Below are positions 1 to 64,000 of a DNA stretch of 64,000 nucleotides, one piece after another; position 1 is the stretch's first letter, and every line of letters begins with the position of its first letter. The position numbers and the translations under genes were made by a program. The DNA is taken from assembly GCF_009746125.1 (NCBI RefSeq), contig NZ_CP041352.1, forward strand, positions 3,208,436 through 3,272,435, in the 5' to 3' direction. Below the pieces are notes generated by a model. It ran no database searches. It was not told where the DNA came from and saw only the letters and a list, made by a program, of their open reading frames with translations. Origin of the DNA: Casimicrobium huifangae. GTDB taxonomy: Bacteria; Pseudomonadota; Gammaproteobacteria; Burkholderiales; Casimicrobiaceae.

Positions 1-1921
1 TTTTCGGATCGAAGGTGTTCATGTGCTTCATGTGAAGCTTCAGGCGCTCCGGCGATTGCCCGGTGTAGCCAATCGTCCAGGTGCCCTTGTTGATCTCGCG
101 AAGAATGTCTTCGATCAACGGTTCTTCCCACTTGCGCTCGCCATCAGGCTTCACGATCTTGCAGTTCTTGGCGAACTGCTCGGCAAAGCCGAACTTCTTC
201 GCGAACGCGTACATGATCGCGTGATCAGTCTGTGATTCGAACAGCGGAGCGATCACCCGCTCGCGCCACTGGATCGAGCGGTTCGATGCCGTGGCCGAGC
301 CACTGGTCTCAAACTGGGTGCACGCCGGCAACAGGTAAACACCGTCCTTGCGATCGGGCATCGCCGCCGAGGCCGTTGGATACGGGTCGATGATCACCAT
401 CAAATCGACCTTTTCCATCGCCTTTTTCATTTCCGGGCCGCGTGTCTGCGAGTTCGGCGCGTGGCCCCAATAGACGATGGCGCGCAGGTTGGAATCCTGA
501 TCAATGGTCTCGTTCGGATCGAGCACACCGTCGATCCAGCGCGACACCGTCATGCCAGGCTTTTCCATCATCGCCTGCGAGGCGAACTGCTTCTTCAGCC
601 ACTCGTAGTCAACACCCCACACCGTTGCCCAGTGCTTCCAGGCACCGGTCGCAATGCCGTAGTAACCGGGCAGCGAATCCGGATTGGGGCCGACGTCGGT
701 GGCACCTTGAACGTTGTCGTGACCACGGAAGATGTTGGCGCCGCCGCCGGACACGCCAATGTTGCCGAGCGCCAGTTGCAGGATGCAGCTGGCGCGAACC
801 ATCGCGTTACCGATGGTGTGCTGGGTCTGCCCCATGCACCACACGATGGTGGACGGCCGGTTGGTTGCGAACATTTTCGCGATCTCGGCCATACGCGCCT
901 CGGGCACGCCGCAGGCCTCTTCGACCTTGTCCGGCGTCCACTTGGTCATCACCTCTTCCTTGATCTTGTCCATGCCGTAGACACGATCATTGATGTACTT
1001 CTTGTCTTCCCAGCCGTTCTTGAAGACGTGATGCAGCAGGCCAAACAGGAACGGAATGTCCGAGCCTGAGCGGATGCGCACGTATTCGTCCGCCTTCGCA
1101 GCCGTGCGCGTATAGCGCGGGTCAACCACGATCATCTTGGCGCCGGTTTCCTTGGCGTGCAGCATATGCAGCATCGACACCGGGTGCGCCTCGGCGGCAT
1201 TGGAACCGATATACAGCGCACACTTGGTGTTCTGCATGTCGTTGTACGAGTTGGTCATCGCACCGTAGCCCCAGGTATTGGCTACGCCGGCGACCGTAGT
1301 CGAGTGGCAGATGCGGGCCTGATGGTCACAGTTGTTGGAGCCAAACATGCTCACAAACTTGCGGAACATGTAGGCCTGTTCGTTGTTGTGCTTCGACGAA
1401 CCAACCCAGAACACGCTGTCCGGCCCGGCCGTCTTGCGCAGGTCGAGCAGCTTGTCGCCCACCTCGCTCATGGCCTGTTCCCAACTGATGCGAACGTACT
1501 TGCCGTTCACCAGTTTCATTGGGTATTTCAGGCGATGTTCGCCATGGCCGTGCTCGCGAATCGCGGCACCTTTGGCACAGTGGGCGCCGAGGTTGATCGG
1601 CGAATCAAAAACCGGCTCCTGCCGCGTCCACACGCCGTTCTCGACGATTGCGTCAATAGCGCATCCGACCGAACAGTGGGTGCAAACCGTGCGCTTGACT
1701 TCCGCCTTTGCACCTGCGGCAGGTGCGTCGGCAGCTTCCGCCTTGCCGATCACTCCCAGCGGCAGCTGGCTGGCGAACGCACCGGCGCCAAGGCCAATGC
1801 CCGAGCGCTTGAGAAAACTGCGGCGGTCGAGCGTATTGCTCTGGCGACTTGCACTGAAGCGGCGGACGGTAGGGGCAGACAGCGGCGTGCCGTCAACGTG
1901 GTGAGATTTGCGAACCAGCAT
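1..1921 (-). CDS. fdhA: Formate dehydrogenase catalytic (alpha) subunit, C-terminus beyond window
   Basis: Molybdopterin-bis-MGD enzyme oxidising formate to CO2, exported by Tat. About 640 N-terminal residues are visible and the frame runs open off the left edge. The N-terminus carries a Tat signal (RRSFLKRSG followed by a short hydrophobic stretch). A [4Fe-4S] motif follows (CTHCSVGC, then a fourth Cys in GAHCAKG). The active-site segment reads ARICHSTTVAG where E. coli FdnG has selenocysteine (ARVUHGPTVA), so this is a Cys enzyme needing no SECIS. It is the last visible gene of a minus-strand operon with maturation factors upstream. The beta and gamma subunits would be expected to the left. 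Confidence 0.93.
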   Translation of the reverse strand, partial: MLVRKSHHVDGTPLSAPTVRRFSASRQSNTLDRRSFLKRSGIGLGAGAFASQLPLGVIGKAEAADAPAAGAKAEVKRTVCTHCSVGCAIDAIVENGVWTRQEPVFDSPINLGAHCAKGAAIREHGHGEHRLKYPMKLVNGKYVRISWEQAMSEVGDKLLDLRKTAGPDSVFWVGSSKHNNEQAYMFRKFVSMFGSNNCDHQARICHSTTVAGVANTWGYGAMTNSYNDMQNTKCALYIGSNAAEAHPVSMLHMLHAKETGAKMIVVDPRYTRTAAKADEYVRIRSGSDIPFLFGLLHHVFKNGWEDKKYINDRVYGMDKIKEEVMTKWTPDKVEEACGVPEARMAEIAKMFATNRPSTIVWCMGQTQHTIGNAMVRASCILQLALGNIGVSGGGANIFRGHDNVQGATDVGPNPDSLPGYYGIATGAWKHWATVWGVDYEWLKKQFASQAMMEKPGMTVSRWIDGVLDPNETIDQDSNLRAIVYWGHAPNSQTRGPEMKKAMEKVDLMVIIDPYPTASAAMPDRKDGVYLLPACTQFETSGSATASNRSIQWRERVIAPLFESQTDHAIMYAFAKKFGFAEQFAKNCKIVKPDGERKWEEPLIEDILREINKGTWTIGYTGQSPERLKLHMKHMNTFDPK

Positions 1922-1972
1922 GATGAATCTCCGTAAAACCTTGGAGCGGCGACGCAATCGCCGCGAGTGCGC

Positions 1973-2179
1973 CTAGACGCGCGCCAGATCGTAGTAGGTG
2001 CGAACGTGTTCGCTTTCCTGATAACCGGCGTCTCCGTTAACCGGCGCGCGCTTGGCCGCAGTGGTCACCGGCGCCGACGTGGGTGACATGGCAACCGCCA
2101 CGGCGCCGACCGCGCCAGTTCCACCAGCCAGCAAAAAACCGCGACGCTTGAGATCAGCGCCGGACTTACCGTTTTTCAT
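1973..2179 (-). CDS. Small Tat-signal protein of formate dehydrogenase operons (FdhX-like)
   Basis: A 68-residue protein with a twin-arginine stretch (LKRRGFLLAGGTGAVGAVAVA) and a short polar tail ending HVRTYYDLARV. Such single-signal proteins are a recognised small family placed next to Fdh catalytic genes; the role is unclear, perhaps helping export or assembly. The start at 2179 is preferred over the ATG at 2197 because a GGAGT Shine-Dalgarno lies just upstream of 2179. It sits between the TorD-like gene and fdhA with short gaps, consistent with one operon. Confidence 0.8.
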   Translation of the reverse strand: MKNGKSGADLKRRGFLLAGGTGAVGAVAVAMSPTSAPVTTAAKRAPVNGDAGYQESEHVRTYYDLARV

Positions 2180-2211
2180 GTGAACACTCCTTGGCACAAC
2201 TTGGTATGCAG

Positions 2212-2865
2212 CTACTCGCCAATTGCGAACGCGTCACGCTCAATCTGCAAGTAATTACATGTGAATTGTGCAACGACGCGATAGAAATTGGCAAGCGAGG
2301 ATTCCGCTATTGCGGCGCAACATCGATCAAACCAGGGCGCGATGTGTGCCTCAAAAAACCGGCGCTGCACGGCAAGGGGCGCTGGCTCAACCCCGCTGCC
2401 GCCCACAATGAGCAAGCGCATCACTTCGCACAGAGCAGACAGGTGATCCTCGACCATCGTTTGTGCTCCGACGCGGGCAAACCCTAGTGTTGCAAGGGCG
2501 GTACGCACATCCGCCAGCGGCTGCTCCATCATGAACCCGGTCAGGTGGTGGGAAGCATGCAAATTCAGCGGCGCCTTGCCGACGCCGACAAAAAGTGTCT
2601 CGTACTCCGCCGCTGCGGCATCAACGTCCACAACGGTACACGCGGCGATAAGGCGTGACCACGCCAGCGCCAGCGGCATGCCGTCGTCGTCGGTAGCAAG
2701 CGGCGGCGACCCTGCGATCGCCCGCAGCAAGGGGGCGTCCGGAGCATCGGCAAACAGCCGCGAAATCAGCGCGTAGAAATTGGCGCGACCGTGATCCTCC
2801 GGCGAAATCCACGTGCGGAAAGAGACCGGTGCCGCACCAGCGGCTGTGTTGTCGTGATCGCTCAT
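2212..2865 (-). CDS. TorD-family chaperone for the formate dehydrogenase
   Basis: About 217 residues, mostly helical, with the TorD-family signature EYETLFVGVGKAPLNLHASHHL. TorD-family proteins bind the Tat leader of molybdoenzymes and hold the apoenzyme until the cofactor is inserted. The ATG at 2865 (MSDHDNTAAG) overlaps the TGA of the polyferredoxin gene as ATGA, which fixes the start and implies translational coupling. The adjacent Tat-exported FDH subunit is the obvious client. Confidence 0.88.
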   Translation of the reverse strand: MSDHDNTAAGAAPVSFRTWISPEDHGRANFYALISRLFADAPDAPLLRAIAGSPPLATDDDGMPLALAWSRLIAACTVVDVDAAAAEYETLFVGVGKAPLNLHASHHLTGFMMEQPLADVRTALATLGFARVGAQTMVEDHLSALCEVMRLLIVGGSGVEPAPLAVQRRFFEAHIAPWFDRCCAAIAESSLANFYRVVAQFTCNYLQIERDAFAIGE

Positions 2866-4940
2866 CGTGGCAGGTCCCGGACGTCCAGCGGCTTTTCTTC
2901 GCTGTAGAGGTCCGCGACGCGACAGTCGGCACACATGAAGATGCGGGCCTTCGACCGTTCGTCGGCGAACATGCTGTGCGAGGCGAGTTTGCCAGCCATG
3001 TTTTCAATCATCTTCTTGGCACCCAGCGGCTTGCTGCAACGTGTGCAATTAAGAATTTCCGCCGCGTTCAGCACCACCGGCTTTTTCGCTTCAGCAACGA
3101 GGTTAAGTCGCGGTACCAGCGTGATCGCCCGTTCCGGGCAGGTCTTCTGGCATAGCCCGCATTGCACGCACTTGCTCTCGACAAAGCGAAGCTCCAGCTT
3201 TTCGGGGTTATCAGCCAGCGCACCCTCGGGGCAACTGCCCACGCAGGCGAGGCACATCGTGCAACGATCCGCATCCGCCGCAATCGCCCCGAACGGCGCC
3301 CCGGCGTCCAGCGAGATCAATGGCACTGGTGTCGGTGCATGCTCATGCAAATGAGCAAAAACAGCGTCCAGCGTCCCACGCTTGTCGTTGCTCAGGTTAA
3401 AGCCCGCCGCAACGCGTACGCCCAGGCCGCGCGTCTCGGCCCAGGCCGGGAACGCCAGCTCGCGCTCATCCACAATGCGGACGCGTGCCCCCTGATAGCC
3501 AAGCGCAGCGAGTATGCGATTCGCGACGGCCGCCTGCGCGCTGAGCGTGATCAGGTATTCCGGCGCCACCGACGGTGTGACCAGCACCGCGACCTCGGTG
3601 GCGCCGTAGGCGACGGCACCGAGCCAGACGTCAAGCCCGGCCGCCGCCGCGTGATGCAACGCCAGCGGAATGCAGCGTGCTGGCAGGCCTTCGCCGTGGC
3701 GGGCCAACGCGGCGATTGCTGCTGCGCCCTGCTCGCCGTCGTGCAGCAGCAGAATGGCATCCTTGCCACCAGCACCGTGGTAAGTGCGCAGCACCGTCTT
3801 GATCTGCGCTCCGAGATCAGCCACGCGCGGCACCGTGTAGCTCAGCGCCCCGGATGGGCACACGGTGGTGCAGGCACCGCAGCCCATGCAAAGCTGCGGC
3901 GACACCTCAATCTGGTCCCCCCTTGACGCGATGGCGCGCGTAGAGCAGACATCGACGCACTGCGTACATCCGCTCTTGCGATTGCGGCCATGCGCACAAA
4001 TGCGCGGGCGATAGTCAAAGAATTTCGGCTTCTCGAACTCACCGGTCAACGCCACGATTTCCGTGATCGCACGCAAACGCGCCATGGCATCGTCGCCCGG
4101 CTGAAAATAGCCCTGCGGCGGCTGGTGTTGCGTGAACAGCGGTTGCGCGGTGAGATTGAGAACAACGTCGAAACGGCCGCTGCGCTCAGCTTCAATTCGC
4201 GAAAAGTCGATCGCGCCAATCTCGCCGCAGGCTGCGACGCAGGCGCGATGCGATTTGCACCTCTGCAGATCGACCTGAAAGCTGGCATCAATGGCCTGCT
4301 CCGGACAAGCCTTCACGCAGGCGCCACAGCGGGTACATGCGTCAAGGTCGATCGGGTTCGCCTGTTGCCACTGCACGTCGAACGCGCCCAGCCATCCCGT
4401 CGCGCGGACCTTGGAGCCAGTGACCACCGCAAAATCTCGCGTGGCGGGCAACTCGCCGGCTGTGTCACCCTCTCTAGTCGTTGCCAGCACGCTGACCGGT
4501 ACGGACCCCTTCAGCAGATTGGCCACGGCTATCGCATCGGCCAGCGCACCGATGATCAGCGTCTGCCCGGCGCTTTTGTAGCTCACCTGCGTGGTGGGCT
4601 CGGCGTCCGGCAACATCGCACTGGCAATCAGGGCAGCGAGCTTCGGCGTCGCGAACGGTGCCTCTGTGGCCCAACCGGCCGTCTCACGGATATTGAAAAA
4701 GCGGACAGTCGATACCTTGGGCAAATCGGCGGCCACCTCGGTCAGCAGGCGCGCTTCCTGCGTGCAGGCCACAACGGCATCGCCTTCAAGGACTGCACCA
4801 AAGCGTTCGAGCTGATGCTGGCACATGGCCTCGAAAGTCTCAACGCGGTCGGCGCCAGCAGCGCGCGCGGCCTCGGTCAGCGCGGTCGCGGCAAAGGGCA
4901 TCGTGCGATTGCACGAGCACAGGTAAGCATTTCGGGTCAT
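2862..4940 (-). CDS. Polyferredoxin-like 4Fe-4S protein of the FDH operon
   Basis: 692 residues with many cysteine motifs. Near the N-terminus is LCSCNRT; from about residue 202 there are CTRCGACVKACP, CKSHRACVAACG, CAHGRNRKSGCTQCVDVC and CMGCGACTTVCP; near the C-terminus CTMCLACVGSCP, CVQCGLCQKTCP and a final CTRC/CADC pair. Several [4Fe-4S] clusters are therefore expected. No Tat or Sec signal is seen, so it is probably cytoplasmic. It overlaps both neighbours by 4 bp. Homologues accompany DUF3305/DUF3306 FDH operons; electron transfer or a role in maturation is inferred, not shown. Confidence 0.85.
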   Translation of the reverse strand: MTRNAYLCSCNRTMPFAATALTEAARAAGADRVETFEAMCQHQLERFGAVLEGDAVVACTQEARLLTEVAADLPKVSTVRFFNIRETAGWATEAPFATPKLAALIASAMLPDAEPTTQVSYKSAGQTLIIGALADAIAVANLLKGSVPVSVLATTREGDTAGELPATRDFAVVTGSKVRATGWLGAFDVQWQQANPIDLDACTRCGACVKACPEQAIDASFQVDLQRCKSHRACVAACGEIGAIDFSRIEAERSGRFDVVLNLTAQPLFTQHQPPQGYFQPGDDAMARLRAITEIVALTGEFEKPKFFDYRPRICAHGRNRKSGCTQCVDVCSTRAIASRGDQIEVSPQLCMGCGACTTVCPSGALSYTVPRVADLGAQIKTVLRTYHGAGGKDAILLLHDGEQGAAAIAALARHGEGLPARCIPLALHHAAAAGLDVWLGAVAYGATEVAVLVTPSVAPEYLITLSAQAAVANRILAALGYQGARVRIVDERELAFPAWAETRGLGVRVAAGFNLSNDKRGTLDAVFAHLHEHAPTPVPLISLDAGAPFGAIAADADRCTMCLACVGSCPEGALADNPEKLELRFVESKCVQCGLCQKTCPERAITLVPRLNLVAEAKKPVVLNAAEILNCTRCSKPLGAKKMIENMAGKLASHSMFADERSKARIFMCADCRVADLYSEEKPLDVRDLPR

Positions 4941-5707
4941 GGTGCAGGTGGTTTGTCTGACGCAGCGCCAGTGCTGCCGGCGTGTGCGGGTACCGGGGTC
5001 ACTGAATCAGGCACGGGATCGGTCAGCGCAGGTTCGGGGTCAGCAGCCGTAGCTGCGGAAAAGTCGCCAACACGGGTGCCATACCGGGCATGCAAAGCGG
5101 GCGGCGGCGGGGTGTCAGGCGAGTCGGCAGCGGCCTCGGCCGCACTGTCCTCCTGCGGGTTGTCTTCCGCGTCACGCGCCGCGCGGGCAGCGAGAATCGC
5201 CCGCCCTTCGTCGCTGGTCACATCGACCGCATAGCCGCCGTCGGCGACCACCATCTGTGGCGGATTCTTGATCGCCTGCCAGGCGGAGAGCTTTTCCAGC
5301 ACCTCGGGTGCAATCGGCTCGAATTGCGTGTAGTCGTCGATGTAGGTGTCGAGCCCGTCCATCGCATTGAAGTGTGGCTCGCGGAACAGGGCCTTCAGGG
5401 CCTGCTGGCGCAGCGCTGCCGGTACCTTCGCCTGCATGAAAGGGGTGAAATCGGCATTCAGCGAAATCGACGACAGCGGAGGCAATTGCAAGTCCCCGGC
5501 AGCGGCGGTTGGCCCACTGGCCGCTGCAGACGCGGCAGACCCCGGCGCCGCGTCCAATGATGGTTTGGGGCTGAGAGGGCCTTCGTCCGTAGCGACAGCG
5601 GGCACAGCCCCGGCGCCGCGCTTGAGTCGCGACCAGCGCGACAGCGTGAAGCGCTCGTCTGCGGTAGACGTTGGCAGCTCGTTACTTTTTTCAGCCACGC
5701 GATTCAC
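4937..5707 (-). CDS. DUF3306 domain protein of the FDH operon
   Basis: 256 residues. A conserved part of roughly residues 15-150 (FTLSRWSRLKRG, then FMQAKVPAALRQQALKALFREPHFNAMDGLDTYIDDYTQFEPI) matches what is known of DUF3306. The tail is rich in Ala, Asp and Pro and looks disordered. The end overlaps the polyferredoxin start by 4 bp, and the start lies inside the 3' end of the DUF3305 gene, indicating tight coupling. The molecular function is unknown; the family is tied to molybdenum formate dehydrogenases. Confidence 0.82.
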   Translation of the reverse strand: MNRVAEKSNELPTSTADERFTLSRWSRLKRGAGAVPAVATDEGPLSPKPSLDAAPGSAASAAASGPTAAAGDLQLPPLSSISLNADFTPFMQAKVPAALRQQALKALFREPHFNAMDGLDTYIDDYTQFEPIAPEVLEKLSAWQAIKNPPQMVVADGGYAVDVTSDEGRAILAARAARDAEDNPQEDSAAEAAADSPDTPPPPALHARYGTRVGDFSAATAADPEPALTDPVPDSVTPVPAHAGSTGAASDKPPAP

Positions 5708-6248
5708 CCGATCCCGACGATGATTCGCGGCGGAAGGCGCCTTCGCGGAACGGATCGTTGCGGCGCACCTTCTTGCGCGGCTCGGGCTTGTAGTGCGCAG
5801 CGGTATAGGCGATCAGCACGTCACGCATTTCTGCAGGCATGGGCACGTTGTCAACGTGGTCGCCGGCGTCGAGCATGCGGCCAGCCTCGTTGTAGGAGAG
5901 TGTCACCACCACTGGTCGGGGGACCTGATCGCCCTCTTCCAGGCGCCACATGACGAAGATGCAGGGTGCGGGGGAATTGAGGTTGAGCCAGTAGCCCTCC
6001 CCCTCCGACGGATGCAGATCGACAGGCTGCGCCGTGTAGCACCAGCGGGTCTCGCCAGCAATCATCTCCTCGAAGGCAGCATTTGCGGGCACCAGCTTTT
6101 GCGCGGTTGCCACCACTTCGACCGTCGCGGTTTCCCATTCAAAATCGACCCACCGGCTTTGCACCGGCCGCTGGCGAAAACAGACGGTCACCGACCACGA
6201 GGCCACGTCGGCAACAGGGAGATCGGCAGGGGTTACAACGGCACTCAC
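5691..6248 (-). CDS. DUF3305 domain protein of the FDH operon
   Basis: 185 residues, first gene of the minus-strand FDH operon. The domain covers about residues 15-150 (VTVCFRQRPVQSRWVDFEWE, later YWLNLNSPAPCIFVMWRLEE). The C-terminal 35 residues are charged and low in complexity. The function is unknown; in known genomes it pairs with DUF3306 beside FDH. It diverges from moaA with only about 58 bp between the starts, so the promoters of both must lie there. Confidence 0.82.
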   Translation of the reverse strand: MSAVVTPADLPVADVASWSVTVCFRQRPVQSRWVDFEWETATVEVVATAQKLVPANAAFEEMIAGETRWCYTAQPVDLHPSEGEGYWLNLNSPAPCIFVMWRLEEGDQVPRPVVVTLSYNEAGRMLDAGDHVDNVPMPAEMRDVLIAYTAAHYKPEPRKKVRRNDPFREGAFRRESSSGSGESRG

Positions 6249-6306
6249 GCAACGAATCTAGCAGAATACCGCGTGATTAACGATTCGTGAAAACCTGCAA
6301 CGCATC

Positions 6307-7443
6307 ATGGGCGAGCGATCGCATGTTCCCGGCACCGTCATCCCGCTGACGCCAGTTGGCAAGCTGCGCGGTGCGTCGGCATTGCCGGTCGCCGCGGGCT
6401 CGCTGGCGGAATTGCGCGCAGCGCGGCGCGTTGCCGATTCGCGGTCGCGGCATCTGCACGACCTGCGCATCTCGGTCACCGACAAGTGCAACTTCCGCTG
6501 CACCTACTGCATGCCGAAGGAAGTATTCGGCCCCGGCTACAAATTCCTGCCGCACGACGCCCTGCTCTCGTTTGAAGAAATCACCCGCTTCGCCCGTATT
6601 GCAGCGGGCCTCGGCGTCGAGAAACTGCGCCTGACTGGCGGCGAGCCAACGTTGCGTCGTCACCTGTCAACACTGATCGAGATGCTGGCGCAGTTGCGCA
6701 CGCCTGCCGGCAAGCCGCTGGACCTGACACTCACCACCAACGGCTCGACGCTGGTCAAGCAGGCGGCGGCGTTGAAAGCGGCGGGGCTGTCGCGTATCAC
6801 TGTCTCGCTCGACTCGATGGATGACGCGGTGTTTCGCGCCATGAACGACGTTGACTTTCCGGTAGCCGACGTGCTGCGCGGCATCGACGCGGCGCTGGCA
6901 GCCGGCCTGGTGCCGGTGAAGGTCAACATGGTGGTCAAGCGCGGTGTCAACGACCACACCGTCGTCGATATGGCGCGCCATTTTCGCGGCACCGGCGTCA
7001 TCGTGCGCTTCATCGAATTCATGGATGTGGGCTCGACCAACGGCTGGCGCATGGATGACGTGGTGCCGAGCCGCGACATCGTGGCAGCAATCCACGCCGA
7101 CGCGCCGCTGATGGCGGTTGACGCCCAATACGAAGGGGAAGTGGCCGAACGCTGGCGCTATGCGGACGGCAGTGGCGAAATCGGCGTCATTTCCAGCGTG
7201 ACGCACGCGTTCTGCGGCACCTGCACCCGCGCGCGACTGTCCACCGACGGCAAGATCTTTACCTGCCTGTTCGCCGATCAGGGCACCGATTTCCGCGCCC
7301 TGCTGCGCGGCGGCGCCAGTGACGATGACATCGCGGCGCTGCTCGCCGGCGTCTGGCAGACGCGAACGGATCGCTACAGCGAGATCCGCACGGCAGAGAC
7401 TGCCAGCCTGCGCAAGGTCGAGATGAGCTACATCGGCGGCTGA
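6307..7443 (+). CDS. moaA: GTP 3',8-cyclase MoaA (molybdopterin biosynthesis)
   Basis: Radical SAM enzyme for the first step of molybdopterin synthesis, turning GTP into 3',8-cyclo-7,8-dihydro-GTP. The SAM cluster cysteines are C61, C65 and C68 in [11 protein letters not shown]. The C-terminal cluster motif [10 protein letters not shown]...FTC and the terminal Gly-Gly (SYIGG) are intact, so the enzyme should be active. About 45 residues precede the usual core, so the real start could be later. Placement back to back with the molybdenum FDH operon fits a shared cofactor demand. Confidence 0.96.
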
Positions 7444-7478
7444 ACGGCGTCGCCGCCAACAGCGATCACAGGAATGAG

Positions 7479-7748
7479 ATGAACAAAACGAAAACCATCG
7501 CCGTGCAACTCACCGAAGACGGCGTCCGCCAGTTGCAGCCCTTCCTCGCCTACGCCAAGAAGAACACGGTGGGCTACTACTTCCGCTGTGAGGAGGTGGA
7601 CGTCAGCGGCCCCTTCTTCACCATGATGATCGACACCGGCGTGGATGGCGAACACGGCAGCACCATCGCCCTCAACATCCCGCATGCGATGGTGCGCTGG
7701 TACGTCGAAACCGAGCAGGAAAGTGCGATCGGGTTCCTCAAGCGGTAG
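7479..7748 (+). CDS. Conserved hypothetical small protein
   Basis: 89 residues, 35 bp after moaA and possibly co-transcribed. The sequence is compact, mixed alpha/beta in character, with no signal, membrane span or metal motif (MNKTKTIAVQLTEDGVRQLQ, later FFTMMIDTGVDGEHGSTIA). I do not recognise the family. An AATGAG-like ribosome site precedes the ATG, and codon use resembles its neighbours. A palindromic element begins 57 bp after its stop. Confidence 0.6.
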   Translation: MNKTKTIAVQLTEDGVRQLQPFLAYAKKNTVGYYFRCEEVDVSGPFFTMMIDTGVDGEHGSTIALNIPHAMVRWYVETEQESAIGFLKR

Positions 7749-7804
7749 CGCCGCCTTTGTCCAGCCGTGGGTCATGCACGCAGCCACAAATGCGACAACC
7801 GATG

Positions 7805-7926
7805 TATCAGCTTTTTTCTCAAATGGCGTTCATAAAGGGCGTGAAGCCATTTTTCTGTAGTTATCGACTTTAGGACGAATCGCGTATGAAGCCCATTGCC
7901 GACGCCATTTCATCAAAAAGCTGATA
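7805..7926. repeat. ERIC-like palindromic element, copy A
   Basis: A 122-bp imperfect palindrome. The outer arms are perfect over 12 bp: TATCAGCTTTTT at 7805-7816 and AAAAAGCTGATA at 7915-7926. The next arms are AAATGGCG (7821-7828) with CGCCATTT (7903-7910), then TTCATA (7829-7834) with TATGAA (7885-7890). The centre carries ATCGACTT. It is the cleanest of six related copies in this window and lies between the moaA-linked gene and the aldehyde dehydrogenase. Confidence 0.75.
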
Positions 7927-8023
7927 AACCACCAACAGGCAATTTCACGCACACCTTGCCGCACGCCATCCACGCTACACAAGCACCATCAGTTTCAATT
8001 TCCTCTAGCAGCCAAGCATCACT

Positions 8024-9460
8024 ATGACCTACTCCAACGTTCAGCTCCTGATCAACAACGAATGGCGCGCAGCCCGTGGCGGCGCGACCCTGCCGGTGCA
8101 CAACCCCGCCGACGGCAGCACGATTGGCACGGTTGCCAAGGCCAACACGGCCGACCTCGACGACGCGCTGGCCGCAGCGGCCAAGGGTTTTGAAGTGTGG
8201 AAAAACACGCCTGCGGTCGAACGCGCCAAGGTGATGCGCGCCGCTGCCGCGCTGCTGCGCGAGCGTACCGATGCCATCGCCACCGTGATGACGATGGAGC
8301 AGGGCAAACCGCTCGCCGAAGCCAAGATCGAGATTGGCATGTCCTGCGACATCATCGAATGGTTCGCCGAGGAGAGCCGCCGCGTCTACGGACGCATTGT
8401 TTCGCCGCGCTCGCTGGCCCAGCAGCAAATGGTGCTGAAGGAGCCGGTCGGCCCGGTCGCCGCGTTCACGCCGTGGAACTTCCCGATCAATCAGGTGGTG
8501 CGCAAGCTCTCCGCCGCGCTCGCCACGGGCTGCTCGATGATCGTCAAGGCGGCCGAAGAAACGCCCGCCTCGCCCGCCGAACTCATCCGTGCCTTCGTGG
8601 ACGCCGGTCTGCCCGCAGGCGTCGTCGGCCTCGTTTACGGTGACCCCGCCGAGATCAGCAACTACCTGATTCCGCACCCGGTCATCCGCAAGATCACGTT
8701 CACCGGCTCGACGCCGGTGGGCAAGATGCTCGCCTCGCTCGCGGGCAAGCACATGAAGCGCCTGACCATGGAACTCGGCGGTCACGCGCCGGTGATCGTC
8801 GCAGCAGACGCCAACATCGCGCATGCCGTGAAAGTGATCGCCGGCGCCAAGTTCCGCAACGCCGGGCAGGTCTGCATCTCTCCGACGCGCTTTCTCGTCG
8901 AAGAAGCAGCGCGCGACGAGTTCGTCGCGGGCCTGGTGAAATACTCGCAGGGACTGAAAGTCGGCTCCGGCCTCGAAGCCGGCATCCAGATGGGCCCGCT
9001 AGCCAACCCGCGCCGCGTCAGTGCGATGCAGGAAATCACCGAGGACGCCATCAAGCGCGGCGCCACTCTCGCCACCGGCGGGGAACGCATCGGCACCACC
9101 GGCAACTTTTTCAAACCAACGGTGCTGCTTGACCCGCCGCTCGACAGCTCGGTGTTCAACAACGAGCCGTTCGGCCCGATGGCCGCCGTACGCAGCGTGA
9201 AAAACCTCGACGAAGCCATCGCAGAGGCCAACCGCCTGCCGTTCGGCCTCTCGGCCTACGCCTTCACCAGCAGCATCAAGAATGCCCATCAGCTGAGCGC
9301 CCAAGTACAAACTGGCATGCTCTGGATCAACCAGCCCGCCGCGCCGTGGGCAGAGCTGCCGTTCGGCGGCATCAAGGATTCAGGCTACGGCAGCGAAGGC
9401 GGCCCCGAGGCGCTGGAGGCTTACCTCAATACCAAGACGGTGGCGATGACTAGCGTTTAA
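8024..9460 (+). CDS. NAD(P)-dependent aldehyde dehydrogenase, succinate-semialdehyde dehydrogenase-like
   Basis: 478 residues, normal for the ALDH superfamily. It has the oxyanion Asn region ([10 protein letters not shown]), the catalytic Glu in MELGGHAP and the catalytic Cys284 in GQVCISP. The segment [10 protein letters not shown]...IEWFAEE resembles GabD-type succinate-semialdehyde dehydrogenases. GabD usually has GQTCVCANR; the GQVCISPTR here means a related semialdehyde substrate is equally possible. No GABA aminotransferase is adjacent, so the pathway is unclear. The coding start is about 100 bp after copy A of the palindromic element. Confidence 0.85.
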
Positions 9461-9478
9461 TCAACGCAGCACGGCGAT

Positions 9479-9584
9479 GTAGGGCGGCACGCTTGCGGTG
9501 CCGCCTCGTGCAAACGCCGAAGGCACATCAATTCCGCTTTGTTACGCCAACGCATCCGTCGGAACCGCAAGCGTTCCGACCTAC
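9479..9584. repeat. BIME: inverted pair of REP hairpins
   Basis: REP 1 at 9479-9505 begins GTAGG and has stem GGCGGCAC/GTGCCGCC around the loop GCTTGCG. REP 2 at 9558-9584 is the same unit inverted, with stem GTCGGAAC/GTTCCGAC and a CTAC foot. The two stems differ by compensated pairs, so hairpin structure rather than sequence is conserved. The GTAG foot is typical of REPs handled by RAYT transposases. They lie just after the aldehyde dehydrogenase stop. Confidence 0.8.
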
Positions 9585-9621
9585 GGCACTACTTGCTACC
9601 AGACTTCGCAGGCTCCGTCGC

Positions 9622-9695
9622 GTAGGGTGTGCGCCAGAGCGCGCACCGAATTTCGCACTCGTCCGCATTGGTGCGCATTTTGATGCGCACCCTAC
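9622..9695. repeat. Second BIME, GTAGGGTGYGC type
   Basis: An inverted pair: one unit starts GTAGGGTGTGCGCC at 9622, and its mirror ends TGATGCGCACCCTAC at 9695. Each unit also folds on itself (GTGCGC-type arms). The foot is again GTAG, but the stem is unrelated to the preceding pair. It lies about 25 bp from the 3' end of the DUF4124 gene. Confidence 0.7.
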
Positions 9696-9719
9696 CTCGC
9701 TGCGGCAGCCCGCCGAAGG

Positions 9720-10241
9720 TCAAAACATGGTGCTGCTGAGGCGTCCGTTGGTAAACACGAGGACGGCGCCGCCGAGCATGTGCCAGTATTCCGTAACGTT
9801 GCCGCGGTTGTCGGTGATTTGCCGGGTGCGCGTCGGCGCCCACAGCGGGTCGCGGCATTCGCGGAACAGCTCGAGCGACACCCCGATGGTGGGTTGCATG
9901 TCAAGGTTCGCGCCGCATCGCCTCTGGCGTTGCTGGCGTTGCTGGTTGTCGTCTGCGGCACGGATGCGAAGCTGTTGCTCAATCTCGCTGTTGCGCTGTT
10001 TTTGTTTTTGCTCGCGTTCGGCCTGCTCCTTGGCGACTTGCGCGGCGCGTAGGGTTTCACGCTCGCCGTCATTGAGCGGTCGCTCGCCGATGATCGTTTG
10101 TTTGCCGCCGATGCAGGGAGTGTCCTGCATGACGCGCGCGCCCGTATTGTCCACGCACTGGTAAATTGGAGCTGTTTGCGCGATCGCAAACGTACCGAAA
10201 ATGAGCGTGTTAACGATGAGCGCGATGCGTATAAGTGTCAT
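9720..10241 (-). CDS. DUF4124 domain protein, secreted
   Basis: 173 residues from the ATG at 10241 (MTLIRIALIVNTLIFGTFAIAQ), which begins with a clear Sec signal; the longer frame to 10355 adds residues encoded by a REP repeat and is unlikely. After the signal comes the DUF4124 start (PIYQCVDNTGARVMQDTPC), then a Gln/Arg/Glu-rich coiled-coil-like stretch (roughly residues 65-110) and a C-terminal part with two further Cys. Probably periplasmic; function unknown. It is flanked on both sides by BIMEs. Confidence 0.72.
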   Translation of the reverse strand: MTLIRIALIVNTLIFGTFAIAQTAPIYQCVDNTGARVMQDTPCIGGKQTIIGERPLNDGERETLRAAQVAKEQAEREQKQKQRNSEIEQQLRIRAADDNQQRQQRQRRCGANLDMQPTIGVSLELFRECRDPLWAPTRTRQITDNRGNVTEYWHMLGGAVLVFTNGRLSSTMF

Positions 10242-10298
10242 CTTGGTGAAGGCTTGAATTCCGTTGAGCTGACATGACGGTGCACTAATGATGACCCC

Positions 10299-10365
10299 GT
10301 AGGCTGGGTTGCCAAACCCAGCGCATGCTTGCAATGACGAATGCTGGGTTTTCAACCCAGCCTAC
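10299..10365. repeat. Third BIME, GTAGGCTGGGTT type
   Basis: GTAGGCTGGGTT at 10299-10310 pairs with AACCCAGCCTAC at 10354-10365. Inside, each half makes its own small hairpin (CTGGGTTGCCAAACCCAG and CTGGGTTTTCAACCCAG). The GTAG foot is shared with the other REPs of the window. It lies between the DUF4124 gene start and the 3' end of the MetX-like hydrolase gene. Confidence 0.78.
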
Positions 10366-10383
10366 GTCAATCGCATGTCAAAT

Positions 10384-11610
10384 CTACTTCGCCAAAAACG
10401 CCCGAATCGCGTCCGATGCCTGCGAAATAGCCAGCACCCCATCCAGATGCCCGCCCTCGGCGTCGATCACGACCACTTCAGCCGACTTGCCCAAGCTGCG
10501 CAGTTTGGCTGCCGCCTTCTGTGACATTTCCGGCGGGAACACGAGGTCTGTCTTTGCCGGGATGAACAGGAATTTGGCTTTCGCCTTCCCTGCTTCGTCC
10601 TCGACGTTGAACAGCTGGTTCGCCTTCGCCATGTAGATCTTGTTGTTGGCGTCGGTGGTGGCGGCGCGGGCGATGCCGGCCTTCGTCAACGCATCTTCGC
10701 TGGCGAAACGATTGCCGATGGCGTCGGCTGGTGGCTTGGTGGCGTCCGCGGGTTTGTAGGCGAAGACCTTTTCAACCCAGGTCCAGTGCCGCGTCGTGAT
10801 GGTCACCGCCTTCAGCGCGAGCGCGATGCCGTCGATCGGTTCGCCCTTGCCGTAGTAGTCGCCGTTGTTCCACTTCGGGTCTGCCTTGATCGGCGCCACC
10901 CACAGGTCAAGCAGCGCGACGGCCCACGGCGAGATCGACAGCCCCGGCGAAATCACCGGAATCGCGCGGTCGACGAAGTCCGGATACAGCACCGCCCATT
11001 CCACGGCCTGCACGCTGCCGCCGGATGCGCCCGCCACGGCGTGCAGCTTCTTGACGCCGAGGGAATCGACCAGTGCCTTGTGCACACGCACCGAGTCACG
11101 CATCGCAACCACCGGGAAGCTCATGCCGTAGGGCTTGCCGGTGTCGGGGTCGATGGACGACGGGCCGGTGGTGGTGACCATCGGATCCTTGGTGTTCAGG
11201 TTCGAAAGCGTGTCGGCACTGATCACGAAAAACTTGTTGGTGTCGATCGGTTTGCCGGGGCCGATGATCGAATCCCAATAGCCTGCGGCGGCATCACCCG
11301 GCTTGTACTTGCCCGCCGCATGCGAGTTGCCCGAATAGAAGTGCGCGATGAAGACGGCGTTGTCGCCAGCCGCGTTGAGCTTGCCGTAAGTCTCGTAGCC
11401 GACCTTTACGTTCTTGATCGCCTTGCCACCGAAGGTGGTGTAGCTGGCCAGCTCGAACACTTTCTTCTCGGTCAACAAGGGCGCAGGCGCCGGTGCTGCC
11501 GCTGCAGGCGCAGCCGGTGCTGCAGCCGGCGTCTGGGCACCAGCGGACGTGGCCAACAGGATGCCAAGAGCGATGGCGCTGTACGCAGATCGCACGCTGA
11601 ACTTCTTCAT
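10384..11610 (-). CDS. Secreted alpha/beta hydrolase, homoserine acetyltransferase (MetX)-like
   Basis: 408 residues. A Sec signal covers about residues 1-25, then an Ala/Pro linker (26-44) and an alpha/beta-hydrolase fold related to MetX. The nucleophile is Ser196 in AGASGGS; the acid is probably the Asp in AKTDLVFPP and the base the His in EGGHLDG. The start at 11610 is chosen for the signal peptide and a GGGGAGT ribosome site; the longer frame to 11997 overlaps the next gene and reads as noise. Export argues against methionine synthesis; a periplasmic acyltransferase or esterase is more likely. Confidence 0.82.
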   Translation of the reverse strand: MKKFSVRSAYSAIALGILLATSAGAQTPAAAPAAPAAAAPAPAPLLTEKKVFELASYTTFGGKAIKNVKVGYETYGKLNAAGDNAVFIAHFYSGNSHAAGKYKPGDAAAGYWDSIIGPGKPIDTNKFFVISADTLSNLNTKDPMVTTTGPSSIDPDTGKPYGMSFPVVAMRDSVRVHKALVDSLGVKKLHAVAGASGGSVQAVEWAVLYPDFVDRAIPVISPGLSISPWAVALLDLWVAPIKADPKWNNGDYYGKGEPIDGIALALKAVTITTRHWTWVEKVFAYKPADATKPPADAIGNRFASEDALTKAGIARAATTDANNKIYMAKANQLFNVEDEAGKAKAKFLFIPAKTDLVFPPEMSQKAAAKLRSLGKSAEVVVIDAEGGHLDGVLAISQASDAIRAFLAK

Positions 11611-11663
11611 GAAAACTCCCCTTTTGATTGACGAAATCGTGGTCGCGATGACTGAAGGAAGTT

Positions 11664-12263
11664 TTAGCACTCCGCGTCGATGATCGTCACCCCGGGCCAG
11701 CGATCCCGATACTTTTTCTGCGCGACGCGCTCTCGATAGGTGGCAACGCTCGCCCGCGCCGGGTTGTGGCGCACCGTCATGGTGAACAGGTCGCTCAACC
11801 CGTAGGGCGCAATGATGCTGATGGTGTCGTCCTGCTCCAGCGTGACAGCCACCGCAGTTGCGTATTCCGGCCACGTCGCGACCGCGTCTGCCAGCGACGC
11901 CAGCGGCGCGACGGGATGCCCGAAGTGTTGCTCGAACCACAGGTGCACACCGGCCTGATTGGTCACCTCCCACGGCCAGCCGGGCATGAGGGCGCACAAG
12001 CGGTGCTGCAGCGCCTGATCGCGGGCACTGCTGACGTCATCGGCAGCAAAAAACGCCACGTCAATATCGCCCAGCGCCGAGCGCTGAGCATTCCCCGAGA
12101 GAGCGTCCCACACGAGATTGCGCAGGGCGCCAGCGCCGATGCACCATTGATCCAGACCCAGGCTGCGCACCGCGCGCAGCGCCGGCAGAAACCAGTCACT
12201 CGCTTCGACCAGCTGTATCAACCGTGCGCGGCGGTCCGCTTCGATGTCGTCAGCGCTGCGCAA
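11664..12263 (-). CDS. Nucleotidyltransferase family protein
   Basis: About 200 residues with the pattern GAGALRNLVWDAL...GDIDVAFFAADD, typical of the small COG3575-type nucleotidyltransferases; the DID pair is the likely metal site. A later piece (YGLSDLFTMTVRHNP) is also conserved in that family. Substrate unknown. The start is uncertain: the ATG at 12368 would lie deep inside the upstream GNAT gene, so I prefer the TTG at 12263, which overlaps the GNAT stop by about 14 bp and suggests coupling. Confidence 0.75.
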   Translation of the reverse strand: MRSADDIEADRRARLIQLVEASDWFLPALRAVRSLGLDQWCIGAGALRNLVWDALSGNAQRSALGDIDVAFFAADDVSSARDQALQHRLCALMPGWPWEVTNQAGVHLWFEQHFGHPVAPLASLADAVATWPEYATAVAVTLEQDDTISIIAPYGLSDLFTMTVRHNPARASVATYRERVAQKKYRDRWPGVTIIDAEC

Positions 12264-12723
12264 TGCCTGCCCCGACCAGCCATTTCTCCATGTACACGCT
12301 GAGCGGATCAACCGGGTAGTCACCGTAGCGCTCGCATTGCGCATAGCCAGTACCGGCGTAGAAAGCAATCGCCCGCTGCTGATGGATGCCCGTCTCCAGC
12401 CGCAGCAGGGGGCAGTTGCGCTGCATCGCTTCGTGCTCCAGGCGCTGCAACAGCTGCTGTGCCACGCCGACGCCCCGCTGTGCCGGATCGACGTACATGC
12501 GCTTCAGTTCGCCATAGTCCGCCAACATGACCACGGCACCGCAGCCCACCGCGACACCGCCTGCGTCACGGGCCACAGCAAACAGCACGTTGGGCTGGCG
12601 CAGCGCGTCGATGCTCAGGTGATAGTTGCTCTCCGGCGGGTAGAGCGCGCCCTGATAGGCGTCCAGCGCGGCGATCAGGGTGATCACCTCTGGTTGATCG
12701 GGTGGTTCGAGTGTGACTTGCAT
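12250..12723 (-). CDS. GNAT family N-acetyltransferase
   Basis: 157 residues with the acetyl-CoA loop in motif A (KRMYVDPAQRGVGVAQQLLQRLE) and the following ETGIHQQRAIAFYAGTGYAQC. The acceptor substrate cannot be told; bacterial members act on amines of small molecules or proteins. It overlaps the nucleotidyltransferase gene downstream, probably as a two-gene transcript. Confidence 0.88.
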   Translation of the reverse strand: MQVTLEPPDQPEVITLIAALDAYQGALYPPESNYHLSIDALRQPNVLFAVARDAGGVAVGCGAVVMLADYGELKRMYVDPAQRGVGVAQQLLQRLEHEAMQRNCPLLRLETGIHQQRAIAFYAGTGYAQCERYGDYPVDPLSVYMEKWLVGAGIAQR

Positions 12724-12873
12724 GCCATGATTATCCGGCGCATGCGCTGAATCAAGTTTGTTGAACCGCCATTCACCGCAATGACTTCAGGCGGGCTTAG
12801 ACTGCACAAGGTGACTGCAACGCTGCCGTTACCTACCGTTCCTCAAATACCGCTGACGGCCTGACGATTCGAC

Positions 12874-13746
12874 ATGACCACGACACTTCGCCCCCTCGCC
12901 GCCCTCACCTTGTGCACCCTACTGGGCACGCCACCTGCCACGGCGCAGCCCGCGCCCGCGACCAAACCCGCGCCCGTCGGCGAAGTCCGTGGCGACGCCT
13001 GGGCACACACGGCTGAATCGCTCGCAGCTGCCGTGCAGCAGGCCGATGTGGTGCTGCCGGAGTCGCTGACCGGGGCGACGGTGTGGGCCGGCAAGTGGAA
13101 GGACATCCCGCCACTGCGGGGCGGCAAGGCACCGGTGGTGCTGTTTCTGCACGGTTCGTCGGGGCTTGGGCTGAAGGCGATTGGCGAGTGGCAGCGCTGG
13201 CTGGCCACCCTGGGCATCGCCAGCGTGGCGCCCGACTCGTTTGCCCTGCCCGGCCGCGTGACTTACACCTCGCCAATCAGCAAGGAGCAATACGAGCGCA
13301 TCCATGCCTTGCGGCTGGCCGAGGTTGCGCCTGCGCTGAAGGCGATCACGGCGCAGCCGTGGGCTAACATGTCAAAGCTGGTGCTGGCGGGCGCCAGCGA
13401 AGGCGGGGTGCCGGTGGCGCGCTATGCCGGCAATGAGTTCGCGGCGCGGATGATCTTCGCGTGGAGCTGCGAGCCGAACTATTTCGTTGCCGAGCCGAAG
13501 AACGCGCTGCCGCAGGATCGCCCGGTGCTCAACCTGATCAGCGCGTCCGATCCGTTCTTTTCGAGCGCCAACACGTGGTTGGGCCACGCCATCGCCAAGG
13601 GGCACTGCGGTGACGCGCTGAAAGACAACAAATATTCGACGGTGACCCTGATCCCCGGTGCGCCGCACACGCTGCTCAACGTACCGCAGGCGCGGGCGGT
13701 CACCGCCGGGTTTCTGCGCGATGCGCTGAAACCCGAGGCTCGCTAA
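12874..13746 (+). CDS. Secreted alpha/beta hydrolase (dienelactone-hydrolase-like)
   Basis: 290 residues with a Sec signal (cleavage near ATAQP, about residue 25). The fold shows PVVLFLHGSSGLG (oxyanion region), the nucleophile Ser in LAGASEGGVP, and a late PGAPHTLLN that supplies His. The acid is probably in LISASDPFF. No close named relative is recognised; a periplasmic esterase or peptidase-like role is a guess. It is a single plus-strand gene between minus-strand genes. Confidence 0.78.
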   Translation: MTTTLRPLAALTLCTLLGTPPATAQPAPATKPAPVGEVRGDAWAHTAESLAAAVQQADVVLPESLTGATVWAGKWKDIPPLRGGKAPVVLFLHGSSGLGLKAIGEWQRWLATLGIASVAPDSFALPGRVTYTSPISKEQYERIHALRLAEVAPALKAITAQPWANMSKLVLAGASEGGVPVARYAGNEFAARMIFAWSCEPNYFVAEPKNALPQDRPVLNLISASDPFFSSANTWLGHAIAKGHCGDALKDNKYSTVTLIPGAPHTLLNVPQARAVTAGFLRDALKPEAR

Positions 13747-13755
13747 CGATCCCGA

Positions 13756-14841
13756 TCAGTCGAACACCGGCGATTCGACGCCCAGTACCTCGTGCAGCTT
13801 GGTGCTGGTGGTGGTGTACTGCAGTGAGACTTTCTTCTCGGGGAAGATGTACTTTGCAGCGCCGAAAGCAGCCAGCGCAGCCTCATGGAAGCCGGAGAGG
13901 ATGAGCTTCTTCTTGCCGGGATAGGTGTTGATGTCGCCGACGGCGAAGATGCCGGGAATGCTGGTTTCGAACTTTTCGGTATCGACCTTCACCTGACGGC
14001 GCTCGATGTCGAGGCCCCATTCGGCGATCGGCCCGAGGCGGGGTGACAGGCCGAAGAACGCCAGCAGGTTATCGAGCGGCAGGCGGCGGGTGACGCCGTC
14101 GAGACTGGTCACCTTCACTTCTTTCAGCACGCCATCTTCGGCCTCGAAGCCGGTGACCTGACCGGTGATGTGCATCATCTCGTGGGCATCAGCGAGCGCC
14201 TTCATTTTGGCCACGCTGGCCGGCGCTGCACGGAATTCGTCGCGACGGTGAATCAGCGTGACGCTCTCGGCGATCGGCTGCAGGTTCAGCGCCCAGTCGA
14301 GCGCGGAATCGCCGCCGCCGAGGATCACCACGTTTTTGCCGGCATACTGCTGCGGATCGCGCACGCGATACGCCAGCTGGCCGTTGTTTTCGAACTGCGT
14401 CAGGCCCTCGACCTTCGGCTTGCGCGGCTGAAAGGCACCAACGCCAGCGGCGATGAATACCGTCTTGGTGATGAACTTGGTGCCGGCGGAAGTTTCGAGG
14501 TCAAAGCGACCGTCTTCACGCTTGGCCACCTTGCTGACTTCCTGGCCCAGGTGGAAGGTGGGCTTGAATGGCTCGGCCTGCTTCATCAGGCTGTCGGTCA
14601 GCTCTTTGCCGGTGCAGACCGGCACCGCCGGAATGTCGTAAATCGGCTTGTCGGGATAGAGCTCGATGGGCTGGCCGCCGACCTGGGTCAGCGAGTCAAT
14701 CACATGGGCCTTGATCTCCAGCAGGCCAAGTTCGAACACCTGGAACAGGGCAACCGGGCCGGCGCCAACAATGACGGCATCGGCTTCGATCGGGCCGCCA
14801 GCGGCAGCGACAGCCTGGGGAATAGCGGGATTGACAGTCAT
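13756..14841 (-). CDS. Ferredoxin-NADP reductase, thioredoxin-reductase-like
   Basis: 361 residues with two Rossmann motifs: FAD ([19 protein letters not shown], residues ~20-38) and NADPH ([16 protein letters not shown]). The C-terminal FAD site includes [19 protein letters not shown]. It lacks the CxxC redox pair of thioredoxin reductase, which marks the YumC-type FNR that passes electrons between NADPH and ferredoxin or flavodoxin. The start at 14841 fits the family; an ATG at 14907 would add 22 poor residues. Confidence 0.88.
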
Positions 14842-14963
14842 GTCCACGGGGCGAGAACTTGCAAGGGATTGAATTCTCTCAATTTTATGTTGCAGTGCAC
14901 GAGCCAACCGGGTGCTGTTGGCCTTTTCTTATTCCAAATCAAACTATCGGACGCGCCCTATCG

Positions 14964-15719
14964 TCAGTCCGCGTCCAGCAGTTTGTCGATGGCGCTGGCG
15001 TCCACATTGGGCCCGCGCAGCTTTGAGCAGTCCACTCCCTGCTTTTCGAGCGCGGCGCAGATGTTGTTCAGGCGGGCATCCAGCTCGGCGCTGTGGTCGA
15101 GCAATTTGTGGATCGCCTGCACCAGCGGATCGTCAAGATCCGCCGAGATGCCGTACGCCGAGAAGCCAATCTTCTGCGCGGTTGCTTCGCGCTTTTCCTT
15201 GGTCTCGGCGGTGATGATGCGCGCCGGAATGCCCACCGCCGTGGCGCCGGCAGGCACCGGCTTCAGCACCACCGAATTGGAGCCAACGCGCGCGTTTTCC
15301 CCGACCGTGAAGCCGCCCAGCACCTTGGCGCCGGCACTGACGATGACGCCGCGCTCCAGCGTCGGGTGCCGCTTGGCGCCACGCTCCAGCGAGGTGCCGC
15401 CGAGGGTAACGCCCTGATAGATGGTGCAGTCGTCGTGCACTTCCGCCGTCTCGCCGATCACGATGCCCATGCCGTGGTCGATGAACACCCGGCGGCCGAT
15501 GAAGGCACCCGGATGAATCTCGATACCGGTCAAAAAGCGCGACAGATGCGACACCCAGCGTCCGCTACGACGGAAGCCACCTCGCCATAGCGCATTGGCG
15601 ATACGGTGCAGCCGCACGGCGTGAAAACCGGGATAGGACAGCCAGATGTCGAGCGCGGAGCGCGCGGCAGGGTCTTTGCTGCGAATGGCGGCGATGTCTT
15701 CGCGGATGCGGTCGAACAT
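14964..15719 (-). CDS. cysE: Serine O-acetyltransferase
   Basis: 251 residues. CysE makes O-acetylserine from serine and acetyl-CoA for cysteine synthesis. The N-terminal helical part begins MFDRIREDIAAIRSKDPAARS. The left-handed beta helix carries EIHPGAFIGRRVFIDHGMGIVIGETAEVHDDCTIYQGVTLGG with the catalytic His/Asp region and PTLERGVIVSAGAKVLGG. The tail (residues ~190-251) is longer than in short SAT forms. The start at 15719 is chosen by family length. It stands alone, not in a cys operon. Confidence 0.92.
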   Translation of the reverse strand: MFDRIREDIAAIRSKDPAARSALDIWLSYPGFHAVRLHRIANALWRGGFRRSGRWVSHLSRFLTGIEIHPGAFIGRRVFIDHGMGIVIGETAEVHDDCTIYQGVTLGGTSLERGAKRHPTLERGVIVSAGAKVLGGFTVGENARVGSNSVVLKPVPAGATAVGIPARIITAETKEKREATAQKIGFSAYGISADLDDPLVQAIHKLLDHSAELDARLNNICAALEKQGVDCSKLRGPNVDASAIDKLLDAD

Positions 15720-15888
15720 GAGTGATGTGTGGGCAGAACGCCGGGCCGGATGCCGGAGCGCCCGGCGAGTGTAGAGGTTTCGTCGATGTCCCTGAGTCCG
15801 CTGCGGACAAAGGGACAAGGGTATTCGCTCGCGAAGTAGCGGCGAAAAAGTCGTGCCTGGCGCGCTTCGTCGGGTGAAGCCGGGCGAT

Positions 15889-16007
15889 CACCTTTTTAGC
15901 GAGAGTCCCATTTAATCTGGGCTCAGTGCGGATTTGAGCGTCAAGTCGACTTTAACCATTTTGCGGCCTGAGCCCACATCGAATGGTGCTTACGCCGAAA
16001 AGCTGAA
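15889..16007. repeat. ERIC-like palindromic element, copy B
   Basis: A 119-bp imperfect palindrome between cysE and the M20 hydrolase. The arms GGGCTCAG (15919-15926) and CTGAGCCC (15968-15975) flank a centre with AAGTCGACTT. The right end CGAAAAGCTGAA (15996-16007) stops 8 bp from the M20 gene's stop codon. Aligned with the other five copies it shares the outer CTTTT, the ATGGGCT-type inner arm and the centre. Confidence 0.72.
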
Positions 16008-16014
16008 TTGCCAG

Positions 16015-17190
16015 CTAGGCTGCGAGATACCGCTGCGTCAACGCCACCCACATCGCCGAGCCGACGCCAATGTTGTCGTCGTTGAAGTTGTAGCCAGGGT
16101 TGTGCACCATGCAGGCGCCGGCACTGTCGCCATCGCCGTTGCCGATGAAGAAATAGCAGCCGGGCAGCTTCTCCAGCATGAAGGCGAAATCTTCGCTGCC
16201 AGTCACCGCCGCCGCGTTCCACTCGACACGGCTGTCGCCCACCAGATCGCGCGCCACACCACAGGCAAATTCCGCTTCCGCCGCCGTGTTGACCAGCACC
16301 GGATAGCCGCGCTGGTAATTGATCTCGGCGCGCACGCCAAAGCTCTCTGCCTGCGCGGTGGCGATGGCACGGATGCGCGCCTCCAGCAGGTTACGCACGG
16401 CGGGGTCCAGTGCACGAACGCTCAGCTCCAGCGTCGCGGTCTGGGGGATGACGTTGTTGGCAACCCCGGCATGCAGCGCGCCCACCGTGACCACGGCGGT
16501 CTGCTGCGGGTCAACGTTGCGCGAAACAATGGTCTGCAGCGCCATCACCAGGCTGGCGGCGGCGACCAGCGGGTCCTGCGCCCGATGCGGCATGGCGCCG
16601 TGGCCACCATAGCCATGCAGGGTGATGGTTACGTTGTCGGCCGACGCCATCGTGGGACCGGGGCGCACCGCAAAGTGGCCCTGCGGCAAGCCCGGCATGT
16701 TGTGCATGGCGAAGATGGCGTCACAGGGAAACTGCTCGAACAGGCCCTCATCCATCATTCGTTTGGCGCCGCCCTTGCCCTCCTCGGCCGGCTGGAAGAT
16801 CAGGTTGAGGGTGCCAGAGAACCGCCCACTGGCCGCCAGATACTTCGCCGCCGCCAGCAGCATCGCGGTATGTCCGTCATGCCCGCACGCGTGCATCACG
16901 CCACGGCGCTTGCTCGCATAGCCGAAGTTGTTCGCTTCGATGATGGGCAGCGCGTCCATGTCGGCGCGAAGCCCGAGCCGCTTGCCGCCGTCACCGCGCA
17001 CCAGCTGCCCGACCACGCCAGTACCGCCGAGACCGCGATGCACGGTGTAGCCAAAACTGGTCAGTCGCTCGGCGACCAGGTCCGCCGTACGGAACTCCTC
17101 GAAAGCGAGCTCCGGTTCGCTGTGGATGTCGCGGCGAACGCTGATGAATTCGTCAGCTTGTGCGTACAGAGCATCAATCAATGCAGACAC
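16015..17190 (-). CDS. M20 family amidohydrolase (hippurate hydrolase-like)
   Basis: 391 residues, standard for M20D peptidases. Metal ligands lie in MHACGHDGHTAMLL, FQPAEEGKGGAKRMMDEG, and the late His/Glu around TGSEDFAFML. The dimerisation domain is in the middle (about 190-300). Such enzymes hydrolyse N-acyl amino acids such as hippurate or indole-acetyl-amino acids; the substrate is not fixed by sequence. It lies 46 bp downstream of the uncharacterised 17236-17940 gene, so one transcript is possible. Confidence 0.9.
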   Translation of the reverse strand: MSALIDALYAQADEFISVRRDIHSEPELAFEEFRTADLVAERLTSFGYTVHRGLGGTGVVGQLVRGDGGKRLGLRADMDALPIIEANNFGYASKRRGVMHACGHDGHTAMLLAAAKYLAASGRFSGTLNLIFQPAEEGKGGAKRMMDEGLFEQFPCDAIFAMHNMPGLPQGHFAVRPGPTMASADNVTITLHGYGGHGAMPHRAQDPLVAAASLVMALQTIVSRNVDPQQTAVVTVGALHAGVANNVIPQTATLELSVRALDPAVRNLLEARIRAIATAQAESFGVRAEINYQRGYPVLVNTAAEAEFACGVARDLVGDSRVEWNAAAVTGSEDFAFMLEKLPGCYFFIGNGDGDSAGACMVHNPGYNFNDDNIGVGSAMWVALTQRYLAA

Positions 17191-17235
17191 GGAAACTCTC
17201 CCTCATGTAGTGAATCAACAGCGGACGCCGCATGT

Positions 17236-17940
17236 TCAGGCGATCTTGACCTCGCCCAAGGCCATCATCTGTAACCCCTCGCGCATCGCCCAGATTGCAA
17301 AGAGCCGTTCGGCGAAGTAGCCAACGGCCTTTCGCTGATCGATGCCGGCAAGCACTGGTGACTCCCGCTTGTACGGATGATCGATTGCCAGCGCGTGTTT
17401 GACGATTGGCCAAGACCATAGCATGTACGCTTCAAATCGATCCCTTCGCATAGCCCAGTAATTGGCCAGCGGCACCGCTGCCCCCGCGAAATAGGCCGGC
17501 GGCACCTTGATGTCAAAAGCGGCCAGCACGTCCACCGTAAAGCGGTGCAGCAGTGGCGACGCGATTTCCGCCTGCGCTGCCGCGCCGGTCAGCCAGTGCA
17601 GGCGCTGTCGGCGCAGATCCCACACGCCCCACGACAGCAATTGCGCTTGCTGCAACAGGTCGGCAACCTGCGCACTGTCGCGAAACTGGAAGGTGCTTTT
17701 GGTGAGCTGCCGGTACGAGGTAAAGCCGATCCAGGGATCGTGGTCGCTGTCGGGGTTGCGCCAGTGATACAGCATGGCCGCGTACTCGACCAGCGCCAGG
17801 CGGACAGCGGGGTGCTCAAGCTCGGGGCAAACTCGGGTCAGATCGGGATTGACGTCTGGCTCCAGGCCAAAGCCGCGATAGGGTGGTGCCGGGAACAGCT
17901 GCTGGGCCTGATCTTCCCGGAAGAAGCACTGGTGAATCAT
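17236..17940 (-). CDS. Uncharacterised protein, faint resemblance to DUF4422-type glycan proteins
   Basis: 234 residues with no signal or membrane segment. The pieces DPWIGFTSYRQL and AVGYFAERLFAIWAMREGL recall short motifs of DUF4422-like, putative glycosyltransferase proteins (a HYRR-type motif and a FxxERLFxxW motif), but I cannot assign it with confidence. It is aromatic-rich (YWAMRRDRFEAYMLWSWPIV). It lies between an IclR gene and an M20 hydrolase, both on the same strand. Confidence 0.6.
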   Translation of the reverse strand: MIHQCFFREDQAQQLFPAPPYRGFGLEPDVNPDLTRVCPELEHPAVRLALVEYAAMLYHWRNPDSDHDPWIGFTSYRQLTKSTFQFRDSAQVADLLQQAQLLSWGVWDLRRQRLHWLTGAAAQAEIASPLLHRFTVDVLAAFDIKVPPAYFAGAAVPLANYWAMRRDRFEAYMLWSWPIVKHALAIDHPYKRESPVLAGIDQRKAVGYFAERLFAIWAMREGLQMMALGEVKIA

Positions 17941-17969
17941 TGCGTCGGGCGCGAACCATTGCCGCGCCG

Positions 17970-18755
17970 CTAATCGTTGTTATTGCGGACCGCTCCGAGT
18001 CTAGCCGACACGCGTTGCGCGGACGCTCGCAACTCCTGCGCAATCGTGCTGTTCCAGGCCGAGTCAAATTCGGCGGCTGCACCGAGCGTCGTCAGCGCCA
18101 GCGCGATCTCGCCAGTGTGGTCGAACACCGGCGCCGAAAAGGCGTTCACGCCCGGCACCGGATGCCCCTGCGCGCGGGCCAGTCCGCGCTTGCGTACATC
18201 GGCAAGCGCCGGCTCAAGCGCCTGCAGCGCCGCCCGCACCGTGGCGCGCTGCTGCGCGTCGGGCGACGTCGCGAGCAGTGCAGCCTCGATCTGAGCGGGC
18301 GCAATGAAGGCAGCAAATACCAGTCCGGTCGCCGTCTGCTGAATCTGCATCACGGTGCCGGTACGCATGTTCACGTGAATCGGGCGTACCGACTGCTCGA
18401 AGCGCACGATCGTCGGACCATAGTTCCCCCAAACGGCGATGGCAGTGGACTGACCGATGCGGGCCGCCAGCGCTGACATCTCCGCGCCAGCTATCTTGAC
18501 CGCGTCGAGACGATTGAGGCTGACCAGCCCGAGCTCCAGTGCCAGCGGTCCAAGGTCGTAGCGGCCGGTCACGGCGTCCTGCTCCATCAACCCAAGCTTG
18601 CAGAAGCTGACCAGATAGGCGTGCGCTTTCGCCGGCGGCATGTCGGCGGCTTCGGCCAGATCTTTGAGCATCATGGCGCCGTCACTGCGGGTAAGCGCCT
18701 GCAGTAGCCGCCCGCCAACATCAATCGACTGGATTCCGCGCTGTTCTTTTGCCAT
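17970..18755 (-). CDS. IclR family transcriptional regulator
   Basis: 261 residues: winged helix at about 1-75 (IDVGGRLLQALTRSDGAMMLKDLAEAADMPPAKAHAYLVSF) and an IclR effector domain after it (QSTAIAVWGNYGPTIVRFEQ, later VPGVNAFSAPVFDHTGEIALALTTLG). IclR proteins bind small aromatic or organic acids. It diverges from the MBL/monooxygenase operon across an AT-rich gap (18756-18839), which makes that cluster its likely target. Confidence 0.92.
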   Translation of the reverse strand: MAKEQRGIQSIDVGGRLLQALTRSDGAMMLKDLAEAADMPPAKAHAYLVSFCKLGLMEQDAVTGRYDLGPLALELGLVSLNRLDAVKIAGAEMSALAARIGQSTAIAVWGNYGPTIVRFEQSVRPIHVNMRTGTVMQIQQTATGLVFAAFIAPAQIEAALLATSPDAQQRATVRAALQALEPALADVRKRGLARAQGHPVPGVNAFSAPVFDHTGEIALALTTLGAAAEFDSAWNSTIAQELRASAQRVSARLGAVRNNND

Positions 18756-18872
18756 GAATGGATTGCCGGCGTGAATGACAAGCAGGCAGATTATTTGTTA
18801 ATAACGAATTGATTTACTTTTAGCGAATTCTGATCTAGCATGCAACCTGTTCTGTCGCTACCGGCTTCACCC
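18756..18872. promoter_or_regulatory. AT-rich divergent promoter region of the catabolic cluster
   Basis: The stretch between the IclR gene and the MBL gene is clearly more AT-rich than its surroundings (for example TTATTTGTTAATAACGAATT at 18791-18810) and repeats CGAATT twice, about 25 bp apart. It probably holds both promoters and the IclR operator. No exact operator can be defined from one sequence. Confidence 0.4.
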
Positions 18873-19841
18873 ATGACCACGCAAAAGAAATTCGCCTCCC
18901 ACGCCGACCTCGAAGTCAAGAAGGTCAGCTTCGACAAGCTCTCCGACAACGCCTATGCCTATACGGCGGAGGGTGACCCCAATACCGGCATCATCATTGG
19001 CGACGACGCGGTGATGGTGATCGACACCCAGGCCACACCGATCATGGCGCAGGACGTGATCCGCCATATCCGCACCGTCACCGACAAGCCGATCAAGTAC
19101 GTCGTGCTGTCGCACTATCACGCGGTGCGGGTGCTGGGTGCCAGCGGCTACAAGACCGAGGGCGCGGAGCACATCATCGCCAGCCAGGATACCTACGACC
19201 TGATCGTGGAGCGTGGCGAGCAGGACAAGGCGAGTGAAATCGGCCGCTTCCCGCGCCTGTTCCAGGCCGTCGAGTCGGTGCCGCCGGGCATGACCTGGCC
19301 GACCATGACGTTCAAGGGTGAGATGACGCTGTGGCTCGGCAAGCTGGAAGTGAAGCTGATGCAGGTGGGACGCGGCCACACCAAGGGCGACACCATTGCC
19401 TGGATTCCGTCCCAGAAAGTGCTGTTCTCGGGGGATCTGGTCGAATTCGACGCCACGCCCTACGCCGGTGATGCCTATTACGAGGACTGGCCGGCGACGC
19501 TCGACGCCATCGCGGCACTGAAGCCCGAGAAGCTGGTGCCTGGTCGCGGCGCGGCGTTGCAGACCGCGGAGCAGGTTGCAGCCGGCCTCAAGGGCACCCG
19601 TGAGTTCGTCAGCGAGCTGTACGCCTCGGTCAAGGCAGGTGCACAGGCTGGCAAGGACTTGAAAGCCGTCTATCGCGAAACCTTCGACCGCCTGAAGCCG
19701 AAATACGGCCACTGGGTCATCTTTGACCACTGTATGCCCTTCGACGTGACGCGCGCGTATGACCTCGCGACCGGCCATACCGATCCGCGCATCTGGACCG
19801 CTGAGCGCGATATCGAGATGTGGAAGGCACTGGAAGGGTAG
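18873..19841 (+). CDS. MBL-fold hydrolase with altered metal motif
   Basis: About 322 residues from the ATG at 18873; an in-frame ATG at 18840 would add 11. The MBL fold is clear (GIIIGDDAVMVIDTQATP, later VGRGHTKGDTIAWIPSQKVLFSGDLV). The usual HxHxDH reads HYHAVR, so the Asp and third His are replaced, which should change or weaken one metal site. The later ligands (GRGHTKGD, SGDLVE, FDHCMPFDV) remain. It is the first gene of the cluster, 58 bp ahead of the flavin hydroxylase, and may act on a thioester, lactone or ring-cleavage product. Confidence 0.82.
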   Translation: MTTQKKFASHADLEVKKVSFDKLSDNAYAYTAEGDPNTGIIIGDDAVMVIDTQATPIMAQDVIRHIRTVTDKPIKYVVLSHYHAVRVLGASGYKTEGAEHIIASQDTYDLIVERGEQDKASEIGRFPRLFQAVESVPPGMTWPTMTFKGEMTLWLGKLEVKLMQVGRGHTKGDTIAWIPSQKVLFSGDLVEFDATPYAGDAYYEDWPATLDAIAALKPEKLVPGRGAALQTAEQVAAGLKGTREFVSELYASVKAGAQAGKDLKAVYRETFDRLKPKYGHWVIFDHCMPFDVTRAYDLATGHTDPRIWTAERDIEMWKALEG

Positions 19842-19883
19842 CCAGCCGCGCCGCCTTTGCGCGGCGTGAGCAACGATTAGAAC

Positions 19884-19890
19884 AAGGAGG
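19884..19890 (+). promoter_or_regulatory. Strong ribosome binding site fixing a GTG start
   Basis: AAGGAGG lies 9 nt before the GTG at 19900. No ATG is better placed, so the flavin hydroxylase should start at this GTG (MLKTYTYPKYHY). Confidence 0.75.
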
Positions 19891-19899
19891 ACTGACCCG

Positions 19900-21570
19900 G
19901 TGCTGAAGACCTACACCTACCCGAAGTACCACTACCAGCGCCCGCCCGAGCTGGACGCAGTCGGTGCGCGTCGCCCGGTGTTGATCGTCGGCGCCGGCCC
20001 GGTGGGGCTGACCGCGGCGCTGGATTGCCATCTGCACGGCATTCCGGCCATCGTGATCGATGACGACGACACGGTGTCGGTAGGCTCGCGTGGCCTCTGC
20101 TATGCCAAGCGCGCACTGGAAGTGCTTGACCGCGTGGGGGTCGGGCAGGCAGTGGTCGACAAGGGGGTGGAATGGAATGTTGGGCGCACTTTCTTCCGCG
20201 AGAAAGAGGTGTACAGCTTCAACTTGTTGCCGGAGCCCGACCACAAGCGGCCCGGCATGATCAATCTGCAGCAGTATTACCTCGAGGAGTATCTGGTCAA
20301 TCGCTGCAACGAGGTGGGCATCGAGATCCGCTGGAAAAACAAGGTCATCTCGGTTACCCCGGCAGATGACCGCGTCAGCCTGCAGGTGGAGACCGCAGAC
20401 GGCGTCTATGGCATCGAATGCGACTGGCTGATTGTGTGCGACGGTGCCCGCAGCCCGATTCGCACCATGATGGGCCTGGATATCGACGGCAAGATTTTCA
20501 TGGACCGCTTCCTGATCGCCGATGTGGTGATGAAGGCCGATTTCCCCGCCGAGCGATGGTTCTGGTTCGATCCGCCGTTTCATCCCAACCAGTCCGTGCT
20601 GCTGCATCGCGAAGCCGACAACGTCTGGCGTATCGATTTCCAGCTCGGCTGGGATGCCGATCCGCAGGCCGAGAAGCAGCCCGAGCGCGTCATCCCGCGC
20701 ATTCAGGCGATGCTGGGCAAGGATCGCGAATTCGAACTCGAGTGGGTCAGCGTCTACACCTTCCAGTGTCGGCGGATGAACCGCTTCAACCACGGCCGGG
20801 TGATGTTTGCCGGTGACGCCGCGCATCAGGTGTCGCCCTTTGGTGCCCGCGGTGCCAATAGCGGCGTGCAAGACACCGACAACCTGATCTGGAAGCTGAA
20901 GCTGGTGATCGACGGCAAGGCGCCGTCCGAGCTGCTCGACACCTACTCGGACGAACGCTGCTGGGCGGCAGACGAAAACATCCTCAATTCGACTCGCTCC
21001 ACGGACTTCATCACGCCCAAGAGCAACGCCAGCAAACAGATTCGCACGGCAGTGTTGCAACTGGCACAAAAGCACGCGTTTGCCCGCAAGCTGGTGAATT
21101 CGGGGCGCCTGTCAGTGCCCGCGTACTACACCGGGTCCGCGCTCAACACGCCGGATAGTGATAGTTTTGCGGGCATGATGGAGCCTGGGGCACCGATGGA
21201 TGACGCGCCGGTTCGGGTCAACGGCCACGACCCGGCTGACCAGTGGCTGCTCGATCATGTCGGCAACCGCTTTCAGGCCTTGCTGTTCGCTGATGACGTC
21301 GCAACGCTTGATGGCTCGCAATTGCGAGCCCTCGCCGAGGGCGGCGGCGGACAGTTTCCGGTACAACCGGTCGTCATCACACCGGGATCGAAAGCGGTCC
21401 CCGGGATTCTCACGCTGCAGGACGTGAAGGGTCGCTTTGCGCAGCGCTATGACGCGCGCGACGGAACGGTGTATCTTGCCCGCCCGGACCAGCACGTCGC
21501 TGCGCGCTGGCGCTCGCTCGATCTGGCTAGCATTCGCGCCGCCGTGCTGCGCGCCACGTGCAACGCCTGA
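19900..21570 (+). CDS. FAD-dependent aromatic hydroxylase (MhaA/PheA/TfdB type)
   Basis: 556 residues, class A flavoprotein monooxygenase. FAD motifs are VLIVGAGPVGLTAALDCHLHG (about 27-47, two-residue overlap with the GxGxxG core), the DG motif LIVCDGARSPIR, and GRVMFAGDAAHQVSPFGARGANSG. The C-terminal thioredoxin-like domain of phenol-hydroxylase relatives follows (about 410-556). A small DUF2783 protein directly downstream is the arrangement known for 3-hydroxyphenylacetate 6-hydroxylase MhaA with coupling protein MhaB, and a full-length fumarylacetoacetase lies in the operon. Hydroxylation of a 3-hydroxyaryl acid to homogentisate or a similar quinol is the favoured role. Confidence 0.85.
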   Translation: MLKTYTYPKYHYQRPPELDAVGARRPVLIVGAGPVGLTAALDCHLHGIPAIVIDDDDTVSVGSRGLCYAKRALEVLDRVGVGQAVVDKGVEWNVGRTFFREKEVYSFNLLPEPDHKRPGMINLQQYYLEEYLVNRCNEVGIEIRWKNKVISVTPADDRVSLQVETADGVYGIECDWLIVCDGARSPIRTMMGLDIDGKIFMDRFLIADVVMKADFPAERWFWFDPPFHPNQSVLLHREADNVWRIDFQLGWDADPQAEKQPERVIPRIQAMLGKDREFELEWVSVYTFQCRRMNRFNHGRVMFAGDAAHQVSPFGARGANSGVQDTDNLIWKLKLVIDGKAPSELLDTYSDERCWAADENILNSTRSTDFITPKSNASKQIRTAVLQLAQKHAFARKLVNSGRLSVPAYYTGSALNTPDSDSFAGMMEPGAPMDDAPVRVNGHDPADQWLLDHVGNRFQALLFADDVATLDGSQLRALAEGGGGQFPVQPVVITPGSKAVPGILTLQDVKGRFAQRYDARDGTVYLARPDQHVAARWRSLDLASIRAAVLRATCNA

Positions 21571-21576
21571 ACCACC

Positions 21577-21580
21577 GGAG
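21577..21580 (+). promoter_or_regulatory. Ribosome binding site choosing between two ATGs
   Basis: GGAG is 1 nt before the ATG at 21582 and 7 nt before the ATG at 21588. Only the second spacing is workable, so the DUF2783 protein should start MSLQLTPNF. Confidence 0.6.
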
Positions 21581-21587
21581 CATGACC

Positions 21588-21812
21588 ATGTCACTGCAAC
21601 TGACGCCGAATTTCCATCAGCCCGATCATCGTTACCACCGCGACTTTTCGCCGGGCGACGACTTTTACCAATTGCTGATCGACACCCACCGCGATTTGAG
21701 TGATGAGCAGAGTGCGCTGCTGAACGCCAGGCTGGTGCTGCTGCTCGCCAATCACATCGGCAATCTCGACACGCTGCGCGAGGCAATGCAGCTAGCGCGC
21801 GAAGACATTTGA
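21588..21812 (+). CDS. DUF2783 small protein, probable hydroxylase coupling protein (MhaB-like)
   Basis: 74 residues: MSLQLTPNFHQPDHRY, then DFYQLLIDTHRDLSDEQSALLNARLVLLLANHIGNLDTLREA. It is a short, mostly helical, charged protein matching DUF2783. It is set 17 bp after the flavin hydroxylase. In Pseudomonas putida U a small protein (MhaB) next to MhaA is needed for 3-hydroxyphenylacetate hydroxylation; the same role is inferred here from size and position. Confidence 0.78.
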   Translation: MSLQLTPNFHQPDHRYHRDFSPGDDFYQLLIDTHRDLSDEQSALLNARLVLLLANHIGNLDTLREAMQLAREDI

Positions 21813-21856
21813 AGTACCACTGACTGTCCATCAATCCTCAGGACAAGGAGAACCTC

Positions 21857-22405
21857 ATGCTCGTTCAACGCCTTCACCACGTCGCCTACCGCTGCCTCGA
21901 TGCCAAGCAGACAGTCGAGTGGTACAAAAAGCATCTCGACATGGACTTTGTGCTCGCCATCGCCGAGGACCAGGTGCCGTCCACCGGCGCACCGGACCCC
22001 TACATGCACATCTTTCTCGACATGGGTCAGGGCAACGTGCTCGCCTTCTTCGAGTTGCCAAACAGTCCGACCATGGGACGCGACGAAAACACGCCAAAGT
22101 GGGTCCAGCATCTGGCGATGAAGGTCGACTCCGTCGATACCTTGCTGAAGGCAAAGGCAAAACTCGAGGCCAGCGGCATCGAAGTGATCGGCCCGACCGA
22201 TCACACCATCTTCAAGTCGATTTACTTCTTCGATCCGAACGGCCATCGCCTCGAACTCGCCGCCGATACCGGCACGCCGAAGATGGCAAAGATGCTCGAC
22301 GAAGTGAAATGGGAAATGCTGGAAGAATGGTCGAAGACCAAGCGCGCGCCCAAGCACGCCGCATGGATGCACGACGGCAGCATGGCCGGCGAAACGACGC
22401 AGTAA
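21857..22405 (+). CDS. VOC superfamily protein (glyoxalase/dioxygenase fold)
   Basis: 182 residues, one VOC module. Likely metal ligands are His in LHHVAYRC, His in VQHLAMKV, and Glu in HRLELAAD. The C-terminal tail (about 145-182) is extended and helical (MLDEVKWEMLEEWSKTKRAP). AAGGAG precedes the ATG. It sits between the hydroxylase and the fumarylacetoacetase, where a homogentisate dioxygenase gene often lies; ring cleavage, an isomerisation or lyase step are all open. Confidence 0.83.
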   Translation: MLVQRLHHVAYRCLDAKQTVEWYKKHLDMDFVLAIAEDQVPSTGAPDPYMHIFLDMGQGNVLAFFELPNSPTMGRDENTPKWVQHLAMKVDSVDTLLKAKAKLEASGIEVIGPTDHTIFKSIYFFDPNGHRLELAADTGTPKMAKMLDEVKWEMLEEWSKTKRAPKHAAWMHDGSMAGETTQ

Positions 22406-22421
22406 CCCATCCCCGATCAGC

Positions 22422-23738
22422 ATGACCCCTCTCAACGCCACCCACGACCCCGCCCGCACCAGCTGGGTTGCCAGCGCCAACGATGGCGTCACCGATTTCC
22501 CGATTCAGAACTTGCCGTTTGCGGTGTTCCGTCGCACCGGCAGCGCAGAGGTCTTCCGCGGCGGCGTGGCAATTGGTGACCAGATTGTTGATCTGGCCGC
22601 CGCAACGGCTGCGGGCGTATTCACAGGTTTGGCGCAAGAAGCCGCCGTTGCTGCCAGCGCCAGCACGCTGAACGCCTTCATGGCGATGGGGAACGCGGCC
22701 TGGTCGGCGTTGCGGGCCGCGCTTTCCGACGCACTCAGCACCGGCTCCGCGCACGAACGCGCACTGCGCGCTTGCCTGGTCCCGCAGGCAAGCGCGGAAT
22801 ACGCCGTGCCGGCCCGCATCGGCGACTACACCGACTTCTACACCTCGATCTATCACGCCACCAACATCGGCAAGCAATTCCGCCCGGACAACCCGCTGTT
22901 ACCCAACTACAAATGGGTGCCGATCGGCTACCACGGCCGCGCGTCGTCCCTGGTTGTCTCGGGCACCGCGCTGCGCCGGCCGGTGGGTCAGAGCATGCCG
23001 CCAGGCGCGACTCAGCCCTCGTTCGGCCCATGCAAGCGACTCGACTACGAACTTGAGATGGGCATTTATGTCGGCCCCGGCAACGCGCTTGGAAACCGCG
23101 TGGCAATGGCAGACGCCGAATCGCATGTGTTCGGCCTGTGCCTGCTCAACGACTGGTCGGCACGCGACATCCAGGGTTGGGAGTACCAGCCCCTTGGCCC
23201 CTTCCTGTCGAAGAACTTCGGCAGCACGCTGTCAACGTGGATCGTGACGATGGAAGCGCTGGCGCCGTATCGCACGGCATGGACACGCCCGGCCGACGAT
23301 CCGCAACCGCTACCTTATCTCGATGCGCCCGACCTGCGCAGCAACGGCGCCATCGACATTCAGCTCGCGGTGACGCTGAGCAGCGCCAAGATGCGCGCTG
23401 ACAACGTCGCGCCGCACACGCTGTGCCGCACCAGCTACCGCCATGCCTATTGGACGATCGCTCAGCTAGTGACGCATCACACGGTCAACGGCTGCAACCT
23501 GCAACCGGGTGATCTGTTGGGCACCGGAACACTCTCCGGCCCAACCGCAACGGAAGCCGGTGCGCTGGTCGAGCTGACGTCGGGCGGCAAGCAACCGGTG
23601 ACGTTGCCCAGCGGCGAGACGCGCAGCTTTCTTGAAGACGGTGACAGCGTTGCACTGAACGCACACTGCGTTGCGCCGGGCCGCGCTCGAATCGGCTTCG
23701 GAACCTGTGAGGGAACGGTCCTCGCCGCCGTGGTCTGA
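22422..23738 (+). CDS. fahA: Fumarylacetoacetase
   Basis: 438 residues, the long two-domain FAH seen also in animals, not the short 230-residue fumarylpyruvate hydrolase. It has an N-terminal SH3-like domain (1-120) and catalytic domain with DYTDFYTS, HATNIGKQFRP, VPIGYHGRASS, YELEMGIYVG, LNDWSARDIQGWEYQPLGP and SKNFGSTLS. It cleaves fumarylacetoacetate to fumarate and acetoacetate, the end of the homogentisate route. It follows the VOC gene by 16 bp. Confidence 0.94.
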   Translation: MTPLNATHDPARTSWVASANDGVTDFPIQNLPFAVFRRTGSAEVFRGGVAIGDQIVDLAAATAAGVFTGLAQEAAVAASASTLNAFMAMGNAAWSALRAALSDALSTGSAHERALRACLVPQASAEYAVPARIGDYTDFYTSIYHATNIGKQFRPDNPLLPNYKWVPIGYHGRASSLVVSGTALRRPVGQSMPPGATQPSFGPCKRLDYELEMGIYVGPGNALGNRVAMADAESHVFGLCLLNDWSARDIQGWEYQPLGPFLSKNFGSTLSTWIVTMEALAPYRTAWTRPADDPQPLPYLDAPDLRSNGAIDIQLAVTLSSAKMRADNVAPHTLCRTSYRHAYWTIAQLVTHHTVNGCNLQPGDLLGTGTLSGPTATEAGALVELTSGGKQPVTLPSGETRSFLEDGDSVALNAHCVAPGRARIGFGTCEGTVLAAVV

Positions 23739-23814
23739 TCACGCGGCCCACCGCAAGGCAATACCTACAATCGTTCCGGGAGCGAGCCGCATCGACGGTT
23801 CGCCGAGCATCAAC

Positions 23815-23821
23815 AAGGAGG
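23815..23821 (+). promoter_or_regulatory. Ribosome binding site fixing the DctP start
   Basis: AAGGAGG 5 nt before the ATG at 23827. It rules out the longer open frame from 23671 and places the signal peptide at the N-terminus. Confidence 0.75.
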
Positions 23822-23826
23822 ACATC

Positions 23827-24873
23827 ATGACAACAACGAAACGCGCGCTACTTGCTGCACTGACAGTGACGGGCGCGCTGACCATCACGCTCCCCGCGCA
23901 GGCGCAGGAGGTCACGCTCAAGGTCGCCCACTTCTGGCCACCGGGCGCAATGGCACCGACCAAGGTTATCCAACCGTGGTGTGACAAGATCAACAAGGAC
24001 TCCGGCGGCAAGCTCAAGTGCCAGATTTACCCGGCGATGCAACTCGGCGGCACGCCAGCGCAATTGTTCGACCAGGCGCGTGACGGCGTCGCCGATGTCG
24101 TCTATACCCTGCCGGGCTATACCGCAGGCCGCTTTCCGCTTGCCGAAGTATTCGAGCTGCCGTTCATGAACGAGAACGCCGAAGCTTCTTCGCAGGCGGT
24201 GTGGGAGTACTACCTGACCACGCCGGCTGTGCAGAAGGAGTTCGCTGGCGTCAAGCCGCTGATGCTGCACACCCACGACGAAGGATACGTGCACACCAAG
24301 GAAAAACAGATCAAAACCCTCGCCGATTTCAAGGGCCTCAAGATGCGCGCGCCGACGCGGCAGACCAACAAGCTGCTCGCCAAACTCGGCGCAGCCCCCG
24401 TTGCGATGCCCTTGCCCGCCGTACCCGAGGCGATGTCGAAGGGTGTGATCGATGGTTACCTGCTGCCGTGGGAGGTGATCCCGAGCGTGAAGCTGCATGA
24501 GCTGACCAAGTTCCATACCGAAACCGACCCGAAGGAACGTGCGCTCTACAGCGCCGTGTTCCTGATGGCGATGAACCCGGCGAAGTACGACAGCCTTCCC
24601 ACCGACCTGAAGAAGGTGATCGACAACAATTCGGGCGCAGCGCTGGTCAAGCAAACCGGCAAAACTTGGGATGAATCGGCGACGGCAGGCCGCAAGGTGG
24701 CCGAAGAACGCAAGAACACCTTCTACACCGTGCCGGCCAGCGAACTGGCCAACTGGCGCGGCGCGTCGGCGAGCCTCTATGACGAGTGGATCGCGGAAGT
24801 CACTGCCAAGGGCAATGACGGCAAGGCGCTGCTCGCCAAAGCGCAGGCGTTGGTGAAGAAGTACGAGAAGTAG
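23827..24873 (+). CDS. TRAP transporter substrate-binding protein (DctP family)
   Basis: 348 residues with a Sec signal (MTTTKRALLAALTVTGALTI, cleaved near AQA) and DctP features: VTLKVAHFWPPGA at the mature start, GLKMRAPTRQTNKLLAKLGAAPVAMPLPAVPEAMSKGVIDG with the Arg that usually binds a carboxylate. It is periplasmic and would deliver an organic acid. The DctQ and DctM membrane genes are not beside it, so it must share a transporter elsewhere. Its place suggests uptake of the substrate of the aromatic cluster. Confidence 0.9.
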   Translation: MTTTKRALLAALTVTGALTITLPAQAQEVTLKVAHFWPPGAMAPTKVIQPWCDKINKDSGGKLKCQIYPAMQLGGTPAQLFDQARDGVADVVYTLPGYTAGRFPLAEVFELPFMNENAEASSQAVWEYYLTTPAVQKEFAGVKPLMLHTHDEGYVHTKEKQIKTLADFKGLKMRAPTRQTNKLLAKLGAAPVAMPLPAVPEAMSKGVIDGYLLPWEVIPSVKLHELTKFHTETDPKERALYSAVFLMAMNPAKYDSLPTDLKKVIDNNSGAALVKQTGKTWDESATAGRKVAEERKNTFYTVPASELANWRGASASLYDEWIAEVTAKGNDGKALLAKAQALVKKYEK

Positions 24874-24976
24874 CCACGCGGGATGGCTCGACGGTACCGG
24901 CGTGACTGAAACACGCCGGACCTGTCCGACAGCGTACTGGGGCACACTGGCGAATTCATGATTCACTTCATTCGCC

Positions 24977-25960
24977 ATGCCGGTCTTCCTGCTTACCGAT
25001 TTCGATGCTCCCAACTTCGCGCTGGAAGAAAAGCTTTTTGCCGATGCTGGCATGCGCTTTGTTACAGCACAAGCCAGATCCGAAGATGAAGTCATCGCTG
25101 CGGCGACTGCCTGCAACGCCGATGGCCTGCTGATCCAGTACGCACCGGTCACGGAGCGCGTGCTCAGCGCGTTGCCGCGCGTGGGTATCTGCTCCCGCAT
25201 CGGCGCCGGCTTCGACACCATAGACCCGAAAGCTTGCGCCAAACTCGGTGTCTGGCTCGCCAACTCACCGGACTACGGCGTGGGCGAAGTCGCGACCCAC
25301 GCGCTGGCGCTCGCGCTCGACATCATCCGCGGCACCACCTTCCACACCGCCGACATCCGCGCCGGCAAGTGGCATTACGAATCAAACGGCAAACGCCGTC
25401 GCGCCACCGAGATGACGCTCGGCATCGTGGGGCTGGGACGCATCGGCAAGCGCATGGCCCATGTGTCGCGCAACCTGTTCAAGCGCGTGATCGCCTACGA
25501 CCCTTATCTGATTGACGGCGATTTTCCGGCGTTCGTCGAGCGCGTTCGTGACCTGCACGAGTTGTTCCGTCAGGCTGACGTCGTTTCGCCGCACGTGCCA
25601 CTCAACGATGAGACTCGCGGCATGATTGACGCTGCCTGCTTCGCGGCAATGAAGCCGCGCAGCTATGTGGTCAACACGGCACGCGGTGCCGTCATCAATA
25701 TCCCCGATCTGCTGGCGGCGCTGGACAGCGGCCAGCTTGATTCAGCCGGGCTCGATGTGCTGCCCGACGAACCGGCACTTCCCGGTGAACGGCTGACCGA
25801 GCATCCGCGCGTGGTGCTGACCCCGCATTCGGCGTTTTATTCCGTGGAGAGCGAGATCGAGCTCCGAACCAAGGCGGCGCGCAATTTGATCACTTGGGCG
25901 CGGACGGGACGCCCCGACTACCCGGTCGTAATGGGAACCAAAACACTGCTGCCTGCGTAG
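24977..25960 (+). CDS. D-2-hydroxyacid dehydrogenase
   Basis: 327 residues. The NAD domain has LGIVGLGRIGKRMAHV. The catalytic Arg lies in VNTARGAVINIP, Glu in LDVLPDEPALP, and His in LTPHSAFYS. It belongs to the phosphoglycerate/glyoxylate reductase superfamily; the substrate is not clear. It sits downstream of the TRAP binding protein after about 100 bp and may reduce or oxidise a side product of the pathway. Confidence 0.88.
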   Translation: MPVFLLTDFDAPNFALEEKLFADAGMRFVTAQARSEDEVIAAATACNADGLLIQYAPVTERVLSALPRVGICSRIGAGFDTIDPKACAKLGVWLANSPDYGVGEVATHALALALDIIRGTTFHTADIRAGKWHYESNGKRRRATEMTLGIVGLGRIGKRMAHVSRNLFKRVIAYDPYLIDGDFPAFVERVRDLHELFRQADVVSPHVPLNDETRGMIDAACFAAMKPRSYVVNTARGAVINIPDLLAALDSGQLDSAGLDVLPDEPALPGERLTEHPRVVLTPHSAFYSVESEIELRTKAARNLITWARTGRPDYPVVMGTKTLLPA

Positions 25961-26041
25961 CCCGACTTTAGAGCCAGCAACCCTCGCGCTACCGCCAACC
26001 CGCGATATTCTTCGCGCTCAATTTGTTTCTGCCAGCCCCCG

Positions 26042-27016
26042 ATGAAAGCACTTTTCTGCCAGCAGTTCGGCCCGATCGAGAACCTTGTGGTGACCGAGGT
26101 GCCAGCGCCTTCACTGGCGCCAGGCAAGGTGCTGATTGACGTGAAGGCCGCGTCGCTGAACTTCCCCGATGCGCTGATGGTGCAGGGCTTGTATCAGGTC
26201 AAACCGCCGACACCTTTTGTTCCAGGCGCCGAGTATGCCGGTGTGGTCGCTGCTGTGGGCGAAGGCGTCACCCACGTCAAGGCGGGCGACCATGTGATGG
26301 CCTTCACCGGCTGGGGCGGTTTTGCCGAGCAGGCAGTCGCCGACGCGATGCGTGTCAGCCCGATGCCGCCGACCATGAGCTTCGCGCAGGGCGCCTCGTT
26401 CGTGCTGACCTACGCCACCAGTCATCATGCGCTGAAGGACGTAGCGAAGCTGCAGGCGGGCGAAACGCTGCTGATCCTCGGCGCCTCCGGCGGCGTGGGT
26501 ACCAGTGCGATCCAGTTGGCGAAGATCACCGGTGCAACCGTGATTGCGGCAGCGTCGAGCGACGACAAGCTAGCGCTTTGCAAGTCGCTCGGTGCGGATC
26601 ATCTCGTCAACTACAGCCACGACGACTGGCGCGATCAGTTGAATGCCATCGTCGGCAAGAAAGGCGTGGACGTTGTCTACGACGCCGTTGGTGGCCCCTA
26701 CGCGGAACCCGCCCTGCGTTCGCTGGGTTGGCGTGGACGCTATCTGGTAGTTGGTTTTGCGGCAGGTGACATTCCGAAAATTCCGCTCAATCTCGCGTTG
26801 TTGAAAGAGCGTCAGATTCTCGGCGTCTATTGGGGCGACAGCGTGGCTGCCAACCCTAAAGGCCATCTGGCCAACATGCGCGAACTGGGCGAATGGTTCG
26901 CCGCCGGCAAGATCGCGCCCAGCATCACCGAGTCGGTTGGCCTTGATGGCGCCCGCGACGCACTGACGCGCATGGCATCACGGCAGGCGATGGGCAAGAT
27001 CGTCGTCACGCCGTAG
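26042..27016 (+). CDS. NADPH:quinone oxidoreductase (zinc-free MDR family)
   Basis: 324 residues. It has the GroES-like N-domain (MKALFCQQFGPIENLVVTEVP, later FVPGAEYAGVVAAVGEGV) and nucleotide motif LILGASGGVGTSAIQLAK. Structural-zinc cysteines are absent, as in QOR-type enzymes. It probably reduces quinones or enones with NADPH and could protect against quinols formed by the neighbouring hydroxylase. The initiator ATG at 26042 directly follows a CCCCCG stretch with no good ribosome site. Confidence 0.88.
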   Translation: MKALFCQQFGPIENLVVTEVPAPSLAPGKVLIDVKAASLNFPDALMVQGLYQVKPPTPFVPGAEYAGVVAAVGEGVTHVKAGDHVMAFTGWGGFAEQAVADAMRVSPMPPTMSFAQGASFVLTYATSHHALKDVAKLQAGETLLILGASGGVGTSAIQLAKITGATVIAAASSDDKLALCKSLGADHLVNYSHDDWRDQLNAIVGKKGVDVVYDAVGGPYAEPALRSLGWRGRYLVVGFAAGDIPKIPLNLALLKERQILGVYWGDSVAANPKGHLANMRELGEWFAAGKIAPSITESVGLDGARDALTRMASRQAMGKIVVTP

Positions 27017-27048
27017 CCGCAAGCAACTCGCGGTTTGCCAGCGCAGCC

Positions 27049-28452
27049 TCAACGCTTCGCTTCGGCAGCCAGTACGTCCGCAATAACGTCCGCCAGAGTC
27101 ACTGATCTTGGCTGGTCATCGATCTCAACCACGACAAGATAGCCAACATCGCTGCCGCCGGAGACGAACGCCTTGACCAGCGCCAACTGGTCGCTGTGGA
27201 CCAGCGTGCCGTCTTCGCGTGACCAGTATTCGGCAGACACCAGACAGCCGGCCGATGGCGCTGTCGGATACCAGGCCTCATTGCGATAGTAGGATGTGTT
27301 GATCGCGTTGCCGTGCGCGAGGATCTCGTCGCGCCCCGCCTGCCCGGCCAGAAACGCCTCGGTGATGGGCGTCCAGCTCCGCCACGATGATGGCAATAGT
27401 GAAAGGTAGGCTGCCTCCGTCCACAGACGCCGGTTGTCTTCTTCGCTCAGTTTCGGCAACTCGTCGCGGGCATTGGGGTTTTCAAACAGCACCACTGGCG
27501 CCTCGACCGGCAGCATTGATTCAATGTAGGGCGTCGGCCCAATCCAGCGGTTGGTTGCACTGCCAGTACCCTTGACCACAAAAACGCCCTGTGGTGTGTT
27601 GCCATTGGTGATGGTGCCGGGCAGATTGGTTCGCGCCAGAGCATATTGGGCGACGTTGAACAGGCTGCCGTCCACGTTGCGCACAAAGCGGCCGTCGGCG
27701 CCACGCACGATGGCGAGGCCAGCCCGCACGCGGTCCTTGCGCTGAAAGCTGTAGACGACCGGGTAGCCAGGTCGCGGCGGCGACGCGAGCAACTCGGCGA
27801 GCGACGGCCGTTCGCCAGACGCGGCTGGTTGCAGGCGCTGCGCCAGCGCGCGCAGGCGTGGCTCCTGCGCCGCGTCAGGAAATCCTGCTCGCATCGTATC
27901 GGCGATCAGGCGCCGTACCTCGGGCGTATCGTTTGCGCGCAGCAAGCTATACGCAGCAATCGCAAATTCACGCGGCGTGCGGATTTGCGGTAGCAGCGGC
28001 GGAATCATCGGCGCTGCTTCCCGTGCGAACTGGGCGTGCGCTGCACTCAGCACGTTGCGTTGCCACGCCGGAGGCTGCGTGACGGCGCTGGGCAACGCCG
28101 CCAACAGGCGGTCACGGGCGGTATCGAGGTCGGTATTGAAATGCAGCGCCGTGTTCAGGGCTGCTGGCAGCTTTTCGTTGGCCTCCGGGCCAGGCGGCAG
28201 GGCGAACGCCATACGCATCGCGGCGATCTCGGTCTCGTAGACCGCGCGCTCGCCGGTGGCAGACGTGAGCCCGTGGGCGATTGACGCCGGACGCAAGGCT
28301 GCAAGTTCGGCGACGGTCCGCCTGACAGCACCAGATGCATCGACGCTGCGCTGCGGTGTCGAGCACCCGGCCAGCAAAAAAGCGAGCAGCGCAACCGCAG
28401 GCAGCCATGAGCCAACGCTAGACTTGAACGCTGTATTTCTTTCTAACGCCAT
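27049..28452 (-). CDS. Lipoprotein with L,D-transpeptidase (YkuD)-like motif
   Basis: 467 residues from the ATG at 28452. The signal ends in the lipobox LLAGC, so the protein should be lipid-anchored. The middle is helical. Near the C-terminus [20 protein letters not shown] followed by SAGCLVS gives the HG...SxGC spacing of YkuD L,D-transpeptidases, preceded by a [10 protein letters not shown] strand of similar type. Catalysis at peptidoglycan cross-links is therefore a fair guess. The region N-terminal to 28452 in the longer frame overlaps the divergent RidA gene and is not used. Confidence 0.7.
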
Positions 28453-28465
28453 CACCGCAAGCTCC

Positions 28466-29442
<977 letters not shown>

Positions 29443-29464
29443 TCCCGCGCCGCTGCGGTCACGG

Positions 29465-30706
29465 CTAGACGACGCCGCGATCGCGCAGCGCCTGCGCTTC
29501 GGCGGCGCTCTTGCCCAGCACCTCAAGCAGAATCGACTCCGTGCCTGATCCCTTCACCGGCGGCGCATGGCGATAAGTCACCGGCGTATCGCTCATGCGT
29601 ATCGGGCTTGCCACCATGGCGACCGCGCCACCGCCTTGCGCTGCAGGCCGCTCTATGCTCATCTTGAGGGCGCGGTGCTGCACCTGGGGGTGAGCAAACA
29701 CCTGGTCATAGGTGTTGATCGGTGCATGCGGAATGCCGAGACTCGCGAAAGTGTCAAGCCAGTGCTGCGTTGGGTGCTTTGTCAAGATCGCCTCCATGTC
29801 GCGCACCAGTTGCGGCCGATGGGCGTTGCGGTCCTTCATTTCGAGATATTCCGGCCGAAACGCCATGTCCGGCGAACCCATCGCTTCGCACAGCTTGCGC
29901 CACTGGCCGTCGTTTCCGGCGCCGACGATCATGTAGCCATCGGCCGTCCGGAATGACTGGTATGGCGCCAGGTTCACATGCGCGTTGCCAACCCGCTTGG
30001 GTTGCTTGCCGGTGATGAAGTAAGTGGCGATCTGATTGGCGCCGAACTGGACGATGGAATCGAGCAGGGCGATGTCGATGTGCTGACCACGACCCGTGCT
30101 GTGGCGAGCCTCGACGGCCGCGAGAATGCCAATGGTGGCGTTCAGCCCGGAGAGCACGTCGGTAACCGCGATCACCACCTTTACCGGGCCGCCGCCGGGG
30201 CCGCCGTCTTCCACATCAGCATGGCCGTTGATCGCCATCAGGCCCCCCTCGGCCTGGCAGAGCAGATCGTAGCCGGGACGTTGCGCGTAGGGGCCATCCT
30301 GCCCGTAGGCGGTGATCGAACAGTACACCAGCTTCGGATTCACCCTGGCCAGCGATTCATAGTCGAGCCCGTAACGCTTCAGGTCCCCGAGCTTGTAGTT
30401 CTCCACCAGGATGTCGCACTTCGCGGCCAACTCACGCAACAACGCCTGACCCTCCGGCTTCGAGATGTCCACCGTGATCGAGCGCTTGTTGCGATTGCAG
30501 CTGGAGAAATAGGCAGAGTCCGTGGTCGGTTTGCCCTCGCCATCAGTCAGCCACGAGGGGCCCCACGCGCGGGTATCGTCACCAGTGTCCGGTCGCTCCA
30601 CCTTGATCACGTCAGCGCCGAGGTCACCGAGCGTCTGCGTGCACCACGGGCCAGCCAGAACGCGGGTGAGATCGAGGACGCGAAGATGGGAAAGCGGGCC
30701 AGACAT
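29465..30706 (-). CDS. Class III (CaiB/BaiF) CoA-transferase
   Basis: 413 residues with LRVLDLTRVLAGPWCTQTLGDLGADVIKVERP at the start, NRNKRSITVDISKPEGQALLRELAAKCDILVENY with the catalytic Asp region, and GYDLLCQAEGGLMAINGH. It moves CoA between organic acids such as succinate, glutarate or a carnitine-like acid; the partner acids are unknown. No acyl-CoA dehydrogenase lies nearby. It diverges from the 30744 ferredoxin gene. Confidence 0.93.
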   Translation of the reverse strand: MSGPLSHLRVLDLTRVLAGPWCTQTLGDLGADVIKVERPDTGDDTRAWGPSWLTDGEGKPTTDSAYFSSCNRNKRSITVDISKPEGQALLRELAAKCDILVENYKLGDLKRYGLDYESLARVNPKLVYCSITAYGQDGPYAQRPGYDLLCQAEGGLMAINGHADVEDGGPGGGPVKVVIAVTDVLSGLNATIGILAAVEARHSTGRGQHIDIALLDSIVQFGANQIATYFITGKQPKRVGNAHVNLAPYQSFRTADGYMIVGAGNDGQWRKLCEAMGSPDMAFRPEYLEMKDRNAHRPQLVRDMEAILTKHPTQHWLDTFASLGIPHAPINTYDQVFAHPQVQHRALKMSIERPAAQGGGAVAMVASPIRMSDTPVTYRHAPPVKGSGTESILLEVLGKSAAEAQALRDRGVV

Positions 30707-30743
30707 AATTGATGCAGATGCTTTGACGGTTTGATCTGCAATT

Positions 30744-31052
30744 ATGAGTTACTACCAGCACCACGTTTTCTTTTGCACCAACGAGCGCGATGACGGACGC
30801 CCCTCCTGTGGCGAGCGTTGCGCCGGGGATCTGCGCGACTACGCAAAGAAGAAGGTTAAGGGCCTCGGCCTCGCCGGCAAGGGCCGCGTGCGTGTCAACA
30901 ACGCCGGCTGCCTGGACCGCTGCGACGAAGGCCCGACCATGGTGATCTACCCGGAAGAAGTCTGGTACCACTACGAGAACGAGGCCGACGTCGACGAGAT
31001 CATCAGCGAGCATCTGCAGAATGGACGGGTGGTGGAGCGGTTGCGGATTTAG
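30744..31052 (+). CDS. Thioredoxin-like [2Fe-2S] ferredoxin
   Basis: 102 residues. Four conserved cysteines form the thioredoxin-like ferredoxin pattern: FFCTNERDDGRPSCGERC and NNAGCLDRCDEGP. The fold resembles the NuoE C-domain and the Azotobacter FeSII type. Partner unknown. The ATG is 37 bp from the divergent CoA-transferase start. Confidence 0.88.
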   Translation: MSYYQHHVFFCTNERDDGRPSCGERCAGDLRDYAKKKVKGLGLAGKGRVRVNNAGCLDRCDEGPTMVIYPEEVWYHYENEADVDEIISEHLQNGRVVERLRI

Positions 31053-31084
31053 CTTCTGGTCACGATGCAGGAGCGGCTGCGCCG

Positions 31085-31175
31085 CGACCCCTCTGCCGGC
31101 TGCGCCGACATCTCCCCTGCTGCGCAAGGGAGACTTACTGGTTTGGCGTGTTTGTAGGAGCGAGCTTGCTCGCGA
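31085..31175. repeat. Two intergenic repeats: CCCCTC...GGGAG unit and a REP
   Basis: 31085-31133 is a unit beginning CGACCCCTCTGCC and ending CAAGGGAGAC; a related copy lies inside polA (33877-33925). 31154-31175 is a REP that begins GTAGGAGCGAGC and has the stem GCGAGC/GCTCGC, very like the common Pseudomonas REP. No gene is seen between 31053 and 31237. Confidence 0.65.
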
Positions 31176-31237
31176 TTGCCATGGTCGCTTTGCAGATCAG
31201 CTCCGCTGACCGCCGCCGATCACGGGCAAGCCCACGC

Positions 31238-32062
31238 CTACACGGCGTCGAGCAGGGTTGATGCGATCTCTTTGCGGCAAATCACCAAGCCACCGTGCAG
31301 CACCACATCACGCTGGTTGAACACGATGGCCTCGCCGTGCAGGTCGCTCACATGCAGCCCGTGTGCGAGCGCGACGCCGACCGGTGCCGCGGCGTCCCAC
31401 TCGTTCATGCCGCCCTCGTGCACATAGGCCAGCGCCTCGCCTCGCACCACCGTGAGCGCCTTGGCGCCGGCGGAGCCGACCTGCCATAGCGTGGCGCCAA
31501 GCGCGTCCGCCACCGCCTGCGCACAGCGCGGCGGGCGCGAGCGGCTGATGACGACGCGGCGCGCGCTTGCTGCAACGGGCGGCGGCAATGGTGTCCCGGA
31601 AGTCACGGGCGCGGTGTCGAACACGTCATCGCGCGCCGGCTGCGAGACTGCCGCAGCAAGCACCCGGCCATCAGCCACCAGCGCCACATGCACCGCCCAG
31701 TCGTCACGGCCTTCGCGAAACTCGCGGGTGCCGTCGAGCGGGTCGATGATCCAGACGCGCTTTGCGTGCAACCGCTGCAGGTCGTCGGCAGATTCTTCAG
31801 AGAGTACAGCGTCGCAAGGACGTACCTGTGACAGTGCGGCGAGCAACAAGGCGTTGGCCTGCGCGTCACCTGCGTCACCCAGCGCCCGCGCGTCCATCGC
31901 GTTGGCGCCGCACGCACGCGCACGCAGGTCGAGCAGCAAGGCCCCAGCGCGTAGTGCCAGCTCGCGAGCCAGCGCAACATCATCGGTGGCGCTGAACAAG
32001 CCCAGAACGCTCGTACCAGACACGTCGGCTACCCGTGATTTGGTCATCAGCTCTGTCACCAA
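31238..32062 (-). CDS. cysQ: 3'(2'),5'-bisphosphate nucleotidase CysQ (inositol-phosphatase family)
   Basis: 274 residues. Metal motifs are SEESADD and WIIDPLDGTREFREG; a late GGMNEWDAAAPVGVALAHG completes the family signature. The TREF form is typical of CysQ, which recycles PAP from sulfate assimilation. A second start at 32044 (MTKSRVAD) is possible. A palindromic element lies directly upstream. Confidence 0.88.
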   Translation of the reverse strand: MVTELMTKSRVADVSGTSVLGLFSATDDVALARELALRAGALLLDLRARACGANAMDARALGDAGDAQANALLLAALSQVRPCDAVLSEESADDLQRLHAKRVWIIDPLDGTREFREGRDDWAVHVALVADGRVLAAAVSQPARDDVFDTAPVTSGTPLPPPVAASARRVVISRSRPPRCAQAVADALGATLWQVGSAGAKALTVVRGEALAYVHEGGMNEWDAAAPVGVALAHGLHVSDLHGEAIVFNQRDVVLHGGLVICRKEIASTLLDAV

Positions 32063-32070
32063 AACTCGTA

Positions 32071-32168
32071 TGGATGGGGCCTGTAGCCCATTTTCTCAAA
32101 AAGTCGACTTTTAACGATTATTGGATTGAAGCCCATTTCGAGTGCGGGTTTCAGTAAAAAGTCAATTC
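32071..32168. repeat. ERIC-like palindromic element, copy C
   Basis: An imperfect palindrome centred on AAAAGTCGACTTTT (about 32098-32112). The left arm includes GTAGCCCATTTTCTC and the right arm GAAGCCCATTTCGAG. The outer right end is AGTAAAAAGTCAATTC. The left end is shorter than in other copies, as if trimmed at the start of cysQ. It ends 16 bp from the LOG-family gene's stop codon. Confidence 0.7.
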
Positions 32169-32183
32169 ACATCTGCAGCATGG

Positions 32184-32936
32184 CTACAGCGTCAAAATCT
32201 GCTGCTTCTCATGAATTGTTGGCGCGATGCCTTCGCGTTCATAGACGTCGAAGATCGCGTCGACAATCTCCTGCGGCTCTTCGAGAATCTGCATCAGTTC
32301 GATGTCGCCCGGCGAGATCAGCTTGTCGCGCAGCAGGGTCGCGCGCATCCAGTCGTGCAGACCGCTCCAGAACTCGCGACCGACCAGAATGATCGGCATC
32401 CGGCGTGCCTTGCCAGTCTGGATCAGCGTCAACGCCTCAGTCAGCTCATCCAGCGTGCCGAAGCCGCCGGGCATGCAGATCAGCGCCGACGACGTGCGCA
32501 CGAAAGCAAGCTTGCGGTTGAAGAAATACTTGAACGAAATCCCCATGTCCTGCCACGGGTTGCCATGCTGCTCGTGCGGCAACTGGATGTTGAGCCCGAT
32601 CGACAGGCTCTTGCCCTCGAAGGCGCCGACGTTGGCCGCCTCCATGATGCCGGGGCCGCCGCCCGAAATCACGCTGAAACCCGAGTCCGACAATGCACGC
32701 GCGATATCCACCGTGCGCTGATACCAGGGGTTGTCCGCCTTGATGCGCGCCGAGCCGAAGATTGACACCGCGGGCTGCACCGGGCGCAGCTTCTCGGTGG
32801 CATAAACGAACTCCGACATAATCTGCAAGGCACGCCATGCTTCCTGCCCCGGCGTGAGATCGGTGGCGCCAACGGCGCTCTTCAGGTGCGCCACCTTCGC
32901 CTTCGTGCTCTCGTTATGGGTTGTCTGATCGGTCAT
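32184..32936 (-). CDS. LOG-family protein (TIGR00730 Rossmann fold)
   Basis: 250 residues. Family motifs are VISGGGPGIMEAAN and PGGFGTLDELTEALTLIQTGK, the PGGxGTxxE of lysine-decarboxylase-like/LOG phosphoribohydrolases that split nucleotide 5'-monophosphates (cytokinin-type or AMP). It is not a lysine decarboxylase. The ATG at 32936 overlaps the polA start in the same CATG. GGGA about 10 nt before the ATG may be its ribosome site. Confidence 0.9.
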   Translation of the reverse strand: MTDQTTHNESTKAKVAHLKSAVGATDLTPGQEAWRALQIMSEFVYATEKLRPVQPAVSIFGSARIKADNPWYQRTVDIARALSDSGFSVISGGGPGIMEAANVGAFEGKSLSIGLNIQLPHEQHGNPWQDMGISFKYFFNRKLAFVRTSSALICMPGGFGTLDELTEALTLIQTGKARRMPIILVGREFWSGLHDWMRATLLRDKLISPGDIELMQILEEPQEIVDAIFDVYEREGIAPTIHEKQQILTL

Positions 32937-35745
32937 GGCTGCTGATTCCCGCAAAAAACTGGTTCTTGTTGACGGTTCATCATACCTGTACCGTGCCTAC
33001 CACGCGCTACCGGACCTGCGCACCAAAGCGGGCGAACCGACCGGCGCCATCCGCGGCGTGCTGTCGATGCTGCGCCTGCTGGTGACGAACGAAAAGCCCG
33101 ACTACTTTGCAGTGGTGTTCGACGCGCCGGGAAAGACTTTCCGGGACGACTGGTACCCCGAATACAAGGCCAACCGCTCGCCGATGCCCGACGACATGCG
33201 GCCGCAGATCCAGCCGCTTTACGAGATCATCAAGGCGCACGGCTGGCCGCTGATCGTGGAGACAGGCGTGGAGGCCGACGATGTAATCGGCACGCTGGCA
33301 AAGCAGGCCGAGGCGGCCAACATCGAGTGCGTGATCTCCACCGGTGACAAGGATCTCGCCCAGCTCGTCACACCGCACATCACGTTGAAGAACACGATGT
33401 CGAACGAAACGCTCGACGAAGCGGGCGTGATGGCGAAATTCGGCGTCAAACCAACGCAGATTCTCGACTACCTCACACTGATCGGCGACACCGTGGACAA
33501 CGTGCCCGGTGTGCCCAAGGTCGGCCCGAAGACGGCAGCAAAATGGCTCGCTGAACACGGCACGCTGGACACCATCGTCGCCCATGCCGACAAGATCACC
33601 GGCGTGGTGGGCGAGAACCTGCGCAACACGCTGGAGTGGTTGCCCAAGGGCAAACAACTGCTGACAGTGAAGTGCGATCTTGAGCTGCCCTATGCCCCGG
33701 CGACGCTGGCGGCTTCGGCACCGGATACGGCTGCGCTGCTCGGGTATTTCGAGCGGTTTGAGTTCAAGGGGATGGCGAATGAACTGCGGGCGGGCGCCCA
33801 GTCGCCCCTGCTGAGCAGCGAAGCTGACAGAGGAGTCGCAGCGTCAGTACCAGACGCGGGCACTAACACCGCAACCAACCCCTCCGCCCCTGCGGGTCAC
33901 CTCCCCTACATTGCAGGAGAGGCAGGGCAATCGAAGAAACCCCGCCAATACAAAACCATCTTCACCGACGCCGAGCTCGACGACGTCATCGCCGCAATCA
34001 ACGTCGCTGAACTCACCTGCTTCGACACCGAGACGACGTCACTGGAGCCGATGCTGGCGCAGGTGGTGGGCCTCTCTTTCGCGTGGACGCCGTTCGAAGC
34101 CGTGTACATCCCGCTGGCGCATCGCTACCCCGGTGTGCCAGAGCAGCTGCCGCTGGACACAACGCTTGCCAAGCTGAAACCCTGGTTCGAAGATGCCAGC
34201 AAAGCGAAGCTGGCTCAGAACGCCAAATACGACGAACATGTGCTGCTCAATCACGGCATTCAGGTGCGCGGCGTTGCGCACGACACGCTGCTCGCCGACT
34301 ACGTGCTCGAGAGCCACAAGCCGCACGACATGGACTCGATGGCGCTGCGTTTCCTCGACGAGAAGACCATCAAGTTCGAGGACGTAGCCGGCAAGGGCGC
34401 CAAGCAGATTGGCTTTGACGAGGTGGACATCGCCCGCGCCAGCGAATACAGCGCCGAGGATGCCGATGTCACCCTGCGTCTGCATCATGAAATCTGGCCG
34501 CAGGTGGCGCAGGACGACAAGCTGCGCTACGTCTACGAAAAGCTCGAACTGCCCACGCGCGAGGTGCTGGTGCGCATCGAGCGCAATGGCGTGCTGATTG
34601 ACGCCGCGCTGCTGCAGAAGCAGTCGCATGATCTCGGCCTGCAGGTCAATGCGCTGGAGCAGAAGGCTTACGAAGCCGCCGGCCAACCGTTCAATCTGGG
34701 CTCACCCAAGCAGCTCGGTGAAATCCTGTTTGGCAAACTGGGTCTGCCAGTAAAGCGGAAGACCGCCACTGGTCAGCCCTCGACCGACGAGGAAGTGCTC
34801 ACCGAGCTCGCCGATGACTATCCGCTGCCGAAACTGATCCTCGAACACCGTTCGCTGTCGAAGCTCAAGAGCACTTACACCGACAAGCTGCCGAAGATGG
34901 TGAACCCGCACACCGGGCGGGTGCACACCAACTACGGGCAGGCCACGGCCATCACCGGCCGTCTGTCGAGCAACGACCCGAACCTGCAGAACATCCCTGT
35001 GCGCACGCCGCAGGGCCGCGAGATCCGCAAGGCCTTCATCGCGGCGCCCGGTAACGTCATCGTGTCGGCCGACTATTCGCAGATTGAGCTGCGCATCATG
35101 GCGCACATCTCGCAGGATGCCTCGCTGCTGGATGCCTTCGCCAAGGGCCTCGACATCCACAAAGCCACGGCGGCAGACATCTTCGGTGTGCCAATCGGCG
35201 ACATCACCAGCGAGCAACGTCGCTATACCAAGGCGGTGAACTTCGGGCTGATCTATGGCATGGGTGCGTTCGGCCTGGCATCGCAACTGGGTATCGAGCG
35301 CAACGCCGCGCAGCAGTTCATCGACAAGTATTTCGCACGCTATCCCGGCGTCGCTGAGTACATGCAGCAGACGCGTGAATCGGCCCGTGCCAAGGGCTAC
35401 GTCGAAACGGTATTCGGCCGTCGCCTCACGCTGACCGACATCAACGGCGGCAACGGCCCGCGCCGTGCGGGCGCCGAGCGTGCCGCCATCAATGCGCCGA
35501 TGCAGGGCACGGCCGCCGATCTCATCAAGCTCGCGATGATTGCGGTGGACGACTGGCTGCACGCGGAAAAGCTCGCGACCAAACTCATCATGCAGGTGCA
35601 TGACGAACTGGTACTCGAAGTGCCACAGGCGGAGCTTGATCTGGTCAAACGCGTCTTGCCAGAGAAGATGACCGGTGTGGCCTCGCTCCGCGTGCCGCTG
35701 GTAGCGGAGGTTGGTGTCGGGCCGAACTGGGACGAGGCGCACTAA
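32935..35745 (+). CDS. polA: DNA polymerase I
   Basis: 936 codons, repair and lagging-strand polymerase. Domains: 5'-3' exonuclease (about 1-290; LVDGSSYLYRAYHALPDLRT, STGDKDLAQLV), 3'-5' exonuclease (about 340-530; CFDTETTSLEP keeps the Asp/Glu pair so proofreading is expected), polymerase (about 540-936; SADYSQIELRIMAHIS, YGMGAFGLASQLG, MQVHDELVLEVP). The linker at about 295-345 is long and encoded partly by a repeat (33877-33925). The start is within CATG shared with the divergent LOG gene and has no visible Shine-Dalgarno. Confidence 0.97.
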   Translation: MAADSRKKLVLVDGSSYLYRAYHALPDLRTKAGEPTGAIRGVLSMLRLLVTNEKPDYFAVVFDAPGKTFRDDWYPEYKANRSPMPDDMRPQIQPLYEIIKAHGWPLIVETGVEADDVIGTLAKQAEAANIECVISTGDKDLAQLVTPHITLKNTMSNETLDEAGVMAKFGVKPTQILDYLTLIGDTVDNVPGVPKVGPKTAAKWLAEHGTLDTIVAHADKITGVVGENLRNTLEWLPKGKQLLTVKCDLELPYAPATLAASAPDTAALLGYFERFEFKGMANELRAGAQSPLLSSEADRGVAASVPDAGTNTATNPSAPAGHLPYIAGEAGQSKKPRQYKTIFTDAELDDVIAAINVAELTCFDTETTSLEPMLAQVVGLSFAWTPFEAVYIPLAHRYPGVPEQLPLDTTLAKLKPWFEDASKAKLAQNAKYDEHVLLNHGIQVRGVAHDTLLADYVLESHKPHDMDSMALRFLDEKTIKFEDVAGKGAKQIGFDEVDIARASEYSAEDADVTLRLHHEIWPQVAQDDKLRYVYEKLELPTREVLVRIERNGVLIDAALLQKQSHDLGLQVNALEQKAYEAAGQPFNLGSPKQLGEILFGKLGLPVKRKTATGQPSTDEEVLTELADDYPLPKLILEHRSLSKLKSTYTDKLPKMVNPHTGRVHTNYGQATAITGRLSSNDPNLQNIPVRTPQGREIRKAFIAAPGNVIVSADYSQIELRIMAHISQDASLLDAFAKGLDIHKATAADIFGVPIGDITSEQRRYTKAVNFGLIYGMGAFGLASQLGIERNAAQQFIDKYFARYPGVAEYMQQTRESARAKGYVETVFGRRLTLTDINGGNGPRRAGAERAAINAPMQGTAADLIKLAMIAVDDWLHAEKLATKLIMQVHDELVLEVPQAELDLVKRVLPEKMTGVASLRVPLVAEVGVGPNWDEAH
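33877..33925. repeat. Repeat unit inserted in frame inside polA
   Basis: The unit runs from AACCCCTCCGCC to GGAGAGGCAG and resembles the intergenic repeat at 31085-31133 (both run ACCCCTC...CTCCCCT...GCA...GGAG). It encodes NPSAPAGHLPYIAGEAG in the linker between the two exonuclease domains, so it does not break the frame. Confidence 0.6.
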
Positions 35746-35853
35746 CTCCATTGCCAGTTCAATCCGATGCGTCGTTACTCCTCCTTGCCGTGCGACCGCA
35801 CTGTCTGCGTCGTCGTGCCTAGCCTCGCCTTGAACTAGCAACGGAGTAGCAAC

Positions 35854-38800
35854 ATGTCCCGCGCAGCGCGCACCGCGCTCGATCTGCAGGCTGCCCGCAC
35901 CGACCTCGAAAAGGAGTTCGGCGAACAGGGCTTTCGCAACGGCATCGGCTTCGTCACCGACAAGCGCATCAACATCGAGTCCGCGCAGATCGACGAAGAG
36001 CGCGTCTGGCACCTGGTCGCCAAAGTGCAGGACGGCAGCGGCGAACCTTGTACCACGACGGTGGAAATGGAATTCTTCGAGTTCGGCATCGATCTCTTCG
36101 CTGCCGAATGCACCTGCGCCACCCGCCTGAATTGCAAACACGCCGCCGGCCTCGCCTACCTGTGGACGACCATGCAGCCGCAGCGCAACGGCACGCTCAC
36201 CGGGCAATCAGCCGAGCCGATTGGCGACGGGCTGCCACCCGCTGATTTGCCAGACGCCACAGCCACTGCGTCCAACGCAGCGAGTACAACGCCGGGTGCA
36301 ACAACCACGCTGCGCACCGGCCTCGCGCCCGAGCTGTCACAGTGGCTGCGCGCCGGGTTCGAGACGACGCCGCGCAGTCGCGCGAACGAGACCGACGCCG
36401 AGGACAGCAAGGCGGCGCCTGACATCGTGGCCTATCTGCTCACCGCACGTGGCGAGCTGACCATCGCCAAGGCACGCCGGCTGAAGGGCGGTGAGACGAA
36501 GCTCAACGTGCAGGCCGCGTCACTCGCATGGGTCACACACGGCCACGCCACGCCCGCCTATGTGGCGCCCGAGGACGAGCCCATCCTGCGCATGATGGCG
36601 GCCACCATCGGCATGCAGTCGGCGCGGCCGGTGCTCGCGCTCAGCGGCGTGATCGGCGCGCAGTTGCTCGACATGGCGCTGGCCACGCACCGCCTATGGC
36701 TGGCACCGGATGGCTACACCGACAGCGTAGTGCGCGCCCGCGCGCTCAAGGCGGCCGACGCGCCGTCGCTGGCCGCGCCGCTGGCGATGGGCGAAGCGCT
36801 CGACGCGCAGCTGGTATGGGACGCAGTGGAGACACCGCAAGGGCCACGCATGGCGTTGCGCGCGAAGGCCGCGCAGGACGCAGACGCAGCCAGCATGCCG
36901 ATCATCGCGCTTACGCCGCCGCTGGCGATTGACGCCGCCCACCTGCAACTGCGCCCGCTGAAAACCGCCGTGTCGTCCGCGACGCTGGCCCGTCTTATCG
37001 CGTTGCCGCCACTGAAAGCAGACGATGCCACGGCGTGGGCCTTCGTGGACGACGCGCTGCGCGAGCTGCCCGATTTTGCGCTAGTCCCTCGTTGCCCGAC
37101 CGTTACCGCCGACAACGCGGGGCACGTTGAGCCACCGCTGCCGGTGCCGCAGGCGGTGCTGCGCTTTGCACTGATCGAGTTTGATGTGTCGGTCGGCTGG
37201 GGCCGCAATTCGAGCCTGCAGGGCCGCGTTTTCCCGGCGGTGCAACTGCTGTTCCGTTACCCGGACGGGCGCCTGGTGCCCTACCAGCGCAACGGGCTGG
37301 ATCACGCCATCGAGCAGGAGCGCGTGGGTCGCGAGCTGGTCGGCCAGCGCCTGCGCAATGTGCGGGTGGAATCGCAGTGGGAGATGCGCATGCCGCGCCT
37401 GCTCTACACCGCCGACCGCATCGAGCCTTCACTGGCCTACGCCCGGGACATCAAGGCGCTGCGCGAGTCGCTCTGGGGTCTGCCCGATCATGACTGGTCG
37501 GGCCGCGGGCCGACGGTGCTGGCGGATGCGCAGATGGCCGGCTTCGCCATCGAGATTGAGGCCGGCTTTCCCATCTCGATGGCCGACATCCCGGAGCCGA
37601 CGCTGGAGCTGGCACCGGGCACCGAAGTCGGCTGGTACCGCCTTTCGCTCGGCGTGGACATTGACGGCAAACGCGTCGATCTGGCGCCCGCACTCGCCAA
37701 GCTGATCGGGGCGCAGAAAGACCCGGAGCAATGGGTGGAGGCGCTGCCCACCATCGAGCATGTGCTGCTCTCGGTGCCGGTACCGGATCGCGCGCTGGCG
37801 GCGCAGGTGGTGCGCCTGAGTGGTGAGCGCATCGCGACCATCCTGAAACCGGTATTCGACTGGTTCCACGGCGGTGGTGTGGCACAGATCAGCGAGCTGC
37901 AGGCCGCGCTGTTGCCCGATCTGCCGAACTTCACGGTGCGCTATTTTGGTCGCGATCACCCGCGCTGGCTGGCAATGCGCGACAAGCTGCGCGAGGGCGC
38001 CGAGCTGGCGCCGCTCACCGCCGCGCCGGGCTTCATCGCGACGCTGCGCCCGTACCAGAACCACGGATTGTCGTGGCTTGCACACCTCTACGAGCTGGGC
38101 ATGGGTGGCGTGCTGGCAGATGACATGGGCCTCGGCAAGACGGTGCAAACGCTGGCGCATTTGCATCGGCTGCATGGCCCCAAGGCGAAGGCGCCGGGCC
38201 CGAGCCTGATCATCGCGCCGACGTCTGTGCTCAGCAACTGGCAGCGCGAGGCCGAGCGCTTTGCGCCAACGCTGAAGGTGCATCGCCATCACGGCAGTGA
38301 TCGTGCGGAGAGCGCCGCAGCGTTCAGCAACGCCGATGTGGTGCTGACCAGCTACCCGCTGTTGCAGCGTGATGAGAAACTGCTGACCGGCATCGAGTGG
38401 AACGTGGTGGTGTTCGACGAGGCGCAGACGCTGAAGAATGCGAAGGCGAAGACCTATGTCTCCGCGCAGTCGCTGCGGGCGCAGCAGCGCATCGCCCTGA
38501 CCGGCACGCCGATGGAGAACCACCTCGGTGAGCTGTGGGCAATCTTCAACGTGCTGATTCCGGGCCTGCTCGGCACGCTGGAGAGCTTCAACAGCCTGTT
38601 CCGCCACCCCATCGAGCAGCGCGCCGACAGCGAACGCATGCAAAAGCTCAAGACACGCATCCGCGCCTTCATCCTGCGCCGCGGCCGCGATCAGGTGCTG
38701 GGCGAACTGCCGCCGAAGACCGAATACACGCGCTGGATCGAGTTGGAGCCGGCGCAGGCCGATCTGTACGAAGCGTTGCGCACGGCGGTGCACGAAGACA

Positions 38801-39474
38801 TCCGTCGCGTCATCGAAAAGAAGGGGTTGCGGCAAAGCACCGTGCACATTCTCGACGCGCTGCTCAAGCTGCGCCAGGCCTGCTGCGACCCGCGACTGGT
38901 GAAACTGCCGGGCCAATCCGCCCGCGCGATGAACGCCGGCTCGGCCAAGCTCGAATGGCTCGCAACGCATGTGCCCGAGCTGCTGGAAGAAGGCCGCAAG
39001 GTGCTGATCTTCTCGCAGTTCACCAGCATGCTCGACCTGATCGGGCGGCAGCTCAACGGGCAGCAGATTCCGTTCGCGCTGCTCACCGGTGACACGGTGG
39101 ATCGTGACACGCCGATCGACAACTTCCAGTCCGGCAAGGTGTCCGTGTTCCTGCTCAGCCTGAAAGCTGGCGGTGTAGGCCTCAACCTCACCGCTGCCGA
39201 CACCGTGATCCACTACGACCCGTGGTGGAACCCCGCCGTGGAAGCGCAAGCCACCGCCCGTGCGCACCGCATGGGCCAGGACAAGCCAGTGATCGTCACC
39301 AAGCTGGTCGCCAAAGGAACGCTGGAGGAGCACATGCTCACCATGCTCGCCCGCAAGCGCGATCTCGCCGCTGCACTGCTCGACGGTGGCGGCAATGCCC
39401 TCACCGGGCTGACGCTGGCGGATGTGGATGAGTTGCTGTCGCCGCTGGCCGCGCCGGATGCGCGGCCAAGTTGA
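35854..39474 (+). CDS. SWIM zinc-finger SNF2-family helicase
   Basis: 1206 residues. A SWIM zinc finger near residue 88 (CTCATRLNCKH) is followed by a long poorly conserved middle, a bacterial SNF2 segment, and the SNF2 ATPase: Walker A DDMGLGKT near 755, DEAQ box near 855, and the helicase C part LLSLKAGGVGLNLTAADTV...RAHRMGQ. Such proteins move along or remodel DNA-protein complexes; RapA-like action is possible. It follows polA by about 108 bp on the same strand, hinting at a repair link. Confidence 0.9.
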   Translation: MSRAARTALDLQAARTDLEKEFGEQGFRNGIGFVTDKRINIESAQIDEERVWHLVAKVQDGSGEPCTTTVEMEFFEFGIDLFAAECTCATRLNCKHAAGLAYLWTTMQPQRNGTLTGQSAEPIGDGLPPADLPDATATASNAASTTPGATTTLRTGLAPELSQWLRAGFETTPRSRANETDAEDSKAAPDIVAYLLTARGELTIAKARRLKGGETKLNVQAASLAWVTHGHATPAYVAPEDEPILRMMAATIGMQSARPVLALSGVIGAQLLDMALATHRLWLAPDGYTDSVVRARALKAADAPSLAAPLAMGEALDAQLVWDAVETPQGPRMALRAKAAQDADAASMPIIALTPPLAIDAAHLQLRPLKTAVSSATLARLIALPPLKADDATAWAFVDDALRELPDFALVPRCPTVTADNAGHVEPPLPVPQAVLRFALIEFDVSVGWGRNSSLQGRVFPAVQLLFRYPDGRLVPYQRNGLDHAIEQERVGRELVGQRLRNVRVESQWEMRMPRLLYTADRIEPSLAYARDIKALRESLWGLPDHDWSGRGPTVLADAQMAGFAIEIEAGFPISMADIPEPTLELAPGTEVGWYRLSLGVDIDGKRVDLAPALAKLIGAQKDPEQWVEALPTIEHVLLSVPVPDRALAAQVVRLSGERIATILKPVFDWFHGGGVAQISELQAALLPDLPNFTVRYFGRDHPRWLAMRDKLREGAELAPLTAAPGFIATLRPYQNHGLSWLAHLYELGMGGVLADDMGLGKTVQTLAHLHRLHGPKAKAPGPSLIIAPTSVLSNWQREAERFAPTLKVHRHHGSDRAESAAAFSNADVVLTSYPLLQRDEKLLTGIEWNVVVFDEAQTLKNAKAKTYVSAQSLRAQQRIALTGTPMENHLGELWAIFNVLIPGLLGTLESFNSLFRHPIEQRADSERMQKLKTRIRAFILRRGRDQVLGELPPKTEYTRWIELEPAQADLYEALRTAVHEDIRRVIEKKGLRQSTVHILDALLKLRQACCDPRLVKLPGQSARAMNAGSAKLEWLATHVPELLEEGRKVLIFSQFTSMLDLIGRQLNGQQIPFALLTGDTVDRDTPIDNFQSGKVSVFLLSLKAGGVGLNLTAADTVIHYDPWWNPAVEAQATARAHRMGQDKPVIVTKLVAKGTLEEHMLTMLARKRDLAAALLDGGGNALTGLTLADVDELLSPLAAPDARPS

Positions 39475-39531
39475 TACCGGCCTACCGTGTCTGTCGCAGG
39501 ATTGGTTGGCGTGCCACCAGCGCGCTTCGTG

Positions 39532-39770
39532 GCCGCGCGGGGCCAGTCACTTTTCTTGCTTCGCCAAGAAAAGTAACCAAAAGAAGGCGACCCCAGGGAT
39601 TCGCCTGATTCCTCCGGTGCTCGCAACGCGCGGGACCCGCACAAATCGCCCGATGGCGCGCAAGTCTGCGCGCGGTGGGCTCATGGTCCGGGTCTACGAC
39701 CGCGCGTTGCTCCGCTCCTCGGGGCGAATCCATGGGGACCCCGTCGAACTGATTCTTGATCGCTTCGCGA
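39532..39770. repeat. Left inverted repeat bracketing the methyltransferase
   Basis: About 240 bp. It contains the hairpin ACTTTTCTTGCTTCGCC/AAGAAAAGT, the stretch GGCGACCCCAGGGATTCGCC, and GAGCGG/GGCGAATCCATGGGGACC landmarks. Its reverse complement matches 40694-40940 along the whole length with scattered changes. Small frames inside (start MDSPRGAE) are repeat translations, not genes. The methyltransferase stop lies 5 bp inside the end of the repeat. Confidence 0.75.
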
Positions 39771-39774
39771 TTAA

Positions 39775-40551
39775 TCAGATCGAGTCTGGTCGCCTTGCAA
39801 CGATTACCGGCTGGAAGAGCACGCCGTCAATACGCTTCGTATCCACGAAGCCCGCTTCTGCAAGTATTGATTTGAGCCTATCGATTGAAATCGCGTAGTA
39901 CCTGCTGCGGTGAACTTCGGTGGTCACTTGTCCATTGGCGAGGTGAGTGGTGAGGTAAATACTCAGGTCGTACTGGTCCCCTTCCCACTCCCACACCTGC
40001 ACGGCAAAGAATCGGCCACCAGGCACGTAGCGCAGACCGTAAGGACGAACGTCGGGGCTGACACGAGTGATCGTCGCGTAGTCGCGCACCGACATCACGA
40101 ACACGCCGCCCGGCCGCAGGCGGCTTCGAATCGCCCTAAACGCACGGAGGATGTCACTGTCCGTCAGGAGATGTGGAATGCTGTTGTCACAAGCCACCAC
40201 TGCAGCAAACGACGACGGGGCGGCACCGTGAAGTACCCGAATGTCATCAACGCTGGTATGCGCTGCGAGCCCACGGTCGTCCAGTTCCTGATTGAGACGT
40301 GCTACCGCTACCGGTGAAATGTCGGAAGCGGACACGTCGTATCCGTGCTTGGCAAGTCCAAGCGTCTGCGTGCCGACGCCGCAGGCTGCGTCGAGAATTG
40401 GCATCCGCTCAATGACGCCACGTTCAACCAGAAGCGACGAGAGTGCGTGGCCCTGATCAACTATTGCCTGCTCCCAGTCCTCATAGAGCAAGTGATAGCG
40501 CGATGCGAGGCCATCATAGAAGTTGCGAACGGGTACTTCGGTTGGTTGCAT
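39775..40551 (-). CDS. Class I SAM-dependent methyltransferase (glycine/sarcosine N-methyltransferase-like)
   Basis: 258 residues from the ATG at 40551. The start FYDGLASRYHLLYEDWEQAI resembles glycine/sarcosine N-methyltransferases; the SAM motif I is PILDAACGVGTQTLGLAKHG, then VSASDISP and VACDNSIPHLL. The C-terminal half (RYVPGGRFFAVQVWEWEGDQYDLSIYL) forms the cap. The substrate is not certain. It lies alone between two inverted repeats (39532-39770 and 40694-40940), and its base use looks less GC-rich than its neighbours, consistent with transfer as a cassette. Confidence 0.85.
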   Translation of the reverse strand: MQPTEVPVRNFYDGLASRYHLLYEDWEQAIVDQGHALSSLLVERGVIERMPILDAACGVGTQTLGLAKHGYDVSASDISPVAVARLNQELDDRGLAAHTSVDDIRVLHGAAPSSFAAVVACDNSIPHLLTDSDILRAFRAIRSRLRPGGVFVMSVRDYATITRVSPDVRPYGLRYVPGGRFFAVQVWEWEGDQYDLSIYLTTHLANGQVTTEVHRSRYYAISIDRLKSILAEAGFVDTKRIDGVLFQPVIVARRPDSI

Positions 40552-41078
40552 GCGTTTCTGCACGGAAATACTGAGCGTCAAGACGTTTGGAGCGGAGTGG
40601 GGATGCTCGCACTAGGGTTCCCGCGCGTCAAATGCTGGCAATCATGCATCAGCAGCGCAGCCCGGATGCTCGAATCCGGGTTCCCGTGAACAATATCGCG
40701 AAGCGATCAAGCATCGGTTCGACGGGGCCCCCATGGATTCGCCCCGAGGAGCGGAGCGGCAGGCGGTCCAAGCGGCGCAGTGTGAGCCCACTGGTTGCGC
40801 GTCAGCGCAACATTCGGGCGATCTCTGCGACGCCCGCCTGACGCGAGCACCGCAGGGAAATAGCGAATCGCCTGGGGTCGCCTTTTCTTTGGTGACTTTC
40901 TTTTGGCGAAGCAAAAGAAAGTTACTGCCACGCGCGGCACGAGCGCGCTAGCGGCACCCGAACCAACCTCGCGAAGAACACGTTTGGCTGGTATCGGTTT
41001 GTGGCGGGTCACTACCCGCCCTACCAGGTTTACGACCCCGGACGCGCTTCGCTTCTCCGGGCTACGGACTACCTGCAG
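40552..41078. other. Gene-free stretch with several repeats
   Basis: 527 bp with no credible gene. It holds a hairpin at 40661-40680 (CCCGGAT/ATCCGGG), the right inverted repeat (40694-40940), a REP at 41003-41024 (GGCGGGT/ACCCGCC with CTAC foot) and another at 41036-41065 (CCCGGA/TCCGGG with CTAC foot). Confidence 0.7.
40694..40940. repeat. Right inverted repeat bracketing the methyltransferase
   Basis: Inverted counterpart of 39532-39770: GCGAAGCGATCAAG at the inner end, GTTCGACGGGG, ATGGATTCGCCCCGAGGAG, GCCTGGGGTCGCC, and the hairpin CTTTCTTTTGGCGAAGC/AAAAGAAAG at the outer end. The landmarks are in the same order in both copies. Confidence 0.75.
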
Positions 41079-42299
41079 CTAAGCCAACGCCGGCGTCCGG
41101 CTCTCCAGCGCCCTCTCATCAATCGGCAGGTGCACGATGGCGGCGAACACGCCTAGCGCGATGGTCAGCATCCACACCGTGTTGTAGTTGCCGGTGACGT
41201 CGTACAGTTTGCCGCCGAGCCAGGCGCCGAGGAAGCTGCCGATCTGGTGCGAGAAGAACACGATGCCACCAAGCATGCCGAGGTAGCGCACGCCGTACAC
41301 CTGCGCGATGATCGCGTTGGTCGGCGGCACGGTGGATAGCCACAAAAATCCGATCGCAGCTGCGAAGGCGTACACCGTCCACTCGGAGAGCGGCAGCGCG
41401 AGGAAGATAACGATCACCACCGAGCGCATGAAGTAGATGAACGAGAGCACGTAGCGCTTGGGCAGCTTGCCGGCGAGTACGCCCGCGAGATAGGTGCCGA
41501 AGCAGTTGAACAGGCCAACCAGCGCGAGCGCGGTGACGCCGACGCGCGCTGCAATGCCCTTGTCGAGCAGGTAGGGCGTGAGATGGGCGCCGATGAAGAC
41601 CACCTGGAAGCCGCACACGAAGTAACCGAGCGTCAGCAACGTGTAGCTGCGGTCGGCGAACGCAGTGCGCAGTGCTTCACCCGCGCTTGCCTGCGTCGCG
41701 GCGGTGGGTTGCGGCAGCTTGCCTTCGCTGCCGAGTTTGGCGAAATACCAGCCCAGCGGCGCAATCGTCGCGGTGATGACGGCCAGCCCAATCAGCGACG
41801 CCGACCAGCCATTCTGGGTGATGAAGAACTGACCGACCGGGATCATGAAGAACTGGCCGAACGAGCCGGCGGCGGCGCTGATGCCAAAGGCCCACGCGCG
41901 GCGCTCAGGCGGCACCATCTTGCCGAGCACGCTGTAGGCCACCGAGTAGGTGGTGCAGGCGATCGCCACGCCCATCAGGATGCCGCCCGAAATGGCCAGT
42001 GTGAAGGTGTTGCTCAGGAACGCTGTCCAGCCCAGCCCCAACGCGTACAGCACGGCCCCTGCGATCAGCACCCGCCTGGCGCCATAGCGGTCGGCGATGT
42101 AGCCGATGAACGGCTGTGACGCGCCCCAGACCAGGTTTTGCAGCGCCACCGCGAACGAGAAAACTTCGCGGCCCCACTTCATGTCGGCCGACACCGGCTG
42201 CAGGAAGAGCCCGGAGAACGCGTTGCGCGTGCCCATCGCGATGCCGAGGATGAGCGCCACGGCGAACAGCGCGCGGAAGATGCGTTGGTTGGATGTCAT
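41079..42299 (-). CDS. MFS transporter (oxalate/formate antiporter-like)
   Basis: 406 residues, about 12 membrane segments. The motif-A-like loop GYIADRYGARRVLIAGAVLY lies between helices 2 and 3, and a second GGKLYDVTGNYNTVWML lies near the end. The layout fits the OFA/monocarboxylate branch; the substrate is not known. The start at 42299 (MTSNQRIFRALFAV) avoids a weak N-terminal extension to 42335. Confidence 0.85.
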   Translation of the reverse strand: MTSNQRIFRALFAVALILGIAMGTRNAFSGLFLQPVSADMKWGREVFSFAVALQNLVWGASQPFIGYIADRYGARRVLIAGAVLYALGLGWTAFLSNTFTLAISGGILMGVAIACTTYSVAYSVLGKMVPPERRAWAFGISAAAGSFGQFFMIPVGQFFITQNGWSASLIGLAVITATIAPLGWYFAKLGSEGKLPQPTAATQASAGEALRTAFADRSYTLLTLGYFVCGFQVVFIGAHLTPYLLDKGIAARVGVTALALVGLFNCFGTYLAGVLAGKLPKRYVLSFIYFMRSVVIVIFLALPLSEWTVYAFAAAIGFLWLSTVPPTNAIIAQVYGVRYLGMLGGIVFFSHQIGSFLGAWLGGKLYDVTGNYNTVWMLTIALGVFAAIVHLPIDERALESRTPALA

Positions 42300-42416
42300 G
42301 CGGGCAAACGGGTGGCGACAGAAAGCAGGCGTCAATGCTAGCGACCGGCTTTGCCGTCAGCGCGCAAAGTTTTCAGGCGAGGCTGCGAGCGCGGGAACAT
42401 CGCCGACTGGCCGGTC

Positions 42417-42533
42417 GGCTTTTCGATGAAAGCCTTATTTGAAAAGGGCTGATGACGTATTTTTCACGGAAGTCGACTATTGACAGAAATTAGTCCCAAG
42501 CCGCTTGCCGCCGTCGATTCAACTGAAAGTTGC
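42417..42533. repeat. ERIC-like palindromic element, copy D
   Basis: 117 bp between the MFS gene and the response regulator gene. The left end is GGCTTTTCGATGAAAGCC; the inner arm GAAAAGGGCTGATGACG; the centre GGAAGTCGACTATTGAC; the right end AACTGAAAGTTG. The second half is more diverged than in copy A. The gap 42300-42608 holds nothing else that I can recognise. Confidence 0.65.
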
Positions 42534-42608
42534 TTTCGCCAGCCGTACCAACAGACGCAAAAAAGCGCGACGAATCGCGCTGCTGTGTTGCCCAGTCGAT
42601 CGGTGAAA

Positions 42609-43241
42609 TCAAACGTCCGGATTCACCAGTTGATGCTGCACGGCGTATCGCACGAGATCAACCACCGATTGCGCGCCGAGCCGCTTTTGCACGGTAACCT
42701 TGTGGGTGCTGACCGTTTTCACGCTCAGGTGCAGATCTTTCGCGATGTCGGTGACCGATTCGCCGCGCACCAAGCGGATGAAGATGTCGTACTGCCGCAG
42801 CGAGAGTTGGGTGTGGGGCTCACCCTCGTTGCTGGCGACCCGCTTTTGCACCGGTCGCAACATCGATTGGTGGATGGCGTCGAGAATCTCGGCCGGGCGC
42901 GAATCCTTGGCGACGTAGCCCGATGCGCCCAACGCGAGCGCGCGCTCCTTGTGCGAGACCGGGTCGTAGGCAGTGAACACGATCACGCGCAACTCGGGCG
43001 CTTCGTCCAGCACTTGACGCAACAGCGACAGCCCGGCGCGGCCGGGCATGGCGAGATCCAGCAACAGAACGTCAACGCCGCCCTTGCGGATCAGGGTGAT
43101 GGCGGATTGACCATCTTCGGCTTCGCCCACCACCTGAATGCTGCGGTCGGACGAAAAGATGCCGCGCACGCCGGCGCGGACAATGGGGTGATCATCCGCG
43201 ATCGCAACACGAATCTGCGGACTGACAGTATTTGCACTCAT
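42609..43241 (-). CDS. LuxR/NarL-type response regulator
   Basis: 210 residues. The receiver domain (about 8-125) has the acid pair in IADDHPIVRAGV, the phospho-Asp in VLLLDLAMPGRAG, and Thr/Lys of the switch (VFTAYDP, YVAKDS). The HTH (about 145-205) is LSLRQYDIFIRLVRGESVTDIAKDLHLSVKTVSTHK. It lies about 190 bp downstream of the hybrid kinase on the same strand and is the likely end point of that phosphorelay. Confidence 0.92.
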   Translation of the reverse strand: MSANTVSPQIRVAIADDHPIVRAGVRGIFSSDRSIQVVGEAEDGQSAITLIRKGGVDVLLLDLAMPGRAGLSLLRQVLDEAPELRVIVFTAYDPVSHKERALALGASGYVAKDSRPAEILDAIHQSMLRPVQKRVASNEGEPHTQLSLRQYDIFIRLVRGESVTDIAKDLHLSVKTVSTHKVTVQKRLGAQSVVDLVRYAVQHQLVNPDV

Positions 43242-43429
43242 AACCCTCTATTTTCCTGTAATCCGCGTCACAAAATGGCCAAACCTGCAGCGAATGGGCA
43301 CATTCAGACCACTCCTATCACGTTGTCATGGTGCGCCGTTGGCGGTGTTGACGGCGCGCAAGACAAACGTTGACAGGCGGTAAATGGTGGACAGCTGGTA
43401 GGTGCGACTGACCGGCCATTGGCATCGCG

Positions 43430-45136
43430 TCAACGACCGGCATTACCGCTGTAACGCCGGGCGCTCCACGCTGCCAGTGCCAGACGAGTGGCAGCAGCAA
43501 CCGTGTCCATGTTGCCAATCGTCGCGTCATCCGGCGCGTCGCAAACGCTGCGCGCTGCGCGGGCCAGGGCACTTGCGCCGACCGCAGACGCAGCGCCGGC
43601 GAGCGCATGGGCGCGGGCCGCAGTGGCGCGGGCATCGCCCTTTTTCCACTGGCTGCGAACCGCAGCCACGTCGTCTGGCAAGCCCTGCAGGAAGCGGGCA
43701 ATCAGGCGCTCAAGGAATGGCTCGGCAGCACGCGATTCGAGGTCAGCCAGTGAATTGAGCGTCTCCTCGTCCAGCGCCGGTTCGCCGATCACTGTCGATG
43801 ATGCGGTCGACGCCGCCGACGGCTCCCGGCCCTTCGTCGCTTCGCGAAGTGCGGCATCGAGACTGAACACGGTCGCCGGCTTGGTCAGGAAGCCGCGCAT
43901 ACCGGCGGCCGCGCACATCGCACGGTCGGCATCGCTGACACTGGCGGTCAGGGCGATGATGGTTGGAGCCGGTGCCGCATCCCTGTCTGCGGCCCGTTCG
44001 GCAAAACGGTGCAGGATGCGTCGGGTTGCTTCAATGCCACCGATACGGGGCAGATTGAGATCCATCAGCACCACATCAAAGTGGCCGCCTTCACACGCCG
44101 CGATCGCATCTTCACCGTCGCCTACGGCGGTCACCTGGTGACCAAGCTGTTCGAGCATGATGCCAAGCAACTCGCGGTTGACATCGTTGTCTTCCACCAC
44201 CATCACTGCCAATGGGCGCAAACGCCCCGGCCCGCGAGTTGCCTCCAGCCCGGCGCTGGCAGCGCCGGTCAGCGGTGTGTCGGCAGCATGATGTGCGCTG
44301 TGCCCCGGCAGATCAGAAACGGCGGCAAGCGGCGCAGGTGATTGCGCAAGAACGGTGAATGTCATGTGGGTGCCCTTGCCGGGCTCGCTCTTCATTTCAA
44401 TGGTTCCGCCCAGCGCCTTCACCAGCAGTGAACAGATCACCAGGCCGAGGCCGCTGCCCGTCGCAACTGCCTGCACTGTGCCGCTGCCACCCTGCTGGAA
44501 CGGCTGGAACAGGCGCTGCTGCGTCTCCGAGTCGATGCCCGGCCCGGTGTCCGCCACACTGAAGCGCAGCAGATGCGGCTCGTCCGGGCGCGCGGGCGCA
44601 TCGGCTGTCACGGTCAGTCGCACTTCACCCGCCGCGGTGAACTTCATCGAGTTGCCGAGCAGGTTGATCAGAATTTGCCGCAGCATGCCGGCATCAGTGT
44701 GAATCCTCGGCGGTACCGACGGTTCGACATTGACCACCAGCCGCACGTCTGGCCGCGTATAGGCAGAGAGCACCACGCGCTCGGCCTCACCAATGCAATC
44801 GCGCAGCCCGAAACTGCTGAGCACCGGCGTGACCACACCCGCCTCCAACCGCGAATACGACAGCACGCCGTCGATCAGCGTCAGCAGCGATTTGCTGGCA
44901 GCATCGATGGTTTCCACCTCCTCGGCACGAACGCCAGCGTCTCGCCGCGCTGCCAGCAACTGGCTGGCCCCGACCACCGCCTGCAGCGGCGTGCGCAACT
45001 CATGGCTCAGAATGGCGAGGAAGCGGGCCTTGTCCTCGGCCGCTTTCTGCGCCGCCTGCGACGTGTGCCGCAGCTCGCGCTCCAGCCGTTCCCGGCGCAG
45101 GATCTCTTCGGTGAGCGTGAGGGCAACGCTGAACAA
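43430..45136 (-). pseudogene. C-terminal part of a hybrid histidine kinase split by an IS element
   Basis: Catalytic half of the kinase. H-box FLAILSHELRTPLQ; HATPase motifs INLLGNSMKF, DTGPGIDSE and GSGLGLVICSLLVKALGG; a receiver domain with VVLMDLNLPRIGG; and an HPt domain with [14 protein letters not shown]. The first few codons (TTG TTC AGC GTT GCC) belong to the end of the inserted element. Joined to 46279-47781 it gives a kinase of about 1059 residues. If translated from the TTG at 45136 it would be a soluble kinase without its sensor. Confidence 0.85.
45118..45121. repeat. Target-site duplication TGAG, left
   Basis: TGAG directly before the left terminal repeat of the IS element; its twin is at 46290-46293. 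In the kinase the pair marks the insertion point. Confidence 0.8.
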
Positions 45137-46289
45137 GCCATTGATTTCAATGGTGACGGTGAGTGCGGCGAGTCAAAGTTACGCACGACGAGATTTTTGG
45201 GCCGCAGTGGTCCGATTTCGCTCCAATGAGTGCCGTATCGGCCCCACGGGCGTGCTTTACGCCCACTGCGGGCGCACTCATGCCATCAGGCGCTTGCGCG
45301 CCAGGTAGATGTTGGCCAGACCGAGCGCCACGAACGAGCGCGTCGCGTTCTTCGCCAAGCCACGGTAGCGCACCTTGCTGAAGCCCCACAGCCGCTTGAC
45401 CACCGCGAACACGTGCTCCACACGGGCGCGCACCCTGGACTTGTTGCGGTTCTTCGCCCGCTCGACTTCGTCTATCTCGCCACCGCTGCGCACCCGCTGG
45501 TTGGTGAAGTCCCGCGCCTGTGGCGCCTTCGAGCTGATCAACTCCTTCTGGCTGGCATAGGCGCTGTCGCCGTACACGCGCCGCTCGGCTCCGTGCAGCA
45601 GCTCAGGCAGCGGGTGCTTGTCGTGCACGTTCGCCGCAGTCACCACCGCGCTGTGCGTCAGCCCTGTGCGGCTGTCCACCCCGATGTGCATCTTCATGCC
45701 GAAGTACCACTGCTGGCCCTTCTTCGTCTGGCACATCTCGGGATCACGCGCCTTCTCGGCGTTCTTCGTCGAACTCGGGGCGCCGATGATGGTGGCATCC
45801 ACAATCGTGCCCGTACCTACCTTCAGCCCCCGCTCCTGCAGTACCCGACCGACCGTGGCAAACAGTTGCTCGCCCAGCTTGTGCTGCTCCAGAAGACGGC
45901 GGAACTTCAACAGCGTCGTGCCGTCGGGCACGCGCTCGCGGCCAAGGTCGATACCCACAAAGCGGCGCAGTGCCGTGCTGTCCAGCAATGCCTCCTCGCA
46001 GGCCTCGTCTGCCAGGTTGAACCAGTGCTGCACGAAGTACATGCGCAGCATGCGCTCCAGCCCAACCGGCGGGCGCCCATTGCCCGGCTTGGGATAGTGC
46101 GGCTCAATGACGGCGCACAGTTCGGACCACGGCACGATCTGCTCCATCGTTGCGAGGAACACGTCGCGCTTGGTTGCGCGCCGGTACTGTTCAAATCCGG
46201 CACCTTGATCGGCCGCTGCAGCTAGAGTCTGTTGCTTCATACATTCATAACGTCGCTACAGCTCTACGGTGGACTTGTTCAGTGTTGCC
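45122..46289 (-). mobile_element. Complete IS5-family insertion sequence (1168 bp)
   Basis: The ends are inverted repeats: GGCAACGCTGAACAAGCC at 45122-45139 and, read inward from the right, GGCAACACTGAACAAGTCC ending at 46289. They match in 16 of the first 18 positions. One full-length transposase gene fills it. The flanking TGAG duplication is present at both ends, so the insertion seems recent. The element lies in the kinase gene and has the same orientation as it. Confidence 0.9.
45278..46240 (-). CDS. IS5-family transposase
   Basis: 320 residues and apparently intact. DDE residues are seen in IVDATIIGAPSS, VYGDSAYASQKE and RVRARVEHVFAVVKRLWGF. The N-terminal helical part (MYFVQHWFNLADEACEEALLDS) is typical of the IS5 group. 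Frames on the opposite strand over this gene are shadows. Confidence 0.95.
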   Translation of the reverse strand: MKQQTLAAAADQGAGFEQYRRATKRDVFLATMEQIVPWSELCAVIEPHYPKPGNGRPPVGLERMLRMYFVQHWFNLADEACEEALLDSTALRRFVGIDLGRERVPDGTTLLKFRRLLEQHKLGEQLFATVGRVLQERGLKVGTGTIVDATIIGAPSSTKNAEKARDPEMCQTKKGQQWYFGMKMHIGVDSRTGLTHSAVVTAANVHDKHPLPELLHGAERRVYGDSAYASQKELISSKAPQARDFTNQRVRSGGEIDEVERAKNRNKSRVRARVEHVFAVVKRLWGFSKVRYRGLAKNATRSFVALGLANIYLARKRLMA

Positions 46290-47781
46290 TGAGGTTCTGC
46301 TCGGCGAGCTGGGTGGTCCGACGCTCGACGCGGTCTTCCAGTGTGGCGTTGAGCTGCGCGAACTGGTCGTTCTGGTTACGGATGGTCAGCAGCGATTGCC
46401 GCAGGCGCAGCACCATCTCGCCAAACGCCTGCGCCAGCACACCGGTTTCGGCCAGCGCGGTAACCGGCATCGTCGCCGGCAAGCCGTCAGCCGAAGCATC
46501 GCGAGTGGCCGCCACCAGATGATCGACGTCACGCGTGACCCGGCGCAACACCCAGAGCCCGAGCATCAGCGCGGCAGCCAGCGCGGCGAGGATGACGAAG
46601 AACATGCCGACCGCGTTCTTCACGATCGGCGCGGTGAAATCGCTGCGCGGGATGGCGACCACGATGTCCCAGTCGATGCCGTCGATGCTGCCGACATGCC
46701 GCGAGGCAACGTCGACCGACTCACCAGTGGAGGTGATCAGATCGATGTTGGGCGATGCCGACCCGCGTCGGCCGGACACCCGCCACCACTGGGCTGCCGC
46801 CCGCACCAGCTCGAACTGGCTGTCGCGGGCCGCGACCCGCTTCTGCACGCCATCTTCGTTGCGGAACGGCTGCTCCGGCGTCGATGACGCCACCAGCATG
46901 CCATCGCGATCAACAATGAAGGCGACCCCGTTGGCGCTCACCGCCACGGTCTTCATGAAGGTGCTCAACTCGGAGAGCTCAACGTCGGCTGCAAGCACGC
47001 CGAACAGGGTGCCGCTCGGGCTCACCACCGGTTGTGCCGCCGTGGTGACCAGCGCACCGGAGGCGAACGACACGTACACCGGCGTCCAGGTCAGGCGCTG
47101 CGCCGCCTTGGCGAGCTGATACCAGACGCGACTGCGGGCATCGTAGACCCGCGACTCGGTTTCAATAAGCCGGGTGCGGTCGCCCGGCGCCCGGGCCGAG
47201 TAGATGGTTCGTGGCTCACCACCCGATTTCTGCAGGCGGACCGTGGCTGCCGCGCGCGCGCCGGGGCGCCCGCGGTCGACGCCGACGAAGCTGCCGTTCT
47301 CGCGACCGAAGTAGAGATAGCCAGTGGTGCGGGTGTCGGCGGTTAGTTCGAACAGTTTGCGTTCAAGCCGCTCATCGTCGATAAACATGTCGAGCGAGGC
47401 GTTCTGGTTAACCTCGCTGTTCGGAAAGGTCGAGCGCAGCGTGATCGCCGCTTCTTCGAGCTGGTGCACCGCCGCCTGCCCGACCCTGGCAGAGATGTCC
47501 TCCATCAGCTGTCGCGACAGTACATCGACGGCCTGCAGGCCGGTATAGAGCAGTGACCCGGCGATCACCATGGCGGGCGCCACAATCAGCAGAACAAACG
47601 GCACCGTCAACAGTGTGCGCAGCCGCAGCGCGCGTGGCCGGTTTCCGGAAGCTGGCAGGCTGACGGCGGATTGAGTGCTGGAACGGGTGTCTGCCGGCGC
47701 GGCAGCAACCGTACGTCCGCCAACGACATCGCCAGCGACGTTGTCTGCGGCGGAATTCGGAGGCGGTGAACGGTCACTCAT
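46279..47781 (-). pseudogene. N-terminal sensor part of the split hybrid histidine kinase
   Basis: 500 residues ending at a TGA contributed by the IS end. An Ala-rich cytoplasmic head is followed by a membrane helix (LRTLLTVPFVLLIVAPAMVIAGSLL, split here for reading), a periplasmic dCache-like sensor (about 80-390; FLFGVLAADVELSELSTFM-like segment), a second helix (NAVGMFFVILAALAAALMLG), HAMP, and a coiled coil (EDRVERRTTQLAEQN). It lacks the kinase core. It may still be made as a membrane receptor fragment. Confidence 0.85.
46290..46293. repeat. Target-site duplication TGAG, right
   Basis: Matches 45118-45121. Deleting one copy together with 45122-46289 joins codons AAC CTC ACG CTC in frame. 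Confidence 0.8.
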
Positions 47782-47854
47782 GGGACGGCAGCGGGCAGTA
47801 CTACCTGACTTTTACCACCACGCCGCGCACAACCGTGGTGCGGCCCCGCTGCGC

Positions 47855-48991
47855 CTACTTCTCGAAGAAGTCCTTCAGTTTGTCGAAGAAGCCCTTCTGC
47901 TTCGGGCTCTGCTTGGCCGCATTCTTCTCGCGAATTTCCTCGAATTCGCGCAGCAGTTCCTTCTGCTTCGAGGTCAGATTCACCGGTGTTTCAATCTGCA
48001 CGTGGCAGTAAAGGTCACCCGTCACGCTGCCGCGTACCGGGCGGATACCCTTGTTCTTGAGGCGGAATACCTGACCCGACTGCGTCTCGGACGGAATCTT
48101 CAGCAGCGCCTTGCCATCCAGTGTGGGGATTTCCAGCTCACCGCCAAGCGCCGCAGTGGCGAACGAAATCGGCATCTCGCAATGCAGGTCAGCGGCGTCG
48201 CGCTGGAACACCGCGTGCGGCTTGATTTGTACTACGACGTAAAGGTCGCCCGACGGCCCGCCGTTGGTGCCCGCCTCGCCCTCGCCCGACAGGCGGATGC
48301 GGTCGTCGGTGTCGACGCCGGCTGGAATCTTGACTTCCAGCGTCTTCGACTTCTTGGTGACTCCCGCGCCGTGACAGGCCTTGCAGGGGTGCTTGATGAT
48401 CTTGCCGCTGCCGTGGCACTGTGGGCAGGTTTGCTGCACCGAGAAAAAGCCCTGCGATACCCGCACCACGCCCGCGCCCTTGCAGGTGGGGCAGGTTTCG
48501 GGGTCGTGGCCCTTCTCCGCCCCGGTGCCGTGGCAGACCTCGCAGGTCTCGGTGGTCGGGATGCGCAGCTTGGTGGTGGTACCGCGCGCCGCTTCTTCCA
48601 GCGTGATTTCGAGGTTGTAGCGCAGGTCGGAACCACGGAACGGCGAATCGGCCCGCTGCTGGCGGCCACGACCACCGCCAAAGATTTCGCCGAAGATGTC
48701 GCCAAAGGCGTCGCCGAAGTTGCCGCCCGAGAAGCCGCCGAAGCCGGCACCGGCTGCTGCCTGCGGATCAACCCCGGCATGGCCGTACTGGTCGTAGGCC
48801 GCGCGCTTCTTGGCGTCGGAGAGGATCTCGTAGGCTTCCTTCGCCTCCTTGAAGCTTTCCTCGGCGGCCTTGTCACCCGGATTGCGGTCCGGGTGGAATT
48901 TCATCGCCAGCTTGCGATAGGCCTTCTTGATCTCGTCCTCGGACGCCGATTTCTCCACCCCGAGGACGCTGTAGAAGTCTTTTTTTGCCAT
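47855..48991 (-). CDS. dnaJ: Chaperone protein DnaJ
   Basis: 378 residues, class I Hsp40. J domain with HPD ([10 protein letters not shown]) at about 30-40, Gly/Phe-rich stretch (about 75-115), four zinc repeats ([32 protein letters not shown]) and the C-terminal substrate domain. It works with DnaK and GrpE. Unusually for this group, dnaK is not directly upstream; a P-loop kinase gene is. Start at 48991 by family alignment. Confidence 0.96.
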
Positions 48992-49114
48992 TCTTGTTCT
49001 GCACACGCACTGGCTGGCGCTGCGAGGCGCCGCACAGTGTCAAAACCATTGAGTTAGCGGGGGATTTGGGCGCAGATCGGCAAATTTCAAGAAGCCAGCG
49101 CCGGCCGCCATTGA

Positions 49115-49576
49115 TCAATCAGCCGATATCGAAAAGCTGACTGCCCCGAATTCTGCCGGAAGCGGCTCCCAGCGCTCGCGCATGCGCCGCATTGCCTCGG
49201 CCGGCACATCGTGCACATTCGGCCATGTGCCGGTGCACTCCACCACGCAAAACGACCGGTTGGCAAGGCGCGCAGCCCCGATCACCGCTGCCATCTCCCA
49301 CAGGCGCACGTGGGTGTTGGCGACCACCACGCGCCGGCCCGCCTGCAGTGCCGCCAGCGCATCACGCGCCACGATGGCATGGGCGTCGGCGACCCGGGCC
49401 GGGTCGAAACGGTAAACGCCGTCCACCACGAAATGGTGGTCCGCTTCGAGATGAATAAAACCGTGCTCCAGCGCCAGCCGTTGCGCCAGCGTGCTCTTGC
49501 CGGTGCCGGGCAGGCCACGCAGCAGCACGCAGTGGAATTCGGCTAGCGCCGCAAGATCGTCGGGAGACTTGAGCAT
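49115..49576 (-). CDS. P-loop ATP-binding kinase-like protein
   Basis: 153 residues. Walker A is LLRGLPGTGKSTLAQRLA near residue 18. A conserved FIHLEADHHFVVDGVYRFDP follows, then RVVVANTHVRLWEM. It resembles small AAA_33/polynucleotide-kinase-like proteins found next to phage or tRNA-repair genes, but the substrate is not known. It is upstream of dnaJ on the same strand by about 120 bp. Confidence 0.78.
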   Translation of the reverse strand: MLKSPDDLAALAEFHCVLLRGLPGTGKSTLAQRLALEHGFIHLEADHHFVVDGVYRFDPARVADAHAIVARDALAALQAGRRVVVANTHVRLWEMAAVIGAARLANRSFCVVECTGTWPNVHDVPAEAMRRMRERWEPLPAEFGAVSFSISAD

Positions 49577-49607
49577 CGGCGCCGTTCTATCACCGAATCG
49601 TGGACAG

Positions 49608-51671
49608 CTAGAAGTTCATCGCCAGCGTCAACCGGAATGAACGCGACTCGACCGGATGAAAGTGAATCGCATCCACGCCGGCAACAGCCTCGCCCGGCAA
49701 CCGCGACGTGTAGTAATAGTCAATCGCAGACGCTCTGCGGTTGGCCAGATTGAAGCCTTCGAGCTCGACACGCATCTTGGGCGACACCCGATAGCCAAGG
49801 CGCGCGTTGAATACGATCGTGCTGCTGGAGCGGACACTGTTGTCTTCCAGCAGCGGTCTTGGCCCGAAGTATCGCAACTGCGCTGCACCGAACCACGGAC
49901 CGAGGTTGTCCACCGCGATGGCCAGCGACGCCACGCCCTCGACGGCACCCGGGATGCGATTGCCGGTAGGATCAGCGTCGCGGAATCGCGCGCGGGCGAA
50001 CGCGACGTCGGCATCCACGGTCAGCCAGTTGCCGAGCTTGTAGTAATTCGCCAACTCAAAGCCGACTCGTCGACTGGGCCGGCTCGCCTCGGTGGTACCG
50101 GCGTCGCCGACAAACAGCAATTCGGACGCGAGATCGAGCCGGTAGATCGCCAGCGACGTTTGCAGACCGGGCAGCCAGTTGCCACGCACGCCCAGCTCGG
50201 CCCCGCGCGAACGCACCAGCGGCGTCACGCGGTCCGCCGCGTCGCCGGTTTTTGGGTCGACGCGGATCGTCGTACCGCGCGCATCGTTGCTGTGAAAGCC
50301 GCCGCCTGCATTGACGTAGAACTCGGTACTCGCCCACGGCCCGGCGACCAGCGAGAGCTTCGGATTGACGATGGCTTCGCGAGCGGTGCCGCTATTGACA
50401 GCGTTATCGCTGTTCACCTTGAAGCGGTAGGCATCCGCCCGCAACCCGGCGACCGAGCGCAGCCACGGCGCCCATCTCGTGGCGTTCTCGCCATACAGGG
50501 CGAGGCTGCTCTCGACGATGTGATCCTGTCGCGTCACGCCAATGGTCTGCCGAGCTCTGGTGCTGAGCAGGCCGTTGAAGATGTTGTCGCTCTGCGCCTG
50601 CATGCCAACCGTGTTCTCTGATTCGCTCCCCAGCCCTACCTGCTGCCAGGTATGGCGCAGGTTGAGCCCCGCAGTGCGGCGGCGGTCCGGTTGCGCGAAC
50701 TGGTCGCCATCGACCGGGTTGTCGAGAACGTAGGTGAAATTGGAGAACAGCGCGAGCTGGTTGTCGATCAGGTAGGCATTGGCCTCCGTACTCGACTGCA
50801 CGTCGCTGCGCCGCCATGCACCCGACAGGCTGTAGCGATGCGCGGCGCCGCCGTCGGTTGGGTCAATCGCGTCGAATCGGCTGCGGATCAGCCCGGCGTC
50901 GATGGCGCGTTGCGTGATCTGGTCGCTCGAATTCCAGCTTGCCTTGTACGCCATCGCGGTGACGTTGAAGCCATTGCCCGCGTCGCCGCGACCATAGCGC
51001 AGCACGCCGTTGAGCTTGCGGAAACGATCCGGATGCACGAACGGCCCGTCGTTGTTGAGCCATTCAATGGCATAAAGCAGTCGGCCATCGGCGAAGGCCG
51101 GCGAGTCGGCAATCAGCGCGCGGCGATAGCCGTTTTGCCCGACCCCGAGCGAGGCAATGCCTTGCGGAAGGGCATCGGCGTATTTGAGATGCACCGCACC
51201 GGCCGACGAGAAATCGCCCTCGCTCGCAAAGTACGGCCCCTTGCGATATTCAAGACGGCTGGCCAGCTCGGGAATGACGAAATTCACATCCGTCCAGCCC
51301 TGACCGTGCCCATGCGATCGCTGGTTCACCAGCATGCCGTCCACCGTCGTACGCAGGTCGGTGCCGTGATCGAGATTGAAGCCACGCAGGTAGAACTGGT
51401 TGGCCTTGCCCTCGCCGCTGTGCTGGCTGACGATCAGGCCCGGCACCGATTCCAGCAACTCGCCGGGCCGATAGACCGTGCGCGCTTCAAGCTGCTTTTG
51501 CGTGACGGTGCCCACGCTTGCAGCATCAGCCACACCGATGCTGGTCACATTGCCGGTAACGACAACCTTCTCAAGTGCCTGCTCGCCGCCAGCAAAAACT
51601 TCCGGCGCGAAAGCGATGCAGACGACGAGAAATGTGGTTCGATGTAGTGGAGAGCAGTGAGCGAATATCAT
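49608..51671 (-). CDS. TonB-dependent outer membrane receptor
   Basis: 687 residues. Signal at 1-26 (RTTFLVVCIAFAPEVFAGG), TonB-box-like EKVVVTGN, then plug domain (about 45-150; PGELLESVPGLIVSQHSGEGK, GFNLDHGTDLRTTVDGM) and a 22-strand barrel ending in Phe (SFRLTLAMNF). It takes up a metal chelate or other large nutrient. The cargo is unclear, and no siderophore gene is near. Confidence 0.92.
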   Translation of the reverse strand: MIFAHCSPLHRTTFLVVCIAFAPEVFAGGEQALEKVVVTGNVTSIGVADAASVGTVTQKQLEARTVYRPGELLESVPGLIVSQHSGEGKANQFYLRGFNLDHGTDLRTTVDGMLVNQRSHGHGQGWTDVNFVIPELASRLEYRKGPYFASEGDFSSAGAVHLKYADALPQGIASLGVGQNGYRRALIADSPAFADGRLLYAIEWLNNDGPFVHPDRFRKLNGVLRYGRGDAGNGFNVTAMAYKASWNSSDQITQRAIDAGLIRSRFDAIDPTDGGAAHRYSLSGAWRRSDVQSSTEANAYLIDNQLALFSNFTYVLDNPVDGDQFAQPDRRRTAGLNLRHTWQQVGLGSESENTVGMQAQSDNIFNGLLSTRARQTIGVTRQDHIVESSLALYGENATRWAPWLRSVAGLRADAYRFKVNSDNAVNSGTAREAIVNPKLSLVAGPWASTEFYVNAGGGFHSNDARGTTIRVDPKTGDAADRVTPLVRSRGAELGVRGNWLPGLQTSLAIYRLDLASELLFVGDAGTTEASRPSRRVGFELANYYKLGNWLTVDADVAFARARFRDADPTGNRIPGAVEGVASLAIAVDNLGPWFGAAQLRYFGPRPLLEDNSVRSSSTIVFNARLGYRVSPKMRVELEGFNLANRRASAIDYYYTSRLPGEAVAGVDAIHFHPVESRSFRLTLAMNF

Positions 51672-51756
51672 GCGGATCAGCGAAGCAAGCGCCGCGCCAC
51701 AGGGCGAGAGCACCGCCCATTTGACCGCACACGGAACGTGAGGCGCCAGGAGCCCG

Positions 51757-52689
51757 CTAGAACCCGACCTGCAGCGAAAGGTAGGCGCCAGTCTGTCGCC
51801 GCCCGCTGGTCAGCGCGCCGACGATCTGGCCGAGATCGACGTAGGCGGCGGTAACCGACACGTTCTTGCTCGGGAAGTACGCCACGAACACGTCCCACGC
51901 GGTGCCTTCGCTCAGGTTCAACGCCGCGTTGGATAGATTGCCGCGCTTGGTGCGCACCTCGATGCCGCCCACCAGATCGCGACGGAACAGATAGGCCAGC
52001 GAGCCTTCAAACTCGGGCCGGTAGCGCTTGCCATCCGGGCCTTCAAAGCCGACGAGGCCGAACTGGTTGCCCTTGGTGAAACGTACGGTGCCGTTCAGCA
52101 GCAGGCTCTTGTCGAGGAAGAGCTTGCTGGCAGCGACGTAGAAATCGGTACCGCGATTGCGGATGTTCGACCCGAGTGCGCCGTTGAGGAATGGGATCAC
52201 GGTGTCGTCCTTGTTGTCCTTCACCTGAACACCCACGGCGATCTGCGGCAGCAGCCGGTCCTGGTCGTAGATGGCGTCGCCGATCACGCGGACTTTGGCG
52301 CCAAAAACGTCCTGCTTGAGTTTGTAGTCGCGCAGCGCGGGGCTGATCGCCGTCAGCACAGCCTTGGTGTTGAACTCCTGCCGCGCGTAGGATAGCTCGA
52401 CACGATCGTAGAGCCCGACCGCGACGCCGCCGGTGGTGAGCGCGTAGTCGCGCGTTTTGACGCCCGTGAGATGGGCATTGGCGCCGATCTGGTTCTCGGT
52501 GCCGTAACCGGTGATCAGCGCCCACGTCGCCAGCCCGCCACCGCCCGAGCCTTCCACCGTTGACACGCCGCCGGTGGCGCGCAACTTGCCGCTGATGTCC
52601 TGCGCCGAGACGCCACCGGCCGCGAGGAGAGTGCCAAGCAGTGCCACGCCAACGCCAAGGGCCGTAAATTTCCAGGTTTTCTGCTGCAT
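51757..52689 (-). CDS. DUF3034 family outer-membrane-type protein
   Basis: 310 residues with a Sec signal ending near VSAQD. The rest is strand-rich with alternating residues (DRVELSYARQEFNTKAVL; GLVGFEGPDGKRYRPEFEG), matching DUF3034, whose members are thought to be outer-membrane beta-barrels of unknown role. The end is LSLQVGF, with Phe last as in barrels. It is 85 bp upstream of the TonB receptor on the same strand, so they may be co-transcribed. Confidence 0.82.
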   Translation of the reverse strand: MQQKTWKFTALGVGVALLGTLLAAGGVSAQDISGKLRATGGVSTVEGSGGGGLATWALITGYGTENQIGANAHLTGVKTRDYALTTGGVAVGLYDRVELSYARQEFNTKAVLTAISPALRDYKLKQDVFGAKVRVIGDAIYDQDRLLPQIAVGVQVKDNKDDTVIPFLNGALGSNIRNRGTDFYVAASKLFLDKSLLLNGTVRFTKGNQFGLVGFEGPDGKRYRPEFEGSLAYLFRRDLVGGIEVRTKRGNLSNAALNLSEGTAWDVFVAYFPSKNVSVTAAYVDLGQIVGALTSGRRQTGAYLSLQVGF

Positions 52690-52899
52690 GGTTGCCTTGA
52701 ATTTGTATTTACTGGTACCAAAACGCCCGTCTGACGGCGCGACCAAGCCTATACGCACAATTTTTCGCGGCGGTTTTCGGTCGCTGCCAGCCCCTGTCAA
52801 CCCCGTTTCGGTCAATCACTCGTTTCATTAGGCGTGACCGCCGGCGCAAAATCTCCCATAGCGCGGCGCGGCACGGCATTACCACCCATAAGGACCTCC

Positions 52900-53646
52900 A
52901 TGAATCTGAACCTCCTCAAACGCTCTTCCGGCCAGGCCACCGTGCTGGCGTTCACGTGTGCAGCACTGCTGGCAGCCGCGGCCAACGGTCAGAACCTGGC
53001 TACCGCAGCGCCGTCGCGCGACGCGCTGACGCTGGACGCCACCGTGACGAGCGAGGTCATCCCGGATCTCGCCGTGATCACGCTTGCCGCCGAGGCGCAG
53101 GGCGCCGAAGCAGCGCCGATCACACGCGAAGTGCAGCAGGCGATCAACGCCGCCCTCGCGCAGGCGAAGGCGGCCGCAGGCGTGGAAGCGCGCACGGGAG
53201 CGTTCTCCACCAGCCAGCGCTGGAACAGCAAGGGCGGGCGCGACGGCTGGACGGTGCGCGCCGAGCTGATCCTCAAAAGCCGGGATTTCGCGGCGCTCGG
53301 TGCCCTCGCTGGCAAACTCGCCCAGCAAAAGTTGATGATCGTCGGCTCGGCCCTGGAGATCTCGCGCGAGTTGCGCGAACGTGAGGAGCAGGCGCTGGTC
53401 GAGCGTGGCATCGCGGCCTTCCGCACCAAGGCGCAAACCGCCAGCCACGCTTTCGGCTTCGCGCGCTACACGTTGCGTGACGTGAATCTCGGCAGCATCG
53501 GCGGTGATGTGCGCCCCATCCAGCCAAAGGTGTACGCCATGCGCGCTGCCACGGCGCCGATGGCTGACGCCGAGCCGGTGGCGATTGAAGGCGGCAAGGT
53601 CAGCCTCACGCTGACCGTGAGCGGTACGGTGCTGATGAGTCAATAG
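52900..53646 (+). CDS. SIMPL/DUF541 domain periplasmic protein
   Basis: 248 residues. Signal at 1-30 (LAFTCAALLAAAANGQN), then the SIMPL domain (LDATVTSEVIPDLAVITLAAEAQG at the start, VSLTLTVSGTVLMSQ at the end). Such proteins are found in the periplasm and have been linked to stress, but the activity is unknown. Its TAG stop at 53644-53646 overlaps the start of the palindromic element by two bases. It diverges from the DUF3034 gene. Confidence 0.85.
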   Translation: MNLNLLKRSSGQATVLAFTCAALLAAAANGQNLATAAPSRDALTLDATVTSEVIPDLAVITLAAEAQGAEAAPITREVQQAINAALAQAKAAAGVEARTGAFSTSQRWNSKGGRDGWTVRAELILKSRDFAALGALAGKLAQQKLMIVGSALEISRELREREEQALVERGIAAFRTKAQTASHAFGFARYTLRDVNLGSIGGDVRPIQPKVYAMRAATAPMADAEPVAIEGGKVSLTLTVSGTVLMSQ

Positions 53647-53761
53647 CTTTTTGTCGAAATTCCTGTTCTCAATGGGCTATCAGCAGCAAAGTGTCAATTA
53701 TCGACTTTGCGTATTTTTCGGCTTCCAGCCCAGTCTTATCTTCATTCTTGACGAGAAGCCG
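53645..53761. repeat. ERIC-like palindromic element, copy E
   Basis: 117 bp, starting AGCTTTTTGTCGAAATTCC in the SIMPL stop codon. It has the inner arm TCAATGGGCTATCAGCAGC, the centre TTATCGACTTTGCG, and the right arm CCAGCCCAGTC ending GAGAAGCC. The left half aligns closely with copy A read in reverse. Confidence 0.7.
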
Positions 53762-53802
53762 TTGGCAAACGCGGGACGATTTCTGCTTGGCAGGGACTAT
53801 TT

Positions 53803-53819
53803 CGGAACCGGAGGTTCCG
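53803..53819. promoter_or_regulatory. Candidate operator palindrome upstream of soeA
   Basis: CGGAACC, GGA, GGTTCCG: a perfect 7-bp inverted repeat with a 3-nt centre, 100 bp before the likely soeA start. A TATGTA sequence about 28 bp later could be a -10. Purely a sequence observation. Confidence 0.3.
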
Positions 53820-53918
53820 CTGTTTATCTTTTTCGCCCAACTCATATGTATGACTTAGGCACAATAGGGGAACCGTCGGCAGCCGCCGTACCGATGCCTC
53901 GATCTGGGCCTGCCCGCT

Positions 53919-56900
53919 TTGCCTCCTGCTTCATCATCCGCTCCGCCTTCACTCAAACCTGACATCGCGGCTAGCAGCGTTCCGTTGACGCCCGCTGGCG
54001 AACGCCCGATCCGTTTCGAGGATCGCAGCCAGCAGCAGGTGCATCACACCACCTGCTACATGTGCGCCTGCCGCTGCGGCATCAAGGTGACGACGGAAGA
54101 AAGACCCGGGGAACCCGGCCAGCCGTGTAAGACGCACGTACGCTTCATCCAGGGCAACCCGAATCACGTGGTGAATCAGGGCGTGCTCTGCGCCAAGGGC
54201 AGCGCGGGCATCATGAAGCAGTATTCGAAGGCGAAGCTGCAACACCCGATGATTCGCCGTCCCGGCAGCGAGCGGGGCGACGGCGTCTACGACCCGATTT
54301 CTTGGGACGACGCGCTTGATCTGCTGAGCAAACGCCTCGCGCATATCCGCGCGACCGATCCCAAGAAGCTCGCGTTCTTCACGGGCCGCGACCAGATGCA
54401 GGCGCTGACGGGCCTCTGGGCGCAACAGTTCGGCACGCCGAACTGGGCCGCGCACGGCGGCTTCTGCTCGGTCAACATGGCCGCTGCCGGCCTCTATTCG
54501 ATCGGCTATTCGTTCTGGGAATTCGGCGCGCCCGACTGGGACCGCGCGAAGTATTTCGTGCTCTGGGGCGTGGCCGAGGATCATTCGTCAAACCCGATCA
54601 AGATTGGCCTCGACAAGCTGAAGACGCGCGGCGCCAAGTTTGTGAGCGTCAATCCGGTACGCACCGGCTACAGCGCCATCGCCGACGAATGGGTGCCGAT
54701 CCGGCCCGGCACTGACGGCCTGCTCGCGCTCGCCATCGTGCATGAGCTGCTTGCGAACGAGTGGATCGATCACGACTACCTCGTGCGCTACACCAACGCG
54801 CCATGGCTGGTGATTGACGCGCCCGGCACCGCGCAGGATGGCCTGTTTCTGCGCGATGACGAAGGCAAGCCGCTGGTCTGGGATCAGCAGTCGCAGGCGA
54901 CGAAGCGGATGGAGAAAGGCGTGGCGCCGGCGCTGCACTGGAGTGGTTCTGTTCCCCTCTCCCTTGAGGGGAGAGGGGCCAGGGGAGAGGGTGACGGTGC
55001 CTCAACGACTGACGACGATGCGACCAGCCCCCTCTCCCCCAACCCCTCCCCCACGAGGGGGGAGGGGAGCCAAAGAGTCCGTACCGTCTTCTCCCTCATC
55101 CTCAACCGCTACAGTAGCACCGACTACGCGGCCGACACCGTTGCCGCCCAATGCGGGGTTCCCGCCGAACAGATCCGCCGCCTCGCGCGCGAGATGGCGC
55201 ATGTGGCGTTCAACGAAACCATCGAGCTGCCCTGCCGGTGGACCGATATCTACGGCAATGTGCATGACAAGGTGGTCGGCCGGCCGGTGGCGTTCTACGC
55301 GATGCGTGGCATCAGCGCGCATGCCAACGGCTTTCAGACCTGCCGCGCGCTGCACCTGATCCAGATGCTGCTCGGCGCACTCGACAGCCCCGGCAACTTC
55401 CGCTCGAAGGCGCCGTTCCCGCGGCCGATCCCGCCCGCGCAACTGCCCGAGAATGACCCCGGCATCATCAATGCGCCCGACACCGCGCTGTCGAAAACGC
55501 CGCTCGGCTTTCCGACTCGACCGGAGGAACTGGCGCTCGATGCCAGTGGCAATCCGCTGCGGCTCGACAAGGCGTATTCATGGGAAGCACCGCTCGCTTC
55601 GCACGGCATGATGCACGCGGTGATCAAGAACGCCGTCGAGGGCGACCCGTACCCCATCGACACGCTGATCCTGTTCATGGCCAACATGGCGTGGAACAGT
55701 GCGATGAATACGGCGGGCACGCAAGAGATGCTGCGCGCCAGGGATGAGGCAGGCAATCACAAGATTCCCTTCCTGGTCGTCGCTGACGCGTTTGACAGCG
55801 AGACGGTGCGCTTCGCTGATCTGGTGCTGCCTGACACGACCTACCTTGAGCGCTACGACGCGATCAGTTTTCTCGACCGCCCGATCAGCGAGCCTGACGC
55901 GGCAGCGGATTCGATCCGCCACCCGGTGCTGCCGCTCGACCGCGATGTGCGGCCGTGGCAGGACGTGCTGGTCGAGCTGGCGACGAGGCTCAAGTTCCCG
56001 GCGTTCGTCAAAGCCGACGGGGCGCGCAAATTCGCTGGCTACACCGACTTCATCGTCAACTACGAACGTGCGCCGGGCATCGGCTTCCTCGCGGGCTTCC
56101 GTGGCAAGGATGGCGAAAAGTCTTTTCGCGGCGAACCGAATCCGCAGCAGTGGCAGGCCTACATCGGTGCGCAGAGCTTCTTCGCGCATCACTGGCCCGA
56201 CAACCAGCGCTGGATGCGCGGCGTCAATCGCGACTATCTGCAGGCCGCCGCGGATGCCGCGTTCATTCCGAAGGCGGAGCCCATCATCGCGCAGCTTTAT
56301 TCCGAGCCGCTGCAGAAATTTCGTCTTGCCGGTCAGGGGCTGTACCCAGGTCGGCAGCCCACCCGGGAAGTCGACAAGCAGAGGCTCGCGCAGTATTTCG
56401 ATCCGTTGCCGGTGTGGTACGAAACGTCCGCCCTGCCGGCGCATGAAACGGGCGCTGCGCCCGACTACCCGCTGCACGCCATCACCCAGCGCCCGATGAT
56501 GATGTATCACTCGTGGGACAGCCAGAACGCGTGGTTGCGCCAGATCGTGGCGCAGAACTATCTCTACGTGAACACGGCGACCGCCGCGTCATTGGGCCTT
56601 GCCGACCTCGACTGGGTGTGGGTGGAATCCCCGCACGGCAGGATCCGCTGCCAGATGAAGACGATGGAGGGCGTCGAGGCGAACACCGTGTGGACCTGGA
56701 ACGCCATCGGCAAGATGAGCGAGGCCTGGGGGCTGGAGCGCGACGCGTCGGAGGCGACTGTGGGCTTCCTGCTCAACCATCTGATCGCGGAAAGCATCCG
56801 CGCTGAATCCGGCGAGCGGCTTTCCAACAGCGACCCGATCACCGGACAGGCCGCGTGGTACGACCTGCGCGTGCGTATCCGCAAGGCGGAGGAATCAGGT

Positions 56901-56930
56901 GTGTGGCCGAAGCTGGAGTTTGGACGATGA
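53919..56930 (+). CDS. soeA: Molybdopterin sulfite dehydrogenase subunit (SoeA-like)
   Basis: 1003 residues with the [4Fe-4S] motif TCYMCACRCGIKV...VLCAKGSAG, bis-MGD domains, and a possible Mo ligand in HGGFCSVNMAA. No Tat signal is seen, so it should be cytoplasmic, as in SoeABC, which oxidises sulfite to sulfate with quinone. The gene order A-B-C with a DmsC-like anchor supports this; other members of the family cannot be excluded. The start is a TTG at 53919; no better ATG exists ahead of the first cysteine. Residues about 343-385 come from an inserted repeat. Confidence 0.83.
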   Translation: MPPASSSAPPSLKPDIAASSVPLTPAGERPIRFEDRSQQQVHHTTCYMCACRCGIKVTTEERPGEPGQPCKTHVRFIQGNPNHVVNQGVLCAKGSAGIMKQYSKAKLQHPMIRRPGSERGDGVYDPISWDDALDLLSKRLAHIRATDPKKLAFFTGRDQMQALTGLWAQQFGTPNWAAHGGFCSVNMAAAGLYSIGYSFWEFGAPDWDRAKYFVLWGVAEDHSSNPIKIGLDKLKTRGAKFVSVNPVRTGYSAIADEWVPIRPGTDGLLALAIVHELLANEWIDHDYLVRYTNAPWLVIDAPGTAQDGLFLRDDEGKPLVWDQQSQATKRMEKGVAPALHWSGSVPLSLEGRGARGEGDGASTTDDDATSPLSPNPSPTRGEGSQRVRTVFSLILNRYSSTDYAADTVAAQCGVPAEQIRRLAREMAHVAFNETIELPCRWTDIYGNVHDKVVGRPVAFYAMRGISAHANGFQTCRALHLIQMLLGALDSPGNFRSKAPFPRPIPPAQLPENDPGIINAPDTALSKTPLGFPTRPEELALDASGNPLRLDKAYSWEAPLASHGMMHAVIKNAVEGDPYPIDTLILFMANMAWNSAMNTAGTQEMLRARDEAGNHKIPFLVVADAFDSETVRFADLVLPDTTYLERYDAISFLDRPISEPDAAADSIRHPVLPLDRDVRPWQDVLVELATRLKFPAFVKADGARKFAGYTDFIVNYERAPGIGFLAGFRGKDGEKSFRGEPNPQQWQAYIGAQSFFAHHWPDNQRWMRGVNRDYLQAAADAAFIPKAEPIIAQLYSEPLQKFRLAGQGLYPGRQPTREVDKQRLAQYFDPLPVWYETSALPAHETGAAPDYPLHAITQRPMMMYHSWDSQNAWLRQIVAQNYLYVNTATAASLGLADLDWVWVESPHGRIRCQMKTMEGVEANTVWTWNAIGKMSEAWGLERDASEATVGFLLNHLIAESIRAESGERLSNSDPITGQAAWYDLRVRIRKAEESGVWPKLEFGR
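54945..55075. repeat. Inverted repeat pair inserted in frame inside soeA
   Basis: Two inverted units, each of the form CCCCTCTCCC...GGGGAGAGGGG (54953-54991 and 55028-55070). They encode PLSLEGRGARGEGDG and SPLSPNPSPTRGEG, low-complexity peptide unlike the enzyme around it. The frame is kept. Such GGGGAG-rich units are common between genes in related bacteria. Confidence 0.75.
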
Positions 56931-56942
56931 TGTTCAATCGTA

Positions 56943-56995
56943 GGGCGGGCATTGCCCGCCTTGTATTCACGAGACGGGCCATTTCCGCCCTACCT
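56943..56995. repeat. BIME between soeA and soeB
   Basis: GTAGGGCGGGCATTGCCCGCC at the left and, inverted, CGGGCCATTTCCGCCCTAC at the right. Foot GTAG as in the other REPs. It lies between two genes of one operon and might influence the soeA/soeB expression ratio. Confidence 0.75.
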
Positions 56996-57006
56996 GTGTG
57001 GTTCGC

Positions 57007-57756
57007 ATGCGCCTAGGTCTCGCCATTGATCTTGACACCTGCGTCGGCTGCCATGCTTGCGCGGTCGCCTGCAAGGAATGGAACGGCGAATCGCTGATGG
57101 GTGGCGCACCGGACTATGACGCCTGGGGCAAGTCCCCCAGCGGCACCTGGTACAACCGCATCCGCCATTTCGAGATTGAAGGCGACCCGGCGTACTCGCC
57201 GCATCGCTGTGGATCGCAGGCGGACGCGAATGGCCTGCAGCCGCTTTCGAAGACGGTCAACGTGCCAATGAGCTGCATGCATTGCGAGGACGCGCACTGC
57301 GTGACCGTGTGCCCGACCGGTGCCAGTTACAAGCGCGCGGAAGACGGCATCGTACTGGTCGATCCCGAGCGCTGCATGGGTTGCAACTACTGCTCCTGGG
57401 CCTGCCCCTATGGCGCCCGCGAACTGGACCAGGACAAGGGCGTCATGAAGAAGTGCACGCTCTGCGTCGATCGCATCTATGACACGCAATTGCCTGAAGC
57501 CGAGCGCCAGCCCGCCTGCGTGCTGGCCTGCCCGACCCACGCGCGACACTTCGGCGACTACGACGACTCGACCTCGAAAGTGTCGCAACTCGCTGCTGCA
57601 CGTGGCCGCCAGGAGATGTTGCCTGACCTTGGCTATCGCCCGACCAACGCTTATCTATCGCCACGCAAGCCAGTCGAGGTGACGCCCACGCTGCCGCTGC
57701 GGCAAGGCCTCAGCGACAAGGCCAAAGCCTTTGTGAACCGGTTGATCAACCTGTGA
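57007..57756 (+). CDS. soeB: Iron-sulfur subunit SoeB-like
   Basis: 249 residues, DmsB/NrfC-type ferredoxin subunit. Four cluster motifs are visible: DTCVGCHACAVACKEWNG, SCMHCEDAHCVTVCPTGA, RCMGCNYCSWACPYGAR and KCTLCVDRI...CVLACPTHA. It takes electrons from the molybdenum subunit to the membrane anchor. Its stop overlaps the soeC start (ATG-type overlap by 4 bp). Confidence 0.9.
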   Translation: MRLGLAIDLDTCVGCHACAVACKEWNGESLMGGAPDYDAWGKSPSGTWYNRIRHFEIEGDPAYSPHRCGSQADANGLQPLSKTVNVPMSCMHCEDAHCVTVCPTGASYKRAEDGIVLVDPERCMGCNYCSWACPYGARELDQDKGVMKKCTLCVDRIYDTQLPEAERQPACVLACPTHARHFGDYDDSTSKVSQLAAARGRQEMLPDLGYRPTNAYLSPRKPVEVTPTLPLRQGLSDKAKAFVNRLINL

Positions 57757-58667
57757 AACCCGCCCTCTCCGTCATCTTCTTCACGGTCTCCTCGGGTGCC
57801 GGGTTGGGCCTGCTGGTGTGGCTGCTGATTGCCTCGCTGATGGCCGATCACATCCGCATGGACGCGTTGACGTTCTACAAAGGCGCCGCAATTGCAGCAC
57901 TGTTGATCACTGCGGGCCTGATCTCGTCAACACTGCATCTCGCCAACCGCAAGAATGCCGTGTATTCGCTCACACGCTGGCGCACATCGTGGCTGTCGCG
58001 CGAGGGCTTGCTCGCCATCGCGTTGTACCCGCTGGCGGCGCTGCATCTGTACGCGCTGGACAACGGCCTGCCGCAGGTGACACCGGTCACGCTGTGGCTG
58101 CTGGTCGCACTGGCGATTGCCATCATGTTCTGCACCGGCATGATCTACGGTTGCCTGAAGACCATTCCGCGCTGGAACACCTGGATGACGCCAGCGAAAT
58201 ACGTATTGTTCGGGCTGATGAGCGGCGCGGTGCTGCTACCGGCCGTGCTGTCGCTCCGCCCCGCTGAAGTTGGGCCGGTTGGCAAACCGATGATGGCCAT
58301 TTTGCTGCTGGCGATTGGCATGGTGTTCTATGTGGCCTATCTGCTGAAGCATCCGCGCAAGACACACCTCATCAATGATGCGCTGGGCTTTCGTGAAGGC
58401 AACGTGCGGCTGCTCGACGCCGGGCATTCGCATGGCACCTTCCTGACCAATGAGTTCGGCTTTGTGCTGGCACGCGAACAGGCTCGTCTGCTGCGCTGGG
58501 TTGCGATCATCGGTGGCTTCGTGCTGCCGCTGTTGCTTTGTTATTTCACCAAATGGTTCTGGGCGGCATCGGTGATCTGCCTGATTGGCCTGCTGGTGGA
58601 ACGCTGGCTGTTCTTCGCCGAAGCGGAGCATGTGGTGCGGCTCTATCACGGACAGCAACGTGTGTAG
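57753..58667 (+). CDS. soeC: Membrane anchor subunit SoeC-like (DmsC family)
   Basis: 304 residues, about eight membrane helices (for example GLGLLVWLLIASLMADHI, LWLLVALAIAIMFCTGMIYG, VAIIGGFVLPLLLCYF). It fits the NrfD/DmsC-type quinone-reacting anchor. The ending FFAEAEHVVRLYHGQ is common to this group. With SoeA and SoeB it would hand electrons from sulfite to the quinone pool. Confidence 0.87.
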   Translation: MKPALSVIFFTVSSGAGLGLLVWLLIASLMADHIRMDALTFYKGAAIAALLITAGLISSTLHLANRKNAVYSLTRWRTSWLSREGLLAIALYPLAALHLYALDNGLPQVTPVTLWLLVALAIAIMFCTGMIYGCLKTIPRWNTWMTPAKYVLFGLMSGAVLLPAVLSLRPAEVGPVGKPMMAILLLAIGMVFYVAYLLKHPRKTHLINDALGFREGNVRLLDAGHSHGTFLTNEFGFVLAREQARLLRWVAIIGGFVLPLLLCYFTKWFWAASVICLIGLLVERWLFFAEAEHVVRLYHGQQRV

Positions 58668-58682
58668 CGCCACGTCAGCGCA

Positions 58683-59963
58683 GTGACGAGATTTCTGCCC
58701 TTTCTCGCGTGGCTGCCCCTGCTGCGCAACCGCGCCACGCTGCGTACCGACGTGCTGGCGGGACTCACTGGCGCCATCGTCGTGCTGCCGCAGGGGGTGG
58801 CCTTCGCCACGCTGGCCGGCATGCCACCGGCGTATGGCCTTTATTCGGCGATGGTTCCCTGCGTGATCGCTGCGCTGTTCGGTTCGTCGCGCGTGATGGT
58901 GACCGGCCCGGCGAACGCCATTTCGTTAACGGTTCTCGCGATCATGGCGCCGCTGGCGCAGCCTGAATCGCCGCGCTATGTGGAGCTGGTGATCACGCTG
59001 GCGTTCATGGTGGGTTGCTGGCAGTTGCTGTTGGCGCTGGTGAAGGCCGGGCGCCTGATCGACTACGTCTCGCACACGGTGATCGTAGGCTTCACGGCAG
59101 GTGCGGCGGTACTGATCGTGAATTCGCAGATCCGCAACTTCTTCGGCGTCGACATCCCGCGCGGCACTTCGGTGGCACAAACCGTCATTGAGTTCGCCGC
59201 CCATCTGCCCACCGTTCAGCCGGTGGCGATCGCAACCGGTTGCCTGACGCTGCTTGCTGCCGTCCTCTGGCAGCCGCTCAATCGCATCGTCCCGGCCATG
59301 CTGGTGGCTGTCGTCGCTGGCAGCACGGTGGCGGCATTCGCCCGCTGGGTTGAGCCCAATCTCGTGCTGCGGACGGTCGATGCATTGCCCAGCGCCATCC
59401 CGCCGCTGTCGTCGCCTGACCTTAGCCCCGATACGCTGCGTCAGCTGCTGGTGCCGTCGATCGCGATGACGCTGCTGGCGCTGGCCGAAGCGGTGTCCAT
59501 CGCGCAAGCACTGGCGAAGCGGCGACACGAGAAACTGGACGGCAATCAGGAGTTTCTCGGGCAGGGTGTTGCCAATATCGTGGGTTCGTTCTTTTCGTCC
59601 TACCCGGCCAGCGGCTCGTTCAATCGCTCCGGCGTCAACATGGCAGCGGGTGCCGTCACGCCGTTTTCGGCGATCTGCGCGGCGACGTTTCTGGTCGCCA
59701 TCCTTTTCTTCGTGGCGCCGCTGGCCCGCTATCTGCCGCTGGCCGCGGTCGCCGCGATCCTGTTTCTGGTGGCGTGGAATCTGGTGGATCGCCGGGAGTT
59801 TCGCTACCTGCTCGCCGACAAGTTCGAGCGCATCACGCTGCTTGCCACGTTCATCGCTACGCTCGCAATACCGCTGGAATGGGCCATCCTGCTCGGCGTT
59901 GCCGTCGGCCATGTGGTCGGCCGCATTCGCCGTAGCCGCGCTACAGCTGGCCACGCTGAATAA
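58683..59963 (+). CDS. SulP-family anion transporter lacking a STAS domain
   Basis: 426 residues, beginning at a GTG 15 bp after soeC. SulP core: GLTGAIVVLPQGVAFATLAGMPPAYGLYSAMVPC, LVGSS-like segment VIAALFGSSRVMVTGPANAISL, and SVAQALAKR-type SIAQALAKRRHEK. Usual SulP proteins have about 550 residues with a cytoplasmic STAS domain; here the frame stops soon after the last helix. With Soe genes upstream it may move sulfate made from sulfite. Confidence 0.88.
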   Translation: MTRFLPFLAWLPLLRNRATLRTDVLAGLTGAIVVLPQGVAFATLAGMPPAYGLYSAMVPCVIAALFGSSRVMVTGPANAISLTVLAIMAPLAQPESPRYVELVITLAFMVGCWQLLLALVKAGRLIDYVSHTVIVGFTAGAAVLIVNSQIRNFFGVDIPRGTSVAQTVIEFAAHLPTVQPVAIATGCLTLLAAVLWQPLNRIVPAMLVAVVAGSTVAAFARWVEPNLVLRTVDALPSAIPPLSSPDLSPDTLRQLLVPSIAMTLLALAEAVSIAQALAKRRHEKLDGNQEFLGQGVANIVGSFFSSYPASGSFNRSGVNMAAGAVTPFSAICAATFLVAILFFVAPLARYLPLAAVAAILFLVAWNLVDRREFRYLLADKFERITLLATFIATLAIPLEWAILLGVAVGHVVGRIRRSRATAGHAE

Positions 59964-60007
59964 AATAGCGGGCTACATCCCACTACAGCCCCTGCAAGGA
60001 CAGCACG

Positions 60008-61072
60008 ATGGCCCTCGTTTCCATGCGCGAACTGCTCGACCACGCCGCCGAGAACGGCTACGGCATTCCGGCGTTCAACGTCAACAATCTCGAGCAGGTG
60101 CAGGCCGTGATGGCGGCCGCCGACGAAGTGGGCGCGCCGGTGATCCTGCAGGCCAGCGCGGGCGCTCGCAAGTACGCTGGCGAGAGCTTCATCAAGCACC
60201 TGATCGCCGCCGCGACCGAGGCCTACCCGCACATTCCTCTGGTCATGCATCAGGACCACGGCACCAGCCCGAAGATCTGCCAGGGCGCGATTGATCTCGG
60301 CTTCGGCTCGGTGATGATGGACGGCTCACTGAAGGAAGACGGCAAGACGCCGGCGAACTTTGATTACAACGTTGACGTCACCAAGCAGGTCGTCGCCATG
60401 GCGCACAAAGTTGGCGTCACGGTGGAAGGCGAGCTCGGCTGCCTCGGGTCGCTCGAAACCGGCGAGGCTGGCGAGGAAGACGGCGTTGGCGCGGTTGGCA
60501 AACTGGGGCACGACCAGCTGCTGACGGACCCGGAAGAAGCCGCGCAATTCGTCAAGGCCACACAGCTTGACGCGCTGGCGATCGCCATCGGCACCAGCCA
60601 CGGCGCCTACAAGTTCACCCGCCCGCCGACGGGCGATGTGCTCGCGATCAGCCGCGTCAAGGAAATCCACAAGCGCATTCCGAACACCCACTTGGTCATG
60701 CACGGCTCGTCGAGCGTGCCGCAAGACTTGCTGGCGCTGATCAACCAGTTCGGCGGCAAGATGAAAGAGACCTACGGCGTGCCGGTCGCCGAGATTCAGG
60801 AAGCCATCAAGCACGGCGTCCGCAAGATCAACATCGACACCGACATCCGCCTTGCCATGACCGCTGCCGTGCGCAAGTTCCAGGCCGAAAACCCGGACAA
60901 GTTCGACATGCGCGAATGGATGAAGCCCGCGCGCGAAGCGGCGAAAGCGATCTGCAAACAGCGCTACCTCGAATTCGGCTGCCAAGGTCAGGGCGGCAAG
61001 GTCAAGGGCGCGACGCTCGTGGACATGGCGGGCAAATACGCGCGCGGCGAGCTGGCACAAATCGTCCAGTAG
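60008..61072 (+). CDS. fba: Class II fructose-bisphosphate aldolase
   Basis: 354 residues, Zn-dependent. Motifs: [17 protein letters not shown] at the start, [13 protein letters not shown] with the zinc-binding His and catalytic Asp, [34 protein letters not shown], and GTSHGAYKF. It splits fructose-1,6-bisphosphate in glycolysis and forms it in gluconeogenesis or the Calvin cycle. A GGACAG ribosome site precedes the ATG. The palindromic element follows 92 bp after its stop. Confidence 0.96.
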
Positions 61073-61393
61073 TACCTGCGCCGCGCTGTATCGCGTTGGT
61101 GCAGCTGCGGCGTCGGCTGTACGAGGCTGGCTGGTGCAGCGATCGTCTACCGGTGACCGATTGTCTTTTCGCTGAAACGCCCATTTGAATGGGCCTGGCA
61201 GCTGATTTTCGCGAAAGTCGACTTGACGACTTTTGGCCTGCCAGCCCTTATCGATCCGTGCATGCAGCCAAAAGATATAACCCGATTGGGCGAAAAAGTC
61301 CCATTTCGGACAATTCTTGCGGCGCCGCGACTCGCCCCGTAAACTCGATTCATCGTTTGCGTTGGGAATCGTTGTCGGGATCCACCGCGTCTG
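61073..61393. other. Gene-free stretch 3' of fba
   Basis: 321 bp without a credible gene; the frames here are low-grade shadows. It holds palindromic element copy F (61164-61275). The rest (61276-61393) should contain the promoter of the GGDEF/EAL gene, but I see no reliable -35/-10 pair. Confidence 0.7.
61164..61275. repeat. ERIC-like palindromic element, copy F
   Basis: 112 bp. Left half TCTTTTCGCTGAAACGCC, then TGAATGGGCCTGGCAG; the centre GAAAGTCGACTTGACG; the right half GGCCTGCCAGCCCTTATCG ending AGCCAAAAGA. The two halves align well on inversion (GGGCCTGGCAG with CTGCCAGCCC). Confidence 0.72.
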
Positions 61394-63484
61394 GTGAATG
61401 CCGGCCAAAACCAGATGAGTGCCCTCGGCGAATCAGTAGTTCTGCCCGACGCTGTCCTGGCGGCGCTGACGTACGCGCAGACGCCGCTGTGGGTCTACGA
61501 CATCGACAATGGCCGTCACCTCTGGGCCAACCAGAGCGGGCTGCGACTGTGGCGAGCCGAGTCGCTCGCCGAGCTCTGCACCCGCGATATGCGGGTGGAC
61601 ATGTCTGCGACCGTCGCGCAGCGCTTGCGCCAGTACCAGGCTGATTTCGCACGCGGCACCGAAACTTTCTCGGAAGTGTGGACGCTCTATCCCAAGGGCG
61701 AGCCAGTCACGCTGCAGGTGACTTTCATGGGCTTGCCCTTGGCCGACGGCCGCATGGCGATGCTGTGCGAAGGGCTGCTGGCGATGGAGAACACCCCCGA
61801 GGCCATCCGTAGTGTGGAAGCACTGCTGCACACCTCGGTCATGATCTCGCTCTATGACGAGAGCGGCAATGCCATCTATCGCAATCCGGCCGCCCGGCGG
61901 TCGGCAGAGGCAGGGCGGGACGCCTTCAGCCAACGTTTCATTGAAGGCGCCGATCGCCAGCGCATCGAGGCTGCGCTGGCCGCCGGTGGCGAGGCCAGCC
62001 TGATCACCAATGTGCGCACCGAGCGCGGTGTGGTCGCCCATGAGGTCGTCGTGCGGCAGTGCCACGACGCCGTGACCGGACAGCCGGCAAGACTGGTCAG
62101 CGAAACCGATGTCAGCAGCCTGCTGGAGGCCGAGTCGGAGGCGCTGTTTCTGGCGCAGCATGACGTGCTCAGCGGCCTGCCCAACCGGGCGATGGTGCGG
62201 GTGGAGTTCGATCGTCTGCTGCGCACGGCAGCACAGCCACAGACAGCGTCCGATCTGCAGATCGGCATGCTCTACATCGACATGGACCGCTTCAAGCTGG
62301 TCAACGATTCGCTTGGCCACGCTATTGGCGATGAACTGCTGATCGCCATCTCGGAGCGCCTGCGTCGGTCACTGGTGGGCGGCGAGTTCATCGCCCGCGT
62401 CGGTGGCGATGAATTCCTGATCCTCGCCGCGCACCCGAATGGCGGTCGCGGCTGGCTGCAGGAAATCGTCAACCGTGCCTGCGCTGAGTTTCGCGATCCA
62501 GTACAAGTGGGCGATATCTTCTGGCGCGTCACGCCCAGCGTGGGCATCGCCATTTACCCCGACGATGGCCGCGACGTCACCACCCTGATGCGCCGCGCCG
62601 ACCTTGCCATGTACGAGGCCAAGCGGCTCGGCGGCAACGGCGCCGTGTGGTTCAACATGTCTATGGATCAGCGCCTGCAGCAACGTCTCGAACTTGAGCG
62701 CGAACTGCATGATGCGCTCGAGAAATCGCAGTTTGAGCTGCACTACCAGCCGCGCGTGGCGGTCAGCGACAACCGCATCGTGGGCGCCGAGGCGCTGGTG
62801 CGCTGGCGGCATCCGTCGCGCGGCCTGATTCCGCCACGTGAATTCATCCCGCTCTGCGAAGACACCGGCCTGATCAAGCCACTCGGCCTGTGGATCGCCG
62901 CCGAGGCGATGCGCCAGCAGGCGCGATGGCAGGTGGCCGGCATCCGGCTGCCGATCTCGATCAACATCTCCGCCCAGCAGATGATGGCGCCGTTCTTCGT
63001 CGACGCGATGGTAGCCCTGCTCGCCGAACATCATCGCGACCCGCAGCAGATCGAACTGGAAGTGACCGAATCAATGCTGCTCGGCCCCGACACCGACGCC
63101 AGCCGCACGCTTGAGCGGCTCATTGAGGCCGGGTTCCGCATCGCCATTGACGACTTCGGCACCGGCTACTCGAACCTGGCCAATCTTGAGCGTTATCGCG
63201 TGGATACGCTCAAGATCGACCGCTCATTCATCGTCACGCTGGACACCGCGAGCCCGATCACCGATCTCATTCTTGGCATGGCGCGCATGTTGAACATGAA
63301 AGTGGTCGCCGAGGGCGTCGACAGCCCGCGCCAGCTCCACTGGTTGCGCGAGCGCGGTTGTCAGGAATATCAAGGCTTTCTGCACAGCGAGCCGATGACA
63401 GCCGACGCGCTGTGGCAACGTCTGGGGGGATCAGGCGTCGGCGCGAACGGAATGGGTGGCGCGGGCCACGCAGGCGTCGTTTAG
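61394..63484 (+). CDS. PAS-GGDEF-EAL cyclic-di-GMP protein
   Basis: 696 residues from a GTG at 61394; an ATG at 61415 is also possible. Two PAS-like parts (about 25-250), GGDEF domain (about 255-415; motif VGGDEFLIL near 336, intact), and EAL domain (about 430-690; motif GAEALVRWRHP near 465, intact, with later ESMLLGPDTD and DDFGTGYSNL). Both motifs look competent, so it may make and break c-di-GMP. No membrane span is seen. Confidence 0.93.
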   Translation: MNAGQNQMSALGESVVLPDAVLAALTYAQTPLWVYDIDNGRHLWANQSGLRLWRAESLAELCTRDMRVDMSATVAQRLRQYQADFARGTETFSEVWTLYPKGEPVTLQVTFMGLPLADGRMAMLCEGLLAMENTPEAIRSVEALLHTSVMISLYDESGNAIYRNPAARRSAEAGRDAFSQRFIEGADRQRIEAALAAGGEASLITNVRTERGVVAHEVVVRQCHDAVTGQPARLVSETDVSSLLEAESEALFLAQHDVLSGLPNRAMVRVEFDRLLRTAAQPQTASDLQIGMLYIDMDRFKLVNDSLGHAIGDELLIAISERLRRSLVGGEFIARVGGDEFLILAAHPNGGRGWLQEIVNRACAEFRDPVQVGDIFWRVTPSVGIAIYPDDGRDVTTLMRRADLAMYEAKRLGGNGAVWFNMSMDQRLQQRLELERELHDALEKSQFELHYQPRVAVSDNRIVGAEALVRWRHPSRGLIPPREFIPLCEDTGLIKPLGLWIAAEAMRQQARWQVAGIRLPISINISAQQMMAPFFVDAMVALLAEHHRDPQQIELEVTESMLLGPDTDASRTLERLIEAGFRIAIDDFGTGYSNLANLERYRVDTLKIDRSFIVTLDTASPITDLILGMARMLNMKVVAEGVDSPRQLHWLRERGCQEYQGFLHSEPMTADALWQRLGGSGVGANGMGGAGHAGVV

Positions 63485-63556
63485 CTCGGCACGCTGCGCC
63501 GGTGTCGCATCCGCCCGGCGCAGTGTCAACTGCCCGAATTCGCGCGCACCTGCCAG

Positions 63557-64000
63557 CTAATCCCCCGCCATCATCGGGGCATCGTCGCTGGCGTCCGAGT
63601 CGTCGAGCGCCTTGGGTTCGAGATTGAGCAACCGTTCGACGCGGGAGAACACCTCCGCGCGCGAGCAGGGTTTGCGCATGAAGTCGTCGGCGCCGATGCG
63701 TTTGACGTAATACTCCTCGGTTGCGGCTTCGTTGCCGCTCATCACAATGACCGGTACCGAGCCAACGTACTGCGAACGGCGAACACGACGCAGCACGTCG
63801 AAGCCACTGATACCGGGCAGCACAATATCAAGAAAAATCAGGCTCGGCTTGTTCTTGCGCAGCAGCTCGAGCGCGGTCTCGCCATCAAACGCTTCGAGGA
63901 TGACGAAGCCATTCTCGCGAAGCATTCGCCCCAGCGCTGCGACCATTGTCTTGGAGTCGTCAACAATCAGGATCGACGTGCCTTCCGGTACACGCCTGCG
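63557..64000 (-). CDS. Response regulator receiver protein, start beyond window
   Basis: At least 147 residues; the frame is open past 64000. The acid pair is in SILIVDDSKTMVAALGRM and the phospho-Asp in LIFLDIVLPGISGFD; the Lys is in DFMRKPCSR. The C-terminal tail (about 30 residues) is acidic and without an output domain, so it resembles CheY/PilG-type single-domain receivers. It faces the GGDEF/EAL gene tail to tail. Confidence 0.88.
   Translation of the reverse strand, partial: RRRVPEGTSILIVDDSKTMVAALGRMLRENGFVILEAFDGETALELLRKNKPSLIFLDIVLPGISGFDVLRRVRRSQYVGSVPVIVMSGNEAATEEYYVKRIGADDFMRKPCSRAEVFSRVERLLNLEPKALDDSDASDDAPMMAGD

What the first reader, a model, noticed from the sequence alone, without database searches (positions are those of the whole stretch)
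7805..61275. Six-copy ERIC-like palindromic element with AAGTCGACTT centre
Copies at 7805-7926, 15889-16007, 32071-32168, 42417-42533, 53645-53761 and 61164-61275. All are between genes and about 100-122 bp long. All share the pattern CTTTT at the ends, an ATGGGCT-type inner arm and a centre of AAGTCGACTT or ATCGACTT. In copy A the outer 12 bp pair perfectly. Every copy lies 3' of a gene, from within the stop codon (E) to 92 bp away (F). Length, palindromy and position recall ERIC or Correia elements, but the sequence is not one of those that I know. It may be a non-autonomous mobile element or a 3'-end processing/termination hairpin. I count about one per 11 kb here.
Basis: seen in the sequence. 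Interest (0 to 1): 0.72.

Follow-up and report, generated by a model that had tools for sequence, protein, structure and literature searches.

The report
Evenly spaced 125-bp palindromic DNA sites
This bacterium carries about 400 copies of a 125-base palindromic DNA site between its genes, spaced unusually evenly at roughly one per 11,000 bases where tested, and related species carry the same kind of site in their own spelling, which looks like a set of protein docking sites rather than a mobile repeat or an RNA hairpin.

Summary
The six copies are real and sample a genome-wide family: 42 hits in 464 kb of this genome, lowest score 22, reversed-sequence maximum 1.8, so about 400 copies. None of the dyads lies in a called gene. 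In 464 contiguous kb the mean spacing is 11.4 kb and too even for chance: CV 0.43 against 0.89 for random choice among eligible gaps, 0 of 10,000. The ~125-bp site is symmetric about TC|GA, with blocks at nearly fixed distances.
The arms of one copy pair no better than arms of different copies, so a selected hairpin is not supported. Unconstrained positions show no shared ancestry between copies in five of five species, so recent transposition is not supported.
13 of 16 congeners match; no sampled genome outside the genus does. Species have dialects (leave-one-out assignment 218 of 241), often at orthologous places. GyrA does not vary with dialect where readable.
Best reading: co-evolving docking sites for an unidentified, probably chromosome-organising, nucleoprotein. 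The protein and the function are inferred, not shown.

The parts
7805..7926 (.). copy A of the dyad-symmetric element (dyad 7865|7866); PWM score 85
   Evidence: gap between 7479-7748 (+) and 8024-9460 (+, aldehyde dehydrogenase)
15887..16008 (.). copy B (dyad 15947|15948); score 79
   Evidence: about 8 bp from the 3' end of 16015-17181 (-)
   Evidence: overlaps by about 17 bp the called start of 31238-32062 (-); that start was called by a simple script and may lie further in
42414..42535 (.). copy D (dyad 42474|42475); score 80
   Evidence: orthologous gap occupied in 5 of 8 congeners with both flanking genes found
53642..53763 (.). copy E (dyad 53702|53703); score 80; overlaps the stop codon of 52900-53646 (SIMPL family protein)
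   Evidence: orthologous gap occupied in 5 of 6 congeners with both flanking genes found; 5 more have a copy at a similar distance upstream of the molybdopterin oxidoreductase gene
61159..61280 (.). copy F (dyad 61219|61220); score 63
   Evidence: orthologous gap occupied in 1 of 1 congener with both flanks found

Best explanation
Each copy is a double-stranded DNA recognition site of about 125 bp with two-fold symmetry: a TC|GA core, A/T tracts near 5, 14, 24, 31-37, 45, 53 and 60 bp on either side, and sub-palindromic arms (GCC...GGC) centred about 34 bp from the dyad. It is read by a symmetric protein assembly holding several DNA-binding units, probably with the DNA bent or wrapped. About 400 such sites are maintained between genes, nearer to 3' ends than to 5' ends, at roughly even spacing of about 11 kb. 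This suggests a chromosome-level role such as anchoring or insulating supercoiled domains or organising the nucleoid. The reading protein changes specificity over time and the sites follow by point mutation in place, giving species dialects. Shown: the sites, symmetry, near-fixed spacing of blocks, intergenic location, even spacing in one genome, dialects, orthologous occupancy, no clear within-copy covariation, no copy ancestry.
For: Near-fixed geometry: among 148 half-sites the best offset of each block is 0 in 49-98% and within 1 bp in 91-99%. Symmetry without within-copy covariation: 0.475 against 0.466, p = 0.14, 76 copies; five species. No ancestry between copies in 5 of 5 species. Even spacing: CV 0.43 against 0.89 +/- 0.12 among eligible gaps; minimum 3,160 bp against a median of 785; 0 of 10,000 for each. 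0 of 42 and 0 of 40 dyads inside called genes. Dialects: held-out validation in four further species with no reversed hit at score 20 or more, and reversed-sequence training giving 0 hits in 4 of 4; 218 of 241 copies assigned to their own species. Orthologous occupancy D 5 of 8, E 5 of 6, F 1 of 1. Pooled A/T period 9.5 bp.
Against: No reader protein was found. HU/IHF family proteins occur in 17 of 17 congeners, including the one without sites, so they do not explain it. G008 has only about 12 sites in 2.5 Mb and G016 none, so the system is not essential to the genus. Total information of about 82 bits far exceeds what is needed to find 400 places in a genome. Spacing against eligible gaps was tested in one contiguous stretch of one genome only; density differs between species (19 in 220 kb of G013, 47 in 200 kb of G006). 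Gene calls came from a simple script. Some arm centres show pairing above control. The A/T period differs between species.
Confidence: 0.5

Rival explanations
1. DNA uptake or self-recognition signal: the sites mark the species' own DNA for transformation and accumulate by biased uptake, which would give dialects, evenness and in-place origin.
For: Species dialects and absence of copy ancestry resemble DNA uptake sequences, whose dialects are described in Neisseriaceae (abstract of PMC3630211). Even spacing would fit (recalled for other uptake sequences, not read here).
Against: Sites are about 125 bp and number about 400, whereas that abstract speaks of thousands of copies; 82 bits of information is excessive for a short receptor motif. 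Competence genes were not examined.
Confidence: 0.15
2. Non-autonomous mobile element (MITE or REPIN) spread by a transposase such as a REP-associated tyrosine transposase.
For: Palindromic consensus, intergenic copies; Y1 transposase hits in 15 of 17 congeners and in neither G008 nor G016, which have few or no sites. Site D is absent from orthologous gaps of 92, 166 and 219 bp.
Against: No ancestry between copies in 5 of 5 species; even spacing, whereas REPIN doublets are described as randomly distributed in extragenic space (abstract of PMC3116915). The transposases are several and divergent, and G015, which has elements, has no hit to the one tested and a single family hit with a stop inside. 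Around the one Y1 gene that I scanned (G006, L183) no element lay within about 4.9 kb on the one side covered.
Confidence: 0.13
3. Strong DNA gyrase (or topoisomerase IV) sites that gather the enzyme at transcription-unit ends.
For: Length and symmetry resemble the E. coli gyrase motif: 130 bp, symmetric, phased G+C (PMC6379681, passages and section 23). Bias to 3' ends. In the arms alone, power at the gyrase period of 10.75 bp is close to the peak in three of five species (G010, G002, G006).
Against: Strong sequence-specific positions, not a degenerate motif. Over the whole site the pooled A/T period peaks at 9.5 bp, with about a third of that power at 10.75. The GyrA C-terminal part is nearly identical, in the stretches of alignment shown, among the congeners read in frame, despite different dialects. 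[quoted passage not shown]
Confidence: 0.12
4. Bidirectional intrinsic terminators or another RNA hairpin at 3' ends.
For: Bias to 3' ends; the arm GCCCATTTGAATGGGC, seen in copy F, followed by T in the consensus, resembles a terminator; the six copies fold at -27 to -56 kcal/mol on the given strand.
Against: Self pairing is close to cross pairing for the whole dyad and at the arm dyad near 34. In window 42001-62000 terminator-like sites number 21 against 15.6 +/- 3.6 in shuffles, with none at copies E and F. 8 of 41 and 6 of 40 copies lie in divergent gaps.
Confidence: 0.06

Closest known systems
ERIC, Correia and similar intergenic palindromic repeats
   Same: length about 100-130 bp, palindromic, intergenic, often 3' of genes (their features recalled)
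   Different: copies here share only constrained positions and no ancestry, are evenly spaced and change spelling between species; their sequences were not compared
REPINs and REP/BIME
   Same: inverted pair of sub-palindromes, hundreds of intergenic copies, Y1 transposases in the genus
   Different: no clear hairpin covariation, no copy ancestry, even instead of random distribution
Strong DNA gyrase sites and the E. coli gyrase motif
   Same: about 130 bp, symmetric, phased A/T
   Different: whole-site period 9.5 instead of 10.75 bp, though the arms alone do not decide; dialects not tracked by GyrA where readable
DNA uptake sequence dialects of Neisseriaceae
   Same: genome-wide sites with species dialects
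   Different: about 125 bp and about 400 copies instead of thousands of copies of a short site
Dispersed chromosome-organising sites such as matS or parS (recalled)
   Same: dispersed, protein-read DNA sites
   Different: far longer, several dyads in one site, even spacing

Membership tests
MITE | inverted-repeat ends | tested here: met
   consensus is palindromic to its ends
MITE | copies related by descent within the genome | tested here: not met
   mean pair identity at low-information positions equals column shuffles in 5 of 5 species; one G010 pair at 0.625 exceeds the shuffled top of 0.594
MITE | insertion at empty sites with target duplication | tested here: inconclusive
   site D missing in 3 of 8 congeners with shorter gaps (92, 166, 219 bp); no pair closer than about 82% to align flanks
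REPIN | hairpin-forming doublet | tested here: not met
   no clear within-copy covariation
REPIN | dedicated RAYT transposase | tested here: inconclusive
   Y1_Tnp in 15 of 17 congeners, not single-copy or uniformly close
Gyrase motif | symmetric region of about 130 bp | tested here: met
   information extends to about 61 bp on either side of the dyad
Gyrase motif | 10.75-bp G+C period in the flanks | tested here: inconclusive
   whole site peaks at 9.5 pooled; arms alone peak at 9.5, 8.15, 9.5, 11.0 and 10.9 in G000, G010, G013, G002, G006
Gyrase motif | cleavage by gyrase | not testable with these tools
   needs cleavage mapping
DNA uptake sequence | species dialects | tested here: met
DNA uptake sequence | promotes uptake of own DNA | not testable with these tools
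   needs transformation assays
Intrinsic terminator | selected hairpin followed by T run | tested here: not met
Rfam families | match at the curated score | tested here: not met
   0 in the whole window; four loci at E up to 1 gave 12 sub-threshold matches
ERIC or Correia | sequence similarity to the named consensus | not tested
   the consensus sequences were not fetched or compared

The most novel reading that the evidence does not exclude
A bacterial genus runs a chromosome-wide positional lattice: about one 125-bp multi-dyad site per 11 kb, read by an unknown, fast-evolving nucleoprotein that wraps or loops DNA and sets domain boundaries between transcription units, with hundreds of sites co-evolving in dialects. 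It would be a bacterial counterpart of insulator sites.
Probability: 0.35. Interest if true: 0.92.

Novelty: new variant of a known kind. Interest (0 to 1): 0.76.

Why it matters
Abundant intergenic palindromes in bacteria are usually treated as mobile debris or hairpins (recalled). Here both are tested and not supported, and the remaining signals (even spacing, near-fixed geometry, dialects, orthologous placement) point to selection on chromosomal position. If a reader protein is found, it would give a natural system for asking how evenly spaced boundaries shape supercoiling and gene order, and how hundreds of sites follow a changing DNA-binding specificity.

Tried and rejected
Hairpin or terminator reading: weakened by self-versus-cross pairing. 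Recent transposition: weakened by ancestry tests. HU/IHF: present in 17 of 17. Carriage by phages or plasmids: two patterns gave 0 in viral contigs, and one G005 copy gave no plasmid match. Other genera: a pooled PWM over 75 loci of other genera gave two AT-rich hits in L239 (24.7, 23.0) just above the reversed maximum of 22.9 and otherwise nothing above it; in 379 kb of five genomes of four genera of the same family the top scores stay near the reversed ones (largest: G020 24.3 against 22.7). A de novo search with no seed was not done. Ten proteins beside eight of the G008 places gave no common theme. Seven paper searches listed no description of such an element; of papers I saw listings, the abstracts of PMC3116915 and PMC3630211, passages of PMC5977238 and PMC6379681, and section 23 of PMC6379681.

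Changes made on checking: the gyrase-period row went from not met to inconclusive and the gyrase rival from 0.10 to 0.12, because the arms alone do not separate the periods.
Full report
OBSERVATION. The six copies are present. Centred on the dyad and aligned without gaps, they belong to one family. The genome is one contig of 4,465,898 bases and the window is its bases 3208436-3272435. A seed pattern gave 58 strand hits and none for its backward control. A sequence-only model (R1) built from 27 copies scored 150 of 925 first-look candidates, and all 150 rows have E of 5e-15 or better; many places appear on both strands. To count without bias I took 20 evenly spaced 20-kb stretches. A symmetric 130-bp PWM, trained by iteration on up to 76 copies that include the hits, gave 42 hits in window plus stretches (6 and 36), lowest score 22, while reversed sequence peaked at 1.8; the first matrix, from 27 copies, gave 41. 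36 in 400 kb extrapolates to about 400 in the genome.

ANATOMY. From the dyad outwards the consensus is roughly GACTTT, A/T at 12-15, AGCCC at 25-29, A/T at 30-33 and 36-38, G/C at 39-42, TTT at 44-46, AAAAG at 52-56. Total relative entropy is about 82 bits. Blocks keep their distances: among 148 half-sites the best offset is 0 in 98% for the core and 49-85% for the other blocks, and within 1 bp in 91-99%. The pooled A/T periodogram of five species peaks at 9.5 bp, although G010 peaks at 8.2 and the arms alone of G002 and G006 at 11.0 and 10.9.

NO SIGN OF A SELECTED HAIRPIN. If the strand folded, the two arms of one copy should match each other better than arms of different copies. Watson-Crick pairs are 30.0 against 28.9 +/- 0.8, p = 0.09, 27 copies; identity across the dyad is 0.475 against 0.466, p = 0.14, 76 copies. 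In G000, G010, G013, G002 and G006 p is 0.16, 0.51, 0.81, 0.27 and 0.036. Arms have a secondary dyad near 34 bp, the centre of highest self-complementarity in four of five species and third in G000, with little covariation there (clearest: G013, 0.440 against 0.413). Some other arm centres exceed their control by z of 3-5 among up to 60 centres tried per species; I leave these unexplained. Symmetry at the level of the family, with no clear covariation within copies, is what a symmetric protein reader would produce.

NO SIGN OF RECENT COPYING. At positions of low information, pairs of copies are as alike as in column shuffles in five species: G000 0.3385 against 0.3365, G010 0.3175 against 0.3098, G013 0.3484 against 0.3475, G002 0.3143 against 0.3127, G006 0.3106 against 0.3122. 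One G010 pair (0.625) exceeds the highest of 100 shuffles (0.594). Over all columns in G000 the mean and spread do exceed shuffles (0.490 against 0.485; sd 0.059 against 0.037); I read this as copies of differing overall strength, but did not test that.

WHERE THEY LIE. With a simple gene caller, 0 of 42 dyads fall in genes; 41 could be classified and one lay at a stretch edge: convergent 11 of 25 gaps of at least 120 bp, codirectional 22 of 97, divergent 8 of 44. In 464 contiguous kb 40 hits score 14 or more, above a reversed maximum of 13.0: 0 in genes, and of gaps of at least 110 bp convergent 7 of 19, codirectional 27 of 99, divergent 6 of 51. The two sets overlap in the window and in two stretches. 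The excess in convergent gaps was not tested for significance. Mean spacing is 11.4 kb. Against random choice among the 169 eligible gaps, weighted by type, the CV is 0.43 against 0.89 +/- 0.12 and the smallest spacing 3,160 bp against a median of 785 bp, 0 of 10,000 in both. Counts in the 20 separate stretches are also underdispersed, lower-tail chi-square probability 0.018.

RELATIVES. With R1, 13 of 16 other members of the genus have matches and 0 of 23 genomes outside it; in the family 14 of 64 genomes match, all in the genus, 0 of 47 outside it; in a sample of the order 4 of 399 match, all in the genus, with few candidates scored per genome. Contigs of congeners have the lengths of records titled as betaproteobacterial, Burkholderiales or proteobacterial metagenome assemblies. 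Of the three congeners without an R1 match, G002 carries a dialect, G009 has a place scoring 47.6 against 10.3 reversed in 28 kb, and G016 shows nothing. PWMs re-trained on stretches of G010, G013, G002 and G006 gave 22 hits in 205 kb, 19 in 220 kb, 47 in 258 kb and 47 in 200 kb. In eight train/test splits every held-out score of 20 or more was in real sequence (9-20 per split) and none in reversed sequence; training on reversed sequence gave 0 hits in 4 of 4. Leave-one-out assignment places 218 of 241 copies in their own species, 15 of the 23 errors lying between G002 and G006; copies had been picked with their own species' matrix, which favours this. Training was seeded from the G000 matrix, so the shared skeleton is partly inherited from the seed. 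G008 has 12 places in 2.5 Mb by R1; the 11 fetched are not copies of each other (best pair 0.65).

SAME PLACES, DIFFERENT SPELLING. No listed pair among 15 genomes of the genus exceeds about 82% identity in this region, yet gaps are shared. With both flanking genes found, site D is occupied in 5 of 8, E in 5 of 6, F in 1 of 1. In five more species (G011, G012, G007, G005, G001) an element lies 218-306 bp from the start of the same molybdopterin oxidoreductase gene as E, but the other flank was not found. G015 lacks E and has an element on the far side of the neighbouring gene. So sites turn over while the sites as a set persist.

WHAT READS IT. Not identified. Gyrase was the first candidate because its E. 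coli motif is symmetric and about 130 bp; the whole-site period differs, the arms alone do not decide, and GyrA tails hardly vary where readable. HU/IHF proteins occur in all 17 genomes. Y1 transposases track site number loosely but not by close orthology. The reading protein, the wrapping and the chromosomal role are inference.

CONCLUSION. I rate DNA-level recognition sites under selection as likely (about 0.85), a chromosome-organising role as the best single reading (about 0.5), and an uptake signal, an old mobile element, gyrase sites and terminators as rivals in that order.

Noticed in passing
window 45120-46297: Sequence repeated 100% at genome 3408610-3409787 and 95% at 892363-893536, with a called gene at 45278-46240: probably an insertion sequence.
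   Followed up: no
window 39551-40919: Long inverted repeat of 97 nt arms (84% complementary, 923 nt apart) with further outer arms, in a 1.6-kb stretch without a called gene.
   Followed up: no
G008 (L065, L079, L322-L338): A small congener genome with only 12 R1 places, in its own dialect; in a crude ORF listing 4 of 11 dyads fall inside an open frame, so their location is not settled. G016, another small congener, has none. Early stage or remnant cannot be told.
   Followed up: partly
window 42402-42434 and 42564-42581: Terminator-like hairpins lie at or near both ends of copy D, on opposite strands.
   Followed up: no
L113, L155 and others (G010): The G010 dialect has a TTTTCGAAAA-like core in place of AAGTCGACTT while keeping block distances.
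   Followed up: partly
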